In this document: positions 1 through 64,000 of the stretch, piece after piece
Numbering within the stretch: position 1 is the stretch's first letter
Layout: every line of letters starts with the position of its first letter
DNA from: Diplonema papillatum
Lineage: Eukaryota; Euglenozoa; Diplonemea; Diplonemida; Diplonemidae
Direction of reading: 5' to 3'
Assembly (NCBI GenBank): GCA_030068145.1
Contig: JAPJBO010000850.1
Coordinates: forward strand, 35,317-99,316
Length of the DNA stretch: 64,000 nt
Notes under the pieces: model-generated
The model's input: the letters and a program-made list of their open reading frames with translations, nothing else
The model's database searches: none
What the model was told of the DNA's origin: nothing
Program-made: the position numbers and the translations under genes

Positions 1-367
1 CGCCGAGTTCCCCTTCTATCTCGCCGGTTTGATGCATCTTCTCCATGATCGTCTTGTACGTCGGAAACCCGGTGTCCTTCGGCGTCACGTTCCACCCAAA
101 CCTCTTCCTCTCCTTCAGGAAATGCGGCCATCGGTAGGTACCGATGTTGTACAGAGAGAACCCGCGCATGTCGTGGAACTTCTCGTCTTGCCCGTAGTTG
201 CTGAAAGACTTCCAATGCTTCGGGAACCCCATCCGAATCCGGTTGTACAACTCCTTCGGACTTCGTTTGTCCAGAGGGTTCGCATGCACCCGCGGGTAAT
301 CGGTCCTCCGGTACAAATCATACGGACGTGCGTCCCCAAGCTTCACTGCGGTTGCTCTGACAGCCAT
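1..367 (-). CDS. Start of an unrecognised conserved-looking protein, cut by the window edge
   Basis: Reading the minus strand from an ATG at 367-365 gives 122 codons with no stop before the left edge of the window. The product begins MAVRATAVKLGDARPYDLYR. It is rich in aromatic and basic residues, with clusters such as YNRIRMGFPKHWKSF and YRWPHFLKERKRFGW, and has no low-complexity stretch, so it looks like a real folded protein and not a chance frame. The basic, Trp/Tyr-rich composition would suit a small mitochondrial complex subunit or ribosome-associated protein, but that is only an impression; I do not recognise the family. The 3' end lies outside the window. The overlapping frames on the other strand look like shadows. 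Confidence 0.6.
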   Translation of the reverse strand, partial: MAVRATAVKLGDARPYDLYRRTDYPRVHANPLDKRSPKELYNRIRMGFPKHWKSFSNYGQDEKFHDMRGFSLYNIGTYRWPHFLKERKRFGWNVTPKDTGFPTYKTIMEKMHQTGEIEGELG

Positions 368-654
368 GGTAGGCAACCAATGCTCAACCCCCCGCCCTTC
401 GGCGCCTTCCCTCTGGTGCTGTAATGAATTAGATGTGGATTCGAAGTAGCGGCAACGCTTGGGGGGAGTACAGGGGGAATTCGTGTACTTGCAGAAGCTT
501 GAGACCCGTCAGGTCGTCGAACGTATTAGCGGATGGGTTCGCCCGTGACCTGAGTGCGCTCGCAAATATAATCTCCTTCGGCTCTCGATGATGATCCAAG
601 CATCGACGTATGCGAAATGAAAGCTCTTTTACGAGGCATCGGCAGCCACGCTAG
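368..654. other. Non-coding, nothing recognised
   Basis: Upstream flank of the gene at 1-367. I see no convincing coding frame, RNA or repeat here apart from the (GA)n run that leads into the R4 repeat. Confidence 0.4.
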
Positions 655-925
655 AAGTAGAGAGAGAGAGAGAGACGAGTTAGAGTGCAGGGACCATCTC
701 TCCGGGGAGGTTCCGGTCTCCTCACTTCTCTTCGCACTGCTACGGCGGGCGTAAGTCGCTCCGGAGGCGCGCTGCAGGTTGCGGCTCTGCTACAGTGAGT
801 GGCCGCACCGGGGTTGGTGCTGCTGCGGGCCCTGTTCTGCGCGGCCTACGGCGGCGGCTAACACCTTGATGGGAAACTTCAGCTTCCATTGAGCGAAGGC
901 TACGTCCTGAGGGTACATGGGTTTG
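655..925 (+). repeat. Dispersed repeat R4 (long copy)
   Basis: R4 starts with a (GA)n run followed by GACGAGTTAGAGTGCAGGGA and ends near GGCTACGTCCTGAGGGTACA. A near-identical long copy lies at 31885-32212 and shorter copies at 25366-25470 and 27208-27270. No terminal inverted repeats were seen. Confidence 0.75.
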
Positions 926-1555
926 GCGTCGTTCGTAAGTAGACATCCTGGAGATCATGTGCTCATTCGAAAAAGCCTGTGTCATGGGGACCGGCGTTGT
1001 GTCTAAAAGGTCAGAGGTCGGTGAGAGCATTGAGTGAATATAGCATTTCTTCATGGAGTAGTAGGAGGAGTAGTTTGGACTATGCAACAACAATCTATGA
1101 CGATAGATAGCACAAGCCGCTACCGACTGCCTTTTTAGAGTTTGAGAACGCGGGATTTTTGCACGCCGTGTCGTGCTTCGGTTGCTCCGTGCCCCGTACC
1201 GTTTGTCTCCGGTGAGTGCTTTTGTCCACTGCAGAGCCTGGCAAGTCCGAGGACCCACCTGAATCGGCGCACTTCCTTTTTCTCTCGCGGGCTATCCTCG
1301 CGGCCGCCGGGGTCTCGATTCTTCCCCGACGCACCTTGCCTTCGGCTGCTCGTTTTCGCGGTTCCGCTTCGGCTGGGAACGTGGAGTATCGGTAGGCATT
1401 GAGTTTTGTAAAGTGCGAGTGCCATCAAGGCAAGCGAGCACTGTCTTTAGGCAAGTCCTAAAAACGTACAGTGCGTCAAAAATGGAACAAACTATGTCGT
1501 CTGCGGATACTTTGGAAAAGCTGAACCCTCTCGTTCCCCTACAAGGCTGGTGATG
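926..1555. other. Intergenic, nothing recognised
   Basis: Several overlapping open frames exist on both strands here, but none has recognisable protein sequence. I see no RNA gene or repeat shared with the rest of the window. Confidence 0.4.
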
Positions 1556-2249
1556 TCCTACTGCTTGCCACGCTGGTACGCCTCCGGGCTTTCCACGACG
1601 AGACAGGCTCCTTACCCGATCCTGTTGCACCTAGTCCTGTGGAAGCACCATCCGGCGCAGCGGTTGAAAGCTCGTACAGCAAGCCGCTTGCCGCTGTGAT
1701 TTACGAAACGGCTGTCGTCGTTTCTTTGGGAGGAGTGTAAAGACGAAGAGGACGCGTGTGCCCGAACGTCGTGGCAAGCTGGTACTCCGAGGACACACCA
1801 CTAGCACTCAATGAGACCAAGATCGCCACTGTGACGAATGTGACGGGCGTGGCTTCAAGGACCAACAGACGATTGCCTCCGTTTTCCTGACGGACACGAC
1901 CGCATCGCACACGAGGGTTCTGCGCGCGCTCCGAGAGCTCGCTCCTGCCCTGCGACGATGCTCTTGCATTGACAAAGAACGATCAGCATGGAGGCTCGGA
2001 TCTCGTTCCGAAGGTGTACGGCTGCCGTTCTTTCGCGGTACTATTCCATTCCGTGACGAGCTGACGACGTGGGCCTGGGAGAGGATGGCAGAGAGGGAGA
2101 CAGAGAAGACGAGCATCGCTCAGAAGGAAGAAGCGAAAACTCGAGGCGCTCGTTGCCTCTGCTCGGGTCACACGGCAAGGTCCTCAGCAAGCCACGCGGA
2201 GCAAAGGAACTCAACGCCGAACCGAAACGCGGTGAAACTGGTTGAGTAA
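1556..2249 (+). pseudogene. Broken coding-like frames, possible retroelement remnant
   Basis: Two plus-strand frames look coding but lack proper starts. About 1556-1738 reads DVLLLATLVRLRAFHDETGS and then stops. Another frame is open from 1815 to a TAA at 2247-2249 (144 residues). It begins with a CDECDGRGF stretch that could be half a zinc knuckle and ends in a charged region. The location next to the reverse-transcriptase fragment at 2705-3781 on the same strand suggests one decayed element, which is inference. No family was identified. Confidence 0.25.
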
Positions 2250-2564
2250 GGTCAAGGTGTTCCTGCCTGACGTCGCCGACAAGTGAGGAAGAAACCGAAG
2301 GCGCAGCGGAATGACGGCCTCGAGTCGAGCGTCGAGGCTGGTTTCCGAGCCCGACTTCTGGCCGGGGGCAAACAAGCTAGCACCGAAACCTAGTGGTAGC
2401 GAGGAAAGCCTGGTTGGCCAAGAGAAGATGATCCAGGGATTGATAGACCATGGTTAGCAGGGGCGCCCATAACCACTCCTTAAAAAGAAGTATCCTCCGA
2501 TTCATGGACGTCGTCTTGGGGACAATCGGGTGCACCAGACAGCGGACTAGCTTGTCCAGGGCCA

Positions 2565-2760
2565 GCGGGTTCGCCCGGTGTGGATACAACAAACGGCTCT
2601 GCTCCTCCAGCACCCCTAGCTAAGTAGCTTATGCAAAAAGAAAGTGGCAAGGGCGGTGACTCCAAACGTCTTGGCATGGCTAAGCGACATGCCCCTACCG
2701 CCGGGTGGTAGCACGTTGTAAAAAGTCGACTAAACCCGCAGGCGGACGCGCCACGCAAAC
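2565..2760 (+). repeat. Long direct repeat, left copy (LTR-like)
   Basis: About 195 bp beginning GTGGATACAACAAACGGCTC recurs at 3935-4395 in the same orientation. The right copy is split by an extra ~275 bp (about 3990-4265). The two copies flank the reverse-transcriptase fragment at 2705-3781, so they may be decayed terminal repeats, although part of the left copy overlaps the start of that frame. Confidence 0.5.
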
Positions 2761-3781
2761 AACCAGTCCTTGCTTTACGGCGGGATCGCGGCAAGACCGC
2801 GGCTGCAAACCCGAAAAGAGGCGCACACAGCGCAGCTTACAATTCACTGAGGGAATCGTCGTAGCAGGGAAAGTCGAAGCGATGGCGCGGATGGGCGTTC
2901 CCGTTGGAAACCTGCTGGAAGGAGGCATGCACCGCACCATTGTCGGCGACATTAGGACGTTCGCCATCAGCCTGAAGGCACAGCACGACGAGCAAAAAAG
3001 ATGGGCCACACCGCACCGTCAACATAGAGAGCCGCCGTCAGGCCCTAAACTTGACGGACCTGCCGGCGGTTTTGAGACCGGACACCTCCCTCGTCCGTGC
3101 TATCCTCTTGCAGATGGAGGATCGGAATCGCCTCCCCACCGGAACTCTCGCCGCAGAAGTCACCATTGTTTCCTCCGGCAGAAGCCCACGCGATCGCACA
3201 CTCGCCCGGTAGAGCGAAGGTGGCGGACGAGGTCCTGGAGGTGGCAAAGGGTCATCTCGGCGAGGCCGCGGACACAGCCCACAAGAACATACTGCTCCAG
3301 GTATCGGCGCGACTGGACTCCGAGCAGCTTCCCGCTATGCTGCACGTGCTCCTCCGGATACGACGTACTTGTCTTCTCCCTCTCAATAACAGAGGAGAGA
3401 GCAAGTAAGTTGCGGGGTGCCATCGACGCCATTCTCGATGAGGATAGTCTCTCCTCATCGCAGGCCGCAAAACCGGTAAGACAACTCGGTTTTGTTCAAC
3501 AGAGTATGAGCGGTTCGATCGGCCGGGCATTCGTTCACCCTGTTCAATCACGACAGTATTCGAAGGTAAACGTCGTGAAGTTGGGTGCACGTCTGCGAGA
3601 CGCGCCGAGATGGTGGAAGGAAGCCATGTGCCATTCCCGCTTCCATCGTCGGATAGACGCAAGGCTACTGTTGACTCCAAGGACTCCGATCATCATATAC
3701 ATTGATGCATCGATGGGTCAGCTCGGCGTATGCTTCTGCTATAATTGCATCAATATTACGCGAGCACGCGCTCGGCGGTAA
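2705..3781 (+). pseudogene. Decayed retroelement: RT connection and RNase H fragment
   Basis: One frame is open for 358 residues, but only its last ~130 look like a protein family. EERASKLRGAIDAILDED, followed by a QLGFVQQSMSG-like helix and IGRAFVHP, resembles the linker between reverse transcriptase and RNase H. IIYIDASMGQLGVCF resembles the first RNase H strand with its catalytic Asp. The frame then stops, so most of RNase H is missing and no polymerase YxDD motif is visible. A second frame at 3160-3400 (AKVADEVLEVAKGHLGEAAD) also looks coding, implying a frameshift. It is a pseudogene of a different type from the element at 56806-58887. The family call is by eye only. Confidence 0.5.
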
Positions 3782-3934
3782 ACGTCGCAGACCGCAACCG
3801 GTCAGTTGGCAACAAGGATGAGGAAAATGTCCAGCTGTACGAAACGGAAACCGTCATTTCAGCGCAGCATTTTCTGTTCTCCCGATGAAATGCTGGAGAA
3901 GCAGTGGGCTGTCGAAACAGCTCTCGTGGAAGTC

Positions 3935-4395
3935 AATGTGGATACAACAAACGGCTCTGCTCTTCCGCACCCCAGCTAAGTAGCTTATACAAATAATATT
4001 CTCCTCCTTGGTGTGCGTCTCGTGCTGCAACTAGCTCCAGTCTCAGTGCCGCTGCGTAGAAGGGTAAGTAGAAAACGAACCAACTGTTAATCTTCGTGTG
4101 TTTGCCACATTTCCATCGTGGCGCCTCAGGACACGGAAAGCTAGGGGGCGGGATGGTGGGTAAGCAAGAGCGTGAGCGGTTGTGTGATGGAGCGAGAGGC
4201 CCTGTTTCACAGTATATCATTAGTCGGCTAATATTAATCTTCAAAGACTAGCGTCTTATACGACAAGAAAAATAGCGAGGGGGGTGACTCCAAACGTCCT
4301 GGCATGGCTGAGCGACATGCCCCTACCGCCGGGCGATAGTACGCTATAAAAAGTCGACCGAACCCGCAGGCGGACGCGCCACGCAAACAAGTAGT
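3935..4395 (+). repeat. Long direct repeat, right copy with insertion
   Basis: Matches 2565-2760 on both sides of an insertion at about 3990-4265. The inserted piece ends with an ATATTAATCTTC motif also found near 6640, after a CCTCAGGACACGG stretch, so it is itself a dispersed repeat. Confidence 0.5.
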
Positions 4396-4987
4396 CGGCT
4401 ACCGTGGAAGATAACGGGATCGAGACCACGGCACTTGTGTGGGCACTCGCAAAAAGGCCGAAGCGAAGTTGCGCCGGATGGCCAGGACTGTGAGATCGAA
4501 AGAGAGTCCCATGCGTCAGATAACGCTTTCTACGCCCACCTAGATTATAAGCACCGGGAAAGCGCTATTCATGTTTCTCTGCTCAGTGCGCCAGGAGGAG
4601 TGCCCGTTCGCGGTAAAACCGGTGTTCTCGCTAGGGGAAAATCTCGCCGATTTAGTATTTGCACGGGTGGACATATGGCGAGCCGAAGCCCGTCACAGCC
4701 GCAGTCGAGCCGTCACCAACGGAGAAAGTCCAGACTACGCAGCACTGGGAGGGGGTCGGGTCCAGACTGTAGTGATTCTGTCACAAAGAAGTGCAAGCAG
4801 TGTTCCTCCGTTTGGCGACTAGCATCATGTGGCGCGAGAGGGGACCGCTACGCGCCAGGGGGGGCACGCGGAGGCCCGCCCACTCGTTTATTTACTCGGC
4901 GGCGGATATCGTCGCGGGTCCCCACGCCGAGTCGGATGTCTGCCCGCTGGAAGATCGTAGTGTCTATGTGACCAAACGGACAGGAAA
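4396..4987. other. Intergenic, unassigned open frames
   Basis: A plus-strand frame at 4435-4971 is open for 178 residues and two others overlap it. The translated sequences are Ser/Arg-rich with no recognisable motif. Probably a continuation of decayed retroelement sequence, but nothing shows this directly. Confidence 0.3.
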
Positions 4988-5215
4988 TACTCGAGGGATT
5001 GCCTTGTGCTCATTTCGCAGGAGGCTAGAGGGGGAGAAAACATTACAACTACAAAGTGGGTCTTTTTTGTTGAACGCTTACGCCCGCCACTAAACCCAGA
5101 TTTACCTGTGTTTCGTGTGGGCTACAGCACATTTACCTCCTTTGATCTAGCGCAACTGGCAGTCTCCTCAAGCATTTCCTACGAAGCAGGTGTTTACACA
5201 AAAAAAAAAAAGATA
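4988..5215 (+). repeat. Dispersed repeat R1
   Basis: R1 is about 225 bp. It starts near ATACTCGAGGGA, contains GTGGGTCTTTTTTGTTGAAC and TGTGTTTCGTGTGGGCTACA, and ends AAGCAGGTGCTTATACAAAA. Other copies: 13227-13505, 17525-17745, 26165-26395 (minus), 48235-48455, 48456-48668, and one split copy at 59489-59551 plus 62053-62212. It is A-rich at its end. I see no inverted termini and no tRNA-like promoter boxes. Confidence 0.85.
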
Positions 5216-5239
5216 AGATCCTAGAAGGCGATAAGGAGG

Positions 5240-5751
5240 ATGGCGATCCCGGGTTGCTGGGCGGGAAGGTCGGAGATGGAGAAGACGAACCACCAGGACC
5301 CGCTCTGCGACGCCTTCGGGCTTGTCCCCGGCTTCGATGCCGGGGCCCACGCCCACACCCACAGGTCCATAGTGGATGCTATGGATGTAGAGAGGAGGAG
5401 AAAGAGCAAGTTCACGTATCCATGCGAGCTCGCGGAAGTGGTGGCGGCAGAAATGGCCGAGGAAGACGAGGAAGACACGGAGGACCGGAGGACATCGAGG
5501 ACGAAACGCCGATCGCCGGCGCCATCGTCGCTCGTATCGAGGAGAAAGACCGCAAGGCCGAGATGGCCGAGCTGCGGGCTGAGATAGCCCAGCTGAAGAA
5601 GGCACCGCACGCGACACCGGACGCAGGACAGTCGCGCGCCAACTCCCAGGCCTCGGAAAACGGGGACGCTCTCCCCTCGGTCCGCGGAGGGAGAGCGATT
5701 ACTCGGAAGGCGGAATCTCGGTCGACGCCCCCCGCGAGGCGGTGCTCCTAA
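5240..5751 (+). pseudogene. Broken acidic/coiled-coil ORF
   Basis: Two overlapping plus-strand frames each look coding for half their length. The first (from 5240) gives MAIPGCWAGRSEMEKTNHQD and runs to an acidic AEEDEEDTEDRR segment. The second frame, from about 5490, gives EDIEDETPIAGAIVARIEEK and a short coiled coil (KAEMAELRAEIAQL), ending at a stop at 5749-5751. Moving between frames implies a frameshift or an unrecognised intron. If intact it would be the only plus-strand host gene here, so a decayed mobile-element ORF is at least as likely. No family recognised. Confidence 0.3.
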
Positions 5752-5894
5752 TGGAGCTCCGCCTCCACTTTGTGGTCCCCCTCACAAAGGCCCCTCACGA
5801 ATAGGGGTTCCTGCTCGGCCAACTGGCCGAGCTTCTCACAGGCGTGGGAAGCTCCCAAAGAGAATTTAACCGAGGGAAACCGACACCACGAGTA

Positions 5895-6060
5895 GGAGAA
5901 AGTAGAAAAGGGAAACTAGAGTTTTCGTTGACCGCACTACTCTGAGCCCAAATCCTGGACGTGGTTTAAGGTGGCAAATTGGCAAATGATCATGATCAGA
6001 AGGTCCTACTTGGGCGGTTCAGTTTCCTCACACATTGCATGTGGCTAAAAAAAAAAAAAA
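5895..6060 (+). repeat. Dispersed repeat R3
   Basis: R3 is ~165 bp from GAGTAGGAGAAAGTAGAAA through GAGTTTTCGTTGACCGCACT and CTGGACGTGGTTTC to TTCAGTTTCCTCACACATTG, ending in an A run. Copies: 11770-11924 (inside the cyclophilin intron), 50640-50815 (opposite orientation), and 63760-63930 (inside the upstream MLO intron). Confidence 0.8.
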
Positions 6061-6675
6061 AACGCTTCAAAATCAATCGGCCGGCAAGCCGGCAGATCGT
6101 GCGCAAACTGGTAAAACTGTAAGAAAAGGCGGACTCAGTGCATTTCTCGTATTCAGAAGAAACCATGTCTGATATGCTTCGTGAACGCGACGCGCATACA
6201 AGAAGCAATTCTTGATCGGCGCGAGGTGAGAAAGGCCGACGGAGCCGCGCCCGCATTCGCACCCGCACACCGCAAGCGCAAGCAGGTCGAGGGAGGGCGC
6301 AAAACATTTGCTTTTTCTGCCCGGCCGGGTAGACAAGGCGATCGCGGAGGCCGGGCGAGGCAAGGGACGATATGCACGAGTTTAGACTGACCAGCCGCCC
6401 GGCGGTCCTTGTTCCGGTGCGCGCCACCCTTAACGCCTACCAGGCGGTAGTCGAAGCGAATCCGGCGCTGGCCTTACCCTACGTGGATGTGAGCAAAGCA
6501 CCCTACACCCCCAAGACGTCCGACGCTGCAGCAGCTCGACAACCGGGGAGGGTTTGTCACAGTCGTCGTGACGCCTCAGGACACGGCTTCAGAATAGGGG
6601 CAAGGGTGGGTTACTAACAAGTGTTAGGTATTCGTCGGATATATTAATCTTCTAAGATCTGCGATCTCATAAAAG
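6061..6675. other. Intergenic, nothing firm
   Basis: The plus-strand frame at 6372-6617 and several minus frames are open but unrecognisable. The last ~110 bases share the CCTCAGGACACGG ... ATATTAATCTTC stretch with 4120-4250. Confidence 0.35.
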
Positions 6676-6775
6676 GGGGGGAAGTCTTAGTTAATGTTTA
6701 GGCAGGACACTGCCTCGCATGCATGTTTGATGCTAGCATCAGGTCTTCTTCGAAGAAAGTGTAAAATAGAAAAGG
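6676..6775 (+). repeat. Dispersed repeat R2
   Basis: R2 is ~100 bp: GGGGGGAAGTCTTAGTT, CTGCCTCGCATGCATG, the perfect palindrome TGATGCTAGCATCA, then CTTCTTCGAAGAAAGTG. Other copies or fragments: 17000-17120, 17410-17520, 18020-18140, 18430-18505, 27752-27815, 28485-28530, 28580-28622, 34310-34375 (opposite orientation), 47845-47945 and 54685-54760. Three palindromic segments per copy mean it could fold into a row of hairpins. Confidence 0.8.
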
Positions 6776-6858
6776 GTAAAGGGGTCGCAGGGAGTGTAAG
6801 ACCGCAGGTAGGGTATGAAACCTTGAGGGACTAGTCCTCTCGGAAGGGGGGGGGGGGT

Positions 6859-8086
6859 AGGGGGCGCGACTCCTGGTAGAAACCCTGTGTATTTTATTAT
6901 TGGCGCTGTTATACCGTGCTTTTAGAGAATCCCGGGGTGGTTTTGCATCCGCAGCAGCTCTCTGATGGAGTATGACCCCAAAATTGGTGAGTATGGCCCG
7001 GAATGACCAGCGAATGCAAAAAAGAGCAAAAAATAGGCATATTGGGCGCTCCCTGAAACCGGGAAGAAATGGCCTATTTTCAGGCTGAGCAGCCCGGAAC
7101 CGTGTTAAAGTGCGCGAAACCACAGAAAAAAAACCCAGTATGTGTTCCCGGGCCCTCGCGTGTGGTCATCGGTGGCCAGCGACCCTGTTCTGAGGTCGGG
7201 GACGACCTGGAAGATGCCCGGTACGTGCCCGGTACAAGCCCAGTACAAGCCCAGTACAGCCCGGTACGTGCCCAGTACAGCCGGTATGTGTTTTGGCACG
7301 TTCCGGATCTTCTCCGACCTCAAAACAGGGTGGCTGGCCACCTGGGACCACTTTCAAGGGCCCTACAAAACATTTTGTGGAATTTTGCTGCGGTTTCGTG
7401 CACTTTGTCACGGCACAGCAGCTCAGCATAAAAATATGCCGTTTCTTGCTGGGTTCCGGGGTGCTTGGCAGGACATAAAGATGCCTCGGATTACCATCTT
7501 CTATCCGAGACGTGACAAAGTGCACGAAACCACACCAAAATTCCACAAAATGTTTTGTAGGGCCCTCGCACGTGGTCCTAAGTGGCCAGCCGCCCTGTTT
7601 TGAGGTCGGAGAAGGTCCGGAACGTGCCAGGGCACATACCGGCTGTACTGGGCACGTACTGGGCACGTACCGGGCTGTACTGGGCTTGTACTGGGCTTGT
7701 ACCGGGCACGTACCGAGCACGTTCCGGGTCTTCTCTGACCTCAGAACAGGGTCGCTGGGCACCGATGACCACACGCGAGGGCCCGGGAACACATACTGGT
7801 TTTTTTTTCTGTGGTTTCGTGCACTTAAACACGGTTCCGGGCTGCTCAGCCTGAAAATAGGCCACTTCTGCCCGGTTTCAGGGAGCGCCCAATATGCCTA
7901 TTTTTTGCTCTTTTTTGCATTCGCTGGTCATTCCGGGCGCCATTCTCACCAATTTTGGGGTCATACTCCATCAGAGAGCTACTGCGGATTCAAACCACCC
8001 CGGGATTCCCTAAAAGCACGGAAAAACAGCGCCAATAATAAAATACACATTTGGCCCCACGTAAAAAGGCCTGAGTCGCGCCCCCT
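6859..8086. mobile_element. Foldback element FB1, a palindrome made of palindromes
   Basis: The left arm (about 6859-7412) and right arm (about 7509-8086) are inverted copies around a ~95-bp loop. The outer ends match as AGGGGGCGCGACTC and its complement, and TTTTATTATTGGCGCTGTT marks both arms further in. Each arm is itself an imperfect inverted repeat: GGGCCCTC..GTGGTC..GTGGCCAGC..ACCCTGTT occurs four times, twice in each direction, and the centre of each arm holds short GTACGTGCC/GTACAAGCC repeats. The long frames across it (up to 312 codons) arise from this symmetry and are not genes. No transposase is present. Confidence 0.85.
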
Positions 8087-8090
8087 AGGG

Positions 8091-8871
8091 CAGTGCTGGC
8101 TGCAAACGGCTGCAAACGCGTTTGCACCGATTCTGCAAACGGCAAACGTTTGCAGTGCAAACGTTGCAAACGTTTGCAAACGTCATTACCGTTTTACAGG
8201 GTTTATACGGCGGGAGAGTCTTGGCGGTGTTCCTGTTGTTGTAGTTCAGCCGCACGAGGGAATCTGCTATTTTATCCCCATGCTGCTTCGCTTGTTGTCC
8301 TTCACTGCGTCATACACCGACCACCCTGGGCTGGCCATCTTTTTTTTGGCTACCGCCTGCAATGGCAGCCACTTGTTCCAAATGCGTGCCACCAGATCTC
8401 CCCGAGCCACTTGTTTGCTGCTTTCAAAGCTAGTCCCTCTGGTACGGTGAGGCAGTCAGAGTGCTCAGCCAATGCACAGAGCTGGTCGTGTCGTCCGGAA
8501 AGAAGCGAGGACCTTCGCAATCCCTCTGTCGCGTTGGTGTAGATCTCCGTATTCCACTGCGGGCTGAGAGCGGCGGCGGCTTCGTGGAGGGGACGCCGGT
8601 AATAAATCCTCCACAGCAGAAGTCCGACTAGGGGTCCCACAGAAACAAAGCCTTTTCCTTTGCGGTTTGTCGACATCCCACTGTCACTGCTGCCACTTAC
8701 GACAGCATAAATGTCACTTGCCCACGTCTATATCGCTCGCATGTGTCTATCCATTGCTAGCCTTGCACTGCACCGTTGCCGTTTGCAAACGTTTGCAAAC
8801 GGCATCTGCCAGATCTGCAAACGCAAACGCAAACGTTTGCGCAAACGTTTGCACGTTTGCAGCCAGCACTG
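8091..8871. mobile_element. Non-autonomous hAT-type transposon (781 bp)
   Basis: The ends are perfect 18-bp inverted repeats, CAGTGCTGGCTGCAAACG, and the element is flanked by a perfect 8-bp direct repeat CCCTAGGG (8083-8090 and 8872-8879). CAGxG ends with an 8-bp target duplication are the hAT superfamily signature. The subterminal 60-90 bp on both sides are packed with CAAACG/CGTTTG motifs in both directions, as expected for transposase binding sites. The middle holds no transposase-like frame, so it must be mobilised in trans. It inserted exactly at the edge of FB1. Confidence 0.9.
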
Positions 8872-8876
8872 CCCTA

Positions 8877-8900
8877 GGGGGGGGGGGGGGGGGGGGGGGT
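8877..8900. repeat. Poly-G tract
   Basis: About 24 consecutive G next to the right target duplication of the hAT element. A similar G run lies at 6846-6857 beside the left end of FB1. Confidence 0.8.
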
Positions 8901-10539
8901 CGAATAATAACAGTTATTTAACATGCGTCTGGTTGTCTAGAAACACTACCACTATTTGATCCCGCTACTGTTCGGCTGACATCCCGGCAGACTGAAGCTT
9001 CTACATCGTAGATCCGAGAACGTTACGCCCGGTGAGCCGCCAAAGTGACGCACGAGAAAGAGCTGACACCAGGGTCTCAGGGTGTCTCGCTCTGACAGCG
9101 AGCGGCACCCGAATTCCACAAACCCCGAGGCCTGCGCCAGCTACTGACACGGCCCGGCGCCGAAGGCAAGTTCCCAGGGCCGCAGCCAGCACTCGGAGGG
9201 TGCCAGCAAAGTCCCTCCCTCTCCTCCTTAACACGGCTATCGAGAGTTTCGACTGGAGCAAAGCTCCGCGTATTGTGAAACTTCGAGCAGCTGGCTCCGA
9301 AGGGTTACAGAATACAGGCGATGTCGAAGTACTCGGAAACGGTTGTCGCTGAGCACAGCCAGGGAACTCGCGTCCCCCGGCCTTTAACTGCAATCCCAAG
9401 TTGTTCCGCTCCGCCCCGAAGGATAGGGGGTACTGTGTCTTACCCCCAGAGAAGATGCCATGAGCTTCCTGCAGCCTCCACCGAAACACGGGGCGCGTCC
9501 ATGCCCAGCTATGCTGCCTCTTGCTAACGTGGTTTCCCTGCCGTGTCCGTCGGGTTGATCCCGGATCAGAAACCCAAACAAGGCAATTCCTAGGCAATTC
9601 CTTAAGGAAAAACATCAAAAACCCAAACGCGAAGATCTCAGATCTGATGGGAGCCCTTCCACAGGCCCTTGTTGAACATTTCGACGTGCATACGTTGGGC
9701 AACTCCTGCAAGCAGTTCCTCCGGTAATCTGCGGCTGACGACACGGGATAAAGAGAGGGTGCGAAGTAAGCTCTGCAGCAAAGTAGGCGAGAGTGCATGG
9801 AAATGCTACTCGTTGTCTGAGCCAAGGAAAGCAGCTGGTTGTACAAAAGGCAGCTGAATACGGACAATGGTGGATCAACAGGCTACCTACTAATGAAGGC
9901 CTTTGCAGTCAAGTAGCAAGGCGTCGTCCGGTCCGGGCCCCGAACTGGAGCGCAAACGCAGGCATCGGGCAGTGCTTTTCGCGATGCACCTGCAACCTGT
10001 TAGAATGGGCTGCAATTGCTGACCACGCGTCTGCAAGTAGAGCTTGCCGAAAAAACTGGTGATCACTTTTAATGGGCTTTCACCATGCGTTTGTTTGTGT
10101 TTATGTGAAAACTTGCCCCCACGAGCCTGCGTGAATCTGACATGTCGTTTCAGCTGAGCGTTTGCGTCAAACAGCGTTAGGTGTTGTGTTGAACGTTGCC
10201 ATCAACGGGTCACGAGACCAGGCGACCGAACGAAGGACGCGCGACCCAGAGAGATATCCGGGGTAAAGGGTCGGGGGTCGTGTGATGGGCCACTCTACGC
10301 ACTCGAATATCGACGCACCCACCGGACAAGCCCTTGGAAGAACGCGCCCCACCAATCGCAGAACGGAATCCTTGAAGTCAGTGAAATTTCCTGGCAAGAC
10401 TGTCCCTGTAGAGGCCTTGAAGTCAGCAAACGGACTGGCATTGGACTCGGAGTCAGTGAAGGGCAGCGTGAAACTGCAGCATTTCTTGCTGGGACACGCT
10501 GTCCCAGGTACCGCTGCCACCACGGTGTCGTGGTACTGT
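8901..10539. other. Intergenic, unassigned
   Basis: A 288-codon minus frame (9001-9867) is open but its translation is unrecognisable and overlaps a plus frame of similar quality. Around 10375-10465 a phrase of the form TTGAAGTCAG(T/C)AAA is repeated. The last part is presumably the 3' flank of the cyclophilin gene. No RNA gene or known repeat seen. Confidence 0.35.
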
Positions 10540-12208
10540 TCACAGCTGGCCGCAGTTGGTGATCACCACCGGGACGTGGGGCACGTGGCTCCGTAGGGTG
10601 GGCGTCTCCTCCATGCGGTCAAGAACGTCGTGGCCTTCGACCACCTTTCCAAAGGCCACGTGCTTGCCGTCCAACCATGCTGTCTTGGTCAGCGTGAAGA
10701 AGAACTGCGAACCGTTCGTGTTCGGACCGTTGTTCGCCATCGATATGACGCCGCGCTGGTCGTGCGAAAGCTTGAAGTTCTCGTCCGCGAATCTGTGTGC
10801 GTGTTAGATCTCAGTTGTGAGTAACCCCTGCGCGGAATATAGCCCTTTTTTCCGCCCTTTTTTAAGTTGCTGCCGAGGCTCCTCGTGATGATTGCCCATT
10901 GTGCGGAGCTTTGTCTGGCACGGGCGTTTTGCCCCGTGGTTTACATGTTGCTGTGTGTGTGTATATGCTCACATTGCACGTGGCTAACAAAAGACCGTCC
11001 ACCGCGATAGTAGAAATGGTAATCGTGATAAACTTTCTTTTTGTTCCTTTTACGGCTATTCTCTCCTTTTATGCGTCTTTTGCTATCTATTGCTGGGAAT
11101 ACCGGTATTCCTGGACTTTTGGTGCTGATGGAAGGGATGAATCCGTTCACTTCACCCCCCACGTGGCGCTCGTTTAGCAGGGGCTGCCGAGTCGCACCGT
11201 GGCACCGTCCTTCTGTGAAGTAAACATAGTAATAAATACTGTTGTCTTCATTACCCTCGTAGCTCGCCGGGTCAGCATTCCATCGAGATGGAATTGTGTA
11301 TTGCCTTTTGGAGCGTGCCTACAATCACTGATTTAGCAGTGCTATAGGTTGGGCTCGTATTTTGGTAAGAGCTTTCCTGCAGTCATCGTCATACAAGACG
11401 ATGCTGCAGTCAGGCTCATTTCTATCGTGTGAGAGCTGGCGGCTGAGGGGATGAGGGTTGGGCTCCTCGCTTTCTTTTCCTCTGTTGTTGTGTTGTTTGC
11501 TTCTTTTTCCTTTTTCTGTGGTTCCAACCAGTGTTTTCTTTTAGTTGCCGTATGATGGTAGTATTGCTACCAGACGCTTTTCATACCCCAAGGCTGAAGG
11601 ATATGGCGCGCAGTCAGTGTTTTCACCACTTCTGCGTGACTTTATTGTGACGTCAGTTGCGTTCCGAAAAAAGCACTGCGCCTTTGCCGAATCCTCCACT
11701 GGTAGCTCTGGCGAGACCCATGTGGTAGACTGGACGAAGAAATGGTAATCGTGATAAATAAGAAAGAAGAAAGGGGCCTAGAGCTTTCGTTGACCGCACT
11801 ACCCTGAACCCAAATTCCTGGACGTGGTTTCAGGTGGCAAAGTAGCAAATGTTCATGATCAGAAGGTCCTACTTGAACGGTTCAGTTTCCTCACACACTG
11901 CATGCGGCTGAAAAGAAAACACACTTTTTCCCATACACACTCACCCCGCCTTGCCCATTGCCGTGCGTGAAGTCGCCACCTTGTATAATGAATTGCTCGA
12001 CGTGTCTGTGAAAGCACGAGCCTTTGTAGTGCAGGATGTTGCCGTGGGTGTCCTTGCCGAGCTCCCCGGTGCACAGTACGCGAAAGTTTTCAGCCGTCCG
12101 CGGCACGATGTCGCTACGGAGCTCGACAACCAACCGACCAGCCGGCAGTGACCCTACTGTGATATCCAAGAAACATCTGACCCGCTCGGGTCCGGTGGAT
12201 GGCGACAT
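10540..12208 (-). CDS. Cyclophilin-type peptidyl-prolyl cis-trans isomerase (two exons)
   Basis: Exon 1 is 12208-11925 and exon 2 is 10792-10540, joined across a 1132-bp GT-AG intron; phases agree and give 178 residues. The protein has the full single-domain cyclophilin signature: CFLDITVG and AGRLVVEL near the start, [24 protein letters not shown] (residues 66-81, with the catalytic Arg at 68), GNGQGG, the junction [23 protein letters not shown], and [10 protein letters not shown] with the conserved Trp. The loop GKDTHGN after CTGE is of the divergent type. It catalyses proline isomerisation; no signal peptide is visible, so cytosolic or nuclear. A strong pyrimidine tract and acceptor at 12259/12258, in frame upstream of the ATG, means an extra N-terminal exon is possible. 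The intron holds an R3 repeat starting at the donor. Confidence 0.9.
11770..11924 (+). repeat. R3 copy abutting the cyclophilin splice donor
   Basis: R3 sequence occupies the first ~155 bases of the cyclophilin intron. On the gene strand the donor GTGTGTTTTC is the beginning of the repeat. Confidence 0.75.
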
Positions 12209-12454
12209 ATCAGAACAACCCGCTTCTGACCCCCCCGCCCACTGCTTCTCCCACGCCACTTGGAGAGAGGGGATGAGAGAGAACACAAGCAACCCAACCA
12301 AGTCAAAGGGTGTGAACCTCCACCGTCACAGGTGCGGCTTCCTCTGGGAGAAACAGGAGCGGTAGTCACGCCTTAGCAGCAGCCCGGTGCCTTTCATGTG
12401 TTCTCGTAGTCAGCGCTACCGTGCGGATCTTTCCCGAGAAACTGGGTGATGGTC

Positions 12455-12700
12455 CCCTTCAAGCCCGGTCGATCGATGTGGTCAGCAGGGTCGTCAAATG
12501 TGCAATCACTTCAGATTTCTTCGCGCATTCCCTTTCGGCAATCCTGCACGTCCGAGTAAGCTCGTCAGTGGCAGCTTTGAGACGAGCAATTACACCTTGT
12601 CTCAGGACCGACGGCGACACACATATCTGGATTGCGCTGTTACATAGATTGGGCCCTTTCCCACGCCGACGAGAGTTCCTCTCGTCCTACCAGGTTATGC
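12455..12700 (-). CDS. Possible coiled-coil exon, low confidence
   Basis: A minus frame without a start reads QGVIARLKAATDELTRTC and IAERECAKKSEVIAHL before a stop. The composition and heptad spacing look coding. It lies just upstream of the cyclophilin gene on the same strand and could be part of a 5' exon, since a donor-like CAAG|GTGTAA splits it in a phase that would fit the acceptor at 12258. It could equally be a fragment of another gene. Confidence 0.2.
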
Positions 12701-12828
12701 TGTATGGCTCTCTCTCCATCAGTAGGGTAAACCCACGGTCTAAACCTCCCTGTTAGTGGGTGAAGTCCGGGCGAGGTTCGATGATGATGTTACCAACAAG
12801 CCCTTGGAGTGCATCTCCGTAAGCCCCT

Positions 12829-12897
12829 GAGAGCGTGGGGATCCAAGATGATCAGATACCGTCGTAGTCCACTGCTGTCAACGATGCCGTCTCAGGA
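12829..12897 (+). rRNA. 18S rRNA-like fragment, copy 1
   Basis: About 69 bp resemble the conserved small-subunit rRNA stretch around AGATACCGTCGTAGTCC ... AAACGATGCCG, here with TCAACGATGCCG. It is far too short to be a gene and is probably an inserted rDNA fragment. A second copy is at 36071-36148. Confidence 0.5.
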
Positions 12898-13226
12898 TCG
12901 AGGGAGGACAAGTGTTTGCTTTGTTCTCGGCATGGTCTTGGTGTGCTGAAAAACGCGAAGGCGGGACAACGAAAGGCCTACACGGGACATAGCAGAGGTT
13001 CGGAAGCCAACGTTTGCGCTGGGAGACCGCAGCGTTCCGGTTTTACCCAATTCGCCTTGCGGTGCTCACCGTGAAATGGAAGACAAGAGGTAGTTGGGGG
13101 AGGGTGGCCGTCCGCATTCCCTGCGAGCGACTCCTTTGCTTCGTCTTCCACACAACGAAGAACGGGTCTGAAGGACAGCATGGAACATCCCGATTGGCAA
13201 ATGACTGCGAGCGTACCGTTCAAAAA

Positions 13227-13505
13227 TACTCGAGGGACTGTCTTGTGCCAATTTCGACGGAGGCTAGAGGGGGAGAAAACAATCCAACTGCAAAGTGGGT
13301 CTTTTTGTTGAACGCCTACGCCCGCCAATAAAGCCAGAATTACCTGTGTTTCGTGTGGGCCAGCACATTTACCTCCTTTGAGACTTTGGAATATTGTTGC
13401 GATAGTGGGGAGTCCCATGGTGAGTACCACACTATGGCCCCTTTGAGATTTCGCAACGGGCAGGCTCCTCAAGTATTTCCTACAAAGCGGGTGCTTATAC
13501 AAAAA
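13227..13505 (+). repeat. R1 copy with internal insertion
   Basis: Standard R1 start and end, with roughly 60 extra bases around 13380-13440 that duplicate part of the repeat (the TTTGAGA ... GCAAC stretch occurs twice). Confidence 0.8.
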
Positions 13506-13659
13506 AAAGATAAACGCAGACAAGCCCGCCGTTCAAAGAGTTTCTGCGACCTCTGAAGGGGATAACAGCGACTTGGTTGTTTCGCTGAGAGGGTGTGGAA
13601 TTGCATCTACACCCGCGTCGAGACTCGTGGCAAAAGCAGCTGGACAAAGTATGTTTCGC

Positions 13660-13780
13660 CTCGACGAATGATACAGAACCGTTCCGACGGTTCACTGCGG
13701 ATTGTTTACTCTCGACCTCCGCACAACAAATGACGCTCTTCTCCCGCCTCGCTGGGGGGGGTGTGGCTGGGGGGGGTGTG
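13660..13780. repeat. Copy of the GH3 3' flank
   Basis: Shares CAGAACCGTTCCGACGG and a later GGTGTGGCTTG stretch with 14580-14670, the sequence just downstream of the GH3 stop codon. It marks the outer end of a tandem duplication of the gene's 3' end. Confidence 0.6.
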
Positions 13781-13883
13781 GCTTGACGAGAAGGTGGCGT
13801 TTAATCCTCAGGGGCGGAGGGGTTGTCGACGCGCAGATAGCTTACTGGAGAAACTAGAAACGAGGGTAGACTCAAGAGGGTTG

Positions 13884-14050
13884 AAGTATGGCTAAAGATA
13901 AAGTGGTGTCACCCGAGAGGGTAATCTCAGGGCCGCCCACGTGATAAGCCGTTAAGCAGCGGCTGCCCGCTTATCCCGTGACACCTCTTATATGTACGTT
14001 ATAGAAAGAGTAGCGTTGGCACTCTTACAGGTTCGTTCCCTCGTAGCTCG
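13884..14050 (+). repeat. Dispersed repeat R5, possible structured RNA
   Basis: R5 begins TTGAAGTATGGCTAAAGAT and contains GGTGTCAC ... GTGACACC ends that could pair, an inner CCTGAG/CTCAGG hairpin and a GCAGCGGCTGC hairpin, followed by AGAGTAGCGTTGGCACTCTT. Other copies: 33975-34080 (3' truncated), 36210-36460 (with an insertion) and 51995-52110 (3' part replaced). Confidence 0.65.
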
Positions 14051-14099
14051 CCGGGAACGGGCACTCCAGTGAAACTGGGTATGTTGTGGTTTCAGGTTT

Positions 14100-14200
14100 G
14101 GTGGTTAGGCTTTATGACTCCAAAAAGGGCAATCGGCTCCTCGGAAAGCTTTCGTAACACATCTCTCCACAGCAGCAAACTTTGATTACTATTTTTGACG
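14100..14200 (+). repeat. Dispersed repeat R9
   Basis: About 100 bp with TATGACTCCAAAA ... TTTCGTAACAC ... CACAGCAGCAAA. Related copies at 33225-33330 and 54785-54900, and a fragment in DLIC intron 1 (41215-41310). Confidence 0.6.
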
Positions 14201-14264
14201 GGTCGTCCCCCCCTGGAGGCACAGCGTCCGAGCACCAGCTCACGTGCTGATATTTTCGACGTGC

Positions 14265-14540
14265 GTGCATGTCCCCCCGTCCGTAGAGGATTGATAATGC
14301 CCCTCAGATGAATTCGCTACGGTATATTGAGCCGTCCCTGGACCTCCGCGACAACCGACCTCGCGAGAGGTGCGGGGAGGCCGTGCACGATTCCCCCACA
14401 TCGGATGATAATTTCCGAGCTCGAACACGTCGAACAGCTCTTCAGCGACCCCTGCTGTGCGCTCGTCGCCCGACCAGTCATGCACGGTGTTGTCGACGGT
14501 GGACTCGGTATCCGACTCGTGGCAAATGCACAAGGTGAAG
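14265..14540 (-). pseudogene. Partial copy of the 3' end of the GH3 gene
   Basis: Translates in part as CHESDTESTVDNTVHDWSGD and ERTAGVAEELFDVFELGN, matching the C-terminal extension of the intact gene at 14685-16901, then leaves frame. About 230 bp are recognisable. It is a truncated tandem copy lying downstream of the parent in the same orientation. Confidence 0.75.
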
Positions 14541-14684
14541 TAGAGAGAGAATCTTTAACCTATAATTCCCCCGAAGAATGATGCAGAACCGTTCCGACGG
14601 CTCCCCGCGGAATGCATTCTAAACTACGTACGCCCTCTTCGAGACGCCGCTGTGGGTGTGGCTTGCACTCCCCCGAATGGTTCG

Positions 14685-16901
14685 CTACGGTATGTTGAGT
14701 CGGCTCTTGACCTCTTCCACGACGACGTCATCGAAGCCCAGCGACGGGAGGAACGCCGGGAGCGACTTGACGGGAAGGCCTTGCACGATTCCCCACATCG
14801 GATGGCCCTTTCCGAGCTCAAGCTCGTCGAACAGCTCTTCGACGACCCCCGCGGTGCGCTCGTCGCCCGACCAGTCGTGCACAGTGTCGTCGACGGTCGG
14901 CAGCACCCGGCACTCGGTGTCCGACTCGTGGCAAATGCACAAAATCTCGTGAATCTCCCGCGACGACGACCCGATCCTGATCTCAAACCTTCCCGACTCC
15001 TCGGCAAACCGGCCGAGGTGCGTGACGAAGTACGAAAACGCGGTCTCGTCGAGCTGGATGCTGACCTTCTTTTTCTCACCAGGACCCAGGAAGACCTTGG
15101 CGAAGCCCTTCAGCTCCTGCTCGGGCCGCCGGTAGGTCGATTTTTCGTCGTGGATGTACACTTGGACGACTTCAGCGCCTGCGACGGCGCCGGTGTTGGT
15201 CACGGTGACGGTGACGACGCGCGTGGTCGACTCGTAGTCGGAGCTCGAGAACTTGAAGGAAGTGTACGACAAGCCGAATCCGAACGGGTACTGCACGGGC
15301 AACTTCTTTGTGTCGTAGTACCGGTAGCCGACGAAGATGCCCTCGGTGTACTTGGTGTCAGATCGGCCGCCGGGGAACGTCTCGTAGGTGGGGTTGTGCT
15401 CGAGGCGCTCCGGGAAGGTTTCAGAGAGCTTGCCGCTGGGGTTGACCTCGCCGTACAGCACGCGGGCGACCGCTTCGCCGCCGCCTTCGCCGGGCAACCC
15501 GGCGTATAGGATGGCGGGGGCGTGAGGGTCGATGGCGCGGGTCTCCAAGGCGGAGCCGCTGTAGAGTACGACGACCAGCTTCTGGTTTGCCCGGTACAGC
15601 GCTTCGATAAGCTTGCTGTGGGTGGGGGGCAGCAGCAGCGAGGCGCGGTCGACGCCTTCGCCTTCGGCGTCTTCAGTCGTTCCCGTGAAGAATACGACTT
15701 GGTCCGCCTTCGCGGCGGCCTGCACGGCCTCCTCGACGAAGGAATCGGTCGATTTCCCCGACATCGCGTACCCGGCGGCCCACAGGATGTTCTTCTGCCG
15801 CGCCCGACACGAGTCGTATGCATTGGTGAGGTTCTTCGCGGCGACGCGGCTGCTGCCGGTCCCTTGGTACCGCGGGCTCCCCGCGAACTGGCCGATGAGC
15901 GCGGTGGTCTTCTGCTTGTCGAGGGGCAGGGCGCGCTTGCTGTTCTTGAGCAGCACGAGCCCTTCCTGCGCGACGGCGACCGCAAGGTCGTGCCGCGCCT
16001 TCGAGTCGATCGCCTCGGCCGAGCTCTGCTCCCAGCTCTCCTTGACGGTGTTCGCCGCATTGACGGCTTCGAGCACCCGCGACACCCGCTCGTCGATCGT
16101 CTTCTCCTGGATCGCCCCACTCTCCAGACCCTTCAACAGCTCCGCGTCTCGCCTCCCGGGGCCGGGCATCTCTAAATCGAGGCCTTCTCGGTGGGCTGCT
16201 ACCTTATGCTTCACCGCGCCCCAGTCGGACAGGACCAAGCCTTTGAACCCGAGACGCTCGCGCAGGATCGAAGTGAGGAGGAACGTGTGGTTGGTGCACG
16301 TAGTCCCGTTCACCGAGTTGTACGCTGCCATCACCGCCCAAGGCTTCGCCTTCTTGATGACGCGGGCGAAGGGGAAGAGGTAGATTTCGTGGAGCGGCCG
16401 CTCGCTGATGACGGAGTTCACGACCAGCCGGCGCGTCTCCTGCTCGTTGCCGACGTAGTGCTTGAGGCAGGCGCCGACGCCGCGGGACTGGAGGCCCTTG
16501 ACGAAGGCGACGGCCATCTCCGAGGCGAGGAACGGGTCCTCGGAGAAATACTCGAAGTTCCTCCCTGCGAGGGGGCTGCGCTTGCCGTTGACGCCGGGGC
16601 CCAGCAGCAGGTGGACGCGCAGGCTGCGGCACTCGTCGCCGATCGCCTGCGCCGCGGCCTGGACGAGCTTCGGGTTCCACGTGCTCGCCATCGTCGCCTC
16701 CACCGGAAACGCGGTCGCCTCGACGCTGGCACCGGGGGTGCCGTCCTTCGCCAACCGGACCCCGTGGGCCCCGTCAGTCATCCGCATTGAAGGGATCCCC
16801 AGCCTTTCGACTTCGTGCGTCTGCCATTCGTCCTTCCCGCACAGCAGCCGGACCTTCTCCTGGCGGGTGAGATCCTTCAGCACGTCGCCGACGTCGAACA
16901 T
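14685..16901 (-). CDS. Glycoside hydrolase family 3 beta-glucosidase, single exon
   Basis: An uninterrupted 738-codon frame from ATG 16901 to the stop at 14685. The protein shows the GH3 order: an N-terminal barrel with MTDGAHGVR (41-49), GPGVNGKRSPLAGRNFEYFSE (101-121), KHYVGNEQE (147-155) and GLVLSDWGA, where Asp226 is the expected nucleophile; a second alpha/beta domain; then a fibronectin-III-like domain starting near PFGFGLSYTSF. This arrangement is typical of beta-glucosidases that release terminal glucose from oligosaccharides or glucosides. No PA14 insert is seen. The last ~75 residues (CHESDTECRVL to the end) are an extra tail not usual in the family. No signal peptide is visible, so it is probably intracellular. 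An in-frame start further up (GTG at 16976) is possible, but ATG 16901 fits the family's N-terminus. It is GC-rich and intron-free, unlike its spliced neighbours. Confidence 0.93.
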   Translation of the reverse strand: MFDVGDVLKDLTRQEKVRLLCGKDEWQTHEVERLGIPSMRMTDGAHGVRLAKDGTPGASVEATAFPVEATMASTWNPKLVQAAAQAIGDECRSLRVHLLLGPGVNGKRSPLAGRNFEYFSEDPFLASEMAVAFVKGLQSRGVGACLKHYVGNEQETRRLVVNSVISERPLHEIYLFPFARVIKKAKPWAVMAAYNSVNGTTCTNHTFLLTSILRERLGFKGLVLSDWGAVKHKVAAHREGLDLEMPGPGRRDAELLKGLESGAIQEKTIDERVSRVLEAVNAANTVKESWEQSSAEAIDSKARHDLAVAVAQEGLVLLKNSKRALPLDKQKTTALIGQFAGSPRYQGTGSSRVAAKNLTNAYDSCRARQKNILWAAGYAMSGKSTDSFVEEAVQAAAKADQVVFFTGTTEDAEGEGVDRASLLLPPTHSKLIEALYRANQKLVVVLYSGSALETRAIDPHAPAILYAGLPGEGGGEAVARVLYGEVNPSGKLSETFPERLEHNPTYETFPGGRSDTKYTEGIFVGYRYYDTKKLPVQYPFGFGLSYTSFKFSSSDYESTTRVVTVTVTNTGAVAGAEVVQVYIHDEKSTYRRPEQELKGFAKVFLGPGEKKKVSIQLDETAFSYFVTHLGRFAEESGRFEIRIGSSSREIHEILCICHESDTECRVLPTVDDTVHDWSGDERTAGVVEELFDELELGKGHPMWGIVQGLPVKSLPAFLPSLGFDDVVVEEVKSRLNIP

Positions 16902-17143
16902 TGTACCTGCGGGCTTTCTCCCTACCTCCTCAGGCCTCGGCCCCCTTGAATTTGGCGCTTCGTAGAAGACAGACACGCTGGTTGAGTCTTTGAGGAAAGG
17001 GAAGGGGGGTACTTTTTAGTGTAACGTTTAGAACATGCCTCTCCTCTCATACATGAATGTGATGTAAGCATCAAGTCTTCTTTTTTTCGAAGGAGATGGT
17101 GTACACAGAATAAATGCAAAAAAAAAAAATGGGAACGGCCCGG

Positions 17144-17520
17144 AAACGCGGTCGCCTCGACGCTGGCGCCGGGGCTGCCGTCCTTCGCAAGGCGGACCCC
17201 CATGGAGCCCGTCTGCCATCCGCATGGGGATCCCCAGCCTTTCGACTTAGCAGCTGGACCTTCTCCTGGCGGGTGAGCTCCTTCTGCACGTCGCCGACGT
17301 CGAACATTGTACCTGCGGGCTTTCTCCCTACCTCCTCAGGCCTCGGCCCCCTTGAATTTGGCGCCTCGTAGAAGACAGACACGCTGGTTGAGTCTTTGAG
17401 GAAAGGGAAGGGGGGTACTTTTTAGTGTAACGTTTAGAACATGCCTCTCCTCTCATACATGAATGTGATGTAAGCATCAAGTCTTCTTTTTTTCGAAGGA
17501 GATGGTGTACACAGAATAAA
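17144..17520 (-). pseudogene. Truncated copy 1 of the GH3 5' end
   Basis: Matches the first ~65 codons of the GH3 gene plus its upstream R2-containing flank. It keeps MFDVGDVQKELTRQEKVQLL but lacks about 30 bp after the codons for ERLG..., is frameshifted, and ends abruptly at GTTTCCGGGCC. A non-functional tandem copy. Confidence 0.85.
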
Positions 17521-17524
17521 TGCA

Positions 17525-17745
17525 AAATACTCGAGGGGCTGCCTTGTGCTTACTTCGAAGGAGGCTAGAGGGGGAGAAACAATACAACTACAAAATGGGT
17601 CTTTTTTGTTGAACGCTTACGCCCGCCACTAAACCCAGATTCACCTGTGTTTCGTGTGGGCTACAGCACATTTACCTCCTTTGATCTTTGCAACTGGCAG
17701 CCTCCTCAAGTATTTCCTACAAAGCAGGTGCTTATACAAAAAAGA
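17525..17745 (+). repeat. R1 inserted between GH3 5'-end copies
   Basis: A full R1 sits in the A-run that joins copy 1 to copy 2, so R1 arrived after the tandem duplication. Confidence 0.8.
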
Positions 17746-18140
17746 AAATGGGAACGGCCCGGAAACGCGGTCGCCTCGACGCTGGCGCCGGGGCTGCCGT
17801 CCTTCGCAAGGCGGACCCCGTGGGGCCCGTCTGCCATCCGCATGGGGATCCCCAGCCTTTCGACTTAGCAGCTGGACCTTCTCCTGGCGGGTGAGCTCCT
17901 TCTGCACGTCGCCGACGTCGAACATTGTACCTGCGGGCTTTCTCCCTACCTCCTCAGGCCTCGGCCCCCTTGAATTTGGCGCTTCGTAGAAGACAGACAC
18001 GCTGGTTGAGTCTTTGAGGAAAGGGAAGGGGGGTACTTTTTAATGTAACGTTTAGAACATGCCTCTCCCCTCATACATGAATGTGATGTAAGCATCAAGT
18101 CTTCTTTTTTTCGAAGAAGATGGTGTACACAGAATAAATG
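17746..18140 (-). pseudogene. Truncated copy 2 of the GH3 5' end
   Basis: Nearly identical to copy 1, with the same internal deletion and the same break at GTTTCCGGGCC, and followed by the same R2-containing flank. Confidence 0.85.
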
Positions 18141-18146
18141 CAAAAA

Positions 18147-18420
18147 AAAATGGGAACGCCTGCGCCGCGGCCCGGAAACGCGGTCGCCTCGACGCTGGCG
18201 CCGGGGCTGCCGTCCTTCGCAAGGCGGACCCCGTGGGGCCCATCCACATGGGGATCCCCAGCCTTTCGACTTAGCCGCTGGACCTTCTCCTGGCGGGTGA
18301 GCTCCTTCAGCACGTCGCCGACGTCGAACACTGTACCTGCGGGCTTTCTCCCCTTCCTCCCTACCTCCTCAGGCCTCGGCCCCCTTGAATTTGGCGCTTC
18401 GTGCACAAGGAGACTTACAC
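18147..18420 (-). pseudogene. Truncated copy 3 of the GH3 5' end
   Basis: Carries the same deletion as copies 1 and 2 but retains an extra piece of parent sequence (GCCTGCGCCGCGGCC) at its broken end and a short insertion near the start codon, and its upstream flank differs. It may represent the oldest copy, from which the other two were amplified. Confidence 0.8.
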
Positions 18421-18429
18421 ATTGATCAT

Positions 18430-18505
18430 GGAGGGGAAATCTTAGTTTAATGCTTGGACAGAACACTGCCTCTCGTGCATGATTGATGATAGCGTCAAGT
18501 CTGCA
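18430..18505 (+). repeat. R2 copy
   Basis: GGAGGGGAAATCTTAGTTTAATG through CTCTCGTGCATGATTGATG; it ends early, without the Cfrom-TTCTTCGAAG part. Confidence 0.65.
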
Positions 18506-19608
18506 AAAAGAATAGGCGCGATGTTTGTTTGTACGTGCCGGGGGAGGACTAGCCTGTTAGTGAGTGATAGTGAGTGAATATGATCGGTAGGCTAATCTTC
18601 TCCCAAACACGCTGCCAGCGTTCTCTTTCGTGTTTACAATTAATTGTTATTACGAAAACGTGGCCGCTTGGCGAGCTCACGGTGTGCAAGAATTCGGTCC
18701 CTTGAGGTGCATGAAATTGCCTGGCGCTGTCCTTAATTGCTGACGCAGACTAACGCCATAGAATCTCTGCAGTCCGACTTCAAGCTTTTGACGGGTATCG
18801 TGGTCCGTCAGAGGGATAGACCGGCCACATTATTTTTAGACAAGCCCTGGCTCCACCGGGATGGGCCGTCTCGACTTGAAAGACTGCCTTCGATCACGCA
18901 CACACGTACACGTCTTCCACCGCAGGTTCAAGGCGCGTGATACGAACAAAAGGTGGAAAAACGCACGACTTAACGAAAAACTGATGCCAGAGGAAACGCG
19001 AATTCGAACGTTTTTTCGGCGGGAAAAAAGAAAGGACAGGACAGCTGATTCCGGAATGGAAGCACGGCGGTGCGGTGTGCTGCGCGTTACGTCTGACAGC
19101 GATGGTGGCGTGGGGCATGCGCGGAGGATAAAGTGCGGGGGTGGGGCCATGATTCGTTCTAGGACCCTCTGTCTGACCCGCAGTGCAGCGGCGTTACCCG
19201 ATTTCCTCTGCTCCATTCGCGCAGCCCGGCGTGCGTTTCCCCTGCCCGCGCAAGCGTTCCGAAAACGTGTCGACGCGGTCGAGCGCGGATCTACCCTACG
19301 AGGAGGACGCAGTTCGTGTGGCTAAGTCGGCCCACCTGGGACCACCTTCCCTTTTTTTGCCGAGAAAGAAAGCAGCGGTTTGCTGGGGGACGCACGCCCC
19401 CCCTCCCCACCCCACATGCAGGTCGAATCTGTCAAGTCAAAGAACGCTATTCCGGTGACCCCTCTCGGTCTATCGTCGTGCCAAATGAGAAAAAAAAAAT
19501 GTCGGAAAAAAACGCGGGCACAGGAAAGACTCTTCTTGGCGAAGGGTGGAGCGAAGGCACCCACCCGCGGCAGGAGGGGAGGGGGAGGCGCTGGCGTCGG
19601 GACCCTTC
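18506..19608. other. Intergenic, unassigned
   Basis: Frames of 126 (minus) and 154 (plus) codons overlap at 18836-19325; neither resembles a known protein. The 3' part is the downstream flank of eL39 copy A and contains short C and A runs. Confidence 0.35.
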
Positions 19609-19764
19609 TTACATCTTCAACTTGGTGCGCCTCCAGTGGCGTCTCTTGCTGTTCCACCGAATGACCTTCCCGGTCTTGAATCGCGCGAACCACGGCACCG
19701 GCCGGTTGATCCGCATCTTCTTAGCATAGTGCAGCTTGAGCGTCAACGTCTTGATCGCACCCAT
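19609..19764 (-). CDS. RPL39: 60S ribosomal protein eL39, copy A
   Basis: A 52-codon frame from ATG 19764 to TAA 19609 encodes 51 residues, exactly the usual eL39 length. The C-terminal half carries the family signature: [13 protein letters not shown], then [16 protein letters not shown]. eL39 is a small basic protein lining the exit tunnel of the large ribosomal subunit. The gene is too short to stand out as a long frame; the longer plus-strand frame over it is a shadow. The 45 bp before the ATG (AGGGACAGAAATAAAGAAA, gene strand) are shared with copy B. Confidence 0.93.
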
Positions 19765-20505
19765 CTTGCTTTATTTTTCTTTATTTCTGTCCCTGGGTGT
19801 GGCCGGGTGAGGTCGTAGCGTTTTGTACACGATATATGCCAACTTGCTTATTTGACGGCGTTTGATGATTGACTCATTCTTGGTGCTCCCTAGCGGCGGC
19901 ACGTTCTGATTTCCGATTTCCATAGCAATTTGGGCAAGCACAACCATTGCGCTAGACGCGATAGTCAATGGGAATTGCAAAAGCATGAGACTCCTCAGGT
20001 CGTCGAACGCATTAGCGGGCTGGGTTCGCCCAAGCCCATCAGCAGCTGGGTGTCGCTTGAAAACCTATTCTCTCAGACTGCGCTTCCGACCCTTCACTCG
20101 ATGTACCCTATGGCGCCTAGTGCCCTGCGCTGCAGCATTTAATGGCACAATTTATTCACATCCTTGGTGCTGCTTGATCCTTCTCTCGCCGCTTCTCTGA
20201 CGACTCTTCCGGCACCACAGCGCTGTGACCTCTTGCATCTAGATCTTCAGCATTTCTCTAGCCGCCGTACATACACAGCATACACTAGCATTGGCACGCG
20301 TTTCTTGAACCCGGTCTCTACGTTGTCACTTGCTTCAAGCACTGTGACAGCAACATATGTATGCCTGCCTTTCTGCAGCTACTTGTTGGACGGCACTGCC
20401 TTCTTCAAGCCGACTTCATGCGAGGAGAAAGGAAAGTAGGAGCAGGAAAGACTTCGGGGAAGAAAACATCCCGTCAGGGCATCGTATATGAAAGGGCTAC
20501 ACCTC
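19765..20505. other. Spacer between eL39 copies A and B
   Basis: 741 bp. The first ~45 bp are the shared upstream block. The rest shows no coding frame or repeat that I can place. It should hold the promoter of copy A and the 3' end of copy B. Confidence 0.4.
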
Positions 20506-20661
20506 TTACATCTTCAACTTGGTGCGCCTCCAGTGGCGTCTCTTGCTGTTCCAGCGAATGACCTTGCCCGTTTTGAACCGGGCGAACCATGGCACGGGTC
20601 GGTTGATCCTCATCTTCTTAGCATAGTGCAGCTTGAGCGTCAACGTCTTGATCGCACCCAT
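20506..20661 (-). CDS. RPL39: 60S ribosomal protein eL39, copy B
   Basis: ATG 20661 to TAA 20506; the 51-residue product is identical to copies A and C. In the first two thirds it differs from the others only at synonymous sites (for example AGG for CGG), while the last ~45 bp, from AACAGCAAGAGACGCCACTG to the stop, are identical in all three. It shares its immediate 5' flank with copy A. Likely functional. Confidence 0.93.
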
Positions 20662-21590
20662 CTTATTGCTTTCTTTATTTCTGTCCCTGCGCGGTGTGTG
20701 AGGGTGCTAGAATGTATGGATAACCCCATGTTGCGGTGTATGGCCCAGGCTGTTAGCTTCCTCACGTCACAGCTGACGATCCTGTTTTGCTGCCCGTAGT
20801 TGTCCGGAACTGTAGCCTCGTTTGACGATGGCTCCTTGCTTCGTGTCCGTGTGCTGCTGGCTGCAACATGTATTCGGGGGGCACACTTTTTTTGCGCACG
20901 CGCGCAGCAAGGGGCGTCGTGTTTGCGCGTGTGTTTAAGTGCATGGCTTATAGTGGGCAACGTTTGAAGCGAAGTTTGCCAGTCAGCTTTGAGCTGTCCC
21001 CACATGCGGCTTTTGGGTCCTGCGCCTCCCTCGGAAGTAGAGCGGGGGGAGGTTGCCAGCTCCCCCCAGAGGCATTCAGCTCGAGACTTCTGCTTTCGTC
21101 TCAAAAGCTGTATGACAACCTTCCCTTCCGACCAAATGCTCACAGTGCCGACGATTCAAACCCGCTTTGTAGTGCGGTCCGGGAGAAGTCCTACAATGGG
21201 TGAAAGCAAGCTCGATACACAAACTTCGGTTCCTCGATACCTGGTCCATCGATCCTTCGGCGTAGTCTGTGAGAATATCGTCGAAAACGTGCATGCAGAA
21301 TCCACTGCTTGGTTTCACTCCTGGCGCTGCTCTTGAATGACCCCGCTGTGGTACGCGGACCCTTGCAAAACGGAGAAAAACACGGGCCGGGCACACGTTT
21401 TCGCAAGCGGCAAGCCTGCTGCCTGCGGGGCCAAGAGAAGGCTGACCGCAGCACAGAGGACAACAGGGGGAAATAGAAAGAGAAAGAGGCGGCAAGAGCC
21501 ATGATGACGAAACTGCCGGCCGACGATCGATCGACGATGATGACCTCTGCTGGGTGGGGGGGGGACGGGGGTCTGTCTCGGTTTCCAACC
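20662..21590. other. Spacer with unassigned frames
   Basis: Contains the upstream flank of eL39 copy B and, at 21315-21590, a minus frame continuing from the exon candidate at 21591-21677. A pyrimidine tract ending CCCCGCAG near 21440 looks like another splice acceptor. No repeat family recognised. Confidence 0.3.
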
Positions 21591-21677
21591 CGTGAGGGGC
21601 AGAAGCTGGACGATGCATGCAGAGCGCTGGAGCTCGGGCACGTTGTCCGCCAAGTCGAAGGCGAGACAGCCAACTAG
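21591..21677 (-). CDS. Candidate exon, possibly of the gene with the exon at 21978-22112
   Basis: After an acceptor CGACAG|CTAG (first base 21677) the minus strand reads LVGCLAFDLADNVPELQRSA and CIVQLLPLT in a phase that matches the donor at 21978. The 3' boundary is uncertain. A weak resemblance to the C-terminal part of PEX11 proteins is the only clue. Confidence 0.25.
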
Positions 21678-21977
21678 CTGTCGTTGCCTTCGAGCGGACT
21701 TTCTTCAATACGTCGCCCACGCGCTGGGTTGCTACTTTCGCAGCGCAGCACAGGGTGTGCTGACGGGACGGCGGGTCCCTGCAGTAGAGTAAAGCGCCTG
21801 GCTACGTGCTTCCCCTTGTGGCATCATCTCACACGCACGATTATCCACGCCCGGGAATGCGGCTGAGCGGCCGAGCCCGTCTGTTGTCGGAACGCCAAGC
21901 GGCGAGGATACGTGCAATGCATTGAACCGCAGTCCGGTCGTCTGCCGGTTATGAGAACCGTGGCGCGAGGTGTTTAC

Positions 21978-22112
21978 CTCAGGTAAGAATCCGCGATAGC
22001 CGTAAATCCTCGCGGCCAGTAACTTCGCGATGTATTCAAGGGCGTATTGGATGGCGGTGTCCTTCTGGCATCCGGCCAAGGTCAGGGACTGATCGCTCGG
22101 GGAGCTTCGTCT
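21978..22112 (-). CDS. Candidate 135-nt exon, tentatively PEX11-like
   Basis: Bounded by a pyrimidine-rich acceptor ending TTTCGCAAG and a good donor CCTGAG|GTAAAC, this minus-strand exon has 45 complete codons in phase 0: RRSSPSDQSLTLAGCQKDTA and then IQYALEYIAKLLAARIYGYR. The IQY..EYIAKLL pattern recalls the start of PEX11 peroxisome-division proteins (RDK..R..QY..K.L), but the match is short and unproven. Its upstream exon was not found; eL39 copy C lies only 76 bp upstream on the same strand. Confidence 0.35.
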
Positions 22113-22188
22113 CTTGCGAAAGGAAGAAAAGAGGGTACGTGCAAAAAAAAATCCCTTTTTTCCGCGTGCGAGAAGCCGCGCCGGCTTC

Positions 22189-22344
22189 TTACATCTTCAA
22201 CTTGGTGCGCCTCCAGTGGCGTCTCTTGCTGTTCCACCTGATGACCTTCCCGGTCTTGAACCGCGCGAACCACGGCACCGGCCGGTTGATCCGCATCTTC
22301 TTCGCATAGTGCAGCTTCAGCGTCAACGTCTTGATGGCGCCCAT
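22189..22344 (-). CDS. RPL39: 60S ribosomal protein eL39, copy C
   Basis: ATG 22344 to TAA 22189; the 51-residue product is identical to copies A and B. Its sequence is GC-rich and very close to copy A, but its 5' flank (GGCACGACA before the ATG) is unrelated to the shared block of A and B, so it has a different promoter context. Confidence 0.93.
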
Positions 22345-23120
22345 TGTCGTGCCCCTGGTGGTCTTTTTTCGGTTCCTTTTCTTTTGCGACCTGCGGGTGC
22401 TTCTTTGCGTTTCCGACGATCCCGTGGGACGTGCAGGTTGGTGTCTTTCGACCGTGAGGTTCAGTTTGGTGCATGGGTATGATCTTGTGACAGAGGGAGC
22501 CGATGCCTCTCATCTCACCTTTAAAACACGGTTGAGTCACGCATGCTCTTGGCAGACGCTAGCGTACGGCATTCTGCACGCGCGTCACAATCGTCGGGTG
22601 GCATTGATCAGTTTGGTGCATGTGGACCTGGCAAGAATCTACGGGCGATGCCGTGCTGGAAAATTATGGACTGAGGGAAACTTCGGGGTGAACCAGCTAC
22701 TAGATGGTTCGATGAGTCTTTCGCCCCTATACCCAGCTTTGACGAGCGATTTGCACGTCAATGCACCGCAACGGACCTCCACCAGGGTTTCCCCCGGCTT
22801 CGTCCTATCCAAGCATAGTTCACCATCTTTCGGGTCCCAACAAGTGTACTTACCTCAAATCCCTTTCCAGTAATGCCGTACTGGCAAACTATAGACGACT
22901 TCGCAGCGCGCAACGCCACCGTAACGAAAAGTGTAGTGTATGCGAGCGGGTCAGCTACCAAGAGCCCAGCGGAAAGGCAGCAGAGTGGGCATCCTGGCTC
23001 AAGCATGCGGTAAAGTCTAGCCTGCTTCGGGTCCGTGACTCCGCCCGTGGAGCTCGTCGTTGGCCGTGAGCACGTGCTTCCTCGTGCAGCGCATCCTACG
23101 ACGGCGCACGCCTCGTTTTT
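22345..23120. other. Intergenic with repeat R12
   Basis: 22395-22640 is repeat R12: TTTCCGACGATCCCGTGGGA, later GAGTCACGCATGCTCTTG and GACGCTAGCGT. Related pieces lie at 39270-39600, 39825-39985 and 44940-45010. 22640-23120 holds no recognised feature. Confidence 0.5.
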
Positions 23121-23130
23121 TTGAATCCTG

Positions 23131-23545
23131 CTGGTGCAGAACGTGGGCCTCACCACTTTGCTGTGGGCCTCTTCACGTTGCTTCCGCTAGTGGAAGGGTC
23201 GCTGCTAGCGCTTATGCACCGTGTTGTGTCCACTGAGAGACCCTTCGTTGGCTTCAAACTCTTTATAATAGAGAGACTTCGGCGTCCGGCACAACTCGTG
23301 CATATTTCTGCTCGTGCAGAACGTGGGCCTCTCCACGTTGCTGTGGGCCTCTTCACGTTGCTTCCGCTAGTGGAAGGGTCGCTGCTAGCGCTTATGCACC
23401 GTGTTGTGTTCACTGAAACCCTTTGTTGGCTTCAAACTCTTTATAATAGAGAGACTCCGGCGTCCGGCACAACTCATGTATAATCCTGCTGGTGCAGAAC
23501 GTGGGCCTCTTCACGTTGCTTCCGCTAGTGGAAGGGTCGCTGCAC
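23131..23545 (+). repeat. Tandem repeat, ~180-bp unit, about 2.4 copies
   Basis: Units begin at about 23131, 23311 and 23489 with (G/C)TGCAGAACGTGGGCCTC and carry TTCCGCTAGTGGAAGGGTCG, TTCAAACTCTTTATAATAGA and GCGTCCGGCACAACTC. The third copy is cut after the GGAAGGGTCG stretch. Confidence 0.85.
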
Positions 23546-25159
23546 GCAGCGCGTGTACAATTAGGCAGAGTCGCAAAGTATCTTTGTAGTAGTTCGCCAG
23601 GGGTTGCGGCGATTGTCCACAGACTTCACGCACCGTTAGCGTTCTTCAGCACTGCACCGTCTCAATAGGCGACAGCTCTGTCAGGGAAAATGAAGGGATC
23701 GTCAACAAGAGAATGGGTACGCAAGGCTACGATCGTCGCGAGGAGGCGAGGCAGAATCTATGGATCCTGGCGATTCTGTGTTTTCCTTTCCAGAGGGGAA
23801 AGACAGATAGGGAAAGCCTGCTACACGGGAGCCAAGCTTCACGTGTTCGGCGGTACTGCAGAGCCACGGGCCTACGGGTCAAGTGGCTACCGATTTTTTC
23901 CCAAACTAAAGCATCAAGGCGTGGCGCACCTTGGGGCTTGGCGCTTACGCTGAACACCAGCTCGTCGAGACGGTCAGCCGCAGGGCAGAGCGGACGGGGT
24001 TGTGGCACTGTGCTGCCTCCGACTCAAGCTTTGCAAGCTGTGGTTGACCGTCACGTTCCTGGACCAGGAGCGGCCTTTTTCTTTTTCTTTTTCTTCTTCT
24101 TTCCTTTCCAGAGCCTTTTCTACGGAACCGGGTGGCCTCTTTGGGAATGGAGGGGGCGAGGAAAAGGGGGCGGAAGGGCACATTTTTCTTCGAAAAAAAG
24201 ATTTCCCGAACCGGCAGACATCGGCTGACACACACAGCGCCGCACTGTCTCCGACAGCTTCCAACAGCTGTTGGCTTCCTTCTGTTGCTCGAGCTCCCAC
24301 GCGCCTCACCGGCCCGAATCCTTCTTTGCCGACCTTCCAAGCTGTACCCGAGCCACTCTTCCCCGCACTTGGGTACAGGTGTATCTGAATCACAGGCCCG
24401 CTGGGGAAAGAGGACCCTGTTGAGTTTGACTCTAGTCTGACGTTGTGCGGTGACACGAGAGGTGTAGAATAGGTGGGAGGCCGCAACAATGAAATACCAC
24501 TACTCTTGTTGTCGCTTTACTTATCCAATGATGGGAAGACGGCAGCTGCTCCCTTGTGGGGTTAGGGTCTTCGGATCCGTAGCTTATCCGTTTCCAGCGA
24601 CAAACGGGCTTCGGCTCGCGAATCCTCGTTTGGAGACACCAGTCAGGCGGAGAGTTTGGTCGCTCGGTCGCTGTCGTGACCAACGGATCGTTAGGCCACG
24701 CTTTCACTTCGAGGATCGGTAAGAAGATCCTGTGTTACCCATCTGCTCGTCGCTGCGCTTCCCTTGGACCCTTGGTCCCCCCTCCCTGCTAATGTGTAAC
24801 AATGTATCAGATGTGCTGTTCTAAATGCCAGCTAACCTTTCCACCTGACTGATGTGTCTCCAAACGACGATTCGCAGCCGGAGCCCGTTCGTAGCGGAAA
24901 GCCACGGGCCCGAACAAGACCATCGGGTGTCGATGCGTCGGTATCCGACGCATTTTGACCCGTTTGAGGGGCTTTTGCTGGTCGGTAGAGTCTCCTGATG
25001 TCGGACGCTGGCGAAAGCAGCGAAGGCCATCAGTCCGCAGGATGCGTGCTCGCGACTAGGCAGCAGAAGGCGCCGGTGGGCGACCGACTTTCATTTTGTT
25101 CCTCGCTTACACCACCGTGTGCTTCCCGGTTGTGTTCGTGTGTCTTGTCGTGTAGGGGT
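23546..25159. other. Intergenic with repeats R7 and R13
   Basis: 23810-24090 is R7 (~285 bp; TGCTACACGGGAGCC ... GACCAGGAGCGGCCTTTTTC, ending in a pyrimidine microsatellite; other copies at 42515-42800 and 56396-56700). 24405-24640 is R13, of which inverted copies lie at 33900-33980 and 34170-34290 (shared GAGGTGTAGAATAGGTGGGA). No gene recognised. Confidence 0.55.
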
Positions 25160-25300
25160 AGCAGGATGACGTCACGTCCGTTCAACTCCGTTCAACACGC
25201 GGTTCGGTAGTTGCAGCACTTGGGATCTCTTCGGTTCTTTGTCGGGCAGCTTCGTCGAGCATTTCCTTTCAAAGCTGGCGCTTGTGTAAAACAATGCATG
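25160..25300 (+). repeat. Dispersed repeat R6
   Basis: CGTCCGTTCAACACGCGGTT to TCTTTGTCGGGCAGC ... TCGTCGAGCATTTCCTTTC. Other copies: 35250-35540 (inverted), 37500-37810 and 55600-55685. The longer copies add a GTTTGTATTGTATTTGCCC block, which also reappears at the right edge of the window (63955-64000). Confidence 0.75.
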
Positions 25301-25596
25301 TGGCCGTTGGCGCAGCGAACCGTAGTTTGCGCTGATTTCAAACCCGCGAGGGGGCAAACCGAAAAGAGAGAGAGATGAGTTAGAGTGCAGGGACCATCTC
25401 ACCGGGGAGTATCCGGTCGCCCCACTACTGTCCCGTACTACTACGGCGGGCGTCAGTCGGTACGTCGTGGGCGCGGAGCGAGCCGCGGCCCTGTCATAGA
25501 TGTTGATTGCACCGATGGTGGCGCAGCCGGGGGCGTTCTGACCGACGGGCGAGACCGCCTGGCAGGCGGCGGCCCCTACTCTGCAGGCGGCGGCCC

Positions 25597-28500
25597 CTAC
25601 TCTGCAGGCGGGCGTCCTTTGCCGGGGTCGGCCTGGTCTATGAGCTCGTTGACGTACGCCTGCAGCTCCTTGTTGTTCTCGAGCAGGAGCCGGTTTTCGT
25701 TTCTGATTGATTTAGGTTGAAAGTCTCCCGGTGGCCACTGTCGAAAGGGTTCGGTCGAAAAGCAGGCGTGTATATTTCTGTAAGGAGCAGGAATGGGTCT
25801 TTGTGGTCTGTTTGCAGTCATGCGTCGTTTGCGTACGGCAGCAAGTGGTATTGGTGCCAGCGCTGTGTCGGTATCAAAGGTGATAATTGGCATCTATTGG
25901 TCAGTCGGGCGAAGAAGTCGGACGTAAAAAGATGAGCTAACTACGACTCCGCCCTGCGAAGTAGATTTAGTTCCACGCGCACCGAGTCATGTTTTCCAGC
26001 ACTTGCGCGCACTCGAGCCTTTTGTCGTTGCGCGGTTGTCGCTTTTAGGCCTTTCTTCTTTAGAGTTAAAGTTCGCTCGAAATTCCGGGGGTTTAGGGTC
26101 TCCGTGTGACCATTGAGAAATGGGTTCTCTTAGAGCAAGAAAGGGCTACATGGTTACGGGGGGTTTTTTTTTGTATAAGCACCTGCTTTGTAGGAAATGC
26201 TTGAGGAGACTGCCAGTTGCGATAGATCAAAGGAGGTAAATGTGCTGTAGCCCACACGAAACACAGGTAAATCTGGGTTTAGTGGCGGGCGTAAGCGTTC
26301 AACAAAAATGACCCACTTTGTAGTTGTATTGTTTTCTCCCCCTCTAGCCTCCTTCGAGATGAGCACAAGGCAGTCCCTCGAGTATTTTTTGTACAAGCAC
26401 CCTGCTATATATTTGTTTGTTGGAAAATAGTTCTTTCCGAATTCGTGCATGGCGGTGCGGACATTGTCTTCCGGGAGTCAGTCAGAATTGGCATCCATGG
26501 CTGCTTTTTGCCGACACCTTTACCAAGGAGCCAACAAGTTGCCAGACGCCAGAGGCTGGACTCCATCGTGTAAATTCGACTTTGTCTACGTGACGTTCCA
26601 CCCAGATGAAGGATTGAAGAACACACTCAACAACAGTGGGGCGCAATGCACGGCTAAGTGCATTGGAAAGAAATGCGTAGTTTGGTTTACTTTCAGCGTC
26701 TTTTCATCAGCCTTTTAGTGACGGTGTTTTTGGTTTTCTTTCTTCACCATGGATGCATTGGAAAGAAAGGTGGATACCCGAGTAGCGCGTTTTCGGTATC
26801 TCTTCGCTCGATGCGCTCTTCCAGCTGACTCAGCTGATGCCTGTTGGTTTGGGTCCGTTCGTGGTGACTCTGTCCTTGGTTCTGGGGGCGCGAGTCTCGT
26901 CAACAATTTCCTGCAGCATTACCCGTCCGGCGTTTGTGTCGACGAGGCTACAGGAGGGAACACTAATAATAATAGATTTTGTTCTTCGCGTGTACAGGGT
27001 ATAAACCTCTCTGGGGGGGGTTTTCCTGTATTAGCACTTTTTTCGTTGGCTTCGTTTTCTCTTTCATGTGCAACCGTTGTTCCGGAAATGTTCCCGTCAG
27101 TACAGATGTACTATTAAAAAATAATAAGCCTAGATTCGAAGGGCCTCTCCCCACCCACCTACATTGGTTCTCGCTGCCATGCTACCGCGCTGACAATTTC
27201 GAGAGACGAGTTAGAGAGATGCAGCGATCAGCTATCCAGGGAGTTTCCGGTCTCCACACTTCCTCTCGAGAGAAAGATGGCATACTCTCGCTCCCGGAAA
27301 AAGATGGCGTAGTCTTCGAGCTTGCTCTCGAGGTCGAGGTTCGTTTGGTGCAGCTTGCCGACCTGCTCCTCCAGGTCTTCCACCTTCGCGTCCTTAGCCA
27401 CGAGGGACTCGGACGAAAGCGCGTGCACAGACTTGAGGCGGGAGAGCTGCCCTCGCAGGTCCTCCAGCTGCGCCTGCTGGCTGGTGATCATCCGATCGCG
27501 CTTACGGAGCTGGCTCTCCCACTCGAGCTTCCGCTGGTAGAGGAAGGCCTTCACCTCGTGCTCCGTGTACGTCCTGTCCTCCTCGTCCGCCTCGCTGCGC
27601 TGCCGGTCCGCAGAGGCGTCGGGCGACGGCTTCCCGTTGCTCAGCCTCGCGATGAGGTGCTGCAGCTCCCGGCTGACGGCTTGCCTGCCTTCGAACCTCG
27701 GCGCGGCCGCTGCCAAAGACGCCGTCACGTTCTGCGAGACAGCTGCGGAGGGGGGAATTCTTAGTTTGATGTTTAGAAGCAGGATACTGCCTCTCATGCA
27801 TGTCTGATGCTAGCATCAAGCATGGGCAACGTAATTCTTGGGTACGAAGCTGCGCAAAGCGACCGGCCTGAAGCATGACATGGTACGATCGAAGGGCAGT
27901 CACTCAGTGACTAATTTCACGGTACACCATGGTGTCTATCAGGAGGGGGTTTGCGGAGGAGCGTTTGATGCTAGCATCAAGTTGGGTGCGGGCAGTTGTT
28001 CTCTGTGTTTGGTACCGTGGTTGATAGTCGTCGCGCGGTTCGTGCTGACCTGAGGTAGCACGATTCCTTAGCCGCAGTAGCGTAGTCCACCTGTTGAATG
28101 CACACAAGAGTAGGCATTTGTTTGTACGTGCCGGGTCTTCGAGAAGATGTTGCATAGAAGGAATGCAATCGGGGAAGGGCGGATCGTCAACGACAGAACT
28201 ATTTCGCTAGCAACCAAGTGATCAGGTTGTCCGAGGGTGGTAAGAAATCGCATACCTGCCGGCAGTGTGGACAAAGCGCTGAACACGCTGTTTGCAAGCA
28301 TAAGGAGAAGAAGAAGCTCAGTATCCGAGCAGTCCGGGGCTCCCTGATGAGTTAAAGAGTTGAGTCGGTGAATTACGAGTGAGTGTAAATTGTGAGGTTG
28401 CGTGCGATGTGTGAGAGAAGTTGGAACCTACGAGAAAGTCGGCGAACTATGAATTTGGGTTGCGAAGTCTAAGCCTGGAGGGAAAATGTTATGCTTACGA

Positions 28501-31189
28501 GAGCACTGCCTCTCATGCGTGTTTGATGCTCCGCCACCACGGCTCCTTCTAGGGAAAAGTGATGCTGAGGCAGTACTGTGTGCCTTTCATGCATGTGTCA
28601 TGCTAGAGTCAAGTCTTCTCAGGAGAAGAGGGAGGGTCTGCATGTGGGGCACACCTGCGACGGATGCGAAAAGGCTCTGAGAAGCTCTGCCATGACAGCA
28701 GTCGAGCACGTTTCTGCCAGCTGCGGGAAGCGCACCAGGTGGACGCTGGCAACGTGCACGGTGGCCTGCAGGGTGTCGCCCACCATGGTCCTGAGGATGA
28801 GTTCCCCGACAGCGGCCAGCGGCACGTCGGCATCGGGCATGCGCGCCGTCTGCCCCGCGATCGTGTGTATGAGCAGGCTCCTCACCGCAGCGCACCGCGG
28901 CTCCGGCGTCTTCACCGCCGCAATCAGCCGGGTTACCTCCTCCCTGGTGGGCGGGTCAGGCAGCCGCTGCACGCTCTGTGCGAGGAGCACGACCTCCTGC
29001 AGCCGGTCGGGACTGTCAGAGAGCTCGTTCAGTGCGGCGAGCAACTGCCCGATCTTGTTGGCGGGGGCGAACGGCGCGTCCTGCGGCTCCTCGGAGCACG
29101 ACGGCCGGTCGCTGGCCGCGACGCTGGACGCCTCGCTTTCGTACACGCGGCCGCACTCCAGCTCCATGGTGCTGCTGCTGCTGGAAGGCCCCGCGGCAGC
29201 GGCGGCGGCAGCAGCCGCAGCAGCATCGGCGCTGCCGCTCACCTGCTCTCGCGCCGTCGGTTGGTCCCTTTCGGGCGCGAGGCCGGATGGGCTGGTGTTC
29301 GACGCGTCGTCCGCGGTTTTCACCTGCTCAGGTTCTGCAGGGGGCGGGTCACCTGCGCCGCCCACCTGTTCTCGCGCTGTCGGCTGGTCCCTTTCGGGCG
29401 CGAGGCTTGACGCGTCGTCTGCGGGTTTCACCTGCTCTCCCGCTTCCTTCTGATCCAACCCGAGCGCGATGCTGGAAGGGTCTGCGGTCGACGATGTTCC
29501 GACGGTGCCATTCAGCTGCCCCGCCGTCTGGCCCTCTTCACCGGAAGCACCTCGTTCGGGTCGATCTTTTCCGAGCAGAAGGCCCGAGCCGCCAGCGCCG
29601 TCGGTACCTTCTGGTCGCTCTGCTGCCGCCGGCTTACTCTTTTCGCTCGCTGCCGTATCGCCGGCGCTTGTTCTTCGCCCCGGCGTTGCGCGCTCAGGTT
29701 GTTCTTTTTCGAGCAAAAGGCTCGCGGGAGTTGCTACGGCGGCGGCGGCTTCGTCGGCGCCTTCTGTTTGCTGTGTCGCCGCCGTCTGACTTTTCCCGCT
29801 GGAAGGAGCGCCTGCCGTTGACGACGAACCACCGGCGCTCGCCCTCCGCTCCGGCGTCGCGTGCTCGGGCTGATCTTCTTCGGGCGCAAGACCCGCGGGA
29901 GGAGCAGCTGCGGCCGTGGCGGCTTCGTCGGCGCCTTCTGTTTGCTCTCTCGCCGCCGTCTGACTTTTCCCGCTGGAAGGAGCACCGGTCGTTGACGACG
30001 AACTGCCAGCGCTCGCCCTCCGCTCCGGCGTCGCGTGCTCGGGCTGATCTTTTTCGGGCGAAAGGCCCGCGGGAGGAGCTGCGGCCGCGGCGGCTTCGTC
30101 GGCGCCTTCCGTTCGCTCCGCTGCCGCCGCCTGACTTTTCTCGCTGGAAGGGGCGCTCGTCGATGCCGTCCCGCCGGCGCTGGCACTCTCCTCCGGCGTC
30201 GCCTGCGCTGGTCCCAACGGGTCCTTTTCGACCGAAATGCTCGAAGGACCCGCAACCGCAGCAGCGCCGTCGGTGCCTTCTGTTTGCTCTGTTGCTGCCG
30301 CCGTCTGGCTTTTCCCGCTGGAAGGAGCACCTGTCGCTGCCGTATCGCCGGCGCTCGTTCTTCGCTCCGGCGTTGCGTGCTCGGGTTGTTCTGTTTCGAG
30401 CAAAAGGCTCGCAGGGCTCGCGACGGCGGCAGCATCGTCTGTTTGCTCTGTTGTTGTCGTCGTCTGACTTTTTTCGGTGGAAGGAGCACCTGTCGTCGCC
30501 GCATCGCCGGCGCTTGTACTTCGCTCCGGCGTCGCGTGTTCGGATCGTTCTGTTTCGAGCAAAAGGCTCGCAGGGCTCGCGACGGCGGCAGCGTCGTCTG
30601 TTTGCTCTGTTGTTGTCGTCGTCTGACTTTTCCCGGTGGAAGGAGCATCTGTCGTCGCCGCCGCATCGCCGGCGCTTGACCTCCGCTCCGGCGTCGCGTG
30701 CGCAGGCTGCTCTCGAGCGGCCGTCGGCTCCGCCACCGCCCGGCTCTCGGAAGGCATGGCCTCGGGGGGGTTTTCCGCCGGTTTCCGGCCGTCTCCCGTG
30801 TCTTCGGCGGGGTGTGCCTGCCTCGGCGGGGTTGGGGGGTCGTTGTTGGCGGCGCTCTCCGCCTGTTTGGCGGATTGAGGCCCCAGTTGGCCGGGTGAGG
30901 CCGGGGCCTGCTCTGCTTCGGGAGACGCGGGGCGCTCACCGGATTGGCGTTCGGGGGTCAGCCGCCCCTCATCTCCGCACCCGGCAGACGCGCTGGCGGT
31001 GCTGCTCGAGCTCGGAGGCGCCTTGCTGGGCGAGGAGTCGGTGGTGCTCTCGTCGCTGTCGTCGCGGGCGTCGCGCTTCCCCGCGCCGTCCTCGTCCCTT
31101 TCACCTCGGCCGCTTGGTCGGACCTCCTCCTCCGCACTGCCCTCTTCCCTCTGGATCAGTGCTGAGGCATCGGCGTCCCCCGCGTTCAT
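25597..31189 (-). CDS. Large repeat / helical / coiled-coil protein (four exons)
   Basis: Exons 31189-28655, 27731-27286, 26840-26778 and 25702-25597; all junctions are GT-AG and keep frame, giving 1049 residues. Residues 1-160 are acidic and Ser/Pro-rich. About 161-553 hold seven 53-59-residue repeats built on (H/Q)ATPE.R.SAG ... KSQTAA.EQTEG. Residues ~710-845 are a helical region (LLAALNELSDSPDRLQEVVL) that recalls the helical repeats of the protein at 44307-49336. Exons 2-4 form a long coiled coil (LESKLEDYAIFFRERE; NNKELQAYVNELIDQ) ending in a stop. I do not recognise an ortholog; a scaffold or RNA-associated organelle protein are guesses. Exon 3 is 63 nt, a multiple of three, so it may be optional. 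The start is the first ATG after the duplicated upstream block and is less certain than the rest. Confidence 0.75.
26165..26395 (-). repeat. R1 copy in the last intron of the coiled-coil gene
   Basis: Reverse-orientation R1 (from TGTATAAGCACCTGC to CCCTCGAGTATTTT). The preceding 26058-26160 is repeat R14 (TTTAGAGTTAAAGTTCGCT to AGCAAGAAAGGGCTA), also found at 32910-33010, with weaker relatives at 39415-39470 and 56220-56310. Confidence 0.75.
27752..27815 (+). repeat. R2 copy supplying a splice-acceptor region
   Basis: On the gene strand the end of this R2 reads CTAAGAATTCCCCCC and runs into CTCCGCAGCTGTCTCGCAG, the acceptor of exon 2 at 27731. Confidence 0.6.
28480..28622 (+). repeat. Two R2 fragments near the exon 1 donor
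   Basis: 28485-28530 (CTGCCTCTCATGCGTG) and 28580-28622 (CATGCATGTG, CTAGAGTCAAGTCTTCTC). The second ends ~32 nt from the donor of exon 1 of the coiled-coil gene. Confidence 0.6.
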
Positions 31190-31452
31190 GTGCGTGCATG
31201 CGCACTCTCGGTGGGAGGGAGGGTATTTTCGTTTGTGCTCTCTTCTCTTGTGATTGCCGACGACCTTCCCTGTTATTTTTGTTGTTTTTTTGTATCCAAC
31301 AACAACCAGGAAAGTGACACTTTTAAAATGTTGCTGGTTTGCTGGTTGAAACCAGCAAATGTAGTGAGGCTATTTCCCTGACAACAATACGCTCCTTCGG
31401 ACAGATCACCGTCCTTCGGATCCCAACCAGTGGACTTCCCTTTCCGGTAAGC

Positions 31453-31880
31453 ATCTCCGCACTCGGCAGACGCGCTGGCGGTGCTGCTCGAGCTCGGAGG
31501 CGCCTTGCTGGGCGAGGAGTCGGTGGTGCTCTCGTCGCTGTCGTCGCGGGCGTCGCGCTTCCCCGCGCCGTCCTCGTCCCTTTCACCTCGGCCGCTCAGT
31601 CGCACCTCCTCCGCCGCACTGCCCTCTTCCCTCTGTTCATGTGCGTGCATGCGCACTCTCGGTGGGAGGGAGGGTATTTTCGTTTGTGCTCTCTTCTCTT
31701 GTGATTGCCGACGACCTTCCCTGTTATTTTTGTTGTTTTTTTTGTATCCAACAACAACCAGGAAAGTGACACTTTTAAAATGTTGCTGGTTTGCTGGTTG
31801 AAACCAGCAAATGTAGTGAGGCTATTTCCCTGTCAACAATACGCTCCTTCGGACACCCTCCAAAGTTCATCACCGTCCTA
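31453..31880 (-). pseudogene. Tandem copy 1 of the coiled-coil gene's 5' end
   Basis: Repeats ~60 codons of the acidic N-terminus (REEGSAAEEVRLSGRGERDE...) and the ~250 bp of upstream flank, including the CAACAACAACCAGGAAAGTG block. About 31 bp near the start codon are missing and the frame no longer opens into the gene. Confidence 0.8.
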
Positions 31881-31884
31881 TACA

Positions 31885-32212
31885 AGGATAGAGAGAGAGA
31901 GAGACGAGTTAGAGTGCAGGGACCATCTCTCCGGGGAGTTTCCGGTCTCCTCACTTCTCTTCGCACTGCTACGGCGGGCGTAAGTCGCTCCGGAGGCGCG
32001 CTGCAGGTTGCGGCTCTGCTACAGTAAGTGGCGGGTGCTGCAGCGGGCGCTCTGGCCGGCGGGCGAGCTCGTCTCGCGGGGGATCGCCGCCTTGTAACGC
32101 TGCGGGCCCTCTTCTTCCTCACGACTGCGCGGCCTACGGCGGCGGCTAACACCTTGATGGGAAACCTCAGCTTCCATTGAGCGAAGGCTACGTCCTGAGG
32201 GTACACGGGATA
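31885..32212 (+). repeat. R4, long copy, inside the 5'-end duplication
   Basis: Close match to 655-925, separating tandem copies 1 and 2 of the 5' end. Confidence 0.8.
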
Positions 32213-32214
32213 GA

Positions 32215-32450
32215 TCACCGTCCTTCGGGTCCCAACCAGTGGACTTCCCTTTCCGGTAAGCATCTCCGTGCTGCTCGAGCTCGGAGGCGCCTTGCTGGGC
32301 GAGGAGTCGTGCTCTCGTCGCTATCGTCGCAGGCGTTACGCTTCCCAGGGCCGTCACCTCGGCCGCTCGGTCGCACCCCCTCAGCTGCACTGACCTTTTC
32401 CCTCTGTATCAGTGCTGAGGAATCGACGTCTCCCGCGTTCGTGTGCGTGC
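32215..32450 (-). pseudogene. Tandem copy 2 of the coiled-coil gene's 5' end
   Basis: More diverged copy with several deletions; keeps the codons for NAGDVDSSALIQREK and SGRGDGPGKR. The ATG is changed to the complement of CGT. Confidence 0.75.
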
Positions 32451-33974
32451 GGCAACAGGAAGACCTGTACTTTGTTAGCAGCTGCTTGATCCAGTGTCTT
32501 ACAAGCCGGCTGATGCAATGTCGGCGCTGCATTCCGCAGTCCCATAAGAACCGCAAGAGCGAGCAAGATTTTCCCTCAGAAAGCGGCAGGACGCGAATGG
32601 TTAAATAACAGCCGTTAGGGCGCAACGGCAACTTACCTGCGGAAAACGAAGCGCGACCCGGGAGGGGATTGCAAGAACGTGCTTGGACCCGGGGGGGGAG
32701 GGGAGCCGGAAAAGAAGAAACAAATACAAAAAAAGAAAGAAAAGGAAGAAGAAAAAGGCGCGAAGAAGAAAAAAAAAGATGAGGGAGAGAATTCCCGCCT
32801 CCACACCCCCGGCACGGCCGCATGCAGGGGGGTTCTTTTCTTTTTTAGTGGTGTTTCCGACGATCAACTGAGGGGAAGGTTGACATGCTTTCTGCTGTCG
32901 TACCGTCCTTTTTAGAGTTAAAGTTCGCTTGAAATTCCGGGTTTTAGGGTCTCCGTGTGACCGTTCATGAATGGGTTCTCTTAGAGCAAGAAAGGGCTAT
33001 ATGGTTACGGGTTGTATATTTGGTGCACGCTTTCGTCATGGGTTGTGGCTAGCCATGTCCGGGACTGTTTGTGACCGACACCAAGTACATTCCTTCGTGG
33101 AGTGTAGTCTTGGGCCCCCCACGTTCTACAAGTTGAGCAGGGGTTGTTTTTGTCGTGTAAGCCCCTTGCGGACGGAGGGGAAACGGGTTGTCCAGGATCT
33201 GGATCAAACTCAAGAGTAGTTGTATATGACTCCAAAACGAGAAACCTGGCGCATGGGTAGGTTTCGTCGTAACACAGCTGTTCACAGCAGCAAAGTATGG
33301 ATCCTTTTCGACGTGTCTTTACTCTGGAGACGCAGAACTCGTGCAACAACTGTACTAGCCGAGAGCATAGGAGCAGGGACTGTTAGGAGGAAGAGAAGCC
33401 AGAAAATAACAACCTTCTCAGATCAAACGACCTTGTTCAGCGAAGAAAAATCCCCCCTGAAGCTGAGACCGACTAAGAGGCTGTCCGAGTCTAACATCGG
33501 GGCCACGGGTGCATTGGAACGGTCCTTTGCAGATAGATCCGCCAACCTACGAGCTTATCGTTTCCTCCAACATTTCATGTTTTGGTGAGAAGAAAGGCAA
33601 AAGGAAAAGGCCGAACGCTGCCCTCCTTTTGAAAAACAGCCGAAACACGAGAGCCGTCGCTCCCTCTATGTCGATTGGTTTATTGCATGTGTGGGGTGCT
33701 TCGCCAGGGTTGGAACAGGGGAGCCATGCAGAAAAGCACTGACGGAGGCTCCGCCCGTGGTACCAACTCAAGCAACACCACGTAGTTAAAAAGGTATTTG
33801 TTGTAGTGTCGTATTTGAACTGCATGTTCAAGGGGCATACAGCAGTTTCTGCCCTGCAGAGGGCGCTCGAACCAGAAATCCCTCGGTGCGCAAAGCATAC
33901 AAAATACTTCCCGCGAGCCGAAGCCTGTTTGCCGCTGGAAACGGACTACGGATCTGAAGACCCTAACTCCACAA
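32451..33974. other. Intergenic; purine tract and repeats R14, R9
   Basis: 32695-32790 is almost pure A/G on the plus strand. 32910-33010 is R14. 33225-33330 is R9. 33900-33980 is an inverted piece of R13. No gene recognised. Confidence 0.5.
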
Positions 33975-34080
33975 GAAGGTTGAAGTATGGCTAAAGATAA
34001 AGTGGTGTCACCTGAGGGGATAATCTCAGGGCCGCCCACGTGATAAAGCCGTGAAGCAGCGGCTGCCGGCATATCAATAG
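33975..34080 (+). repeat. R5 copy, 3' truncated
   Basis: Same start and inner CCTGAG/CTCAGG hairpin as the 13884 copy; lacks the GTGACACC end. Confidence 0.65.
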
Positions 34081-34309
34081 ATAAATAAAGCGACGACAAG
34101 GTGTGGAGGCATTTTATTGTTGCGCGGTTCCGGTGTGCCCGGTCACACCCGAATACGCGGGTGCGCTGCCGACAGCAAGAGTAGTGGTATTTTATTGTTG
34201 CGGCCTCCCACCTATTCTACACCTCTCGTGTCACTGCACTAAGTCAGACAAGAGTCAAACTCAACAGGGTCTTCTTTCCCCGCTGACGGTGTATTGTATT
34301 CCGTGCATC

Positions 34310-34375
34310 CCTTCCTTCCCTATGCATGAGAGGCAGTGTCCTGCCTAAAGATTAGACTAAGATTTTCCCCCAGGA
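34310..34375 (-). repeat. R2 copy, reverse orientation
   Basis: TGCATGAGAGGCAGTGTCCT to GACTAAGATTTTCCCCC. Confidence 0.65.
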
Positions 34376-34554
34376 AAATAGAGACGGCGGAGCGTGCGGG
34401 CGACATACCGATTCCGGTGCAAACGAGCTGCGGGTTTGAACTGGGCCAGACAAGGGCGAGCAAGGGCGAAATCTTGGGCTGACTCTTGACACCACGCAAG
34501 GACCCCCTTTTCCGCAGGGTTTGCGCTGCGTTCCTATCCTGTCACCGCAGATTG

Positions 34555-34715
34555 AGCCGGTCCGTCCCTATCTCATGAAACTGCATCGAAGTGCATTATC
34601 ACAGTGAATCACGGTCCACCACGGTCTATCAGGTCCATCCCTAGTCCCTAGAGCTGCATCGGATTGCCCGGTGCTGTATTCTTCGGTCTATCACGGTCTA
34701 TCAAGAGGGGATGGA
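34555..34715 (+). repeat. Dispersed repeat R8
   Basis: CTGAAACTGCATCGAAGTGC-like start, then CACGGTCTATCAGGTCCATC and CCTAGAGCTGCATCG. Copies at 47590-47800 and 53195-53355 (inverted); related fragments at 43140-43460. The word CACGGTCTATCA is repeated within the unit. Confidence 0.75.
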
Positions 34716-35249
34716 CCGGCTTAGCAGATGACAAGGTGGAGGGAAACGCCAGATCTGCATCACGCCCGAGTAAAAAAAGACAAATGAGGCTTGCCCCCTC
34801 GCCGCTGCTCCCCGAGGCAAGAGACGTGGGCACGAAATTGACCATCTCAAAACGACGTCAAGTTCTGACTTCGAAAGTGGTTAAGAAGGTCGTGGTGCAA
34901 TCGGTTTCCGGCAGCCCAAGTGGGGTGTTTGCGCCGGTTTATGACCCAATGCAAAAGTAGCCTTAATTCAGTTGCCACGATCCGAGCTGCTACCTGGGAA
35001 CGTGTTTCGCAGTCAAAGAAGAGGTAACCGCAGGGCCTAATGCAGACTGCTGCCACAGACTCTTTGCTTTCTGATCTCAACAAACTTGAAGAGCTGCTTC
35101 CCGCCCGTCCCGAAAATAACAAGAAAAACGCTGTTCGAGACAAGCCCCGTCTTGAGATGTGTCTTCGCTGCGTGAGAGGTGCAGATTGCGTACTGCGCGG
35201 CCACCCTCGGCCAGAAGGACGCTCTTACCAATTTGTTAAGACAGGTTAT
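34716..35249. other. Intergenic, unassigned
   Basis: Two plus frames (98 and 72 codons) cover part of it without recognisable motifs. Confidence 0.3.
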
Positions 35250-35540
35250 TTTACGTAAGCGCCAGCTTGAAAGGAAAATGCTCGACGAGGCTGCCCGACA
35301 AAGAACAGAAGGGATCCAAAGTGCTGTAACTACCGAACCACGTGTTGAACGGACGTGAGGTCATGCGGGTCTACCCCTACACGACAAATCACACAAACAC
35401 AACAGGTCAAAAGTCCTGAGTGAGAAAACAACACACGGTGGTGTAAGCGAAGAACAAATCAGATTGTGTTTGTATTGTATTTGCCCCTTACCTCTATATA
35501 TTCCCCCCTTCCATTCGGAGTCGAAGCAGCTACGTCGAGT
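35250..35540 (-). repeat. R6, long copy, reverse orientation
   Basis: Inverted relative to 37500-37810, with which it shares the Rtranslated-free GTTTGTATTGTATTTGCCC block. Confidence 0.75.
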
Positions 35541-36070
35541 ATTTCCCAGAACTGCCCCGTCGCGGCGCGCGTTCCTTCTCCTTTCCGCCCAAGCCCTGCG
35601 AAGGCAGAGCAACGGTGGCATCTGCCTTGGGTTCGGTGCGACTTGAGATCGCTCGTGTCTTGGAACTCATCGGGGCCAGAACAAAACGGGCGGAAAAGGC
35701 CACGGTGGTAGCTGATTTCAAAAGGTTTCAACACAACTCCGCAGCGTGAGAGACGCGAGCCGGGGGGAGCGAACGAAGACGAACGACGCGAGGAGTGTAG
35801 AAAAAGATCAGAATACGAAGAAATGCAAAGACTGCCGTGAGGGTGACGCTGCAGCCCGGGGAGGGTGGGAACTTGGGGCGGAGATTGGTGCACCCCGTGT
35901 ACAGTGTACCTGTCGAACGATGACAGCCTGACACGTAGCAAGAGCTGCAATTCGTGTTCCAATCCGCAGTCGTGTCCAGGACTGGCGTGCTTGCCGCGCG
36001 TGCTTTCGCCAGAGTAGCTTGAGGCAACAGGACCGTTTCTTCTTGCGATAACCCGTAACTGCGACAAGAA
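35541..36070. other. Intergenic, unassigned
   Basis: A 206-codon minus frame (35459-36079) extends out of R6 and has no recognisable content. Confidence 0.3.
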
Positions 36071-36148
36071 TGTTGTCAACGAGAGCGCGGGGATCCAAGA
36101 TGATCAGATACCGTCGTAGTCCACTGCTGTAAACGATGCCGTCTCAGG
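36071..36148 (+). rRNA. 18S rRNA-like fragment, copy 2
   Basis: 78 bp matching the 12829-12897 copy and extending ~10 bp further upstream (TGTTGTCAACGAGAGCG), where it still resembles 18S rRNA (ATCAAGAACGAAAG). Not a functional gene. Confidence 0.5.
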
Positions 36149-36209
36149 AAAAGAAAGCAACAGCGATTGCTCCCAATAACGGCGTCCTTGGAGAGCATAC
36201 TTGTTACAG

Positions 36210-36460
36210 CTAAGAAGATTGAAGTATGGCTAAAGATAAAGTGGTGTCACCTGAGGGGGTAATCTCAGGGCCGCCCACGTGATAAAGCCGTTAAGCATTG
36301 GGAACTTTTAAGTACACGGGCCACACGGATCTGCATGCACCGCTAAGCAGTGGCTGCCGGCATCCTGTGACACCTTTTATATGTAGTTGGTTATCATGAA
36401 TAGACTACTATATAGAAAGAGTAGCGTTGGCACTCTTACAGGTTCGTTCCCTGGGGAGGA
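36210..36460 (+). repeat. R5 copy with internal insertion
   Basis: Keeps both pairing ends GGTGTCAC and GTGACACC but carries ~65 extra bases (CATTGGGAACTTTTAAGTAC...) between the inner hairpins. The same insert begins in the 51995 copy. Confidence 0.65.
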
Positions 36461-37154
36461 AGGAACGTTGGCAGCGGCTTAACCGTGGACGCGTACAGGT
36501 CAAATCGCACAAAAGAGTTTTCGGTTGACCGTTGAGGCTGGGAGTCAAATGGTAAGGGGAACAAAGGGGGGTGCCGCTCGTCGGGTATTTCTCACTACGC
36601 CGTGAAAACCGGATTGGAGCGTGTACTTTCATATAATATGGCAAGTCAAGGTCAGCGGTCGTCGGCCCGGAATGGTGTAGAAGACAGGGTGGGGGGAACT
36701 CTCTCTCTTTTTTGTCCTTTTTTTTTTCTTTCAGGGTTACTTATTCTTGTGTTCGTTAGTTTCTTTCTTCCGTTTTCTGGGGTTTTAATAGTTTATAGCT
36801 GGTGGTTGCGATCGGCTTCCCAGTGCTGACGCAGTTGCCCACAAGGGGGATAAAGATCAGCCGTTGGGATTGTATTGTCTCTAGCCTCCGTCGAAATAAG
36901 CGCCGGGCCTCCGCACCGACGCTTTTTTGCTGGAAATCTGCTGGGAATCGAAAGTTGCGGGTGTTTCGTTTCGCAGTCGCAAAGACCCTAACGCCAGAAA
37001 ATGCTTTCTTTCGTTCTTCCGCCGCATCGAGGCCGTCTGAATCAAAACAGATGGCACCAAGCCTCGTGTTTCCCTCCGGCTGGTATGCGGGCTTGGGGCG
37101 GTCCGAATAAAGGATCGAAAAGCCGCTTCCGAACCTGTTCGCCAGTGAGAGTCC
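36461..37154. other. Intergenic, nothing recognised
   Basis: T-rich stretches near 36700-36780; no coding frame or repeat placed. Confidence 0.35.
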
Positions 37155-37370
37155 TTGCCAGCCCTACCTAGCGCGTCTGCCGAGTGCGGAGAAGAAGGCC
37201 GGCTGACCCCCGAACGCCAATCCGGAGAGCCTCCCGCGTCTCCCGTGGGCAAATCCGGAGCCGAAGCAGCTGGGCGAGCAGAGCAGACACCCCCGGCCAA
37301 CTGGGGCCTCAACCCGCCAAACAGGCGGAGAGCGCCGCCAACGACGACCCCCCGACCAGACACAACCGAG
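37155..37370 (+). pseudogene. Inverted stray copy of part of the coiled-coil gene
   Basis: Plus-strand frame SAECGEEGRLTPERQSGEPP matches residues ~67-115 of the gene at 25597-31189 (SAGCGDEGRLTPERQSGERP) with changes and an inserted segment. It lies in opposite orientation 6 kb upstream, so this is a dispersed gene fragment. Confidence 0.75.
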
Positions 37371-37499
37371 GCCGGTTGTAGCCTTTGTGCGCAACCCCCC
37401 CACCTTTTGGGTTAGTGTAGAGTCGTGTTGACTCCGGGAATTACCGTCCCTCCCGTAAGGCTAAGATGGCCAACAGGCCATACGTTCAAGGAAACGGCG

Positions 37500-37810
37500 T
37501 TTCCATAGTCAAAATACTCGACGTCGCTGCTTCGACTCCGAATGAAAGGGAGCAAATATAGAGGTAAGGGGCAAATACAATACAAACACAATCTGATTTG
37601 TTCTTCGCTGACACCACCGTGCGTTGTTTTCTCGCTCAGGACTTTGACCTGTTGTGTTTGTGTGATTTGTCGTGTAGGGGTAAACCCGCATGACCTCACG
37701 TCCGTTCAACACGCGGTTCGGTAGTTACTACTAGTTGGGATCCCTTCTGTTCTTTGTCGGGCAGCATCGTCGAGCATTTCCTTCCAAGCTGGCGCTCATG
37801 TAGAAAAACA
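37500..37810 (+). repeat. R6, long copy
   Basis: Full version from the GAGTCGAAGCAGC/GTATTGTATTTGC block to TCGAGCATTTCCTTCC. Confidence 0.75.
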
Positions 37811-37977
37811 GCCGGGGGCACCGGGTGCGCCTGGGTGTGGTGTGCGGAACTAAAAGAGAGGGTTCCGTTTCCATGTTTTGAAAGAAGCGGGCAGGATGCG
37901 CGTTTACTCAGCGCGACCGACGCGACTAGAGCGGCCACGAGTCGTGCCGCCGGACGGGACGATGCCCCCATTGCAGG

Positions 37978-38397
37978 CAGTGTTTAAAAAAACGTCGCCA
38001 ACGTTTGCCGTTTGGCAAATCCTGCCAAACGCGTTTTGTTTAAGCCCTTGAGAAACGTCTATAGCGTAGCAGGCAAGTAGAAGTGTCTGTCATCCCGCAT
38101 CAGTCACTTGCTGCAGACAGGGTCAGACTGTGCAGGCCTGGGGGGTTCGACCGTTCGACACCTACGACGATGACAACTTCAGCATGTGAAACTGACAAAC
38201 CGGAGTAATACAGATCCTGCCTCACACAAATCGCATCCTTGTGTTTCCGTCTCTCGTAATGATTCTCCTTCCTGTCTGTACGGCAATGTAGCCAAATGCC
38301 AGACGTTTGCCACGCGGCAAACGTTTGCCGTTTGCAAACGGCAAACGTTGGGCAAATCGTGCCAAACGCGTTTTATTAGCCGTTTTTTTAGTCACTG
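37978..38397. mobile_element. Non-autonomous hAT-type transposon (420 bp)
   Basis: Begins CAGTGTTTAAAAAAACG and ends in the complement of CAGTGACTAAAAAAACG (15 of 17 match). It is flanked by perfect 8-bp direct repeats ATTGCAGG (37970-37977 and 38398-38405). Subterminal regions contain CAAACG/CGTTTG clusters like those of the 8091-8871 element, and CCAAACGCGTTTT occurs once near each end. No transposase frame. Confidence 0.9.
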
Positions 38398-38435
38398 ATT
38401 GCAGGAGGATGCGGGTGAGGCAGATTTTGCCTGAC

Positions 38436-38452
38436 GGGGGGGGGGGGGGGGG
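38436..38452. repeat. Poly-G tract
   Basis: About 17 consecutive G, 40 bp beyond the second hAT element. Confidence 0.7.
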
Positions 38453-38778
38453 ATGCAGGGTAACCTGCGGGAGACCGTCGCCGACAGCGGGCAGACGGAA
38501 CACCGGAGAGAAGACACTGTCGTCCACAGCAGCACCTGTGCACATCCATACATTGTATGCAGGACGTATGTACGGTGTGCACATTTTCATGCACGTACGT
38601 ACAGGTGAGGACAGTAGTGCAGGTACAGTCAATCGAGGCCGTTGTTCGTCTTATGAGCAAGCCCACGCTTCTCAGAGGCCACGCACGTTTCGTGGCAACC
38701 AGACCAGCTGGAAGGTGTGGATGCTCAGAAATCGAACGGTTCGTAGGTCGTCAAGGTTTGCTGGCAGCAGGGCCCCTC

Positions 38779-41700
38779 CTACGGCGAAGCGTTCGGCGTC
38801 GACGTGGTTCCGGAAGAAGTGGGCTTCGTTCTGTTGCCCGGGCGTGTGCCGTCTTGCCGTTTGTAGGTCTTGATCATGTTCGTGAAGAACGATTCCGCCG
38901 TAGCCTCGAGAGACTTCTCCCTCTTGTTGCCGGTGTCCCGGAGCTGGTCCGACACCCGGGCCCGCCTAGTCGGGGCGACCGAGGGGCCAAGCAGGCCGCC
39001 TTCCTTCGCTTTCTTTCTCTCTTTGCCAAGCCAGTCCATGAAGGAGTCCGGCGTTTCTGCCTCCGTTTCTTGCACCAGCTTCTTAGGCGGCGGGACAACC
39101 TGGTCCCAAGGCGCGTCGGCGTATCTGCCGGTCTGGAGCTTTGCGACCTGTGCGATGGGTGGTATGGGGGGTGGGAAAGCTTGACTGTATCGGGCTAGAC
39201 TTTAACTCGTGCTTCAGCCAGGTTGCCCACTTTGCTGCCATATCGCTAGGCTCCTGAAAGCGTACCCGTTTTTTGTGTTTCCGACGATCCCGTGGGACGT
39301 ACAGATTGGTGTCTTTCGACCTTTGTTTGTTTGTGAGGTTCAGCTTGGTGCGTGTGGTCGGTGGGCGGGGGGGTTGGTTAGGAGGGGTTTTTTTTTTTTT
39401 TTCCCTTTTTTTTTTAAAGAATTAAAGTGCGCTTGAAACTCCAGGCTTTCAGGGTCTCCTTGTGACCGTTGTGTCCTTTGACAGAGTGTGCCGATGCCTC
39501 TCCACCTTTAAGAAACACGGCTGAGTCACGCATGCTCTTGACAGACGCTAGCGTCCGACATTTTGCACACGCGTCACAGTCGTTGGGTGGTATTGACAAG
39601 GGGTTTCATCGGACACTCGGATGAGCTTCCTTACTTCACCGCCGCAGGTTCCCCCCTGACCTGGGAGGTCTGCTTGGCTGCCGTTGGTTGCGTTTCCGCG
39701 TTGGTGCTGCAACCTCACGGTCCATGCTACTGACTGTGAAGTACGTGTCATCAATCCCCAAACCTTTTTCGCCCACCACCCTGTCACGTGTTAGAGTAAA
39801 CCTACTGCTTCCATGCTAGTGGTATGGTCCTTTGACAGAGTGAGCCGATGCCTCTCATCTCACCTTTAAAACACGGCTGAGTCACGCATGCACGCGCGCA
39901 ATCGTTGGGTGGTATTGACAAGGGGACACTCGGATGAGCTTCCTTACTTCACCGCCGCAGGTTCCCCCCTGCCCTGGGAGGTCTGCTACGAGCTGTGCGA
40001 TGAGTGGGTTGCACAAAAAGATGCCGGAAACTGGACTGGAATCTTGATAAGAAGGAGTGTGCGGATGATCGCGGCGTGCGTCTGTTATCCCAAAGACATA
40101 CTGGTTGAGGAAGGAGCAAACACGGAGACTGCTGCAGATAGTTTGCAGAGGACTGGGTAGTTTGCAGAGGACTGGGCACTTTTCTCGAGTGGGGCAGGTG
40201 GGCCGCTGTGAGAACTCGGGGGGGTTCGACACGTACGCCGCTTAGGACGATGCATGCTACTCATGGGGGACCAAACCCGCAAACCCGACTCGTGGGGAAG
40301 GAATGGTCTCTATGATTTTGTTTGTGCGCACTAGCGGAACTCACCTGCTTTGGTGAGTTTCATGTATTACGCTGCCAACTACTAATTGTTAGTACCAACA
40401 ATGCAAAGAACTGAGACGAACGGTTACCGCGGGGCACTTGCATGCGCTTGAGTGTTCTTCACGCACGTACCGATTCACCGAACTACAGAAACACACACTG
40501 GGTAGCCAGATCTACACAGAACCGACCCCAGGGAGGGGCGCAAGAACGTGCTTAGAATGCCTATGAGGCGGACCATCGTCATCACGGAAAGACAGGACGG
40601 GTCTGTCCGTGCTCGTTCGAGCCGCGCTACCCATGCTACGAGAGCAGGCAAACCCGTCTCGGAGAGGAACCCCTATTTAATTGTTCCCCAGCAACGCGCT
40701 GAGGAACTCCACTTGAGAAACTGTTTGTTGCTGCAATCAATGGGAAGGCTTCGTGCACTGTTCAAGTCAGAAGCACGACACGGTACGATCGAAGAGATGA
40801 GCCATCCAGTGGCTAATGCAGGCCATCGCTACAGATATTCTGCATTCTAACATCCAACTGTTGGATCACTGCCGTTTGCTTCTCACGTATGTTGTCTGGG
40901 GGAAAGGGGTGGTCGGTCCTGCCTAACAGTGCCGCCTGGTTCGCGAAACTCGAAGAACGTTGAATAAATTGGGCCACAGGTAGCCTATAGGCGGAGCCAT
41001 CTGCCGTTTCGATCGTTGCCTCAGAGAACGGTAAAGCAGCAAAGACACACACCTGCGGGAGGGAATCGGCGAAAGCTGGGACGAACAACTTCGTGTGGCT
41101 TATGGTCGCAGACGGGACTCTTCTGCGCGGTTTTTGTGAAGTATTACGAGGTTGAGAAGGCCGATATTTTGGACTCAAATTTTCCGAGTTGTTTGTTGGC
41201 AGGTTTCCCACTTTGAAGTCGTAAAACTCTCGGCAGATTCCAAGCCGTAAAACTCTCCGGGTTGATCCATAGATTTCCCGAGTCGCAAGACTCTCGGTGT
41301 TGATCCATAGATTCCCCAAAAGGCTTTCTGCGCCCTGGACAACCTCTCTTCCGTCAGGGGCCAACCCAAGAAAAGCGAAGACGATTGAAAAGCGTGTACC
41401 TTTGCACTGCGAGCCTTTCGTCGAGCATGCTGGACATCGGGATGCCGGCCAAGCGGTAGAGAAGGTATTCTTTGAGGGTGTAGCTCGCTTGCTTCTCTCC
41501 GTCCGTGTAGATCAGCGCCGCGCCGCGCTCGATGCACCACTTGCGGAGGCTTGCCTGCACGTAGGTGAGGAAGTGCTCCCGCTCCTTGGGGTCCTTCGTG
41601 TACGCCTGCGCCGCGGGATCCAAAAGCTTCGCCTTCGTGCACATGACAATGAGCGGCACGCCGAGGTTGCCCTTGTTGAAGATCCCCATTTTTTTGTACG

Positions 41701-42382
41701 TGGCCGAAGCCCGGCCAAGATCCCGGGGCGACGTCAGTACTTCAAGGCAGTCGTCCGTCTCCTTTTTCTTGACGAGCTGCCTAGGGTCCGTGTGGAAGGC
41801 GTCGCATTGTGCTTCCATGCGGCTGGTGAGGTGGTTTAGATACGACCGATCGTCTCCGACTATGTCGGCCACGCACTGAGTGAGGAACTTGTACCATTCG
41901 TTTAGACGTTCCATCGCCCGATGGGGGACGGAGAGGTCGACAGCGATCGCGAAAACGGTGGTCTCGAGGTTCCGCTGTTTGAGGGTGCCGCCTAAGAAGA
42001 ACGCAGGGAGGAGGAACTTCAAGCCCGGCTTTTCGATGACGGTCTGCAGAACCCGGACGGTGGCTTCTTCGTCCTCGTCGATCGGCTTCTCCTTCCACTC
42101 GCCGTAAGCGAAGCCCAAGCCGGACGGCGGGGTGTCCTCTTCTTCGTCGTCATCTTCGTTGGTGTGCTGCCGGAGCCATTTGAGTGTCAGCTCCTTGCCG
42201 TCGGCTCGGTCGCCTACCACAAACAGCTGGTACACGTCGCGGGCCTTTGCCGCTGACGCGTTCTCTCTGTGCTCCCTCAGCACCTTCTCCCAGAGGGACT
42301 CCTCTCTCCCGGTGTCGGTCCGCTCCTGCTTCACGACCTCCTCTGGCCTCTCGCGCTCGCCTGCCTCGCCGTCGACCTCCAT
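38779..42382 (-). CDS. Cytoplasmic dynein light intermediate chain (three exons)
   Basis: Exons 42382-41400, 41098-41053 and 39147-38779; phases (2, then 0) and GT-AG sites agree, giving 465 residues. LWEKVLREHRE (30-40) and YQLFVVGDRADGKELTLKWL (51-70) match the start of the Ras-like fold. LETTVFAIAVDLSVPHRAME, GVPLIVMCTKAKLLD, LRKWCIERGAALIYT and KEYLLYRLAGIP follow the family order. The tiny second exon supplies KLFVPAFADS, and the last exon PPPKKLVQETEAETPDSFMD plus SLEATAESFFTNMI, the latter matching the C-terminal effector helix that binds cargo adaptors. It links the dynein heavy chain to cargo. The P-loop is degenerate: GDRADGKE lacks the usual Ser/Thr, so nucleotide binding is doubtful. 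Cytoplasmic (type 1) rather than intraflagellar dynein is inferred from the C-terminal helix. Confidence 0.85.
39455..39985 (+). repeat. Direct repeat inside DLIC intron 2 (R12 family)
   Basis: 39455-39675 and 39825-39985 share GCTGAGTCACGCATGC, GGGTGGTATTGACAAGGGG and ACTCGGATGAGCTTCCTTAC. They are tandem pieces of R12 about 350 bp apart. Confidence 0.7.
40540..40660 (+). repeat. R11-related repeat in DLIC intron 2
   Basis: GCAAGAACGTGCTTAGAATG and GGCGGACCATC relate it to copies at 51020-51150, 51485-51600, 55300-55440 and 55900-56040. Confidence 0.5.
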
Positions 42383-42514
42383 GTTCCGCACGTACGCCCA
42401 GCGCGCGCACACAACACACGCCTCACCGCCCCCCTCCCGCTAGCGCGCGTCGCGCACCCTGTTTTCCGTGCCCCAACACCCAGCCCACCCTGTTTTTTCT
42501 TTTTTTTGGAGTGG

Positions 42515-42800
42515 ACCAGGGAAAGCCTGCTACACGGGAGCCAATCTTCACATGTTCGGCGGGACTGCAGAGCCACGGGCCTACGGGTCAAGTGGCTACC
42601 GATTTCCCAAACTAAAGCATCAAGGCGTGGCGCACCTTGGGGCTTGACGCTCGCGCTCGTCGAGACGGTCAGCCGCAGGGCAGAGCGGACGGGGTTGTAG
42701 CACTGTGCTGCCTCCGACTCAAGCTTTGCAAACTGTGTGGTTGACCGTCACGTTCCTGGACCAGGAGCGGCCTTTTTCTTTTTCTTCTTCTTCGTCTTCT
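42515..42800 (+). repeat. R7 copy upstream of DLIC
   Basis: Same ~285-bp unit as 23810-24090, ending in a TTC-rich microsatellite (to about 42825). Confidence 0.8.
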
Positions 42801-42825
42801 TCTTCTTCTTCTTGGAGTGGACAGT

Positions 42826-43724
42826 TTGCTTGGGAATCCGAGATTTTGAAGTCTTCGGGACCATCGTCGAAAGGAGTTCTGTAAGGTATATAATATTATA
42901 CAGTAGTACGCGTATCGTATCCGTTGTAGTTTCTTCTTCGTCGTCATCTTCGCCAAAGTTCGCTTGGGGATCCGGGGCTTTAAAGTCTCACGGGTATTCC
43001 GAGGGAATCTGCGAGGCTTGACGAATTTACATATAGGGTGTCTGTTTGAGCTGCCGATTTTCGAGACCAAATCGTCAAAGGCGTGCCCGAGGGCGTGACG
43101 CTTGCCGGACACAACCTCGTAGAGCCGGCCAGCCACTGGTCAGAGGGGCGGTACCGTGGTCTATCACGTGGGGATGGACCGGCTTCGTGTCAGAGTTGAG
43201 CACCGGGTTCAGATTCGTGCCTCTGCCTTGTTCAAGCGTCAGAGCGTGAGTAAACCAACGTCGTTTGGCCTGCACCCATCCTTCTGCCTCGCAATGCGTG
43301 TTGCACCAGACAGCTCTAAACAATTCTATAAAATTCCAGGGAGAAGAACGAACCTGATAATCAATGCCGTACCGTGGTACACAACGTGGAAGACAGCGGC
43401 AGGCAATTCGATGGCAGTTCTAGAGGATAGGAGTGGACTGGCTTGGACACCCGGAACGTGGCGGAAGCCAGCCGCTTCGAGGACGCCTGGCGTCGAGGTA
43501 CATTTCCTGGACATGGGGTTCTCGTGCACAGAAGATGGGGAGGTCTGGACATTGCTTGAGACAATTCTTGCGCGCGCGCTCCAGCTCGGTTTTTGCGACA
43601 TCCGGGTTCCGCTTCCGTGGAGACTGTATTTGATGCAGCTCAATTTGAACGGCGGCAGCGGTTTAAACCAGAACACGTGCGCACGTCTTCCCGCTCTTGC
43701 GCGCTCGTGTTACTCGAAGCCGTG
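42826..43724. other. Intergenic with R8-like fragments
   Basis: 43140-43200 and 43370-43460 resemble R8 (GTACCGTGGTCTATCACGTG; GGATGGACCGGCTT). The long plus frame at 43156-43776 looks like chance. Confidence 0.4.
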
Positions 43725-43880
43725 CAGGCGATGTCGCGGTCGGAGACGGTCGGGCTGCGGGCTGCGATGCCGATGAGCTTCGCCAACATCAGGGGGCAGG
43801 TATCGTGCGGGGCGAAATGGACGGCCGCGGAGCAGACCATCGCCGCGTCGGCCGGCGTGATGCGCGGCGCCTGCGGATAA
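43725..43880 (-). pseudogene. Partial duplicate of exon 3 of the helical-repeat gene
   Basis: About 130 bp nearly identical to 44696-44830; the minus strand reads CSAAVHFAPHDTCPLMLAKL and then IGIAARSPTVSDRDIAC before diverging. A truncated exon copy ~0.4 kb downstream of the gene's stop codon. Confidence 0.8.
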
Positions 43881-44306
43881 GTCGATCTTTGAGTGCGTGA
43901 GCCCCTCCGAAGAAAGGTCCATCACACTAGTTCCAGGCTACTTAGCCCGAATCTCTGGGTCGCGTCCCCCTCCTTCACTCGGTCGCCTGGTCTTGCGTCT
44001 TGCTGGTCCGTCCGGGCTGGTCGCTTCGCGCTTCCCCTTCGTCTTGCATCACCTCGTCTCCACTCCCTGCCGCACGGCGCCTGCGGGTCGACCGCCGAAG
44101 GCAAGCACGAGGTGATCTGGGGGAAGAGGTCGGCGGGGGCAGGTCGCACCTCGTCTTCTACCTGATGCAGCCGGCTGGCGTTGGTGGCGCTTCGAGTACA
44201 AACAACAGCCGACATGAGGACTCACATGCACACAGCCTTGAGACAACCCTCACGCTCCCAGCTCTTTCTTCCTCCCAGTTTTGCTGCTCATTTCTTGAAG
44301 CCCGGG
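43881..44306. other. Downstream flank of the helical-repeat gene
   Basis: Short GCGCCTGCGG motif shared with the exon fragment; otherwise nothing recognised. Confidence 0.35.
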
Positions 44307-47300
44307 TCAAGAAGTCTTTTTGATCAATGATGCCCGAGAACGGGGCCGTTCGTTGTGATCCAGGTTCGCCGAAGACTGGTTGCGGAGGGCGTGGGTGAAG
44401 CCGCGCGCGGCTCGGACCATGCCGAAGCCCGGCAGGTTCTTCGAGCTGAAGGGGAGCGACGCCTCCGGACCCTTGGTCCAAGGCCGCGTGGCATGCGGAC
44501 GGCGCTGCAGGCCCGCGCTGATGAAGACGTCGGAGATCGGCTTGAAGATGTCGGTTCTCAACCGCATCAGCGAGTGCAGCGCGGTTTCGAGCGCCGGGCT
44601 GTGGTCCGGCGGCAACTGGGCCAGCAGCGAGTCAGTCATCGCCGCACTACGGTGGTGGCTCGGCTTCTGCAGCCACTGGTAGGCGCGGTTCAGGCACGCG
44701 ATGTCGCGGTCGGAGACGGTCGGGCTCCGGGCTGCGATGCCGACGAGCTTCGCCATCATCAGCGGGGAGGTATCGTGCGGGGCGAAGCGGACGGCCGCGG
44801 AGCAGACCGTCGCCGCGTCGGCGGGCGTGATGGCGTCGGCGTCGAGGCTGACGATCAAGTGCTTCAAGTACAACGGCCGGCCGGGTAAGTCAAGCTTCTC
44901 GCAGTCGCGCAGTATCGCACACACGTCCCTATGGGTTGTTTCGTGTTTCCGACGATTCCGCATAGGGGCGTACAGCCTGTTGTCTTTCGACCTTTGTGCT
45001 AGTGAGGTTCAGCTTCGTGTGTGTGGTCCTTTTTAAGATGGATTGTGTCTGCGCTCTCTCTCCCTTAAGGTTGCCGCCCGAGGGAACCGGCTGTGAGCCG
45101 AAACCCGGCGCCGGTCTCTCCGGACTGCACCAGGAGAGAACTTTGCGGCGGATCACAAAGCACCCGCCCTGCACGTCCTCCTGGCTACCGAAATTTCGGG
45201 CACATTAGACCCCGAAATGTAACAAACCTCGAAAACAATCTTCGACCGGAAAAATGTCATGGCGGGGGCCTACCGGCCTGAAGGCCGACGCCCGCTCACT
45301 CTGCCACCCCCTTGCCTTTTGGCAGGGGGAAAAAAAGCTAGTATCTAGTCCAAAAACAATACACTTTTCGCAACTTAGAAAGCCGGGATGGCTTGCATGT
45401 TCATAGGACCTCCAGTCTCGAATAAATTTGATATGAGACGATGCCAAAAGGGGGGGAGGGGGGGGGGTTTGGGCAGATGTTTTCTGGCATAGTAAGATAC
45501 TGGGCAAGTGGGGTGTAGGACCTCCACCCCCCCAAAAACTCTGTTTGCGAGCCGGTTTCGAGCTAGTATGCTCTCGGCGAGCCTTTTTTTGATCACAAAA
45601 CGCTGTTTTCTGGATTTTGAGGCCCCAGGTAGGGTAACGCCTGTACAACAATGACTTTGACGCAGCACCCACCCACCAAAGGAACTGATGTTGTCGAAAC
45701 ATCGGTTGAAGAATTCGCGAGGCAAGATGTGTATACGAAGTACGATAGGTCATCGGGCACCACGAAGAGACGCTTCAATGCGACGAGAGCCTTTCTGGAG
45801 AAGGGGTCGCAGGAGCTGTCCCCGATCGGGTTCGTTGTATCTCTGTGTACAGAGACTGAGAAGGCCCGAATCTGGCGTGAGGTGTCCGGTTCATGTCCTG
45901 AAATGTTCAACAGCATCACGCACGAGCTTACACGGCGCAAGATCGTGCAGAGATACAACGAACCCGATCGGGTCAGCTCCTGCGAGCTTCTCCAGAAAGG
46001 CTCTCGTCGCTTTGAAGCGTCTCTTCATGGTGCCCGATGACCTATCGTACTTCGTATACGTCTTGCCTCGCGAATTCTTCAACCGATGTTTCGACATCAC
46101 GCATTCCTGAGTCGCGCATTATAAGAATTTGTTCAGTTCCTTTGGTGGGTGGGTGCTGCGTCAAAGTCATTGTACAGGCGTTACCCTACCTGGGGCCTCA
46201 AAATCCAGAAAAACAGCGGTTTGTGCCCAAAACAAGGCTCGGCGAGAGCATACGAGCTCGAAATCGGCTCGCAAACATGGTTTTTGTGTAGGTCCTATAC
46301 CCCACTTGCCCAGCATCTTACTATGCCAGAAAACATCTGCCCAAACCCCTCCCCTTTTGGCATCGTACCATATAAATCCTTTGCCAGTGGACACTTTGAA
46401 CAAAACGAGCAAATAATGAGATAGCCACCTGCGCCGCAGGCGTGTCTAACAAATGCAATTTGTCAAGAACAAAAACAGATCGATGGCAGTTAGATGAACA
46501 AAACAGGTTTGAAGGAAGTGCGCACAAACAAAAAATTGGAGGCTTTTCGTGTCAGGGGCGGGACGAAGATCCCGAAAACTGGCATTTTGTCACAGCGGTC
46601 TGCCCAAAGAGTATTTGAGAGCACAAGAACTCATGATAAGGGATGATGAGGATAGCATTGTCCTCCCCTCTTCACAGTTTTGTGTTGAACTCAGTCAGTT
46701 TTGACACCAAATGTGACAAGATGCTCGTATCATCAGCCACATCTTGTGCCCCAGGCACAGATGTTTTTGAAGCCACTAAGCCAGTCCGTGCCGCGGTTTC
46801 AAAGTAGAAAGATTCTACACAGACTTCATGAACAGTACCAGTCACAAGCTGCACCCACACGGGTTCACTCCTACACCCCAGGTACCAGGCCGGAGGAATT
46901 CCCCAGGACCCCCCGGAGGAATATCTCCGGGGCATTTTTCAGCACTTTTCTTTTTTGAGGAATTCCTCCGGAATTCCTTAGCGGGAGCACTGCTCCCCTA
47001 AGTTGTCTTTTCGCACAAGGGCACACCTGTGATCGATGACGGACGTCGGGAAAACACCGCGGGCTTCAAAATTGTCCAACATTCTCGCCAGCAGCGGCTT
47101 GCTACTGAGCGGTTTCATAGACGCGAACGTGAAGGCCACTCTGGCAAGACTTTGCAGGGACAGATGTTCCAGAGCACGGCTCCGTATGAGCTCTTTGAGC
47201 ACGGATGCCGCCAGGTGTAAAGCCACAGGGCGGTCGTTGGAGAGGACGATCAAGCGCAGCACCTTGGTGACGTCTTTGCTCTTCGAGTTGTCGGAGATGG

Positions 47301-49336
47301 CGCTCTGGGTCAGCGCCGCGGCCAACCGAGAGTCCCTCGACTCGGACGCTGCGAACGCCAGCGCGATGTCGCCCGCCAGCACGGGCGCAACGCTATGCTT
47401 CACAATGCGCTCTCCGAGGACTTGCAGCATCTCCAGGTTTTTAAACCGGAGCTGATGCATCCCCCAGAGGGCCTGGTGCATCTCCGCGTCACTCAGCTGC
47501 TTCACGTCGCCCTGATGAAAGTGGAAAGGGAAATGGAGCTGGGGATGGTTTTGCGGAATGTCAATTAAAAAGTAGTGAACCGGTCCCTATCTCCTGAAAC
47601 TGCATCGAAGTGCCTGCCGCTGTTTATCACAGTGAATCACGGTCCACCACGGTCTATCAGGTCCATCTCTAGTCCCTAGAGCTGCATCGAATTGCCCGGT
47701 GCTGTATTCTTCGGCCTATCACGGAAAGAGGTGCGTAGTTTTGTTTATTCTTTTACGTGATAGTTGTCGACAACTTGTTTTGAGGGGATGGACCGGAACT
47801 CTGCTGCTGATATGCGCCGGTTGATTGTTTTCCCACTTGCATTTAAAGGGGGGAAAAACTTAGTTTAATGTTTAGGCAGAACACTGCCTCGCATGCATGT
47901 TTGACGCTAGCATCAAGTCTTCGTCGAAGAAAGTGTAAAACAAAATAGGGGAAAGAGAAAAAGGGTCGGAGTGTAAGACTCCGCAGATAGGGTCTGGAAC
48001 CTTGAGGGACTATTCCTCTTTGTTCGTTTTTTCACCGCGGCTCCATTTTCAGTAGGAATTCTGATCAACTGTTAGCCTGAAGGGCAACCCGCAAGATTGC
48101 AAGCGAGGCGTGAATATACGGTGCTTTTCACAGTACGCCGCCAACCGCCACTTTTTGATAATGACAACTGTTTGAAGGATGGTGGGAAGAGAGTGTTGTT
48201 TTCGCTGAACGCATTTCCTCCAACATTTCATAAAATATACTCGAGGGACTGTCTTATGCTCATCTCGAAGGAGGCTAGAGTGGGAGAAAAAAATACAACT
48301 ACAAAGTGCGTCTTTTTTCTTGAACGCTTACGCCCGACACTAAACCCAGATTTACCTGTGTTTCGTGTGGGCTACAGCACATTTACCACCTTTGATCTAT
48401 CGCAACTGGCAGTCTCCTCAAGCATTTCCTACAAAGCAGGTGCTTGTACAAGAATACTCGAGGGGCTGCCTTGTGCTTACTTCGAAGGAGGCTAGAGGGG
48501 GAGAAACAATACAACTACAAAATGGGTCTTTTTTGTTGAACGCTTACGCCCACCACTGAACCCAGGTTCACCTGTGTTTCGTGTGGGCTACAGCACATTT
48601 ACCTCCTTTGATCTTTTGCAGCTGGCAGCCTCCTCAGGTATTTCCTACAAAGCAGGTGCTTGTGCAAAAATCAATCCCGTACCTTGTGGTGTATAACGGC
48701 GTGGCTCAGGCGGTGGACGACGAACGCCGCGAGGTCGTCTGGGCACGCGACGTCCGGGCGGTGCAGCGCCTTCAGGTGGCCGAGGCTGTACGTGATGCAC
48801 GCCCACGCGTGGCAGTCCGCCGCCGGCGGCTGCGCGGCCACCCGCGCCAGGATGGACCCGACCGCGTCCCCCGGCACGCCGGCCCGGAGGCTTGCGGCCG
48901 CCAGCAGGAACTGGCTGCACCCCGTCAAGTCCAACGCCTGCTCCCCGACGACGCTGCGCAGCAGCGTCTCGTGCACAGGGTGCGACGGCGTCAACTTTGC
49001 CTTCGCAAACGCCTGGACCAACACCGTTCGGTCCACCATTCCGCAGTTGCCCCGCACAATTTCAGGGTCGACCGGCGCCCCCGCTGCGGCGCCGGCCAGC
49101 AGGCCCTCCGCCGCCGCGTCGGCAGCTTCGAGGCAGGCGCGGGCGCGGTCTGCTCCATCCAGCGCGTCCGCCATCGGCGGAGCCTTTCGCCCGCGGCCGT
49201 CGCCGGCGCTGTCCTTCGCCACCCGCACGAGGTCCCGCCACGTCAGCCAGCAGCGGGGTGCAACGCGCGGGTGCTCGAACAGCCCGTGTCCGGCTATATA
49301 CCGCGGGAGGCTGGTTCGGGCAGAGGCGGCGGCCAT
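44307..49336 (-). CDS. Helical-repeat (HPR/FASTK-like) protein, probably organellar (three exons)
   Basis: Exons 49336-48683, 47511-47027 and 44928-44307 join in phase (0, then 2) with GT-AG sites and give 586 residues. The protein is a string of short paired helices typical of heptatricopeptide/FASTK-type RNA-binding proteins: SLQSLARVAFTFASMKPLSS, DVCAILRDCEKLDLPGRPLY, ITPADAATVCSAAVRFAPHD, PLMMAKLVGIAARSPTVSDR and ETALHSLMRLRTDIFKPISD. In relatives such proteins act on mitochondrial or plastid RNA. No C-terminal RAP domain is present; either it is absent or further exons were missed. The first ~30 residues are Arg-rich with one acidic residue, compatible with an organelle-targeting peptide. 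The intron between exons 2 and 3 (2.1 kb) contains foldback element FB2 nested in repeat R10; the first intron contains R1, R2 and R8. Confidence 0.75.
45431..46373. mobile_element. Foldback element FB2 in a host intron
   Basis: Arms 45431-45860 and 45945-46373 are inverted copies around a ~90-bp loop. The ends are ATATGAGACGATGCCAAAAG and its near complement. Both arms carry CAGCACCCACCCACCAAAGG and GTACGATAGGTCATCGGGCA stretches. The same terminal sequence bounds a smaller element at 54947-55216. The 130-codon frame across the loop has no recognised function. Confidence 0.85.
46374..46990 (-). repeat. Dispersed repeat R10
   Basis: A ~600-bp repeat whose second copy is at 59850-60410 in the opposite orientation. 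Marks: GGAATTCCTCCGG runs, GGCCTGGTACC, GGCACAAGATGTGGCTGATG on the other strand, CGCCTGCGGCGCAGG. FB2 appears to have inserted into it, since the R10 sequence AAATTTGATATGA continues on the far side at about 45420-45436. Confidence 0.75.
47590..47800 (+). repeat. R8 copy in the first intron of the helical-repeat gene
   Basis: Carries CTGCATCGAAGTGC, CACGGTCTATCAGGTCCATC and GGGGATGGACCGG, with a ~60-bp insertion near 47720-47785. Confidence 0.7.
47845..47945 (+). repeat. R2 copy
   Basis: Near-complete R2: CTTAGTTTAATGTTTAGGCA, GCATGCATG, CGCTAGCATCAAGTCTTCGT. Confidence 0.7.
48235..48668 (+). repeat. Two R1 copies in direct tandem
   Basis: 48235-48455 and 48456-48668, head to tail, joined at GTGCTTGTACAAGAATACTC. 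The second ends 14 nt from the exon 1 donor of the helical-repeat gene. Confidence 0.85.
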
Positions 49337-49439
49337 GTCGGCGGGGCCGCCCTAATGGGCGCCTTCTTCGGTTGCGGTCGACGGCCTTCTCCGGTTGGTG
49401 GCCAACTGCTTAGCTACGTGTACCCGCTATGAGATACGA

Positions 49440-49770
49440 GGCCTCCTTCAGTTGTGGTCAACTGCCTTCTCCGGCTGTGGCTAACTGCTTGGCTACGTGG
49501 CCTCCTTCGGTTGCGGTCAACTGCTTGCTACCGGTCAACTGCTTGCTACCGGTCAACTGCTTGCTACCGGTCAACTGCTTGCTACCGGTCAACTGCTTGC
49601 TACCGGTCAACTGCTTGCTACCGGTCAACTGCTTGCTACCGGTCAACTGCTTGCTACCGGTCAACTGCTTGCTACGTGTGCTCCGGCTCTGAGACTCAGA
49701 GAAAACAGTGCCTTCTTCAATTGTGGCCAACTGCCTTCTTTGGTTGTGGCTAACTGCTTGCTATGTGCCC
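49440..49770 (+). repeat. Minisatellite, 18-bp unit, about 9 perfect copies
   Basis: The unit GGTCAACTGCTTGCTACC repeats without error from about 49516 to 49677, flanked by degenerate relatives (GTGGCTAACTGCTTG). It lies ~180 bp upstream of the helical-repeat gene's start codon. Frames through it (VNCLLP repeats and others) are by-products of the 18-bp period. Confidence 0.9.
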
Positions 49771-51994
49771 TGCTAAGAAACGCAGGTGTTTCCTTCCCGT
49801 GCTCTGGTTATGAGGCACAGACTTCGGTTTGCGGCCAGCCTCAGTGATTTCTTCGGGCGACAGCTGGCTGTAACACGGGTTGCGAGGTTCTGCCGACTTC
49901 GTTCAGCTGGCTGCTTACTAGCCGAGTGTTTTTCCGACAGGGGAAACGCAGGTAAATTGCGCCTTCTCCCGGCTCACCCTTCCACGGTCAAGCGACGCCG
50001 CACAGCGAGCTGCTGCTGCGACTGCTTAATCGGCACGAAGGAGGGCAGCACGGAGGCTCAACATGTGCGTGAACGTGGTTCGAGGACGGTCGGCTTCCTT
50101 CTTCTTCCCGCCCCGCTGATTTCGCACGCTCGTGTCTCGTGCGCTCATGCTTTCATTTCCTTGCTGGGCGAAAGTTACTGCGCCTGCGGTGCGGGTGGAC
50201 TGAATGAAATGCGTCTTTAAAATACCGGAGAGAGCATATCCAAGTCACAGGGTAGCTCCCTGGGAAGAACAGGGAGCAGGGGTAGGCACTCCGAGAGGAG
50301 GGAGATGCGTGGTCTCGTTCGGACCTTTCCCCACGTCGGTCAGAAGCGCCAGGCCGCCATGGGGCGACGGCTGATCGTGGATGGTGGGTGTTGTGGCAGG
50401 CTTGTCACAGCGGTCGGACAACTTTTTCTGCATTTCCGGAGCATTTTAGGACCACCTGAGTGGTAGGTTTCGAGTTTTGGGCTTCTGAGTTGTCCCCCTT
50501 GTTCCGGCAAAACAAGGGTGTTTCAGGGTCCTTTCAGGGTCCCTGCGGCTTGCAGAGCTGCCTCCTTACTTGGATCGTGAGGTCAGTAGGTACGTAGGAC
50601 CGGGGTATGATTTGGCGGGGTGTTGTTCTTTTAGCAACACGCAATGTGTGAGGAAACTGAACAGCCTAAGCAGGACCTTCTGATCATGATCATTCGCCAA
50701 ATTGCCACCTGAAACCACGTCCAGGAGTTAGGTTCAAGATAGTGCGGTCCGGTCAACGAAAACTTAGTTTTCCTTTCTACGTTCTCCTACTCTCGCGGTG
50801 TACGGTTTTGAGTACCGGGTGACTGTCCTTTTGACCTGGGTTCGGGCAGTCCGGGAAGTAGGCATGTTGCTTTGTTGTAGTTAGCGCCGCTAGAATTCAA
50901 TCAGCGCGTCTTGCCAGCTGCCTGTCAAGTAGGCGGCTGCGGAGGGCTGCGCAAGATCGTGCTTGGAATGGATATGCGCTCAACACCGCACGGGTCCCGT
51001 CTGGCGCCGTGTTTCGGTCCGTCAAGACGGACACATAAGGCGGACCACCATCAGCGCGGAACCTGAGTTGCAGACAGAACAGCGGTGTGAATCTAGTTTA
51101 TCCGGCGGCTGTTCATAGCTCGTCACAGCCAGGACCACCCGCGCAACCACCGAGTGGTGTCGCCCTGAGGTGGGGGTTTTGCTTTTGAAATCAATAGGCG
51201 GCTGGATCCGCTGACCGGTTTGACTGGCTTGCTCGGGCTTGGCTTCGCTCTCGGGCGGCTTGACTGACGTGGGCACTGCTCGAAAAAGATGCATGGGGAA
51301 GGGATACCAGGCGGGGAAGAAAGACATAAAGAGTCGGATCAGGGAGCCACGTAACGCATCCTGCACAGCACGAACGAACTGACAAACGGATAAAAACGGA
51401 AGAGAGCGGGGGGAGGGGGGATGGCGAGAACCATCTTAGAATGACACGTGCTCAACACCGCACTGGTCCCGTCTCTGCGCCGTGTTCTGGTTCTACAAGC
51501 CAAGGCGGACCATCAGCAGCGCGGAACCTGAGGTGTGCGTCTAATTTGTCAGGCGGCTGTTCGTAGCTCGGCACAGCCAGGACCACCCGCTGCTACTAGA
51601 GCAGGAAATCCTGTCACGGAAAGGAGGCCCCCGAGCAATCAGATAAAAAACTCGGGGCCCCCGCCCTTATTGTGACTGCGACTCGCCCGGCCGCACTGAC
51701 TTGTCTCCTTATTACGGTGGGCAATCTGCGAAGTATACTCCGCAGAGCACATGAAGACGCAAGGGAGTGGCGGGGGAGAAGGACACATGTACCGACACAT
51801 TGACGATCCTGTTGACCATGTCCACAGGCCCCGGATGATGCAGTCTTGGAAAGCTGCACTTTCTTCGTGTAGTAGGGTGTCTTGTGGATGTGCATGGAAA
51901 AAAAACAGGGGGAGCGGTCGTTGACCGCACCTCTCAGCCAAAAGATAGTCGGAGGCGCCGCCCGGTGCTTGTTCCGGCGGAGGCTTGAGGAAGA
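49771..51994. other. Intergenic with R3 and R11
   Basis: 50640-50815 is an inverted R3. 51020-51150 and 51485-51600 are R11 (GGCGGACCA.CATCAGCGCGGA, CAGGCGGCTGTTC.TAGCTCG). No gene recognised in the rest. Confidence 0.5.
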
Positions 51995-52110
51995 GCGTTG
52001 AAGTATGGCTAAAGATAAAGTGGTGTCACCTGAGGGGGGTAATCTCAGGGCCGCCCACGTGAAAAAGCCGTGAAGCACTAGGAACTTTTAAGTACACGGA
52101 TCACACGGAT
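51995..52110 (+). repeat. R5 copy, 3' part replaced
   Basis: Runs from TTGAAGTATGGCTAAAGAT to ACTTTTAAGTACACGGATC and then meets the C tract of the next element. Confidence 0.65.
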
Positions 52111-52117
52111 CCCCCCC

Positions 52118-52340
52118 CCCCCCCCCCCCCGTGTTAGTGTCGCCTACCTAAAGGCACCTTTTCCTAAAAGGCGACACTCACACGGGAAGCCGTTGGTGAA
52201 GATGAGACATTCTTCATGAATTGAAAATACAGAGAGCCCTATTGAGAACCGTCTTCCCGTGTTAGGGTCGCCTCGCGTTTTCAGGCAAAAAGGCGACACT
52301 GACAGGGGCTAAACGGAGGCGACACGAACACGGGGGGGTA
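52118..52340. mobile_element. Small inverted-repeat element with nested hairpins
   Basis: Outer ends CCCGTGTTAGTGTCGCC (after ~20 C) and GGCGACACGAACACGGG (before G run). Inside, the same end is used twice more: 52129-52186 folds as CCCGTGTTAGTGTCGCC/GGCGACACTCACACGGG, and 52257-52309 as CCCGTGTTAGGGTCGCC/GGCGACACTGACAGGGG. It looks like two or three miniature elements nested in one another. No coding capacity. Confidence 0.7.
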
Positions 52341-54684
52341 GGTAGGTGGTTGTCATGAATAAACTACATTGAAAGATTTGTTGTGTTCGCAGGCAACTCC
52401 GAGTATCTCTTACAACAGCGGGTGCTTATTCAGAGAAGAAAAAGCTGGGTGGGCAACGTTGCCGTTGAAAACCACGAGAAAAAGTTGGAGACTGACCGGA
52501 ACGGAGAAAACCGACCAGTCAAAGGCGGCCTTAGCCTGCGTCTCTTGACCGCCAGAAATGTCGATTGGCGATTTCCTCAGACTCCTTTCCGATGGCCTGC
52601 ATATGACACTTCACGTTTGATGCCTTTGCTGCACGTAAAAACCTCGAAGTGCAGCTGAGCTTCGGTGTACGAACCGTCTGTGGAAATCGCTGCGAAGGAC
52701 GCCCTTGTCCGACACGGCCAAACCGATATCACGGCTGCAAATAGGGAGAGAAAGCAGGCTCTTGTGAGAGGACGGCTGGTCAGGCTGCTGTCAAGTGCCT
52801 GTCAGAAGAGTCGGTCAGAAGCTGACCGACCAGAAACGCGGAACAAAGTGTGAGCCGTAGTTCATCGGCGGCGGGTGCGCGATGCCTACGAGACACTGGA
52901 CGGCGACTTACACAATACTCACGAGAAGTTGTGGACTATTATCAATTTATCAATACGACGTGGGCTATCGTTTGCTTGAAACTCCGCAGTTTGCCGTCTG
53001 CGGCGACGTTTTGGCAACCCCATCCCATCACTCGTGGTACACGTGGTGTTGTGTGTGTGTGTGTGTGTGTCAAAGTCTATGGCGTCACGTGGGTAACGTC
53101 TGAAGCGAAGCGGTTTTGAGTTTGTGCCGTGTGCACATAGCATCCCATCACACTAGAATGTCTTGCCGTTTTCACACAACATGTACCATTACGAGCCGGT
53201 CTTGATAGACCGTGATAGACCGAAGATTACCGGGCAATTCGATGCAGCTCTCTAGGGACTAGGGATGGACCTGATAGACCGTGGTGGACCGTGATTCACT
53301 GTGATAAACAGCGGCAGGCACTTCGATGCAGTTTCAAGAGATAAGGACGGACCGGCTCACATTGCAACGCTGACCAGCGCAGAAGGGTGAGGGGAAGGGG
53401 CAAGCCGTGCACAGAATATTCAGCGGGATGAGCTTGTTTTCTTTCTGGCTGACTGCAGCTGGCCTGAACGTTCTTCTGTTGCCCGCACGTCCTCGTTTCA
53501 ACCGAACGAATCGTTCGAACCATCCCGTGTCTACCGCAACAAGAGCGGTGAATCAGCTCCAGGTTTAGAATGCAGCTTTCCGGAGACACGTCTAGCTCGT
53601 TGCTTGATACTAAAGAACAGAAGAGTTTTGTTAAGCCAGCTGTTTTCTTTTTCCGTTTTTCTTCTTTTTTTGATTGGGTAACTTGGCGGCCGAATGAACA
53701 GGGAAGGAAGCATCCTAATATCACGCCACTTGTATGTGTGGTTTAAGTTCAGGGCTTTGAGTGGGTAACGGCTGAATCGAAATATAGCCCACTTGTCACT
53801 TTCGTCAGTCGGCTTTGAGTTTCCGACACGCTGCTTTTGGGTGACTCCTCTCCGAAGGGTGGGTGGGGTGGGATCCTTGGGGGACGGATAGAGCGTGGGA
53901 GGCTGTCAGCTTCTCCATCCGGCACTCGGCTCAAGACTTCTGGTTTCATCTTGCGATATGAGCTGCACAGGGTGTCGGCCCCGTTGCACAGCTGGTACGA
54001 GGTCGTGGTGTATGAGTACGCTCTTCTGAATGTGTCCGTAGCTTCAAGGATCTGGACATGTTCGAGCACAAAGTCGGGGGGGCTTCTTGCACCGAGTGCA
54101 CCAGTGATCGAGTTAACTGTGCGGTCAAGTGTAGGGTGTGGGCACTTTTCGCATATCCAGTGTGAAATCCACTGAGCACCCGCATAAACAGGTGATCACA
54201 CTGGATCCACACTGCACTTTGCGGGTGTGTCACACCCGCAAAACGGACTGCACAGTTTAACTCCTCCACTTGATGCTTGAGCACGCCGTGTAGTATTGGG
54301 GAAACATGTCCCGATGGTCAAACTTCCTCCCTTTGGTTGCTTTGTTTTCTCTCCGCTTCCGAAGGTCCCGTATGCGAGTTTTGTGGTACCCTCAACCCGC
54401 TGTCTCGTGCACGTACTGGTGCCCAGCGACCTTTGGTTGATTGAAGAAGGGGGGAAGGGAGAGGGAAAATATACTGTGTGCCAAGGGGCGGGGACGGGGG
54501 GGGTGTCGGTGTGTTTTGAAAACGCAGAAATACGCCAGCGATTCTGCACCCCCTTTGAGAGCGGGCGGGTTGGCATTCCACTTTTGTCTCGAACTCTTAC
54601 CGTCGATCCCTTGCCCGGGAGGGGGGGGCGATCAGTTTTTGTGGTCGACCTTTGGTTGTTTGCAACGTAACCACATACGGACGA
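52341..54684. other. Intergenic; (GT)n and an R8 copy
   Basis: 53052-53072 is a GT microsatellite. 53195-53355 is an inverted R8. Numerous short frames are unrecognisable. Confidence 0.45.
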
Positions 54685-54900
54685 AGGGGGGAAATCTTAG
54701 TTTCGTGTTCAGGTGCTACTTGCCTCTCATGTATGTTTGATGCTAGCACCAAACATTCAAGGGGGAGGGAGGTTGTCCTGCGCTGGCTGGGTCAAACTCG
54801 AGAGTTTTACGACTCGGGAACGGGAAACATGGTGCTCCTTGGAAAGGTTTCGTCACACACTCCTCACAGCAGCAAACATTGATCCTTTTAGACTTTTGTC
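54685..54900 (+). repeat. R2 followed by R9
   Basis: 54685-54760 is R2 (GGGGGGAAATCTTAGTTTCG, TGATGCTAGCACCAA). 54785-54900 is R9 (CGAGAGTTTTACGACTCGGG, CACAGCAGCAAACATTGATC). Confidence 0.65.
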
Positions 54901-54946
54901 TTAACTTTGAACACACAAGCTCGGTTTCTGGCTTTTTTCGACATAA

Positions 54947-55216
54947 ATATATGAGACGATGCCAAAAAAACCCCCCCTCCCCTTTGCACTAGTAAAATAC
55001 TTTTCGACGCCACCCCTTACTGGCCCCGAAACCCCATCTGGGCCCACTTGTGGGCCTTCTGAGGCCCCTTTACCTCCACGTAACCCGCCGAAAACCGTTC
55101 AGGGCCCGTTTTCGGCCGCACAGACAGGGATTCGGGGCCGCATACAGTACAGGATGACGTCAGAAAATGATTTATTAGTGCAACGGGGAGGGGGTGTTTT
55201 GGCATCTTATCATATG
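54947..55216. mobile_element. Small relative of FB2 sharing its ends
   Basis: Left end ATATGAGACGATGCCAAAA; right end is the complement of ATATGATAAGATGCCAAAA. The 270-bp interior differs from FB2, so this is a separate element moved by the same machinery. Confidence 0.6.
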
Positions 55217-56395
55217 GCCCCCGCCCGTAAAGGGTTAAACTTGATGGTGCGCTTTCAGCTAGCTTTCTCCTGTTGTCCACACCAAGAAGAGTGCCGGGAA
55301 TGGTCTGTGCGCGACACTGTGTCGTATCGTCGTCTCGGCCACCTTCAGCGCGCACGGAGCCTGCGTGTCTGCCAGACAGGACAGCGGACGGGAGTCTACT
55401 TAGTCAGGCGGCTGTTCGCAGCTCGTCAGCCAGAACATCCAAGCTGCGAGAGCGCAAGACAAGGCCACACAATAGCCCCGTCTCGGGAGAGAATGCCCTG
55501 CCTGAGCACAATCAGTGGCAATACTCGAGGGTCTGCCTTCCTTATGTCGACAGAGGTTGTAGAGGGGGAGAAATGTGAAAACGGGCTTTTGCCTAGAGGT
55601 TTCCCTAGAGGGATCCCTTCTGTTCTTTGTCGGGCAGCATCGTCGAGCATTTCCTTTCAAGCTGGCGCTTATGTAAAACAAAAACTCGCCGTCCTAACTG
55701 GCTTACCTATTGACTGAGATTCGCTGGAACGCACCCAACTGGTTTATTTTCACTGTGGCAATCTGCAAGAGGAAACTTCGCAGAGCAGAGTGGTCATGGG
55801 GTTGCCGTGCGCAGCACCAATGGCTAAAGTACCAAAGGGACATGAGCGCCGAGGAAGCAAGGGCATGTCGCCAGCGGAGTACCCTACTGCAGGATAATAC
55901 GGCAAGAACGTGCTCGGAATGGTTATTTGTTGTTCGTCACCCGCGTTTTGGGTTTCCAGCGTCATTTGCGGTTGCGGCGGACGATCATCAGCGCGGGACC
56001 CGAGTGTCTGCAGACAGAACAGCGATGTGAGGGTGACGTTCAACCAGCAGTAAGCGGCTTGATGGTGGCCACCGACCCCCCCCGGAGGGTTCGCCGAGTT
56101 CCGGGCGCACGGCCGTGTACCCTGTGCGGCACACTACTGAAAGACTGCAAGTCCCCGTTTGCAGACTCCGAACCGAGGTCGCGTCCCTTCATACCGCGTG
56201 AGGGCGGACCTGCGTTGTTAGAAGTTATGAGGTTTTTAGCCTTTATTGTGCTTTAGAGGTTCGGTGTTTTAGGGTCTCCGGTTGACCATTTGGTATTATT
56301 TTTTTCGGGGGTTCGCGTAACCCTTCTTTTCCGGAAGATGGCGTTATCTTTTCTTTTCTCTCTGGCGCTCTGAACGTAGCGCCTTAGAGCCCACG
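55217..56395. other. Intergenic with R11, R6, R14 pieces
   Basis: 55300-55440 and 55900-56040 resemble R11; 55600-55685 is R6; 56220-56310 is a weak R14. No gene recognised. Confidence 0.45.
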
Positions 56396-56700
56396 TACCA
56401 GGGAAAGCCTGCTACACGGGAGCCAAGCTTCACGTGTTCGGCGGTACTGCAGAGCCACGGGCCTACGGGTCAAGTGGCTACCGATTTCCCAAACTAAAGC
56501 ATCAAGGCGTGGCGCACCTTGGGGTGCGCTGAACACAAGCTCGTCGAGACGGTCAGCCACAGGGCAAAGCGGACGGGGTTGTGGCACTGTACTGCCTCCG
56601 ACTCAAGCTTTGCAAGCTGTGGTTGACCGTCACGTTCCTGGACCAGGAGCGGCCTTTTTCTTCTTCTTCTTCTTCTTCTTCTTCTTCTTCTTCTTCTTCG
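56396..56700 (+). repeat. R7 copy ending in (TTC)n
   Basis: Third R7 copy; the terminal microsatellite is a pure run of ~14 TTC triplets. Confidence 0.8.
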
Positions 56701-56805
56701 TGACGTGAAACTAAAGGAGCTGACATCCGGCTGCCTCCGGGTAGCTCAAAACAGATAAAAAGCGCCCTCGGGCGTGCTCACAAAACAATGGTGCTGCGCG
56801 GAGCG

Positions 56806-58887
56806 CTAACACTGAGATGGACGACAGGGTGGCTGGACGCACTTCCCGTAATCCTCTAGCAACGTCCTCAGACGTGAGAAAATAGAAATAGGCCGACAAC
56901 ACGCAATGCAGAAAGGGACGCGAGGAGGCGGAATGCCTTGCCTGTATGGGTCTCGTGTCCATACGTCCGCTAATTGCTCAGCGGTCGGAACCCACACAGT
57001 CTCGAGAACACATTGGTGTTCTTCCAACACGTCGCGGACCTGGCAGAGGATGAAGTTCCCGAGTTGGGTCTTCGACTTCCAATTCCTCAGACAGTTCACG
57101 GCGGGCAAGTTGTCGACAAAGATTCTTATTGTCGATAGCGGAGAGCGCGAAGCCGCGTACGCAATAGCAAACTTTGCCGCCGTTAATTCGGCAAAGAAGA
57201 TATGCTGCGGGATATCTCTCCACGGTCCCCACATTGCCATGGAATCCACTAGCCAGGCCCATCCCTGCATGCTGGCGTCGGACCATGCCTCGACGAGGGT
57301 ATCCCGCTGCTGCATGTCGAACGTGACCCACCGGTTCCCCGACAGACGCCGCCTCACCCCAGCAAGGAAAGGAAGGACGTCGTCGCTCACTCGAACCAGC
57401 GACTCCCAGCCCAGGGTGCCTGTTAGGACCTGATGCGCCAGTGTCCCCATCCACGCAAGCACCGGGCTCACTCTGCAAAGCGGCGTGCCCCACACCGTCC
57501 ACGCCCAGATGGCGGTCCCGACGACCTTCCAGATCCCGCGCACGGTCATCTGTGCCGACTCAGCTGAGCAAAACAGCAGGTGCGCTTTTCTCGCCCACTC
57601 CTGTTTCAGCCTGTACGTCTTCGCCGCGAGGTCGAATTCTACCCCGAGGACGACTGGTTTCGAGCTGGGCTCGAGGACGGACTTCTCGTCGTTGACTGTC
57701 ATGCGCACCTTGCGGGCACGCCGCAAAACTCGGTCGCGCACGGCGCGAAGCGCATCCGGACAGTCTTCAACGAGGGCCCAGTCGTCGTACCAGACTATCT
57801 TATCGTCCCCGGCAGGCTCCGTGATGACAAGCGCCGAGTCCTGCGCAATCACGGGCGAGAAAGACCAGCCCATCGTCAGCCGGCGCCACCTATACAGAGC
57901 CACGCCCCCGTCGAGCTTCCTTGTGCGGAGCCCGAAGAAAGCTGACGTCGACCGTCCTACTGGGAACTGGAAGAAGTAGGACTTCAGGTCAACGACGACT
58001 GCGTACGACTTCGACATCATCTTGGCGATGACCTCGTCGACACGCAAGAGGCTGAACTTCGGCGGGGGCTCCATCAGCTCGTTCAGCGGGCGGCCGTCAA
58101 CGATGGCCCGCGAGTGCTGTTCGCCCTTTTCAACAGCAAAAGCCGGAAGGACGCACTTCAGCGGCTCCGAACGGGGGACGCGCTCCACAAACCCAACGCT
58201 TTCCAGCGTCTGCGCATGGCGGGCAAACGCGTCGCTCTTCCGACCCGGCACGAGAGGAGTGCCCAACAACTTCCGTCGGAAGGAGTGCCCGTCCGTTAGG
58301 AGGTCAAGCAAGCCGTGCAAGCGGGCCCCGGGGCCGGCGAGGCTCCGGAGCTTGCGGAGATCGATCGGCGGCACTGCCGTGACGTCTAGCGGCCTCGCAG
58401 ATCTCGGGGCACCGATGCCCGGAATGAGACCTCTCGTTTCTGGTGGGAGGTACCCGAGAGGAACTGCGGTAGGAGGGTCGTAGAAATGGGGGTGGAGCCG
58501 GAGGAAAAGCCTCCTCCCCCTGAGCAACCTGGACCTTCGCGACTTCAACCCCCTGACCTGCCGAGGCGAGAAGCCGGCGTCGGGCAAGGGTTGTTTCTGT
58601 CGTGTCGGGAAACGGCTGTCGCAAAGGGTAGGATGAGCTAATTCCGAGTGCCCGGGTGCATTCGTGGAAGCGCTTCCCGGGTCTTCGCGTTGTGCGGCGT
58701 TGCCAGCCGGAGGCGGGAGTAGAGCCTCCGTCGTACTCCCGCCAGGTCCTTCAAGTCTGCAGTCGGCCAGGGGGGACCAGTCCCCAGACGACCGTTCCAT
58801 GCCGGTCTTCAGCTCCGACCGGCTATCTCCCCCTTTCCCGCCGGCGAACGGGGGGCCGCCGACTCCCCGGGCTCGCAAGGGTTCCAT
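56806..58887 (-). CDS. Retroelement reverse transcriptase-RNase H protein
   Basis: A continuous minus frame of ~693 codons from ATG 58887. Counting from three codons upstream, RT motifs appear in order: AIVDGRPLN (264-272), VVVDLKSYFFQFPV with the first catalytic Asp at 303, LTMGWSFSP (340-348), and VWYDDWALV, where YDD (370-372) is the active-site motif. RNase H follows: WSDAS (Asp540), FFAELTAA (Glu570), FVDNLPAV (Asp595) and EQLADVWTRD (Asp644), so all four acidic residues are kept. No protease, integrase or tyrosine recombinase lies in the frame. The RT-RNase H pairing recalls DIRS/Ngaro/VIPER-type elements more than Copia or Gypsy, but this is by eye. It looks intact and could be recently active. 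I found no terminal repeats around it. Confidence 0.85.
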   Translation of the reverse strand: MEPLRARGVGGPPFAGGKGGDSRSELKTGMERSSGDWSPLADCRLEGPGGSTTEALLPPPAGNAAQREDPGSASTNAPGHSELAHPTLCDSRFPTRQKQPLPDAGFSPRQVRGLKSRRSRLLRGRRLFLRLHPHFYDPPTAVPLGYLPPETRGLIPGIGAPRSARPLDVTAVPPIDLRKLRSLAGPGARLHGLLDLLTDGHSFRRKLLGTPLVPGRKSDAFARHAQTLESVGFVERVPRSEPLKCVLPAFAVEKGEQHSRAIVDGRPLNELMEPPPKFSLLRVDEVIAKMMSKSYAVVVDLKSYFFQFPVGRSTSAFFGLRTRKLDGGVALYRWRRLTMGWSFSPVIAQDSALVITEPAGDDKIVWYDDWALVEDCPDALRAVRDRVLRRARKVRMTVNDEKSVLEPSSKPVVLGVEFDLAAKTYRLKQEWARKAHLLFCSAESAQMTVRGIWKVVGTAIWAWTVWGTPLCRVSPVLAWMGTLAHQVLTGTLGWESLVRVSDDVLPFLAGVRRRLSGNRWVTFDMQQRDTLVEAWSDASMQGWAWLVDSMAMWGPWRDIPQHIFFAELTAAKFAIAYAASRSPLSTIRIFVDNLPAVNCLRNWKSKTQLGNFILCQVRDVLEEHQCVLETVWVPTAEQLADVWTRDPYRQGIPPPRVPFCIACCRPISIFSRLRTLLEDYGKCVQPPCRPSQC

Positions 58888-59006
58888 ACCCGCCACTCCC
58901 GGGTGGCCTTGTCGGCAGCTTCCTCAGCCGCCGCCCAGTCAGGATCCATCAGCCGACGGCTGGTCCGTGCGGCCCGGCGGCGCGTGCTACCCGTGTGTGC
59001 CGGCAT
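58809..59006 (-). CDS. Short ORF overlapping the start of the RT ORF
   Basis: A 65-codon minus frame (MPAHTGSTRRRAARTSRRLM, then an acidic-basic helix AAAEEAADKATREW) overlaps the RT frame's start by ~79 bp in another phase. It may be the N-terminus of the same polyprotein expressed by frameshifting, or chance. Confidence 0.35.
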   Translation of the reverse strand: MPAHTGSTRRRAARTSRRLMDPDWAAAEEAADKATREWRVWNPCEPGESAAPRSPAGKGEIAGRS

Positions 59007-59488
59007 TTATCCCGGAGGGTAGTGTATGATTAGGAGGAGAATGGAAATAAAATGAAAGCGAGAATGTGGGGTAAGCCCTGATTATTAGACTCACGGTTAA
59101 ACGAAGCTAGCGCACAAGGTTTGCCTGATCTCGCACCTACTTTTCGATACCAAATAGATGCTCTATTCAAACTCCCCACGAGCACGTCATCCGTTCGTGT
59201 GGGGTTAAGAGTTCGCTTCCAGTTAACTCTCGACCAGGAACGGCCTTTTTCTTCTTCTTTCTTCTTCTTTTCTTTGGCGCTCTTTTTCTCTCTATCTCTC
59301 TCTTTGGCTAGCAGAGCGACTATTGCGACCGACACCACGACCACACTCGTAATGAATGTGACCAAGGGAGGGGGTGCGGGGGGCACAGCCCCCCGCACTT
59401 CCCCTTTGTTGATTTCTTGTTGAAGAAACTCGAAACGGGCCTAAAAAACTCCTGGGGAACGCGGACCTGGAGTGAATCGAACTGGGGG
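59007..59488. other. Flank of the retroelement, R7-like fragment
   Basis: 59228-59270 resembles the end of R7 (GACCAGGAACGGCCTTTTTC then TTC-rich). Nothing else recognised. Confidence 0.4.
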
Positions 59489-59551
59489 GAAATACTCGAG
59501 GGACTCTCATTTCGACGGAGGCGAGAGGGAGAGAAAACAATACACCTACAA
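59489..59551 (+). repeat. Left part of an R1 split by an insertion
   Basis: Normal R1 start to GAAAACAATACACCTACAA, where it is interrupted; it resumes at 62053. Confidence 0.85.
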
Positions 59552-61059
59552 TGGTGTGGTCGGTATAGCCAAGGGGAACTACGGGGGAACTACGGGGAAC
59601 TGGCCTTGGGGTGTCCTTTTTTTTTCTTTCTTTTTTGCAGGGGAATCTTTTCAAACGCCGCGCACCGGCGCCAAACCGGGAGCTTTGGAGTGAGTTAAAT
59701 GCTTGCAGGAACCAAAGTAAAGCTTGCCACCGGGCCCCCTTTAACGTTCGCCAGGAAATTGCTACGCTCGAAATTGCCTGAAATTGTTGTTTTGTGACGA
59801 AAAGGTGCAAGGCAGCTTAGAAATGCTCTCCAGGACCCAAGGTTGTATCCCTGAAGCACTCCAGTGCTCCCGCTAAGGAAAACCCCGGAGGAATTCCTCA
59901 AAAAAAAAAAGGTGCTGAAAAATGCCCCGGAGGAATTCCTCCGGAGGAATTCCTCCGGGGGGCCCTGAGGAATTCCTCCGGCCTGGTACCTAGGGCGTAG
60001 GAGTGAACCCATGTGGGTGTAGCTCGTGGTCATGAAGTCTTTGCAGAATCTTTCTACCTACCTGCACGGACTGCTTCAAAAAACCGCGCCTGGGGCACAA
60101 GATGTGGCTGATGGTGCGAGCATGTTGTCACATTTGGCATCAAAACTGACTGAGTCCAACACAAAACTGTGAAGCGGGAAGGACAGTGTCTATCCTCATG
60201 CTTATCAGGAGTCTTTGTGCTCTCAAATGCTCTTTGGGCAAACCGCTGTGTGTGACACCATGCCAGTTTTCGGGATCTTCGTACTGTCCCTGACAAGGCC
60301 TCCAATTTCTTTCCGCGCCTGCGGCGCAGGATGTAGGACTATGTCATCATTTGTCTCGTTTTGTCCAAAGTGTCCACCGGCAAAGGATTCATATCAAATT
60401 TATAAGGTCTGCTGATGACTGGTAGGAGTGCAGTGATATCCCGGCATGAGATCTCACTTGTGAGGATTTCTAATGCTCAGCACCTTCGGCTGACACTGCA
60501 GTGGCATCTGCATCTATCTACCACTACCCAGCTTGTGCACTGCACGAACAGCATGAAATTGCTGGTGCTTGCTTCCTCCGGCATGTCGGGGGGTTGGCGG
60601 TGGGATCCAATCTCAGAAGCTGGAGTCAAAGCTACAGTGAAAAAAGCACGTGTGGTGCTGATTGACGCGCATTTTGGTTGTGGTGGAGCAACCCATCTCT
60701 AACTCCAGCTCACCGTGGGAGCGACACCGCGACAGCACCAAAAAAAAAAAAAAAAAACTTTTCCTGAATTAGGCTTCCTCCGGCATTTCGGAGGTAAGCG
60801 GGAGCACTGAAGCACTCAGCAAAAAAAAAAAAAAAATAAGAGCTCGTCACTCGCACAACCGCGGCTGATACAAAACTAATGATGATGATGATGATGTGAA
60901 GAGAGAGTTGTTTTCGTTGAACGCAGTGCCTGATCGTTTTTTACGTAAAGCTGGATTCAGGACGCAAGTGAAAACGCCACGGTTTGCGGCGACGAGCTTC
61001 TCATTTCCTCCAACATTTCATGTTTGGTAAAAAAAAAAAACATGTCATGAAGTGGAAAC

Positions 61060-61093
<34 letters not shown>

Positions 61094-62052
61094 CCCCCCA
61101 GGTGTGGCCCTAAAGCGTGAATGTAAATAGAGATTTTGCCCAAACACATTTTTTTGCACTTTTCTTTTGCACTTTTTTTGCACCAGGCTACAGCCAGGCC
61201 TTACGTTCAGCATGCTAAACGTACTGATTTCAGCACGTTAATTCTTTTAGTTTCTCGTTGCACACATGCTGAATCAGTACGTTATCAGCACATATCTTGT
61301 GTCCAAGATGCCACCCGAAGGCCACCCAAGCAGGCCCATGCAGGTCTTTCGAAGAACTGGTGGAGGAGGGAGCAAGCTGGCTTGGATGTCTGCACATGAC
61401 AGGCATACCCGTTTCTTCGGGCTTACGCGAGTGGGGGAATTGGGTGTATCATACCGTTTTTTCGGCTCGCTACGCGAGCCGAAGAAGGGGATGATAAATA
61501 CTCCATATACTTCGATGACCGCCAGGGCCGCATATGATATGATCATTCATCAGAGTGCAAGAGACAAGTTACCACAGTCCGGAAAGCAAAACAGACATAG
61601 CATGCCGTGTGGCTCGGCTCGATTTTTTTGTTCGATGAAGAACTATTCAGAAATGTTTTGTGACCAAGCTAGGAGCCTCTGGTCTTAGCTTTATATTGCA
61701 AGCATTGACACACCATTCGAGTTCCTGTTGGAACTTGCGCCTGACAAACTTCCGATTGTGATGATGGTGATCTTAGCGGCAGTGCTGGTACAACCTCCTT
61801 AGCACAGACGACAGAAAGAAAGCGAAAGCGCGAAGAGATCCGACATTCCTCCGTCCGAAATATTTCACCCTCTCAGTGTAGCTACGATCCAAAACGGGTG
61901 CAAAAACAGGCGGAAAAAGTGCAAAATAACGTAAATAGGATCTTGGATTTTGCCCAAAAAGAGCGTAAATAGGGCCACACGTGCCTCCCCCTGTCCAGTT
62001 CCCCGTAGTTCCCCCGGTTGAACTACGGGGAACTGGCCCACCGACCACACCA
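59552..62052. mobile_element. 2501-bp TIR transposon inserted in R1, TSD TACAA
   Basis: Begins TGGTGTGGTCGGT and ends ACCGACCACACCA (13-bp perfect inverted repeats). It is flanked by TACAA on both sides (59547-59551 and 62053-62057), and the two flanks together restore an ordinary R1. Inside each end are repeated GGGGAACTACGGG words. The interior holds a copy of R10 (59850-60410), long A runs at 60740-60845 and 61029-61088, and no recognisable transposase frame. It is probably non-autonomous. Confidence 0.85.
59850..60410 (+). repeat. R10 copy inside the 2.5-kb element
   Basis: Opposite orientation to 46374-46990; similarity continues to CATATCAAATTTATAAGG. Confidence 0.75.
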
Positions 62053-62212
62053 TACAAAGTGGGTCTTTTTTGTTGAACGCTTACGCCGCCACTGAACCCA
62101 GATTGTTACCTGTGTTTTGTGTGGGCTACAGCACATTTACCTTTTTGAGATTTCGCAATTGGCAGTCTCGTCAAGTATTTCCTACAAAGCAGGTGCTTAT
62201 ACAAGAATCGTA
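62053..62212 (+). repeat. Right part of the split R1
   Basis: TACAAAGTGGGTCTTTTTTG to GCAGGTGCTTATACAAGAA. It ends ~42 nt from the MLO exon's possible donor. Confidence 0.85.
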
Positions 62213-62246
62213 GTTTGTAGGTGCGGGGGGGGTCAGGGGGGTTAGG

Positions 62247-63697
62247 TTACTTACAACACGGGGTGTCGTCTGGCACACTCGCAACTCGCATACCTTGCGC
62301 GTCGTGGATGGCTGCCTGGAAGACGCCCTCGCCGTAGGCTTCGTTGGCGCTCAGCCCCCGCTCGGCGGGGGGCGTGTACATGTGGGACACTCGGGGCGAT
62401 TGGGTGGCGGCTTGGTCGCGTCTGCGAGACCCGCCGCCGTTGCGGGACGAGATGACCAACTCTCCCGTCGGGCTGTTGACCTGCGTCATCTCGTAGTCCA
62501 AGAGCGACATGGCCTTGTCCTTCGGGATGCCGTCGTCGTAGTCGTCGTACGCGTTGGCGTAGTGCTGGTTTTTCGAATCGTTCGAGCCGTTCTCGTGCTT
62601 GGGGCTGTGCGAGTGCGAGTTGTCGTGCGTGAGGATTTTATGCGGCGAAATGTCCCGCAGGGTCTTCGTGAGGTTGTACAGCGTAGGGCGGCTCGTGAGG
62701 AAAACCAGGGTATACAACAGCAGCACCCGGGGCAGGGCGTAGAATAGGGGGTACAGCGGGACGAGCCAGCAGACCAGCAACCCTAAGGCGGTTAACTCTT
62801 CGTAGATCAAGGGGGTGAGCATCGCGAGCTGGCCCATGTAGAAGCACATCGAAAACGTCAGGACTTGGATACCAGCCCGGTAGTGCTGTTCGTTCGGGTA
62901 CCAGAAGGACCCGTTCCCGCGGACGCGCTCCCACGGGGTGACGTCCTTCCAAGGGTCGCCGATGCCGGCGGACTGGAACGTGGCTTTGTTGTCGACCTCC
63001 GGGTGCGTGACCGCGCCGTAGTAGACCTGTTTGTACACGTCGGGATGCTCTTCGATGAGGTCGACGAGCTTCGTGAACTTCGCCTCCAGCCGCCACCAGA
63101 TGCCGAGGGTGATGATCGGGAGGATGAAGCCGCTCACCAAGACGGTGACGGGCAGCGAGACGTCGGCCAGCTTGACCAGGTTGATCGCGGCGACGCCGAG
63201 CATAACGAACCAGACCCACGAGGGCACGTGGATGAGCTCCACTAGCAGTTCGCTGTACATGAGCTTCGCGTACTTGCCGAAGTTGAAGTGCTCGGGCGCC
63301 TGGTCCTGGGGGGGCATCCCGGGCGGCGCCGGGTCGCCCCGCAGCTCCGCGAAAGCGAGCTCGTGCTCGTGCGCCTTCCGCGCGCAGATGAACCGCATCT
63401 TGCTCGCGCGCGTGATGCACATCGCGGCGCGGACGACGAGCACCTTGCGCGCGAACTTGCACTTCGCGAACTTCCCCTTCGTCTCCATCTCCAGCATCCG
63501 CCAGCTGCTTGGCGTGAACTGGTGGAACTCCTTCATGTCGTGCCCGTAGCGGTCCCGCCAGTAGAAGCAGATTTGAATGTACACGCAGTAGATGATGCCC
63601 ATGAAGAAGAGCGCCATGTGCGCGTATTGGAAGAGCTCGATGTCGAACCCGTACCCGCAGGCCGCAGATGCGGAATCCTCGTCCGCGTCGCAGGTTC
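62247..63697 (-). CDS. MLO-like multi-pass membrane protein, main exon (5' incomplete)
   Basis: After an acceptor CATCACAG (first exon base 63697) the minus strand is open to a TAA at 62247, about 482 residues. A transmembrane helix HMALFFMGIIYCVYIQICFY is followed by a basic loop; FNFGKYAKLMYSELLVELIH leads into a helix pair (WVWFVMLGVAAINLV; VTVLVSGFILPIITLGIWW) and RLEAKFTKLVDLIEEHP, then FWYPNEQHYRAGIQVLTFSM and a last cluster of hydrophobic segments. This order matches MLO proteins (F.F..Y, helix, LE..IT.LA, FWF, helix). MLO proteins are seven-pass membrane proteins, in plants tied to calcium signalling. The first transmembrane segment must lie in an exon beyond the window. The soluble tail is polar, rich in His/Asn/Ser/Asp. 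The coding end is ambiguous: TAA overlaps a strong donor TT|GTAAGT at 62255/62254. Confidence 0.85.
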
Positions 63698-63759
63698 CTG
63701 TGATGAAGAATTTAAGACGCTCCGTGAGTGGAGTGCAACAAACCCACAAGCAAACCCGT

Positions 63760-63930
63760 ACACCGCGAGAGTAGGAGAAAGTAGAAAGAGGAAACTGGAG
63801 TTTTCGTTGACCGCACTACCCTGAGCCCAAATCCTGGACGTGGTTTCAGGTGGCAAATTCGCAAATGATCACGATCAGAAGGTCCTACTTGGGCGGTTCA
63901 GTTTCCGCGCACATTGCATATGTGGCTAAA
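63760..63930 (+). repeat. R3 copy in the upstream MLO intron
   Basis: Full R3, GAGAGTAGGAGAAAGTAG to CACATTGCATATGTGGC, ~60 bp upstream of the MLO acceptor. 63955-64000 is the GTATTGTATTTG block seen in R6, inverted. Confidence 0.75.
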
Positions 63931-64000
63931 AACACAAACAAAATTGCAGGCACCAAATGCCAAATACAATACAAACACAATCTGATTTGTTTTTCGCTTA

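Follow-up and report, generated by a model that had tools for sequence, protein, structure and literature searches.

Short tailed repeats at intron edges in Diplonema papillatum resemble retroposon insertions aided by matching sequence

Why dispersed repeats begin so close to splice donors is the question raised by this stretch of the Diplonema papillatum genome, a window of 64,000 nucleotides (nt) of contig JAPJBO010000850.1, whose genes mostly run one way. That gene arrangement had suggested DNA of a dinoflagellate or another alveolate, an idea rejected because the window contains no spliced-leader core, even with one mismatch allowed, and a search for alveolin (PF12314) gave no match. An earlier note on the window had placed a repeat within about 45 nt of the donor in six of eight cases, and had likened the repeats to introners, which create or colonise introns. 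Its repeat numbers were undefined there and were matched by position, so the pairing is presumptive. The proximity is real but weaker than claimed: four of the six cases were confirmed, one repeat was seen by eye only and one case is doubtful. A better description of the pattern is that retroposon tails face the exons at intron edges; this looks like mobile-element insertion aided by matching sequence, and is no proof that the repeats make introns.

The last exon of the cyclophilin gene (10543..10792, reverse strand, acceptor AG 10794-10793) and an upstream exon (11925..12250, start approximate, reverse strand, donor GT 11924-11923) were identified by in-frame cyclophilin motifs and Pfam Pro_isomerase matches on the contig, and are joined in frame as YGKK-FADENF. 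An A-tailed, retroposon-like R3 copy (11760..11922, forward strand, antisense to the gene), delimited by BLAST edges and alignments, has its T-run side 2 nt from this donor, within the 0-5 nt claimed. The rest of R3 seems by eye to resume near 11006, past an inserted unit of about 727 bp (11012..11758, reverse strand) that is bordered by direct repeats some 20 bp long. This unit has 59 scored matches and 1588 first-look candidates, with head-to-tail copies elsewhere. Hammerhead or other ribozyme units, an idea taken from the tandem units, were rejected, as no such Rfam match was found in the window at E values up to 5; the gathering score was reached there by LSU rRNA only. At the acceptor end of the same intron is an R12 copy (10794..10953, reverse strand, sense to the gene), whose (CA)n tail finishes at the acceptor CACAG. 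Among the matches listed, 31 of the 40 non-partial R12 matches begin at query base 15 or 16, equivalent to 10794-10795.

The helical-repeat gene supplies two further cases. Its exon at 48683..49351 (reverse strand, donor GT 48682) contains a codon-bias segment at 48698-49351 and has no Pfam match at E 0.001. Two tandem R1 copies (48233..48678, forward strand, antisense to the gene) turn their T-run side to the donor CACAAG/GTACGG at a distance of about 4-11 nt, less than the 14 nt claimed, the edge being 48671, or 48678 with a larger repeat library. At a second donor, ATCACAG/GTGTGC (GT at 47026), a repeat-covered stretch, probably the R10 of the earlier note (46336..46992), ends about 34 nt away, where about 36 nt had been given. 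In the coiled-coil gene, a repeat of the 665/31881 family (27201..27262, forward strand) begins about 22 nt past GCGAGA/GTATGC (GT 27285), which holds if that donor is correct. The other coiled-coil case was not recovered by BLAST, the interval nearest to TCGCAG/GTGTGC (28654) being 28477-28530; a divergent copy is visible by eye about 35 nt downstream of this donor. Also in this gene, alignment and sequence place the edge of a 6672/47845-family copy (27746..27823, forward strand) at most about 5 nt from a proposed acceptor. The doubtful case follows the MLO-like exon, where a repeat interval (62020..62212, forward strand) includes partial R1 sequence (62053-62209). The claimed distance of about 42 nt requires GTAAGT (62254) as donor; GTATGC (62293), of the commoner type, gives about 81 nt. 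Upstream of the MLO-like exon lies another R3 copy (63745..63943, forward strand), where the end of the contig and window hides the donor side. The constant orientation claimed for R1 fails in the window, as the copy at 26164..26390 (reverse strand), between two exons of the coiled-coil gene, is reversed relative to the other R1 copies.

An independent set of splice sites, 37 donors and 29 acceptors, was taken from cyclophilin and Ras-type genes. The DEAD and AAA families were rejected as a source of introns, since their listed matches mostly span the domain in a single open frame. Seven loci were left out before counting, L098, L103, L104, L106 and L111 for want of a readable donor and L117 and L120 for unclear or duplicate acceptors. 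Donors are of the GTATG type in 20 of 37 cases and GTAAG in one. Repeat starts are somewhat in excess just past donors: 12/37 donors have a repeat within 45 nt, where 7.3 would be expected (P = 0.022), and 9/37 have one within 20 nt, where the expectation is 3.5 (P = 0.003; five thresholds tried, P values uncorrected), two of these nine closest hits (L077 and L092) being weak matches of 70-73%. The excess fades by 75-100 nt. At acceptors no significant excess was found (7/29 within 45 nt against 4.9 expected, and 3/29 within 20 nt against 2.4). The donor excess, drawn from one sample and an incomplete repeat library, is modest and does not reach past the first few tens of intron bases.

R1 and R3 are A-tailed families, with an A-run adjoining the core at both ends of the unit, and several copies are joined through A-runs to each other or to other families in a single orientation. 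Outside two window copies (L031 and L051), exon-like flanks occur at 5/51 tail sides and 0/55 head sides of R1 and R3 pooled (one-sided Fisher p about 0.023, by hand), that is, 3/34 against 0/37 for R3 and 2/17 against 0/18 for R1. The R3 tail is about 9 nt from the donor in L032, 14 nt in L125, 31-39 nt in L043 and 7 nt in L131, where the score is borderline; in L058 the R1 tail is about 7-11 nt from a donor, and in L060 it comes to 6 nt from an acceptor. A further A-tailed family, F26 (32 matches within loci already sampled, 28 of them listed), has its tail beside an acceptor once in L118 and twice in L028, among the matches listed. R1 orientation relative to the best-scoring nearby coding segment is mixed (5/11 loci with any reported segment, 3/5 over score 30), and 27 of 38 R3 copies have no coding segment scoring at least 8 within 260 nt on either side. 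Partial R1 copies occur at 62053 and 59490, the latter without its tail side, a state at odds with 5' truncation. By eye, no target-site duplication was seen beside R1 or R3, and no clean pair of terminal inverted repeats at both of their ends. The suggestion that repeats create introns finds no support in these two families: neither end serves as a splice site, the element does not include the donor (GTATG, GTATC or GTACG), and the host introns are longer mosaics of several families, with R1 and/or R3 inside them in cyclophilin, L032, L043, L048, L074 and L087. As the element does not equal the intron, R1 and R3 were rejected as introners for the introns read.

R12 differs in its tail, (CA)n, and has several truncation points at the opposite end, which differ among L140, L152, L153 and L158. 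Exon-like sequence flanks 6/25 of its tail sides, the only sides scored, against about 4% expected; the count covers 30 tail flanks among 39 listed copies outside the window, with the identical L142-L146 counted once and L157 excluded for having no sequence past the microsatellite. For two of the six flanks (L149 and L178) the score favours the strand opposite to the one read here, so the call of donor or acceptor is unsettled. Where the reading is settled, antisense copies have a GTGTG donor at the tail (L096, L152) and sense copies an acceptor (cyclophilin, L140, L153, L158). Six copies, chosen for their exon-like tail flanks, were read to the far end, and in three of them (L152, L153, L158) (TG)n is found again past the non-tail end, as if the element had inserted into a (TG)n tract. 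In L152 the other end falls tens of bases short of the proposed acceptor, if this is correct, and (TG)n borders the element at either end, as would be expected had it inserted into a short intron that was already there; the L093 copy of R12 is in the middle of its intron.

The composition of the introns themselves is relevant to how such elements come to lie at their edges. All 16 fully read introns of at least 400 nt hold repeats, and five of six introns shorter than 300 nt are repeat-free, the sixth (L084) having matched only a paralogous intron; colonisation, the other half of the introner claim, is thus supported. The T fraction is 0.336 at intron positions 7-30 against 0.22-0.27 deeper, runs of T5 number 5.5 per kb at positions 7-60 against 1.4-2.2 beyond, and CCAC, CACC, ACAC and AAAA are enriched upstream of the 29 acceptors. 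Intron edges match tail composition, T-rich after donors and A/C-rich before acceptors. The T-rich first 30 bases may partly reflect resident elements, and the A/C richness before acceptors may in part be what is left of old tails. Genes for a LINE-type endonuclease are also present (PF14529, with 150 scored matches, 688 first-look candidates and open frames as long as 1638 aa).

The best explanation, to which we give a probability of about one half, is tail-primed retroposition of short retroposons into intron-edge tracts, followed by a filter of selection. The repeats would be short non-autonomous retroposons of several families, tailed by A-runs in R1, R3 and their kin and by (CA)n in R12. 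LINEs of the same genome probably copy them by target-primed reverse transcription, a process that starts when the tail of the RNA pairs with a complementary tract where the DNA is nicked. Such tracts are on offer at intron edges, with a sense strand that is T-rich or starts GTGTG past donors, and an A/C-rich stretch before acceptors that makes the opposite strand T/G-rich. Because insertion would proceed by tail pairing into these tracts, elements at a donor would be antisense and elements at an acceptor sense, each with its tail towards the junction. Selection would then purge insertions that damage splicing, sparing those on the donor side because the donor needs few intronic bases. The tails, the families, the excess near donors, the bias to the tail side, the composition of the edges and the LINE endonuclease genes are observations; from them we infer tail priming, the use of these LINEs and the share owed to selection.

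Pure selection on random insertions is a possible, though doubtful, alternative. Sense copies and those near the acceptor or branch point would be lost, and the antisense survivors may approach donors; in addition, short ancestral introns (about 130-300 nt) would force any insertion near an edge. Antisense bias and tolerant donors could account for most of what is seen on the donor side with no targeting involved, and the fading of the donor excess and the contrast between short and long introns both agree with this. In a mammalian study, transposable elements less than 20 bp from an exon are strongly donor-biased, most classes also have an antisense bias that increases towards exons, and the authors attribute this to selection (PMC3088655). 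Selection alone, however, fails to predict sense elements with tails about 0-11 nt from the acceptor, where it should be strongest (cyclophilin, L140, L153, L158, L060, L118), or, by itself, the exon-like sequence at R12 tails.

Since the R12 terminus coincides with splice junctions, an introner-like role for this family is kept as a possibility. We consider it unlikely, yet worth stating, that one R12 terminus serves as a two-way splice signal (antisense GTGTG donor, sense CACAG-like acceptor), and thereby lets a LINE-type mechanism shift intron boundaries or set up new ones genome-wide, A-tailed families acting likewise but more weakly. Also unlikely is that some families, R12 above all, are retroposon-type introners that create introns or new splice sites in these two orientations, possibly bringing their own CTAAC as branch point. 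The R12 terminus at junctions in either orientation speaks for them, but no intron among those read consists of one element over its whole length, L152 and L093 are arranged otherwise, and CTAAC is not enriched before acceptors (1/29). Very improbable is chance, with tidy-looking donors picked in a repeat-dense genome. Repeats do make up 37% or more of the window, and 36.5% of the donor-side introns in the sample, and the six original cases included a doubtful donor and a repeat visible by eye only, but neither the excess within 20 nt in the independent donors nor the restriction of exon flanks to the tail side of R1 and R3 is expected from it.

SINEs and other LINE-mobilised retroposons include kinds with microsatellite tails. 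The repeats share with them short units, a simple 3' tail (A-run or microsatellite), variable 5' truncation (in R12), concatenation at tails and a genome that contains LINE endonuclease genes. No tRNA, 5S or 7SL head was noticed in them. Donor bias and antisense bias recall mammalian elements near splice sites; in mammals, however, the surroundings of exons are depleted of elements overall, with fewer of them close to acceptors (PMC3088655), whereas here there is a donor excess and the tails of sense elements reach acceptors. For introners, a survey reports target-site duplications in 49/130 and terminal inverted repeats in 72/177 of classifiable families, with splice signals that can derive from the element or its target (PMC9860276). 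As with introners, related sequences adjoin splice sites of unrelated genes: R3 lies within 15 nt of donors in the non-homologous introns of cyclophilin, L032 and L125 (L131 borderline), and R12 abuts the junctions named above. In the same survey introners constitute the intron (PMC9860276), whereas here the elements are parts of mosaic introns and carry simple tails; in the R1 and R3 introns read, and for R12 in L152, element ends do not coincide with both intron ends.

A heading of that survey states that the majority of introners may propagate by DNA-based mechanisms (PMC9860276), and one paper was found on the combined theme of introners, non-LTR retrotransposons and intron gain (PMC11782384). 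If tails are aimed at splice junctions, or are able to replace them, through the tail-like composition of intron edges, intron growth and perhaps intron gain would be linked to LINE machinery. If so, the matching of tail and edge would predict which families, in which orientations, occupy which place.

The window is the final part of a contig of 99,316 bases in a 271-Mb eukaryote assembly. Repeats occupy at least 23,723 of the window's 64,000 bases, spread over 124 intervals, as judged with a library drawn from the window and part of the loci sampled. The genes with the strongest codon bias (cyclophilin, glycosyl hydrolase 3, DLIC-like, helical-repeat, coiled-coil and MLO-like) are encoded on the minus strand, and at E 0.001 Pfam gives nothing for the 500-aa MLO-like frame; weaker coding-like segments occur on the plus strand, for example at about 5.3-5.8 kb. 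Short pieces of eukaryotic rRNA were found at 22693-22836 on the minus strand and at 24429-24655, 36081-36230 and 12829-12962 on the plus strand. Two are LSU pieces above the gathering score and two are SSU pieces below it, the latter sharing 69 bases at 97% identity. An intron-free frame, which we take to resemble ribosomal protein L39e, is present in three minus-strand copies within 3 kb (19605-19809, 20504-20706 and 22185-22344), whose likeness is mostly confined to the coding part. At 16703-18402, fragments from the 5' region of the neighbouring glycosyl hydrolase 3 gene are arranged in tandem, and a copy of R1, a short A-tailed retroposon-like repeat, sits between two of the units (17524-17748). 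Two large palindromic stretches match their own reverse complements (6886-8049, about 1.2 kb at 88% identity; 45428-46376, about 0.95 kb at 79%). The stretch 11012-11758 is a unit of some 727 bp, bounded by a direct repeat of about 20 bp, and near-identical copies of it stand head to tail elsewhere, the first unit being partial. An 18-bp unit is repeated in nine perfect copies at 49514-49675.

The earlier note reported a dispersed repeat close downstream of six of eight donors in the window. On re-reading, four of the six cases hold. In cyclophilin, the exon end and the next exon are in frame (YGKK-FADENF), with the donor GT at 11924 and the edge of R3, a second A-tailed family, at 11922; in the helical-repeat gene, repeats lie 4-11 nt from the donor at 48682 and about 34 nt from that at 47026; and in the coiled-coil gene one repeat lies about 22 nt from a donor. 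The second coiled-coil case is visible by eye only, and the MLO case is doubtful: its 42-nt distance needs a GTAAGT donor, of a type that one of the 37 sampled donors represents, and with the commoner GTATGC the distance becomes about 81 nt. Outside the cyclophilin and Ras genes, exons were called from codon bias and open frames rather than RNA.

An independent set of 37 donors and 29 acceptors was obtained from split genes in the Pfam tables (cyclophilin, 75 matches; Ras, 109 matches), with splice sites read by homology and unreadable loci dropped. Repeats were those found by BLAST among the sampled loci and the window, excluding self and paralogous loci, and expected counts came from random placement of the same repeats in the same introns. 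Over five thresholds, with P values uncorrected, a repeat started within 10 nt of the donor in 4 of 37 cases (1.8 expected, P=0.10), within 20 nt in 9 (3.5 expected, P=0.003; two of the nine are weak), within 45 nt in 12 (7.3, P=0.022), within 75 nt in 15 (11.0, P=0.06) and within 100 nt in 17 (13.4, P=0.08). Among the acceptors, a repeat lay within 20 nt in 3 of 29 (2.4 expected) and within 45 nt in 7 (4.9, P=0.17). An earlier run on fewer loci gave near-identical counts. Repeat starts are unevenly spread by the test set in the earlier note, though the effect falls well short of six in eight.

Recognisable A-tailed families in the independent introns mainly present the T-run first, 12 times against 3 in the opposite sense, counting an array as one and omitting R12, the family with a (CA)n tail, and one ambiguous match; two of the queries came from the set itself. 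Scoring the codon bias of 140-nt flanks, with a cut-off of 9.5 that about 4% of random windows outside known exons reach, we found exon-like unique flanks on 3 of 34 tail sides and 0 of 37 head sides of R3, and on 2 of 17 and 0 of 18 for R1 (pooled, 5/51 versus 0/55; one-sided Fisher p of about 0.023, calculated by hand). For R12, where tail sides only were scored, the figure was 6 of 25 unique flanks. It is the tails, rather than the heads of R1 and R3, that face exons. At individual loci elsewhere in the genome, the exon is followed by GTATCCTAC, a T-run and R3 (L032), by GTATCTCGTTTACC and R3 (L125), or by GTATGCAAGGG, a T-run and R1 (L058); in L060, R1 is followed by an A-run and then CCACAG at the exon. 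The R12 tail meets an acceptor in cyclophilin, L140, L153 and L158 and a donor in L096 and L152, and its flank is exon-like with ambiguous strand in L149 and L178. Cases of lower certainty, scoring below the cut-off, are L150, L154, L177, the duplicated L142-L146, and L171, whose donor is about 57 nt from R12. The L150 flank holds an RNase H-like frame (Pfam E 6.8e-5, under that family's cut-off) that could belong to a retroelement; other R12 flanks are apparently non-coding or still microsatellite. Among 20 loci for each family, 8 of the 10 R3 loci scoring above 30 had the T-run first relative to their best coding segment; for R1 this held in 3 of 5 loci scoring above 30 and in 5 of 11 with any reported score.

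Repeats at intron edges had been likened to introner-like elements, in which the element itself is the intron. In none of the readable introns holding R1 or R3 is the element the whole intron, so for these families that reading fails. R12 may be introner-like, one terminus coinciding with splice junctions; its other end was traced to a proposed acceptor in L152 only, and stops short there. The structure of the repeats resembles that of retroposons. R1 has a unit of about 217 bp and 942 first-look candidates across the genome, R3 one of about 175 bp and 577 candidates; both occur as single copies and in head-to-tail arrays that include incomplete units. Read tail-last, their cores have by eye an A-run at the head and a usually longer one at the tail, and several copies begin inside the tail of another family. 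Arrays and mixed chains thus hold to a single orientation, as would be expected if new copies were primed on the tails of older ones. In R12 (259 first-look candidates), 160 bases are also found at the 3' end of the cyclophilin intron, and other copies extend beyond them; (CA)n stands at its tail and the opposite end stops at varying points. Among the non-partial R12 matches listed, 31 of 40 begin at the position equivalent to 10794-10795. The LINE endonuclease PF14529 has at least 150 matches in the genome, in open frames that reach 1638 aa, and these LINEs probably mobilise R1, R3 and R12. The copies compared are best-scoring matches, so the sample favours young ones. Five contigs (L142-L146) carry an identical R12 copy with an identical flank over the stretch compared, which makes a larger duplicated segment likely.

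Intron edges offer tracts that match these tails. The T fraction is 0.336 at intron positions 7-30, and T5 runs are about three times commoner at positions 7-60 than deeper. The last 45 bases before the 29 acceptors are A/C-rich (CCAC, CACC, ACAC, AAAA) rather than a T-rich tract, which is an unusual acceptor context. Nine of the 29 acceptors end in CACAG and 6 of the 37 donors begin with GTGTG. Donor edges thus match A(n) and (CA)n tails when the element is antisense, and acceptor edges match them when it is sense; reverse transcription primed on such tracts would yield the observed placement. L152 illustrates such a placement, with R12 flanked by (TG)n on both sides directly after the donor and the proposed acceptor some tens of bases past the far (TG)n. 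Selection is surely also at work on placement, as a donor requires only a small number of intronic bases and insertion in sense is often harmful; a study in mammals (PMC3088655) ascribes the donor bias of transposable elements near exons to such selection.
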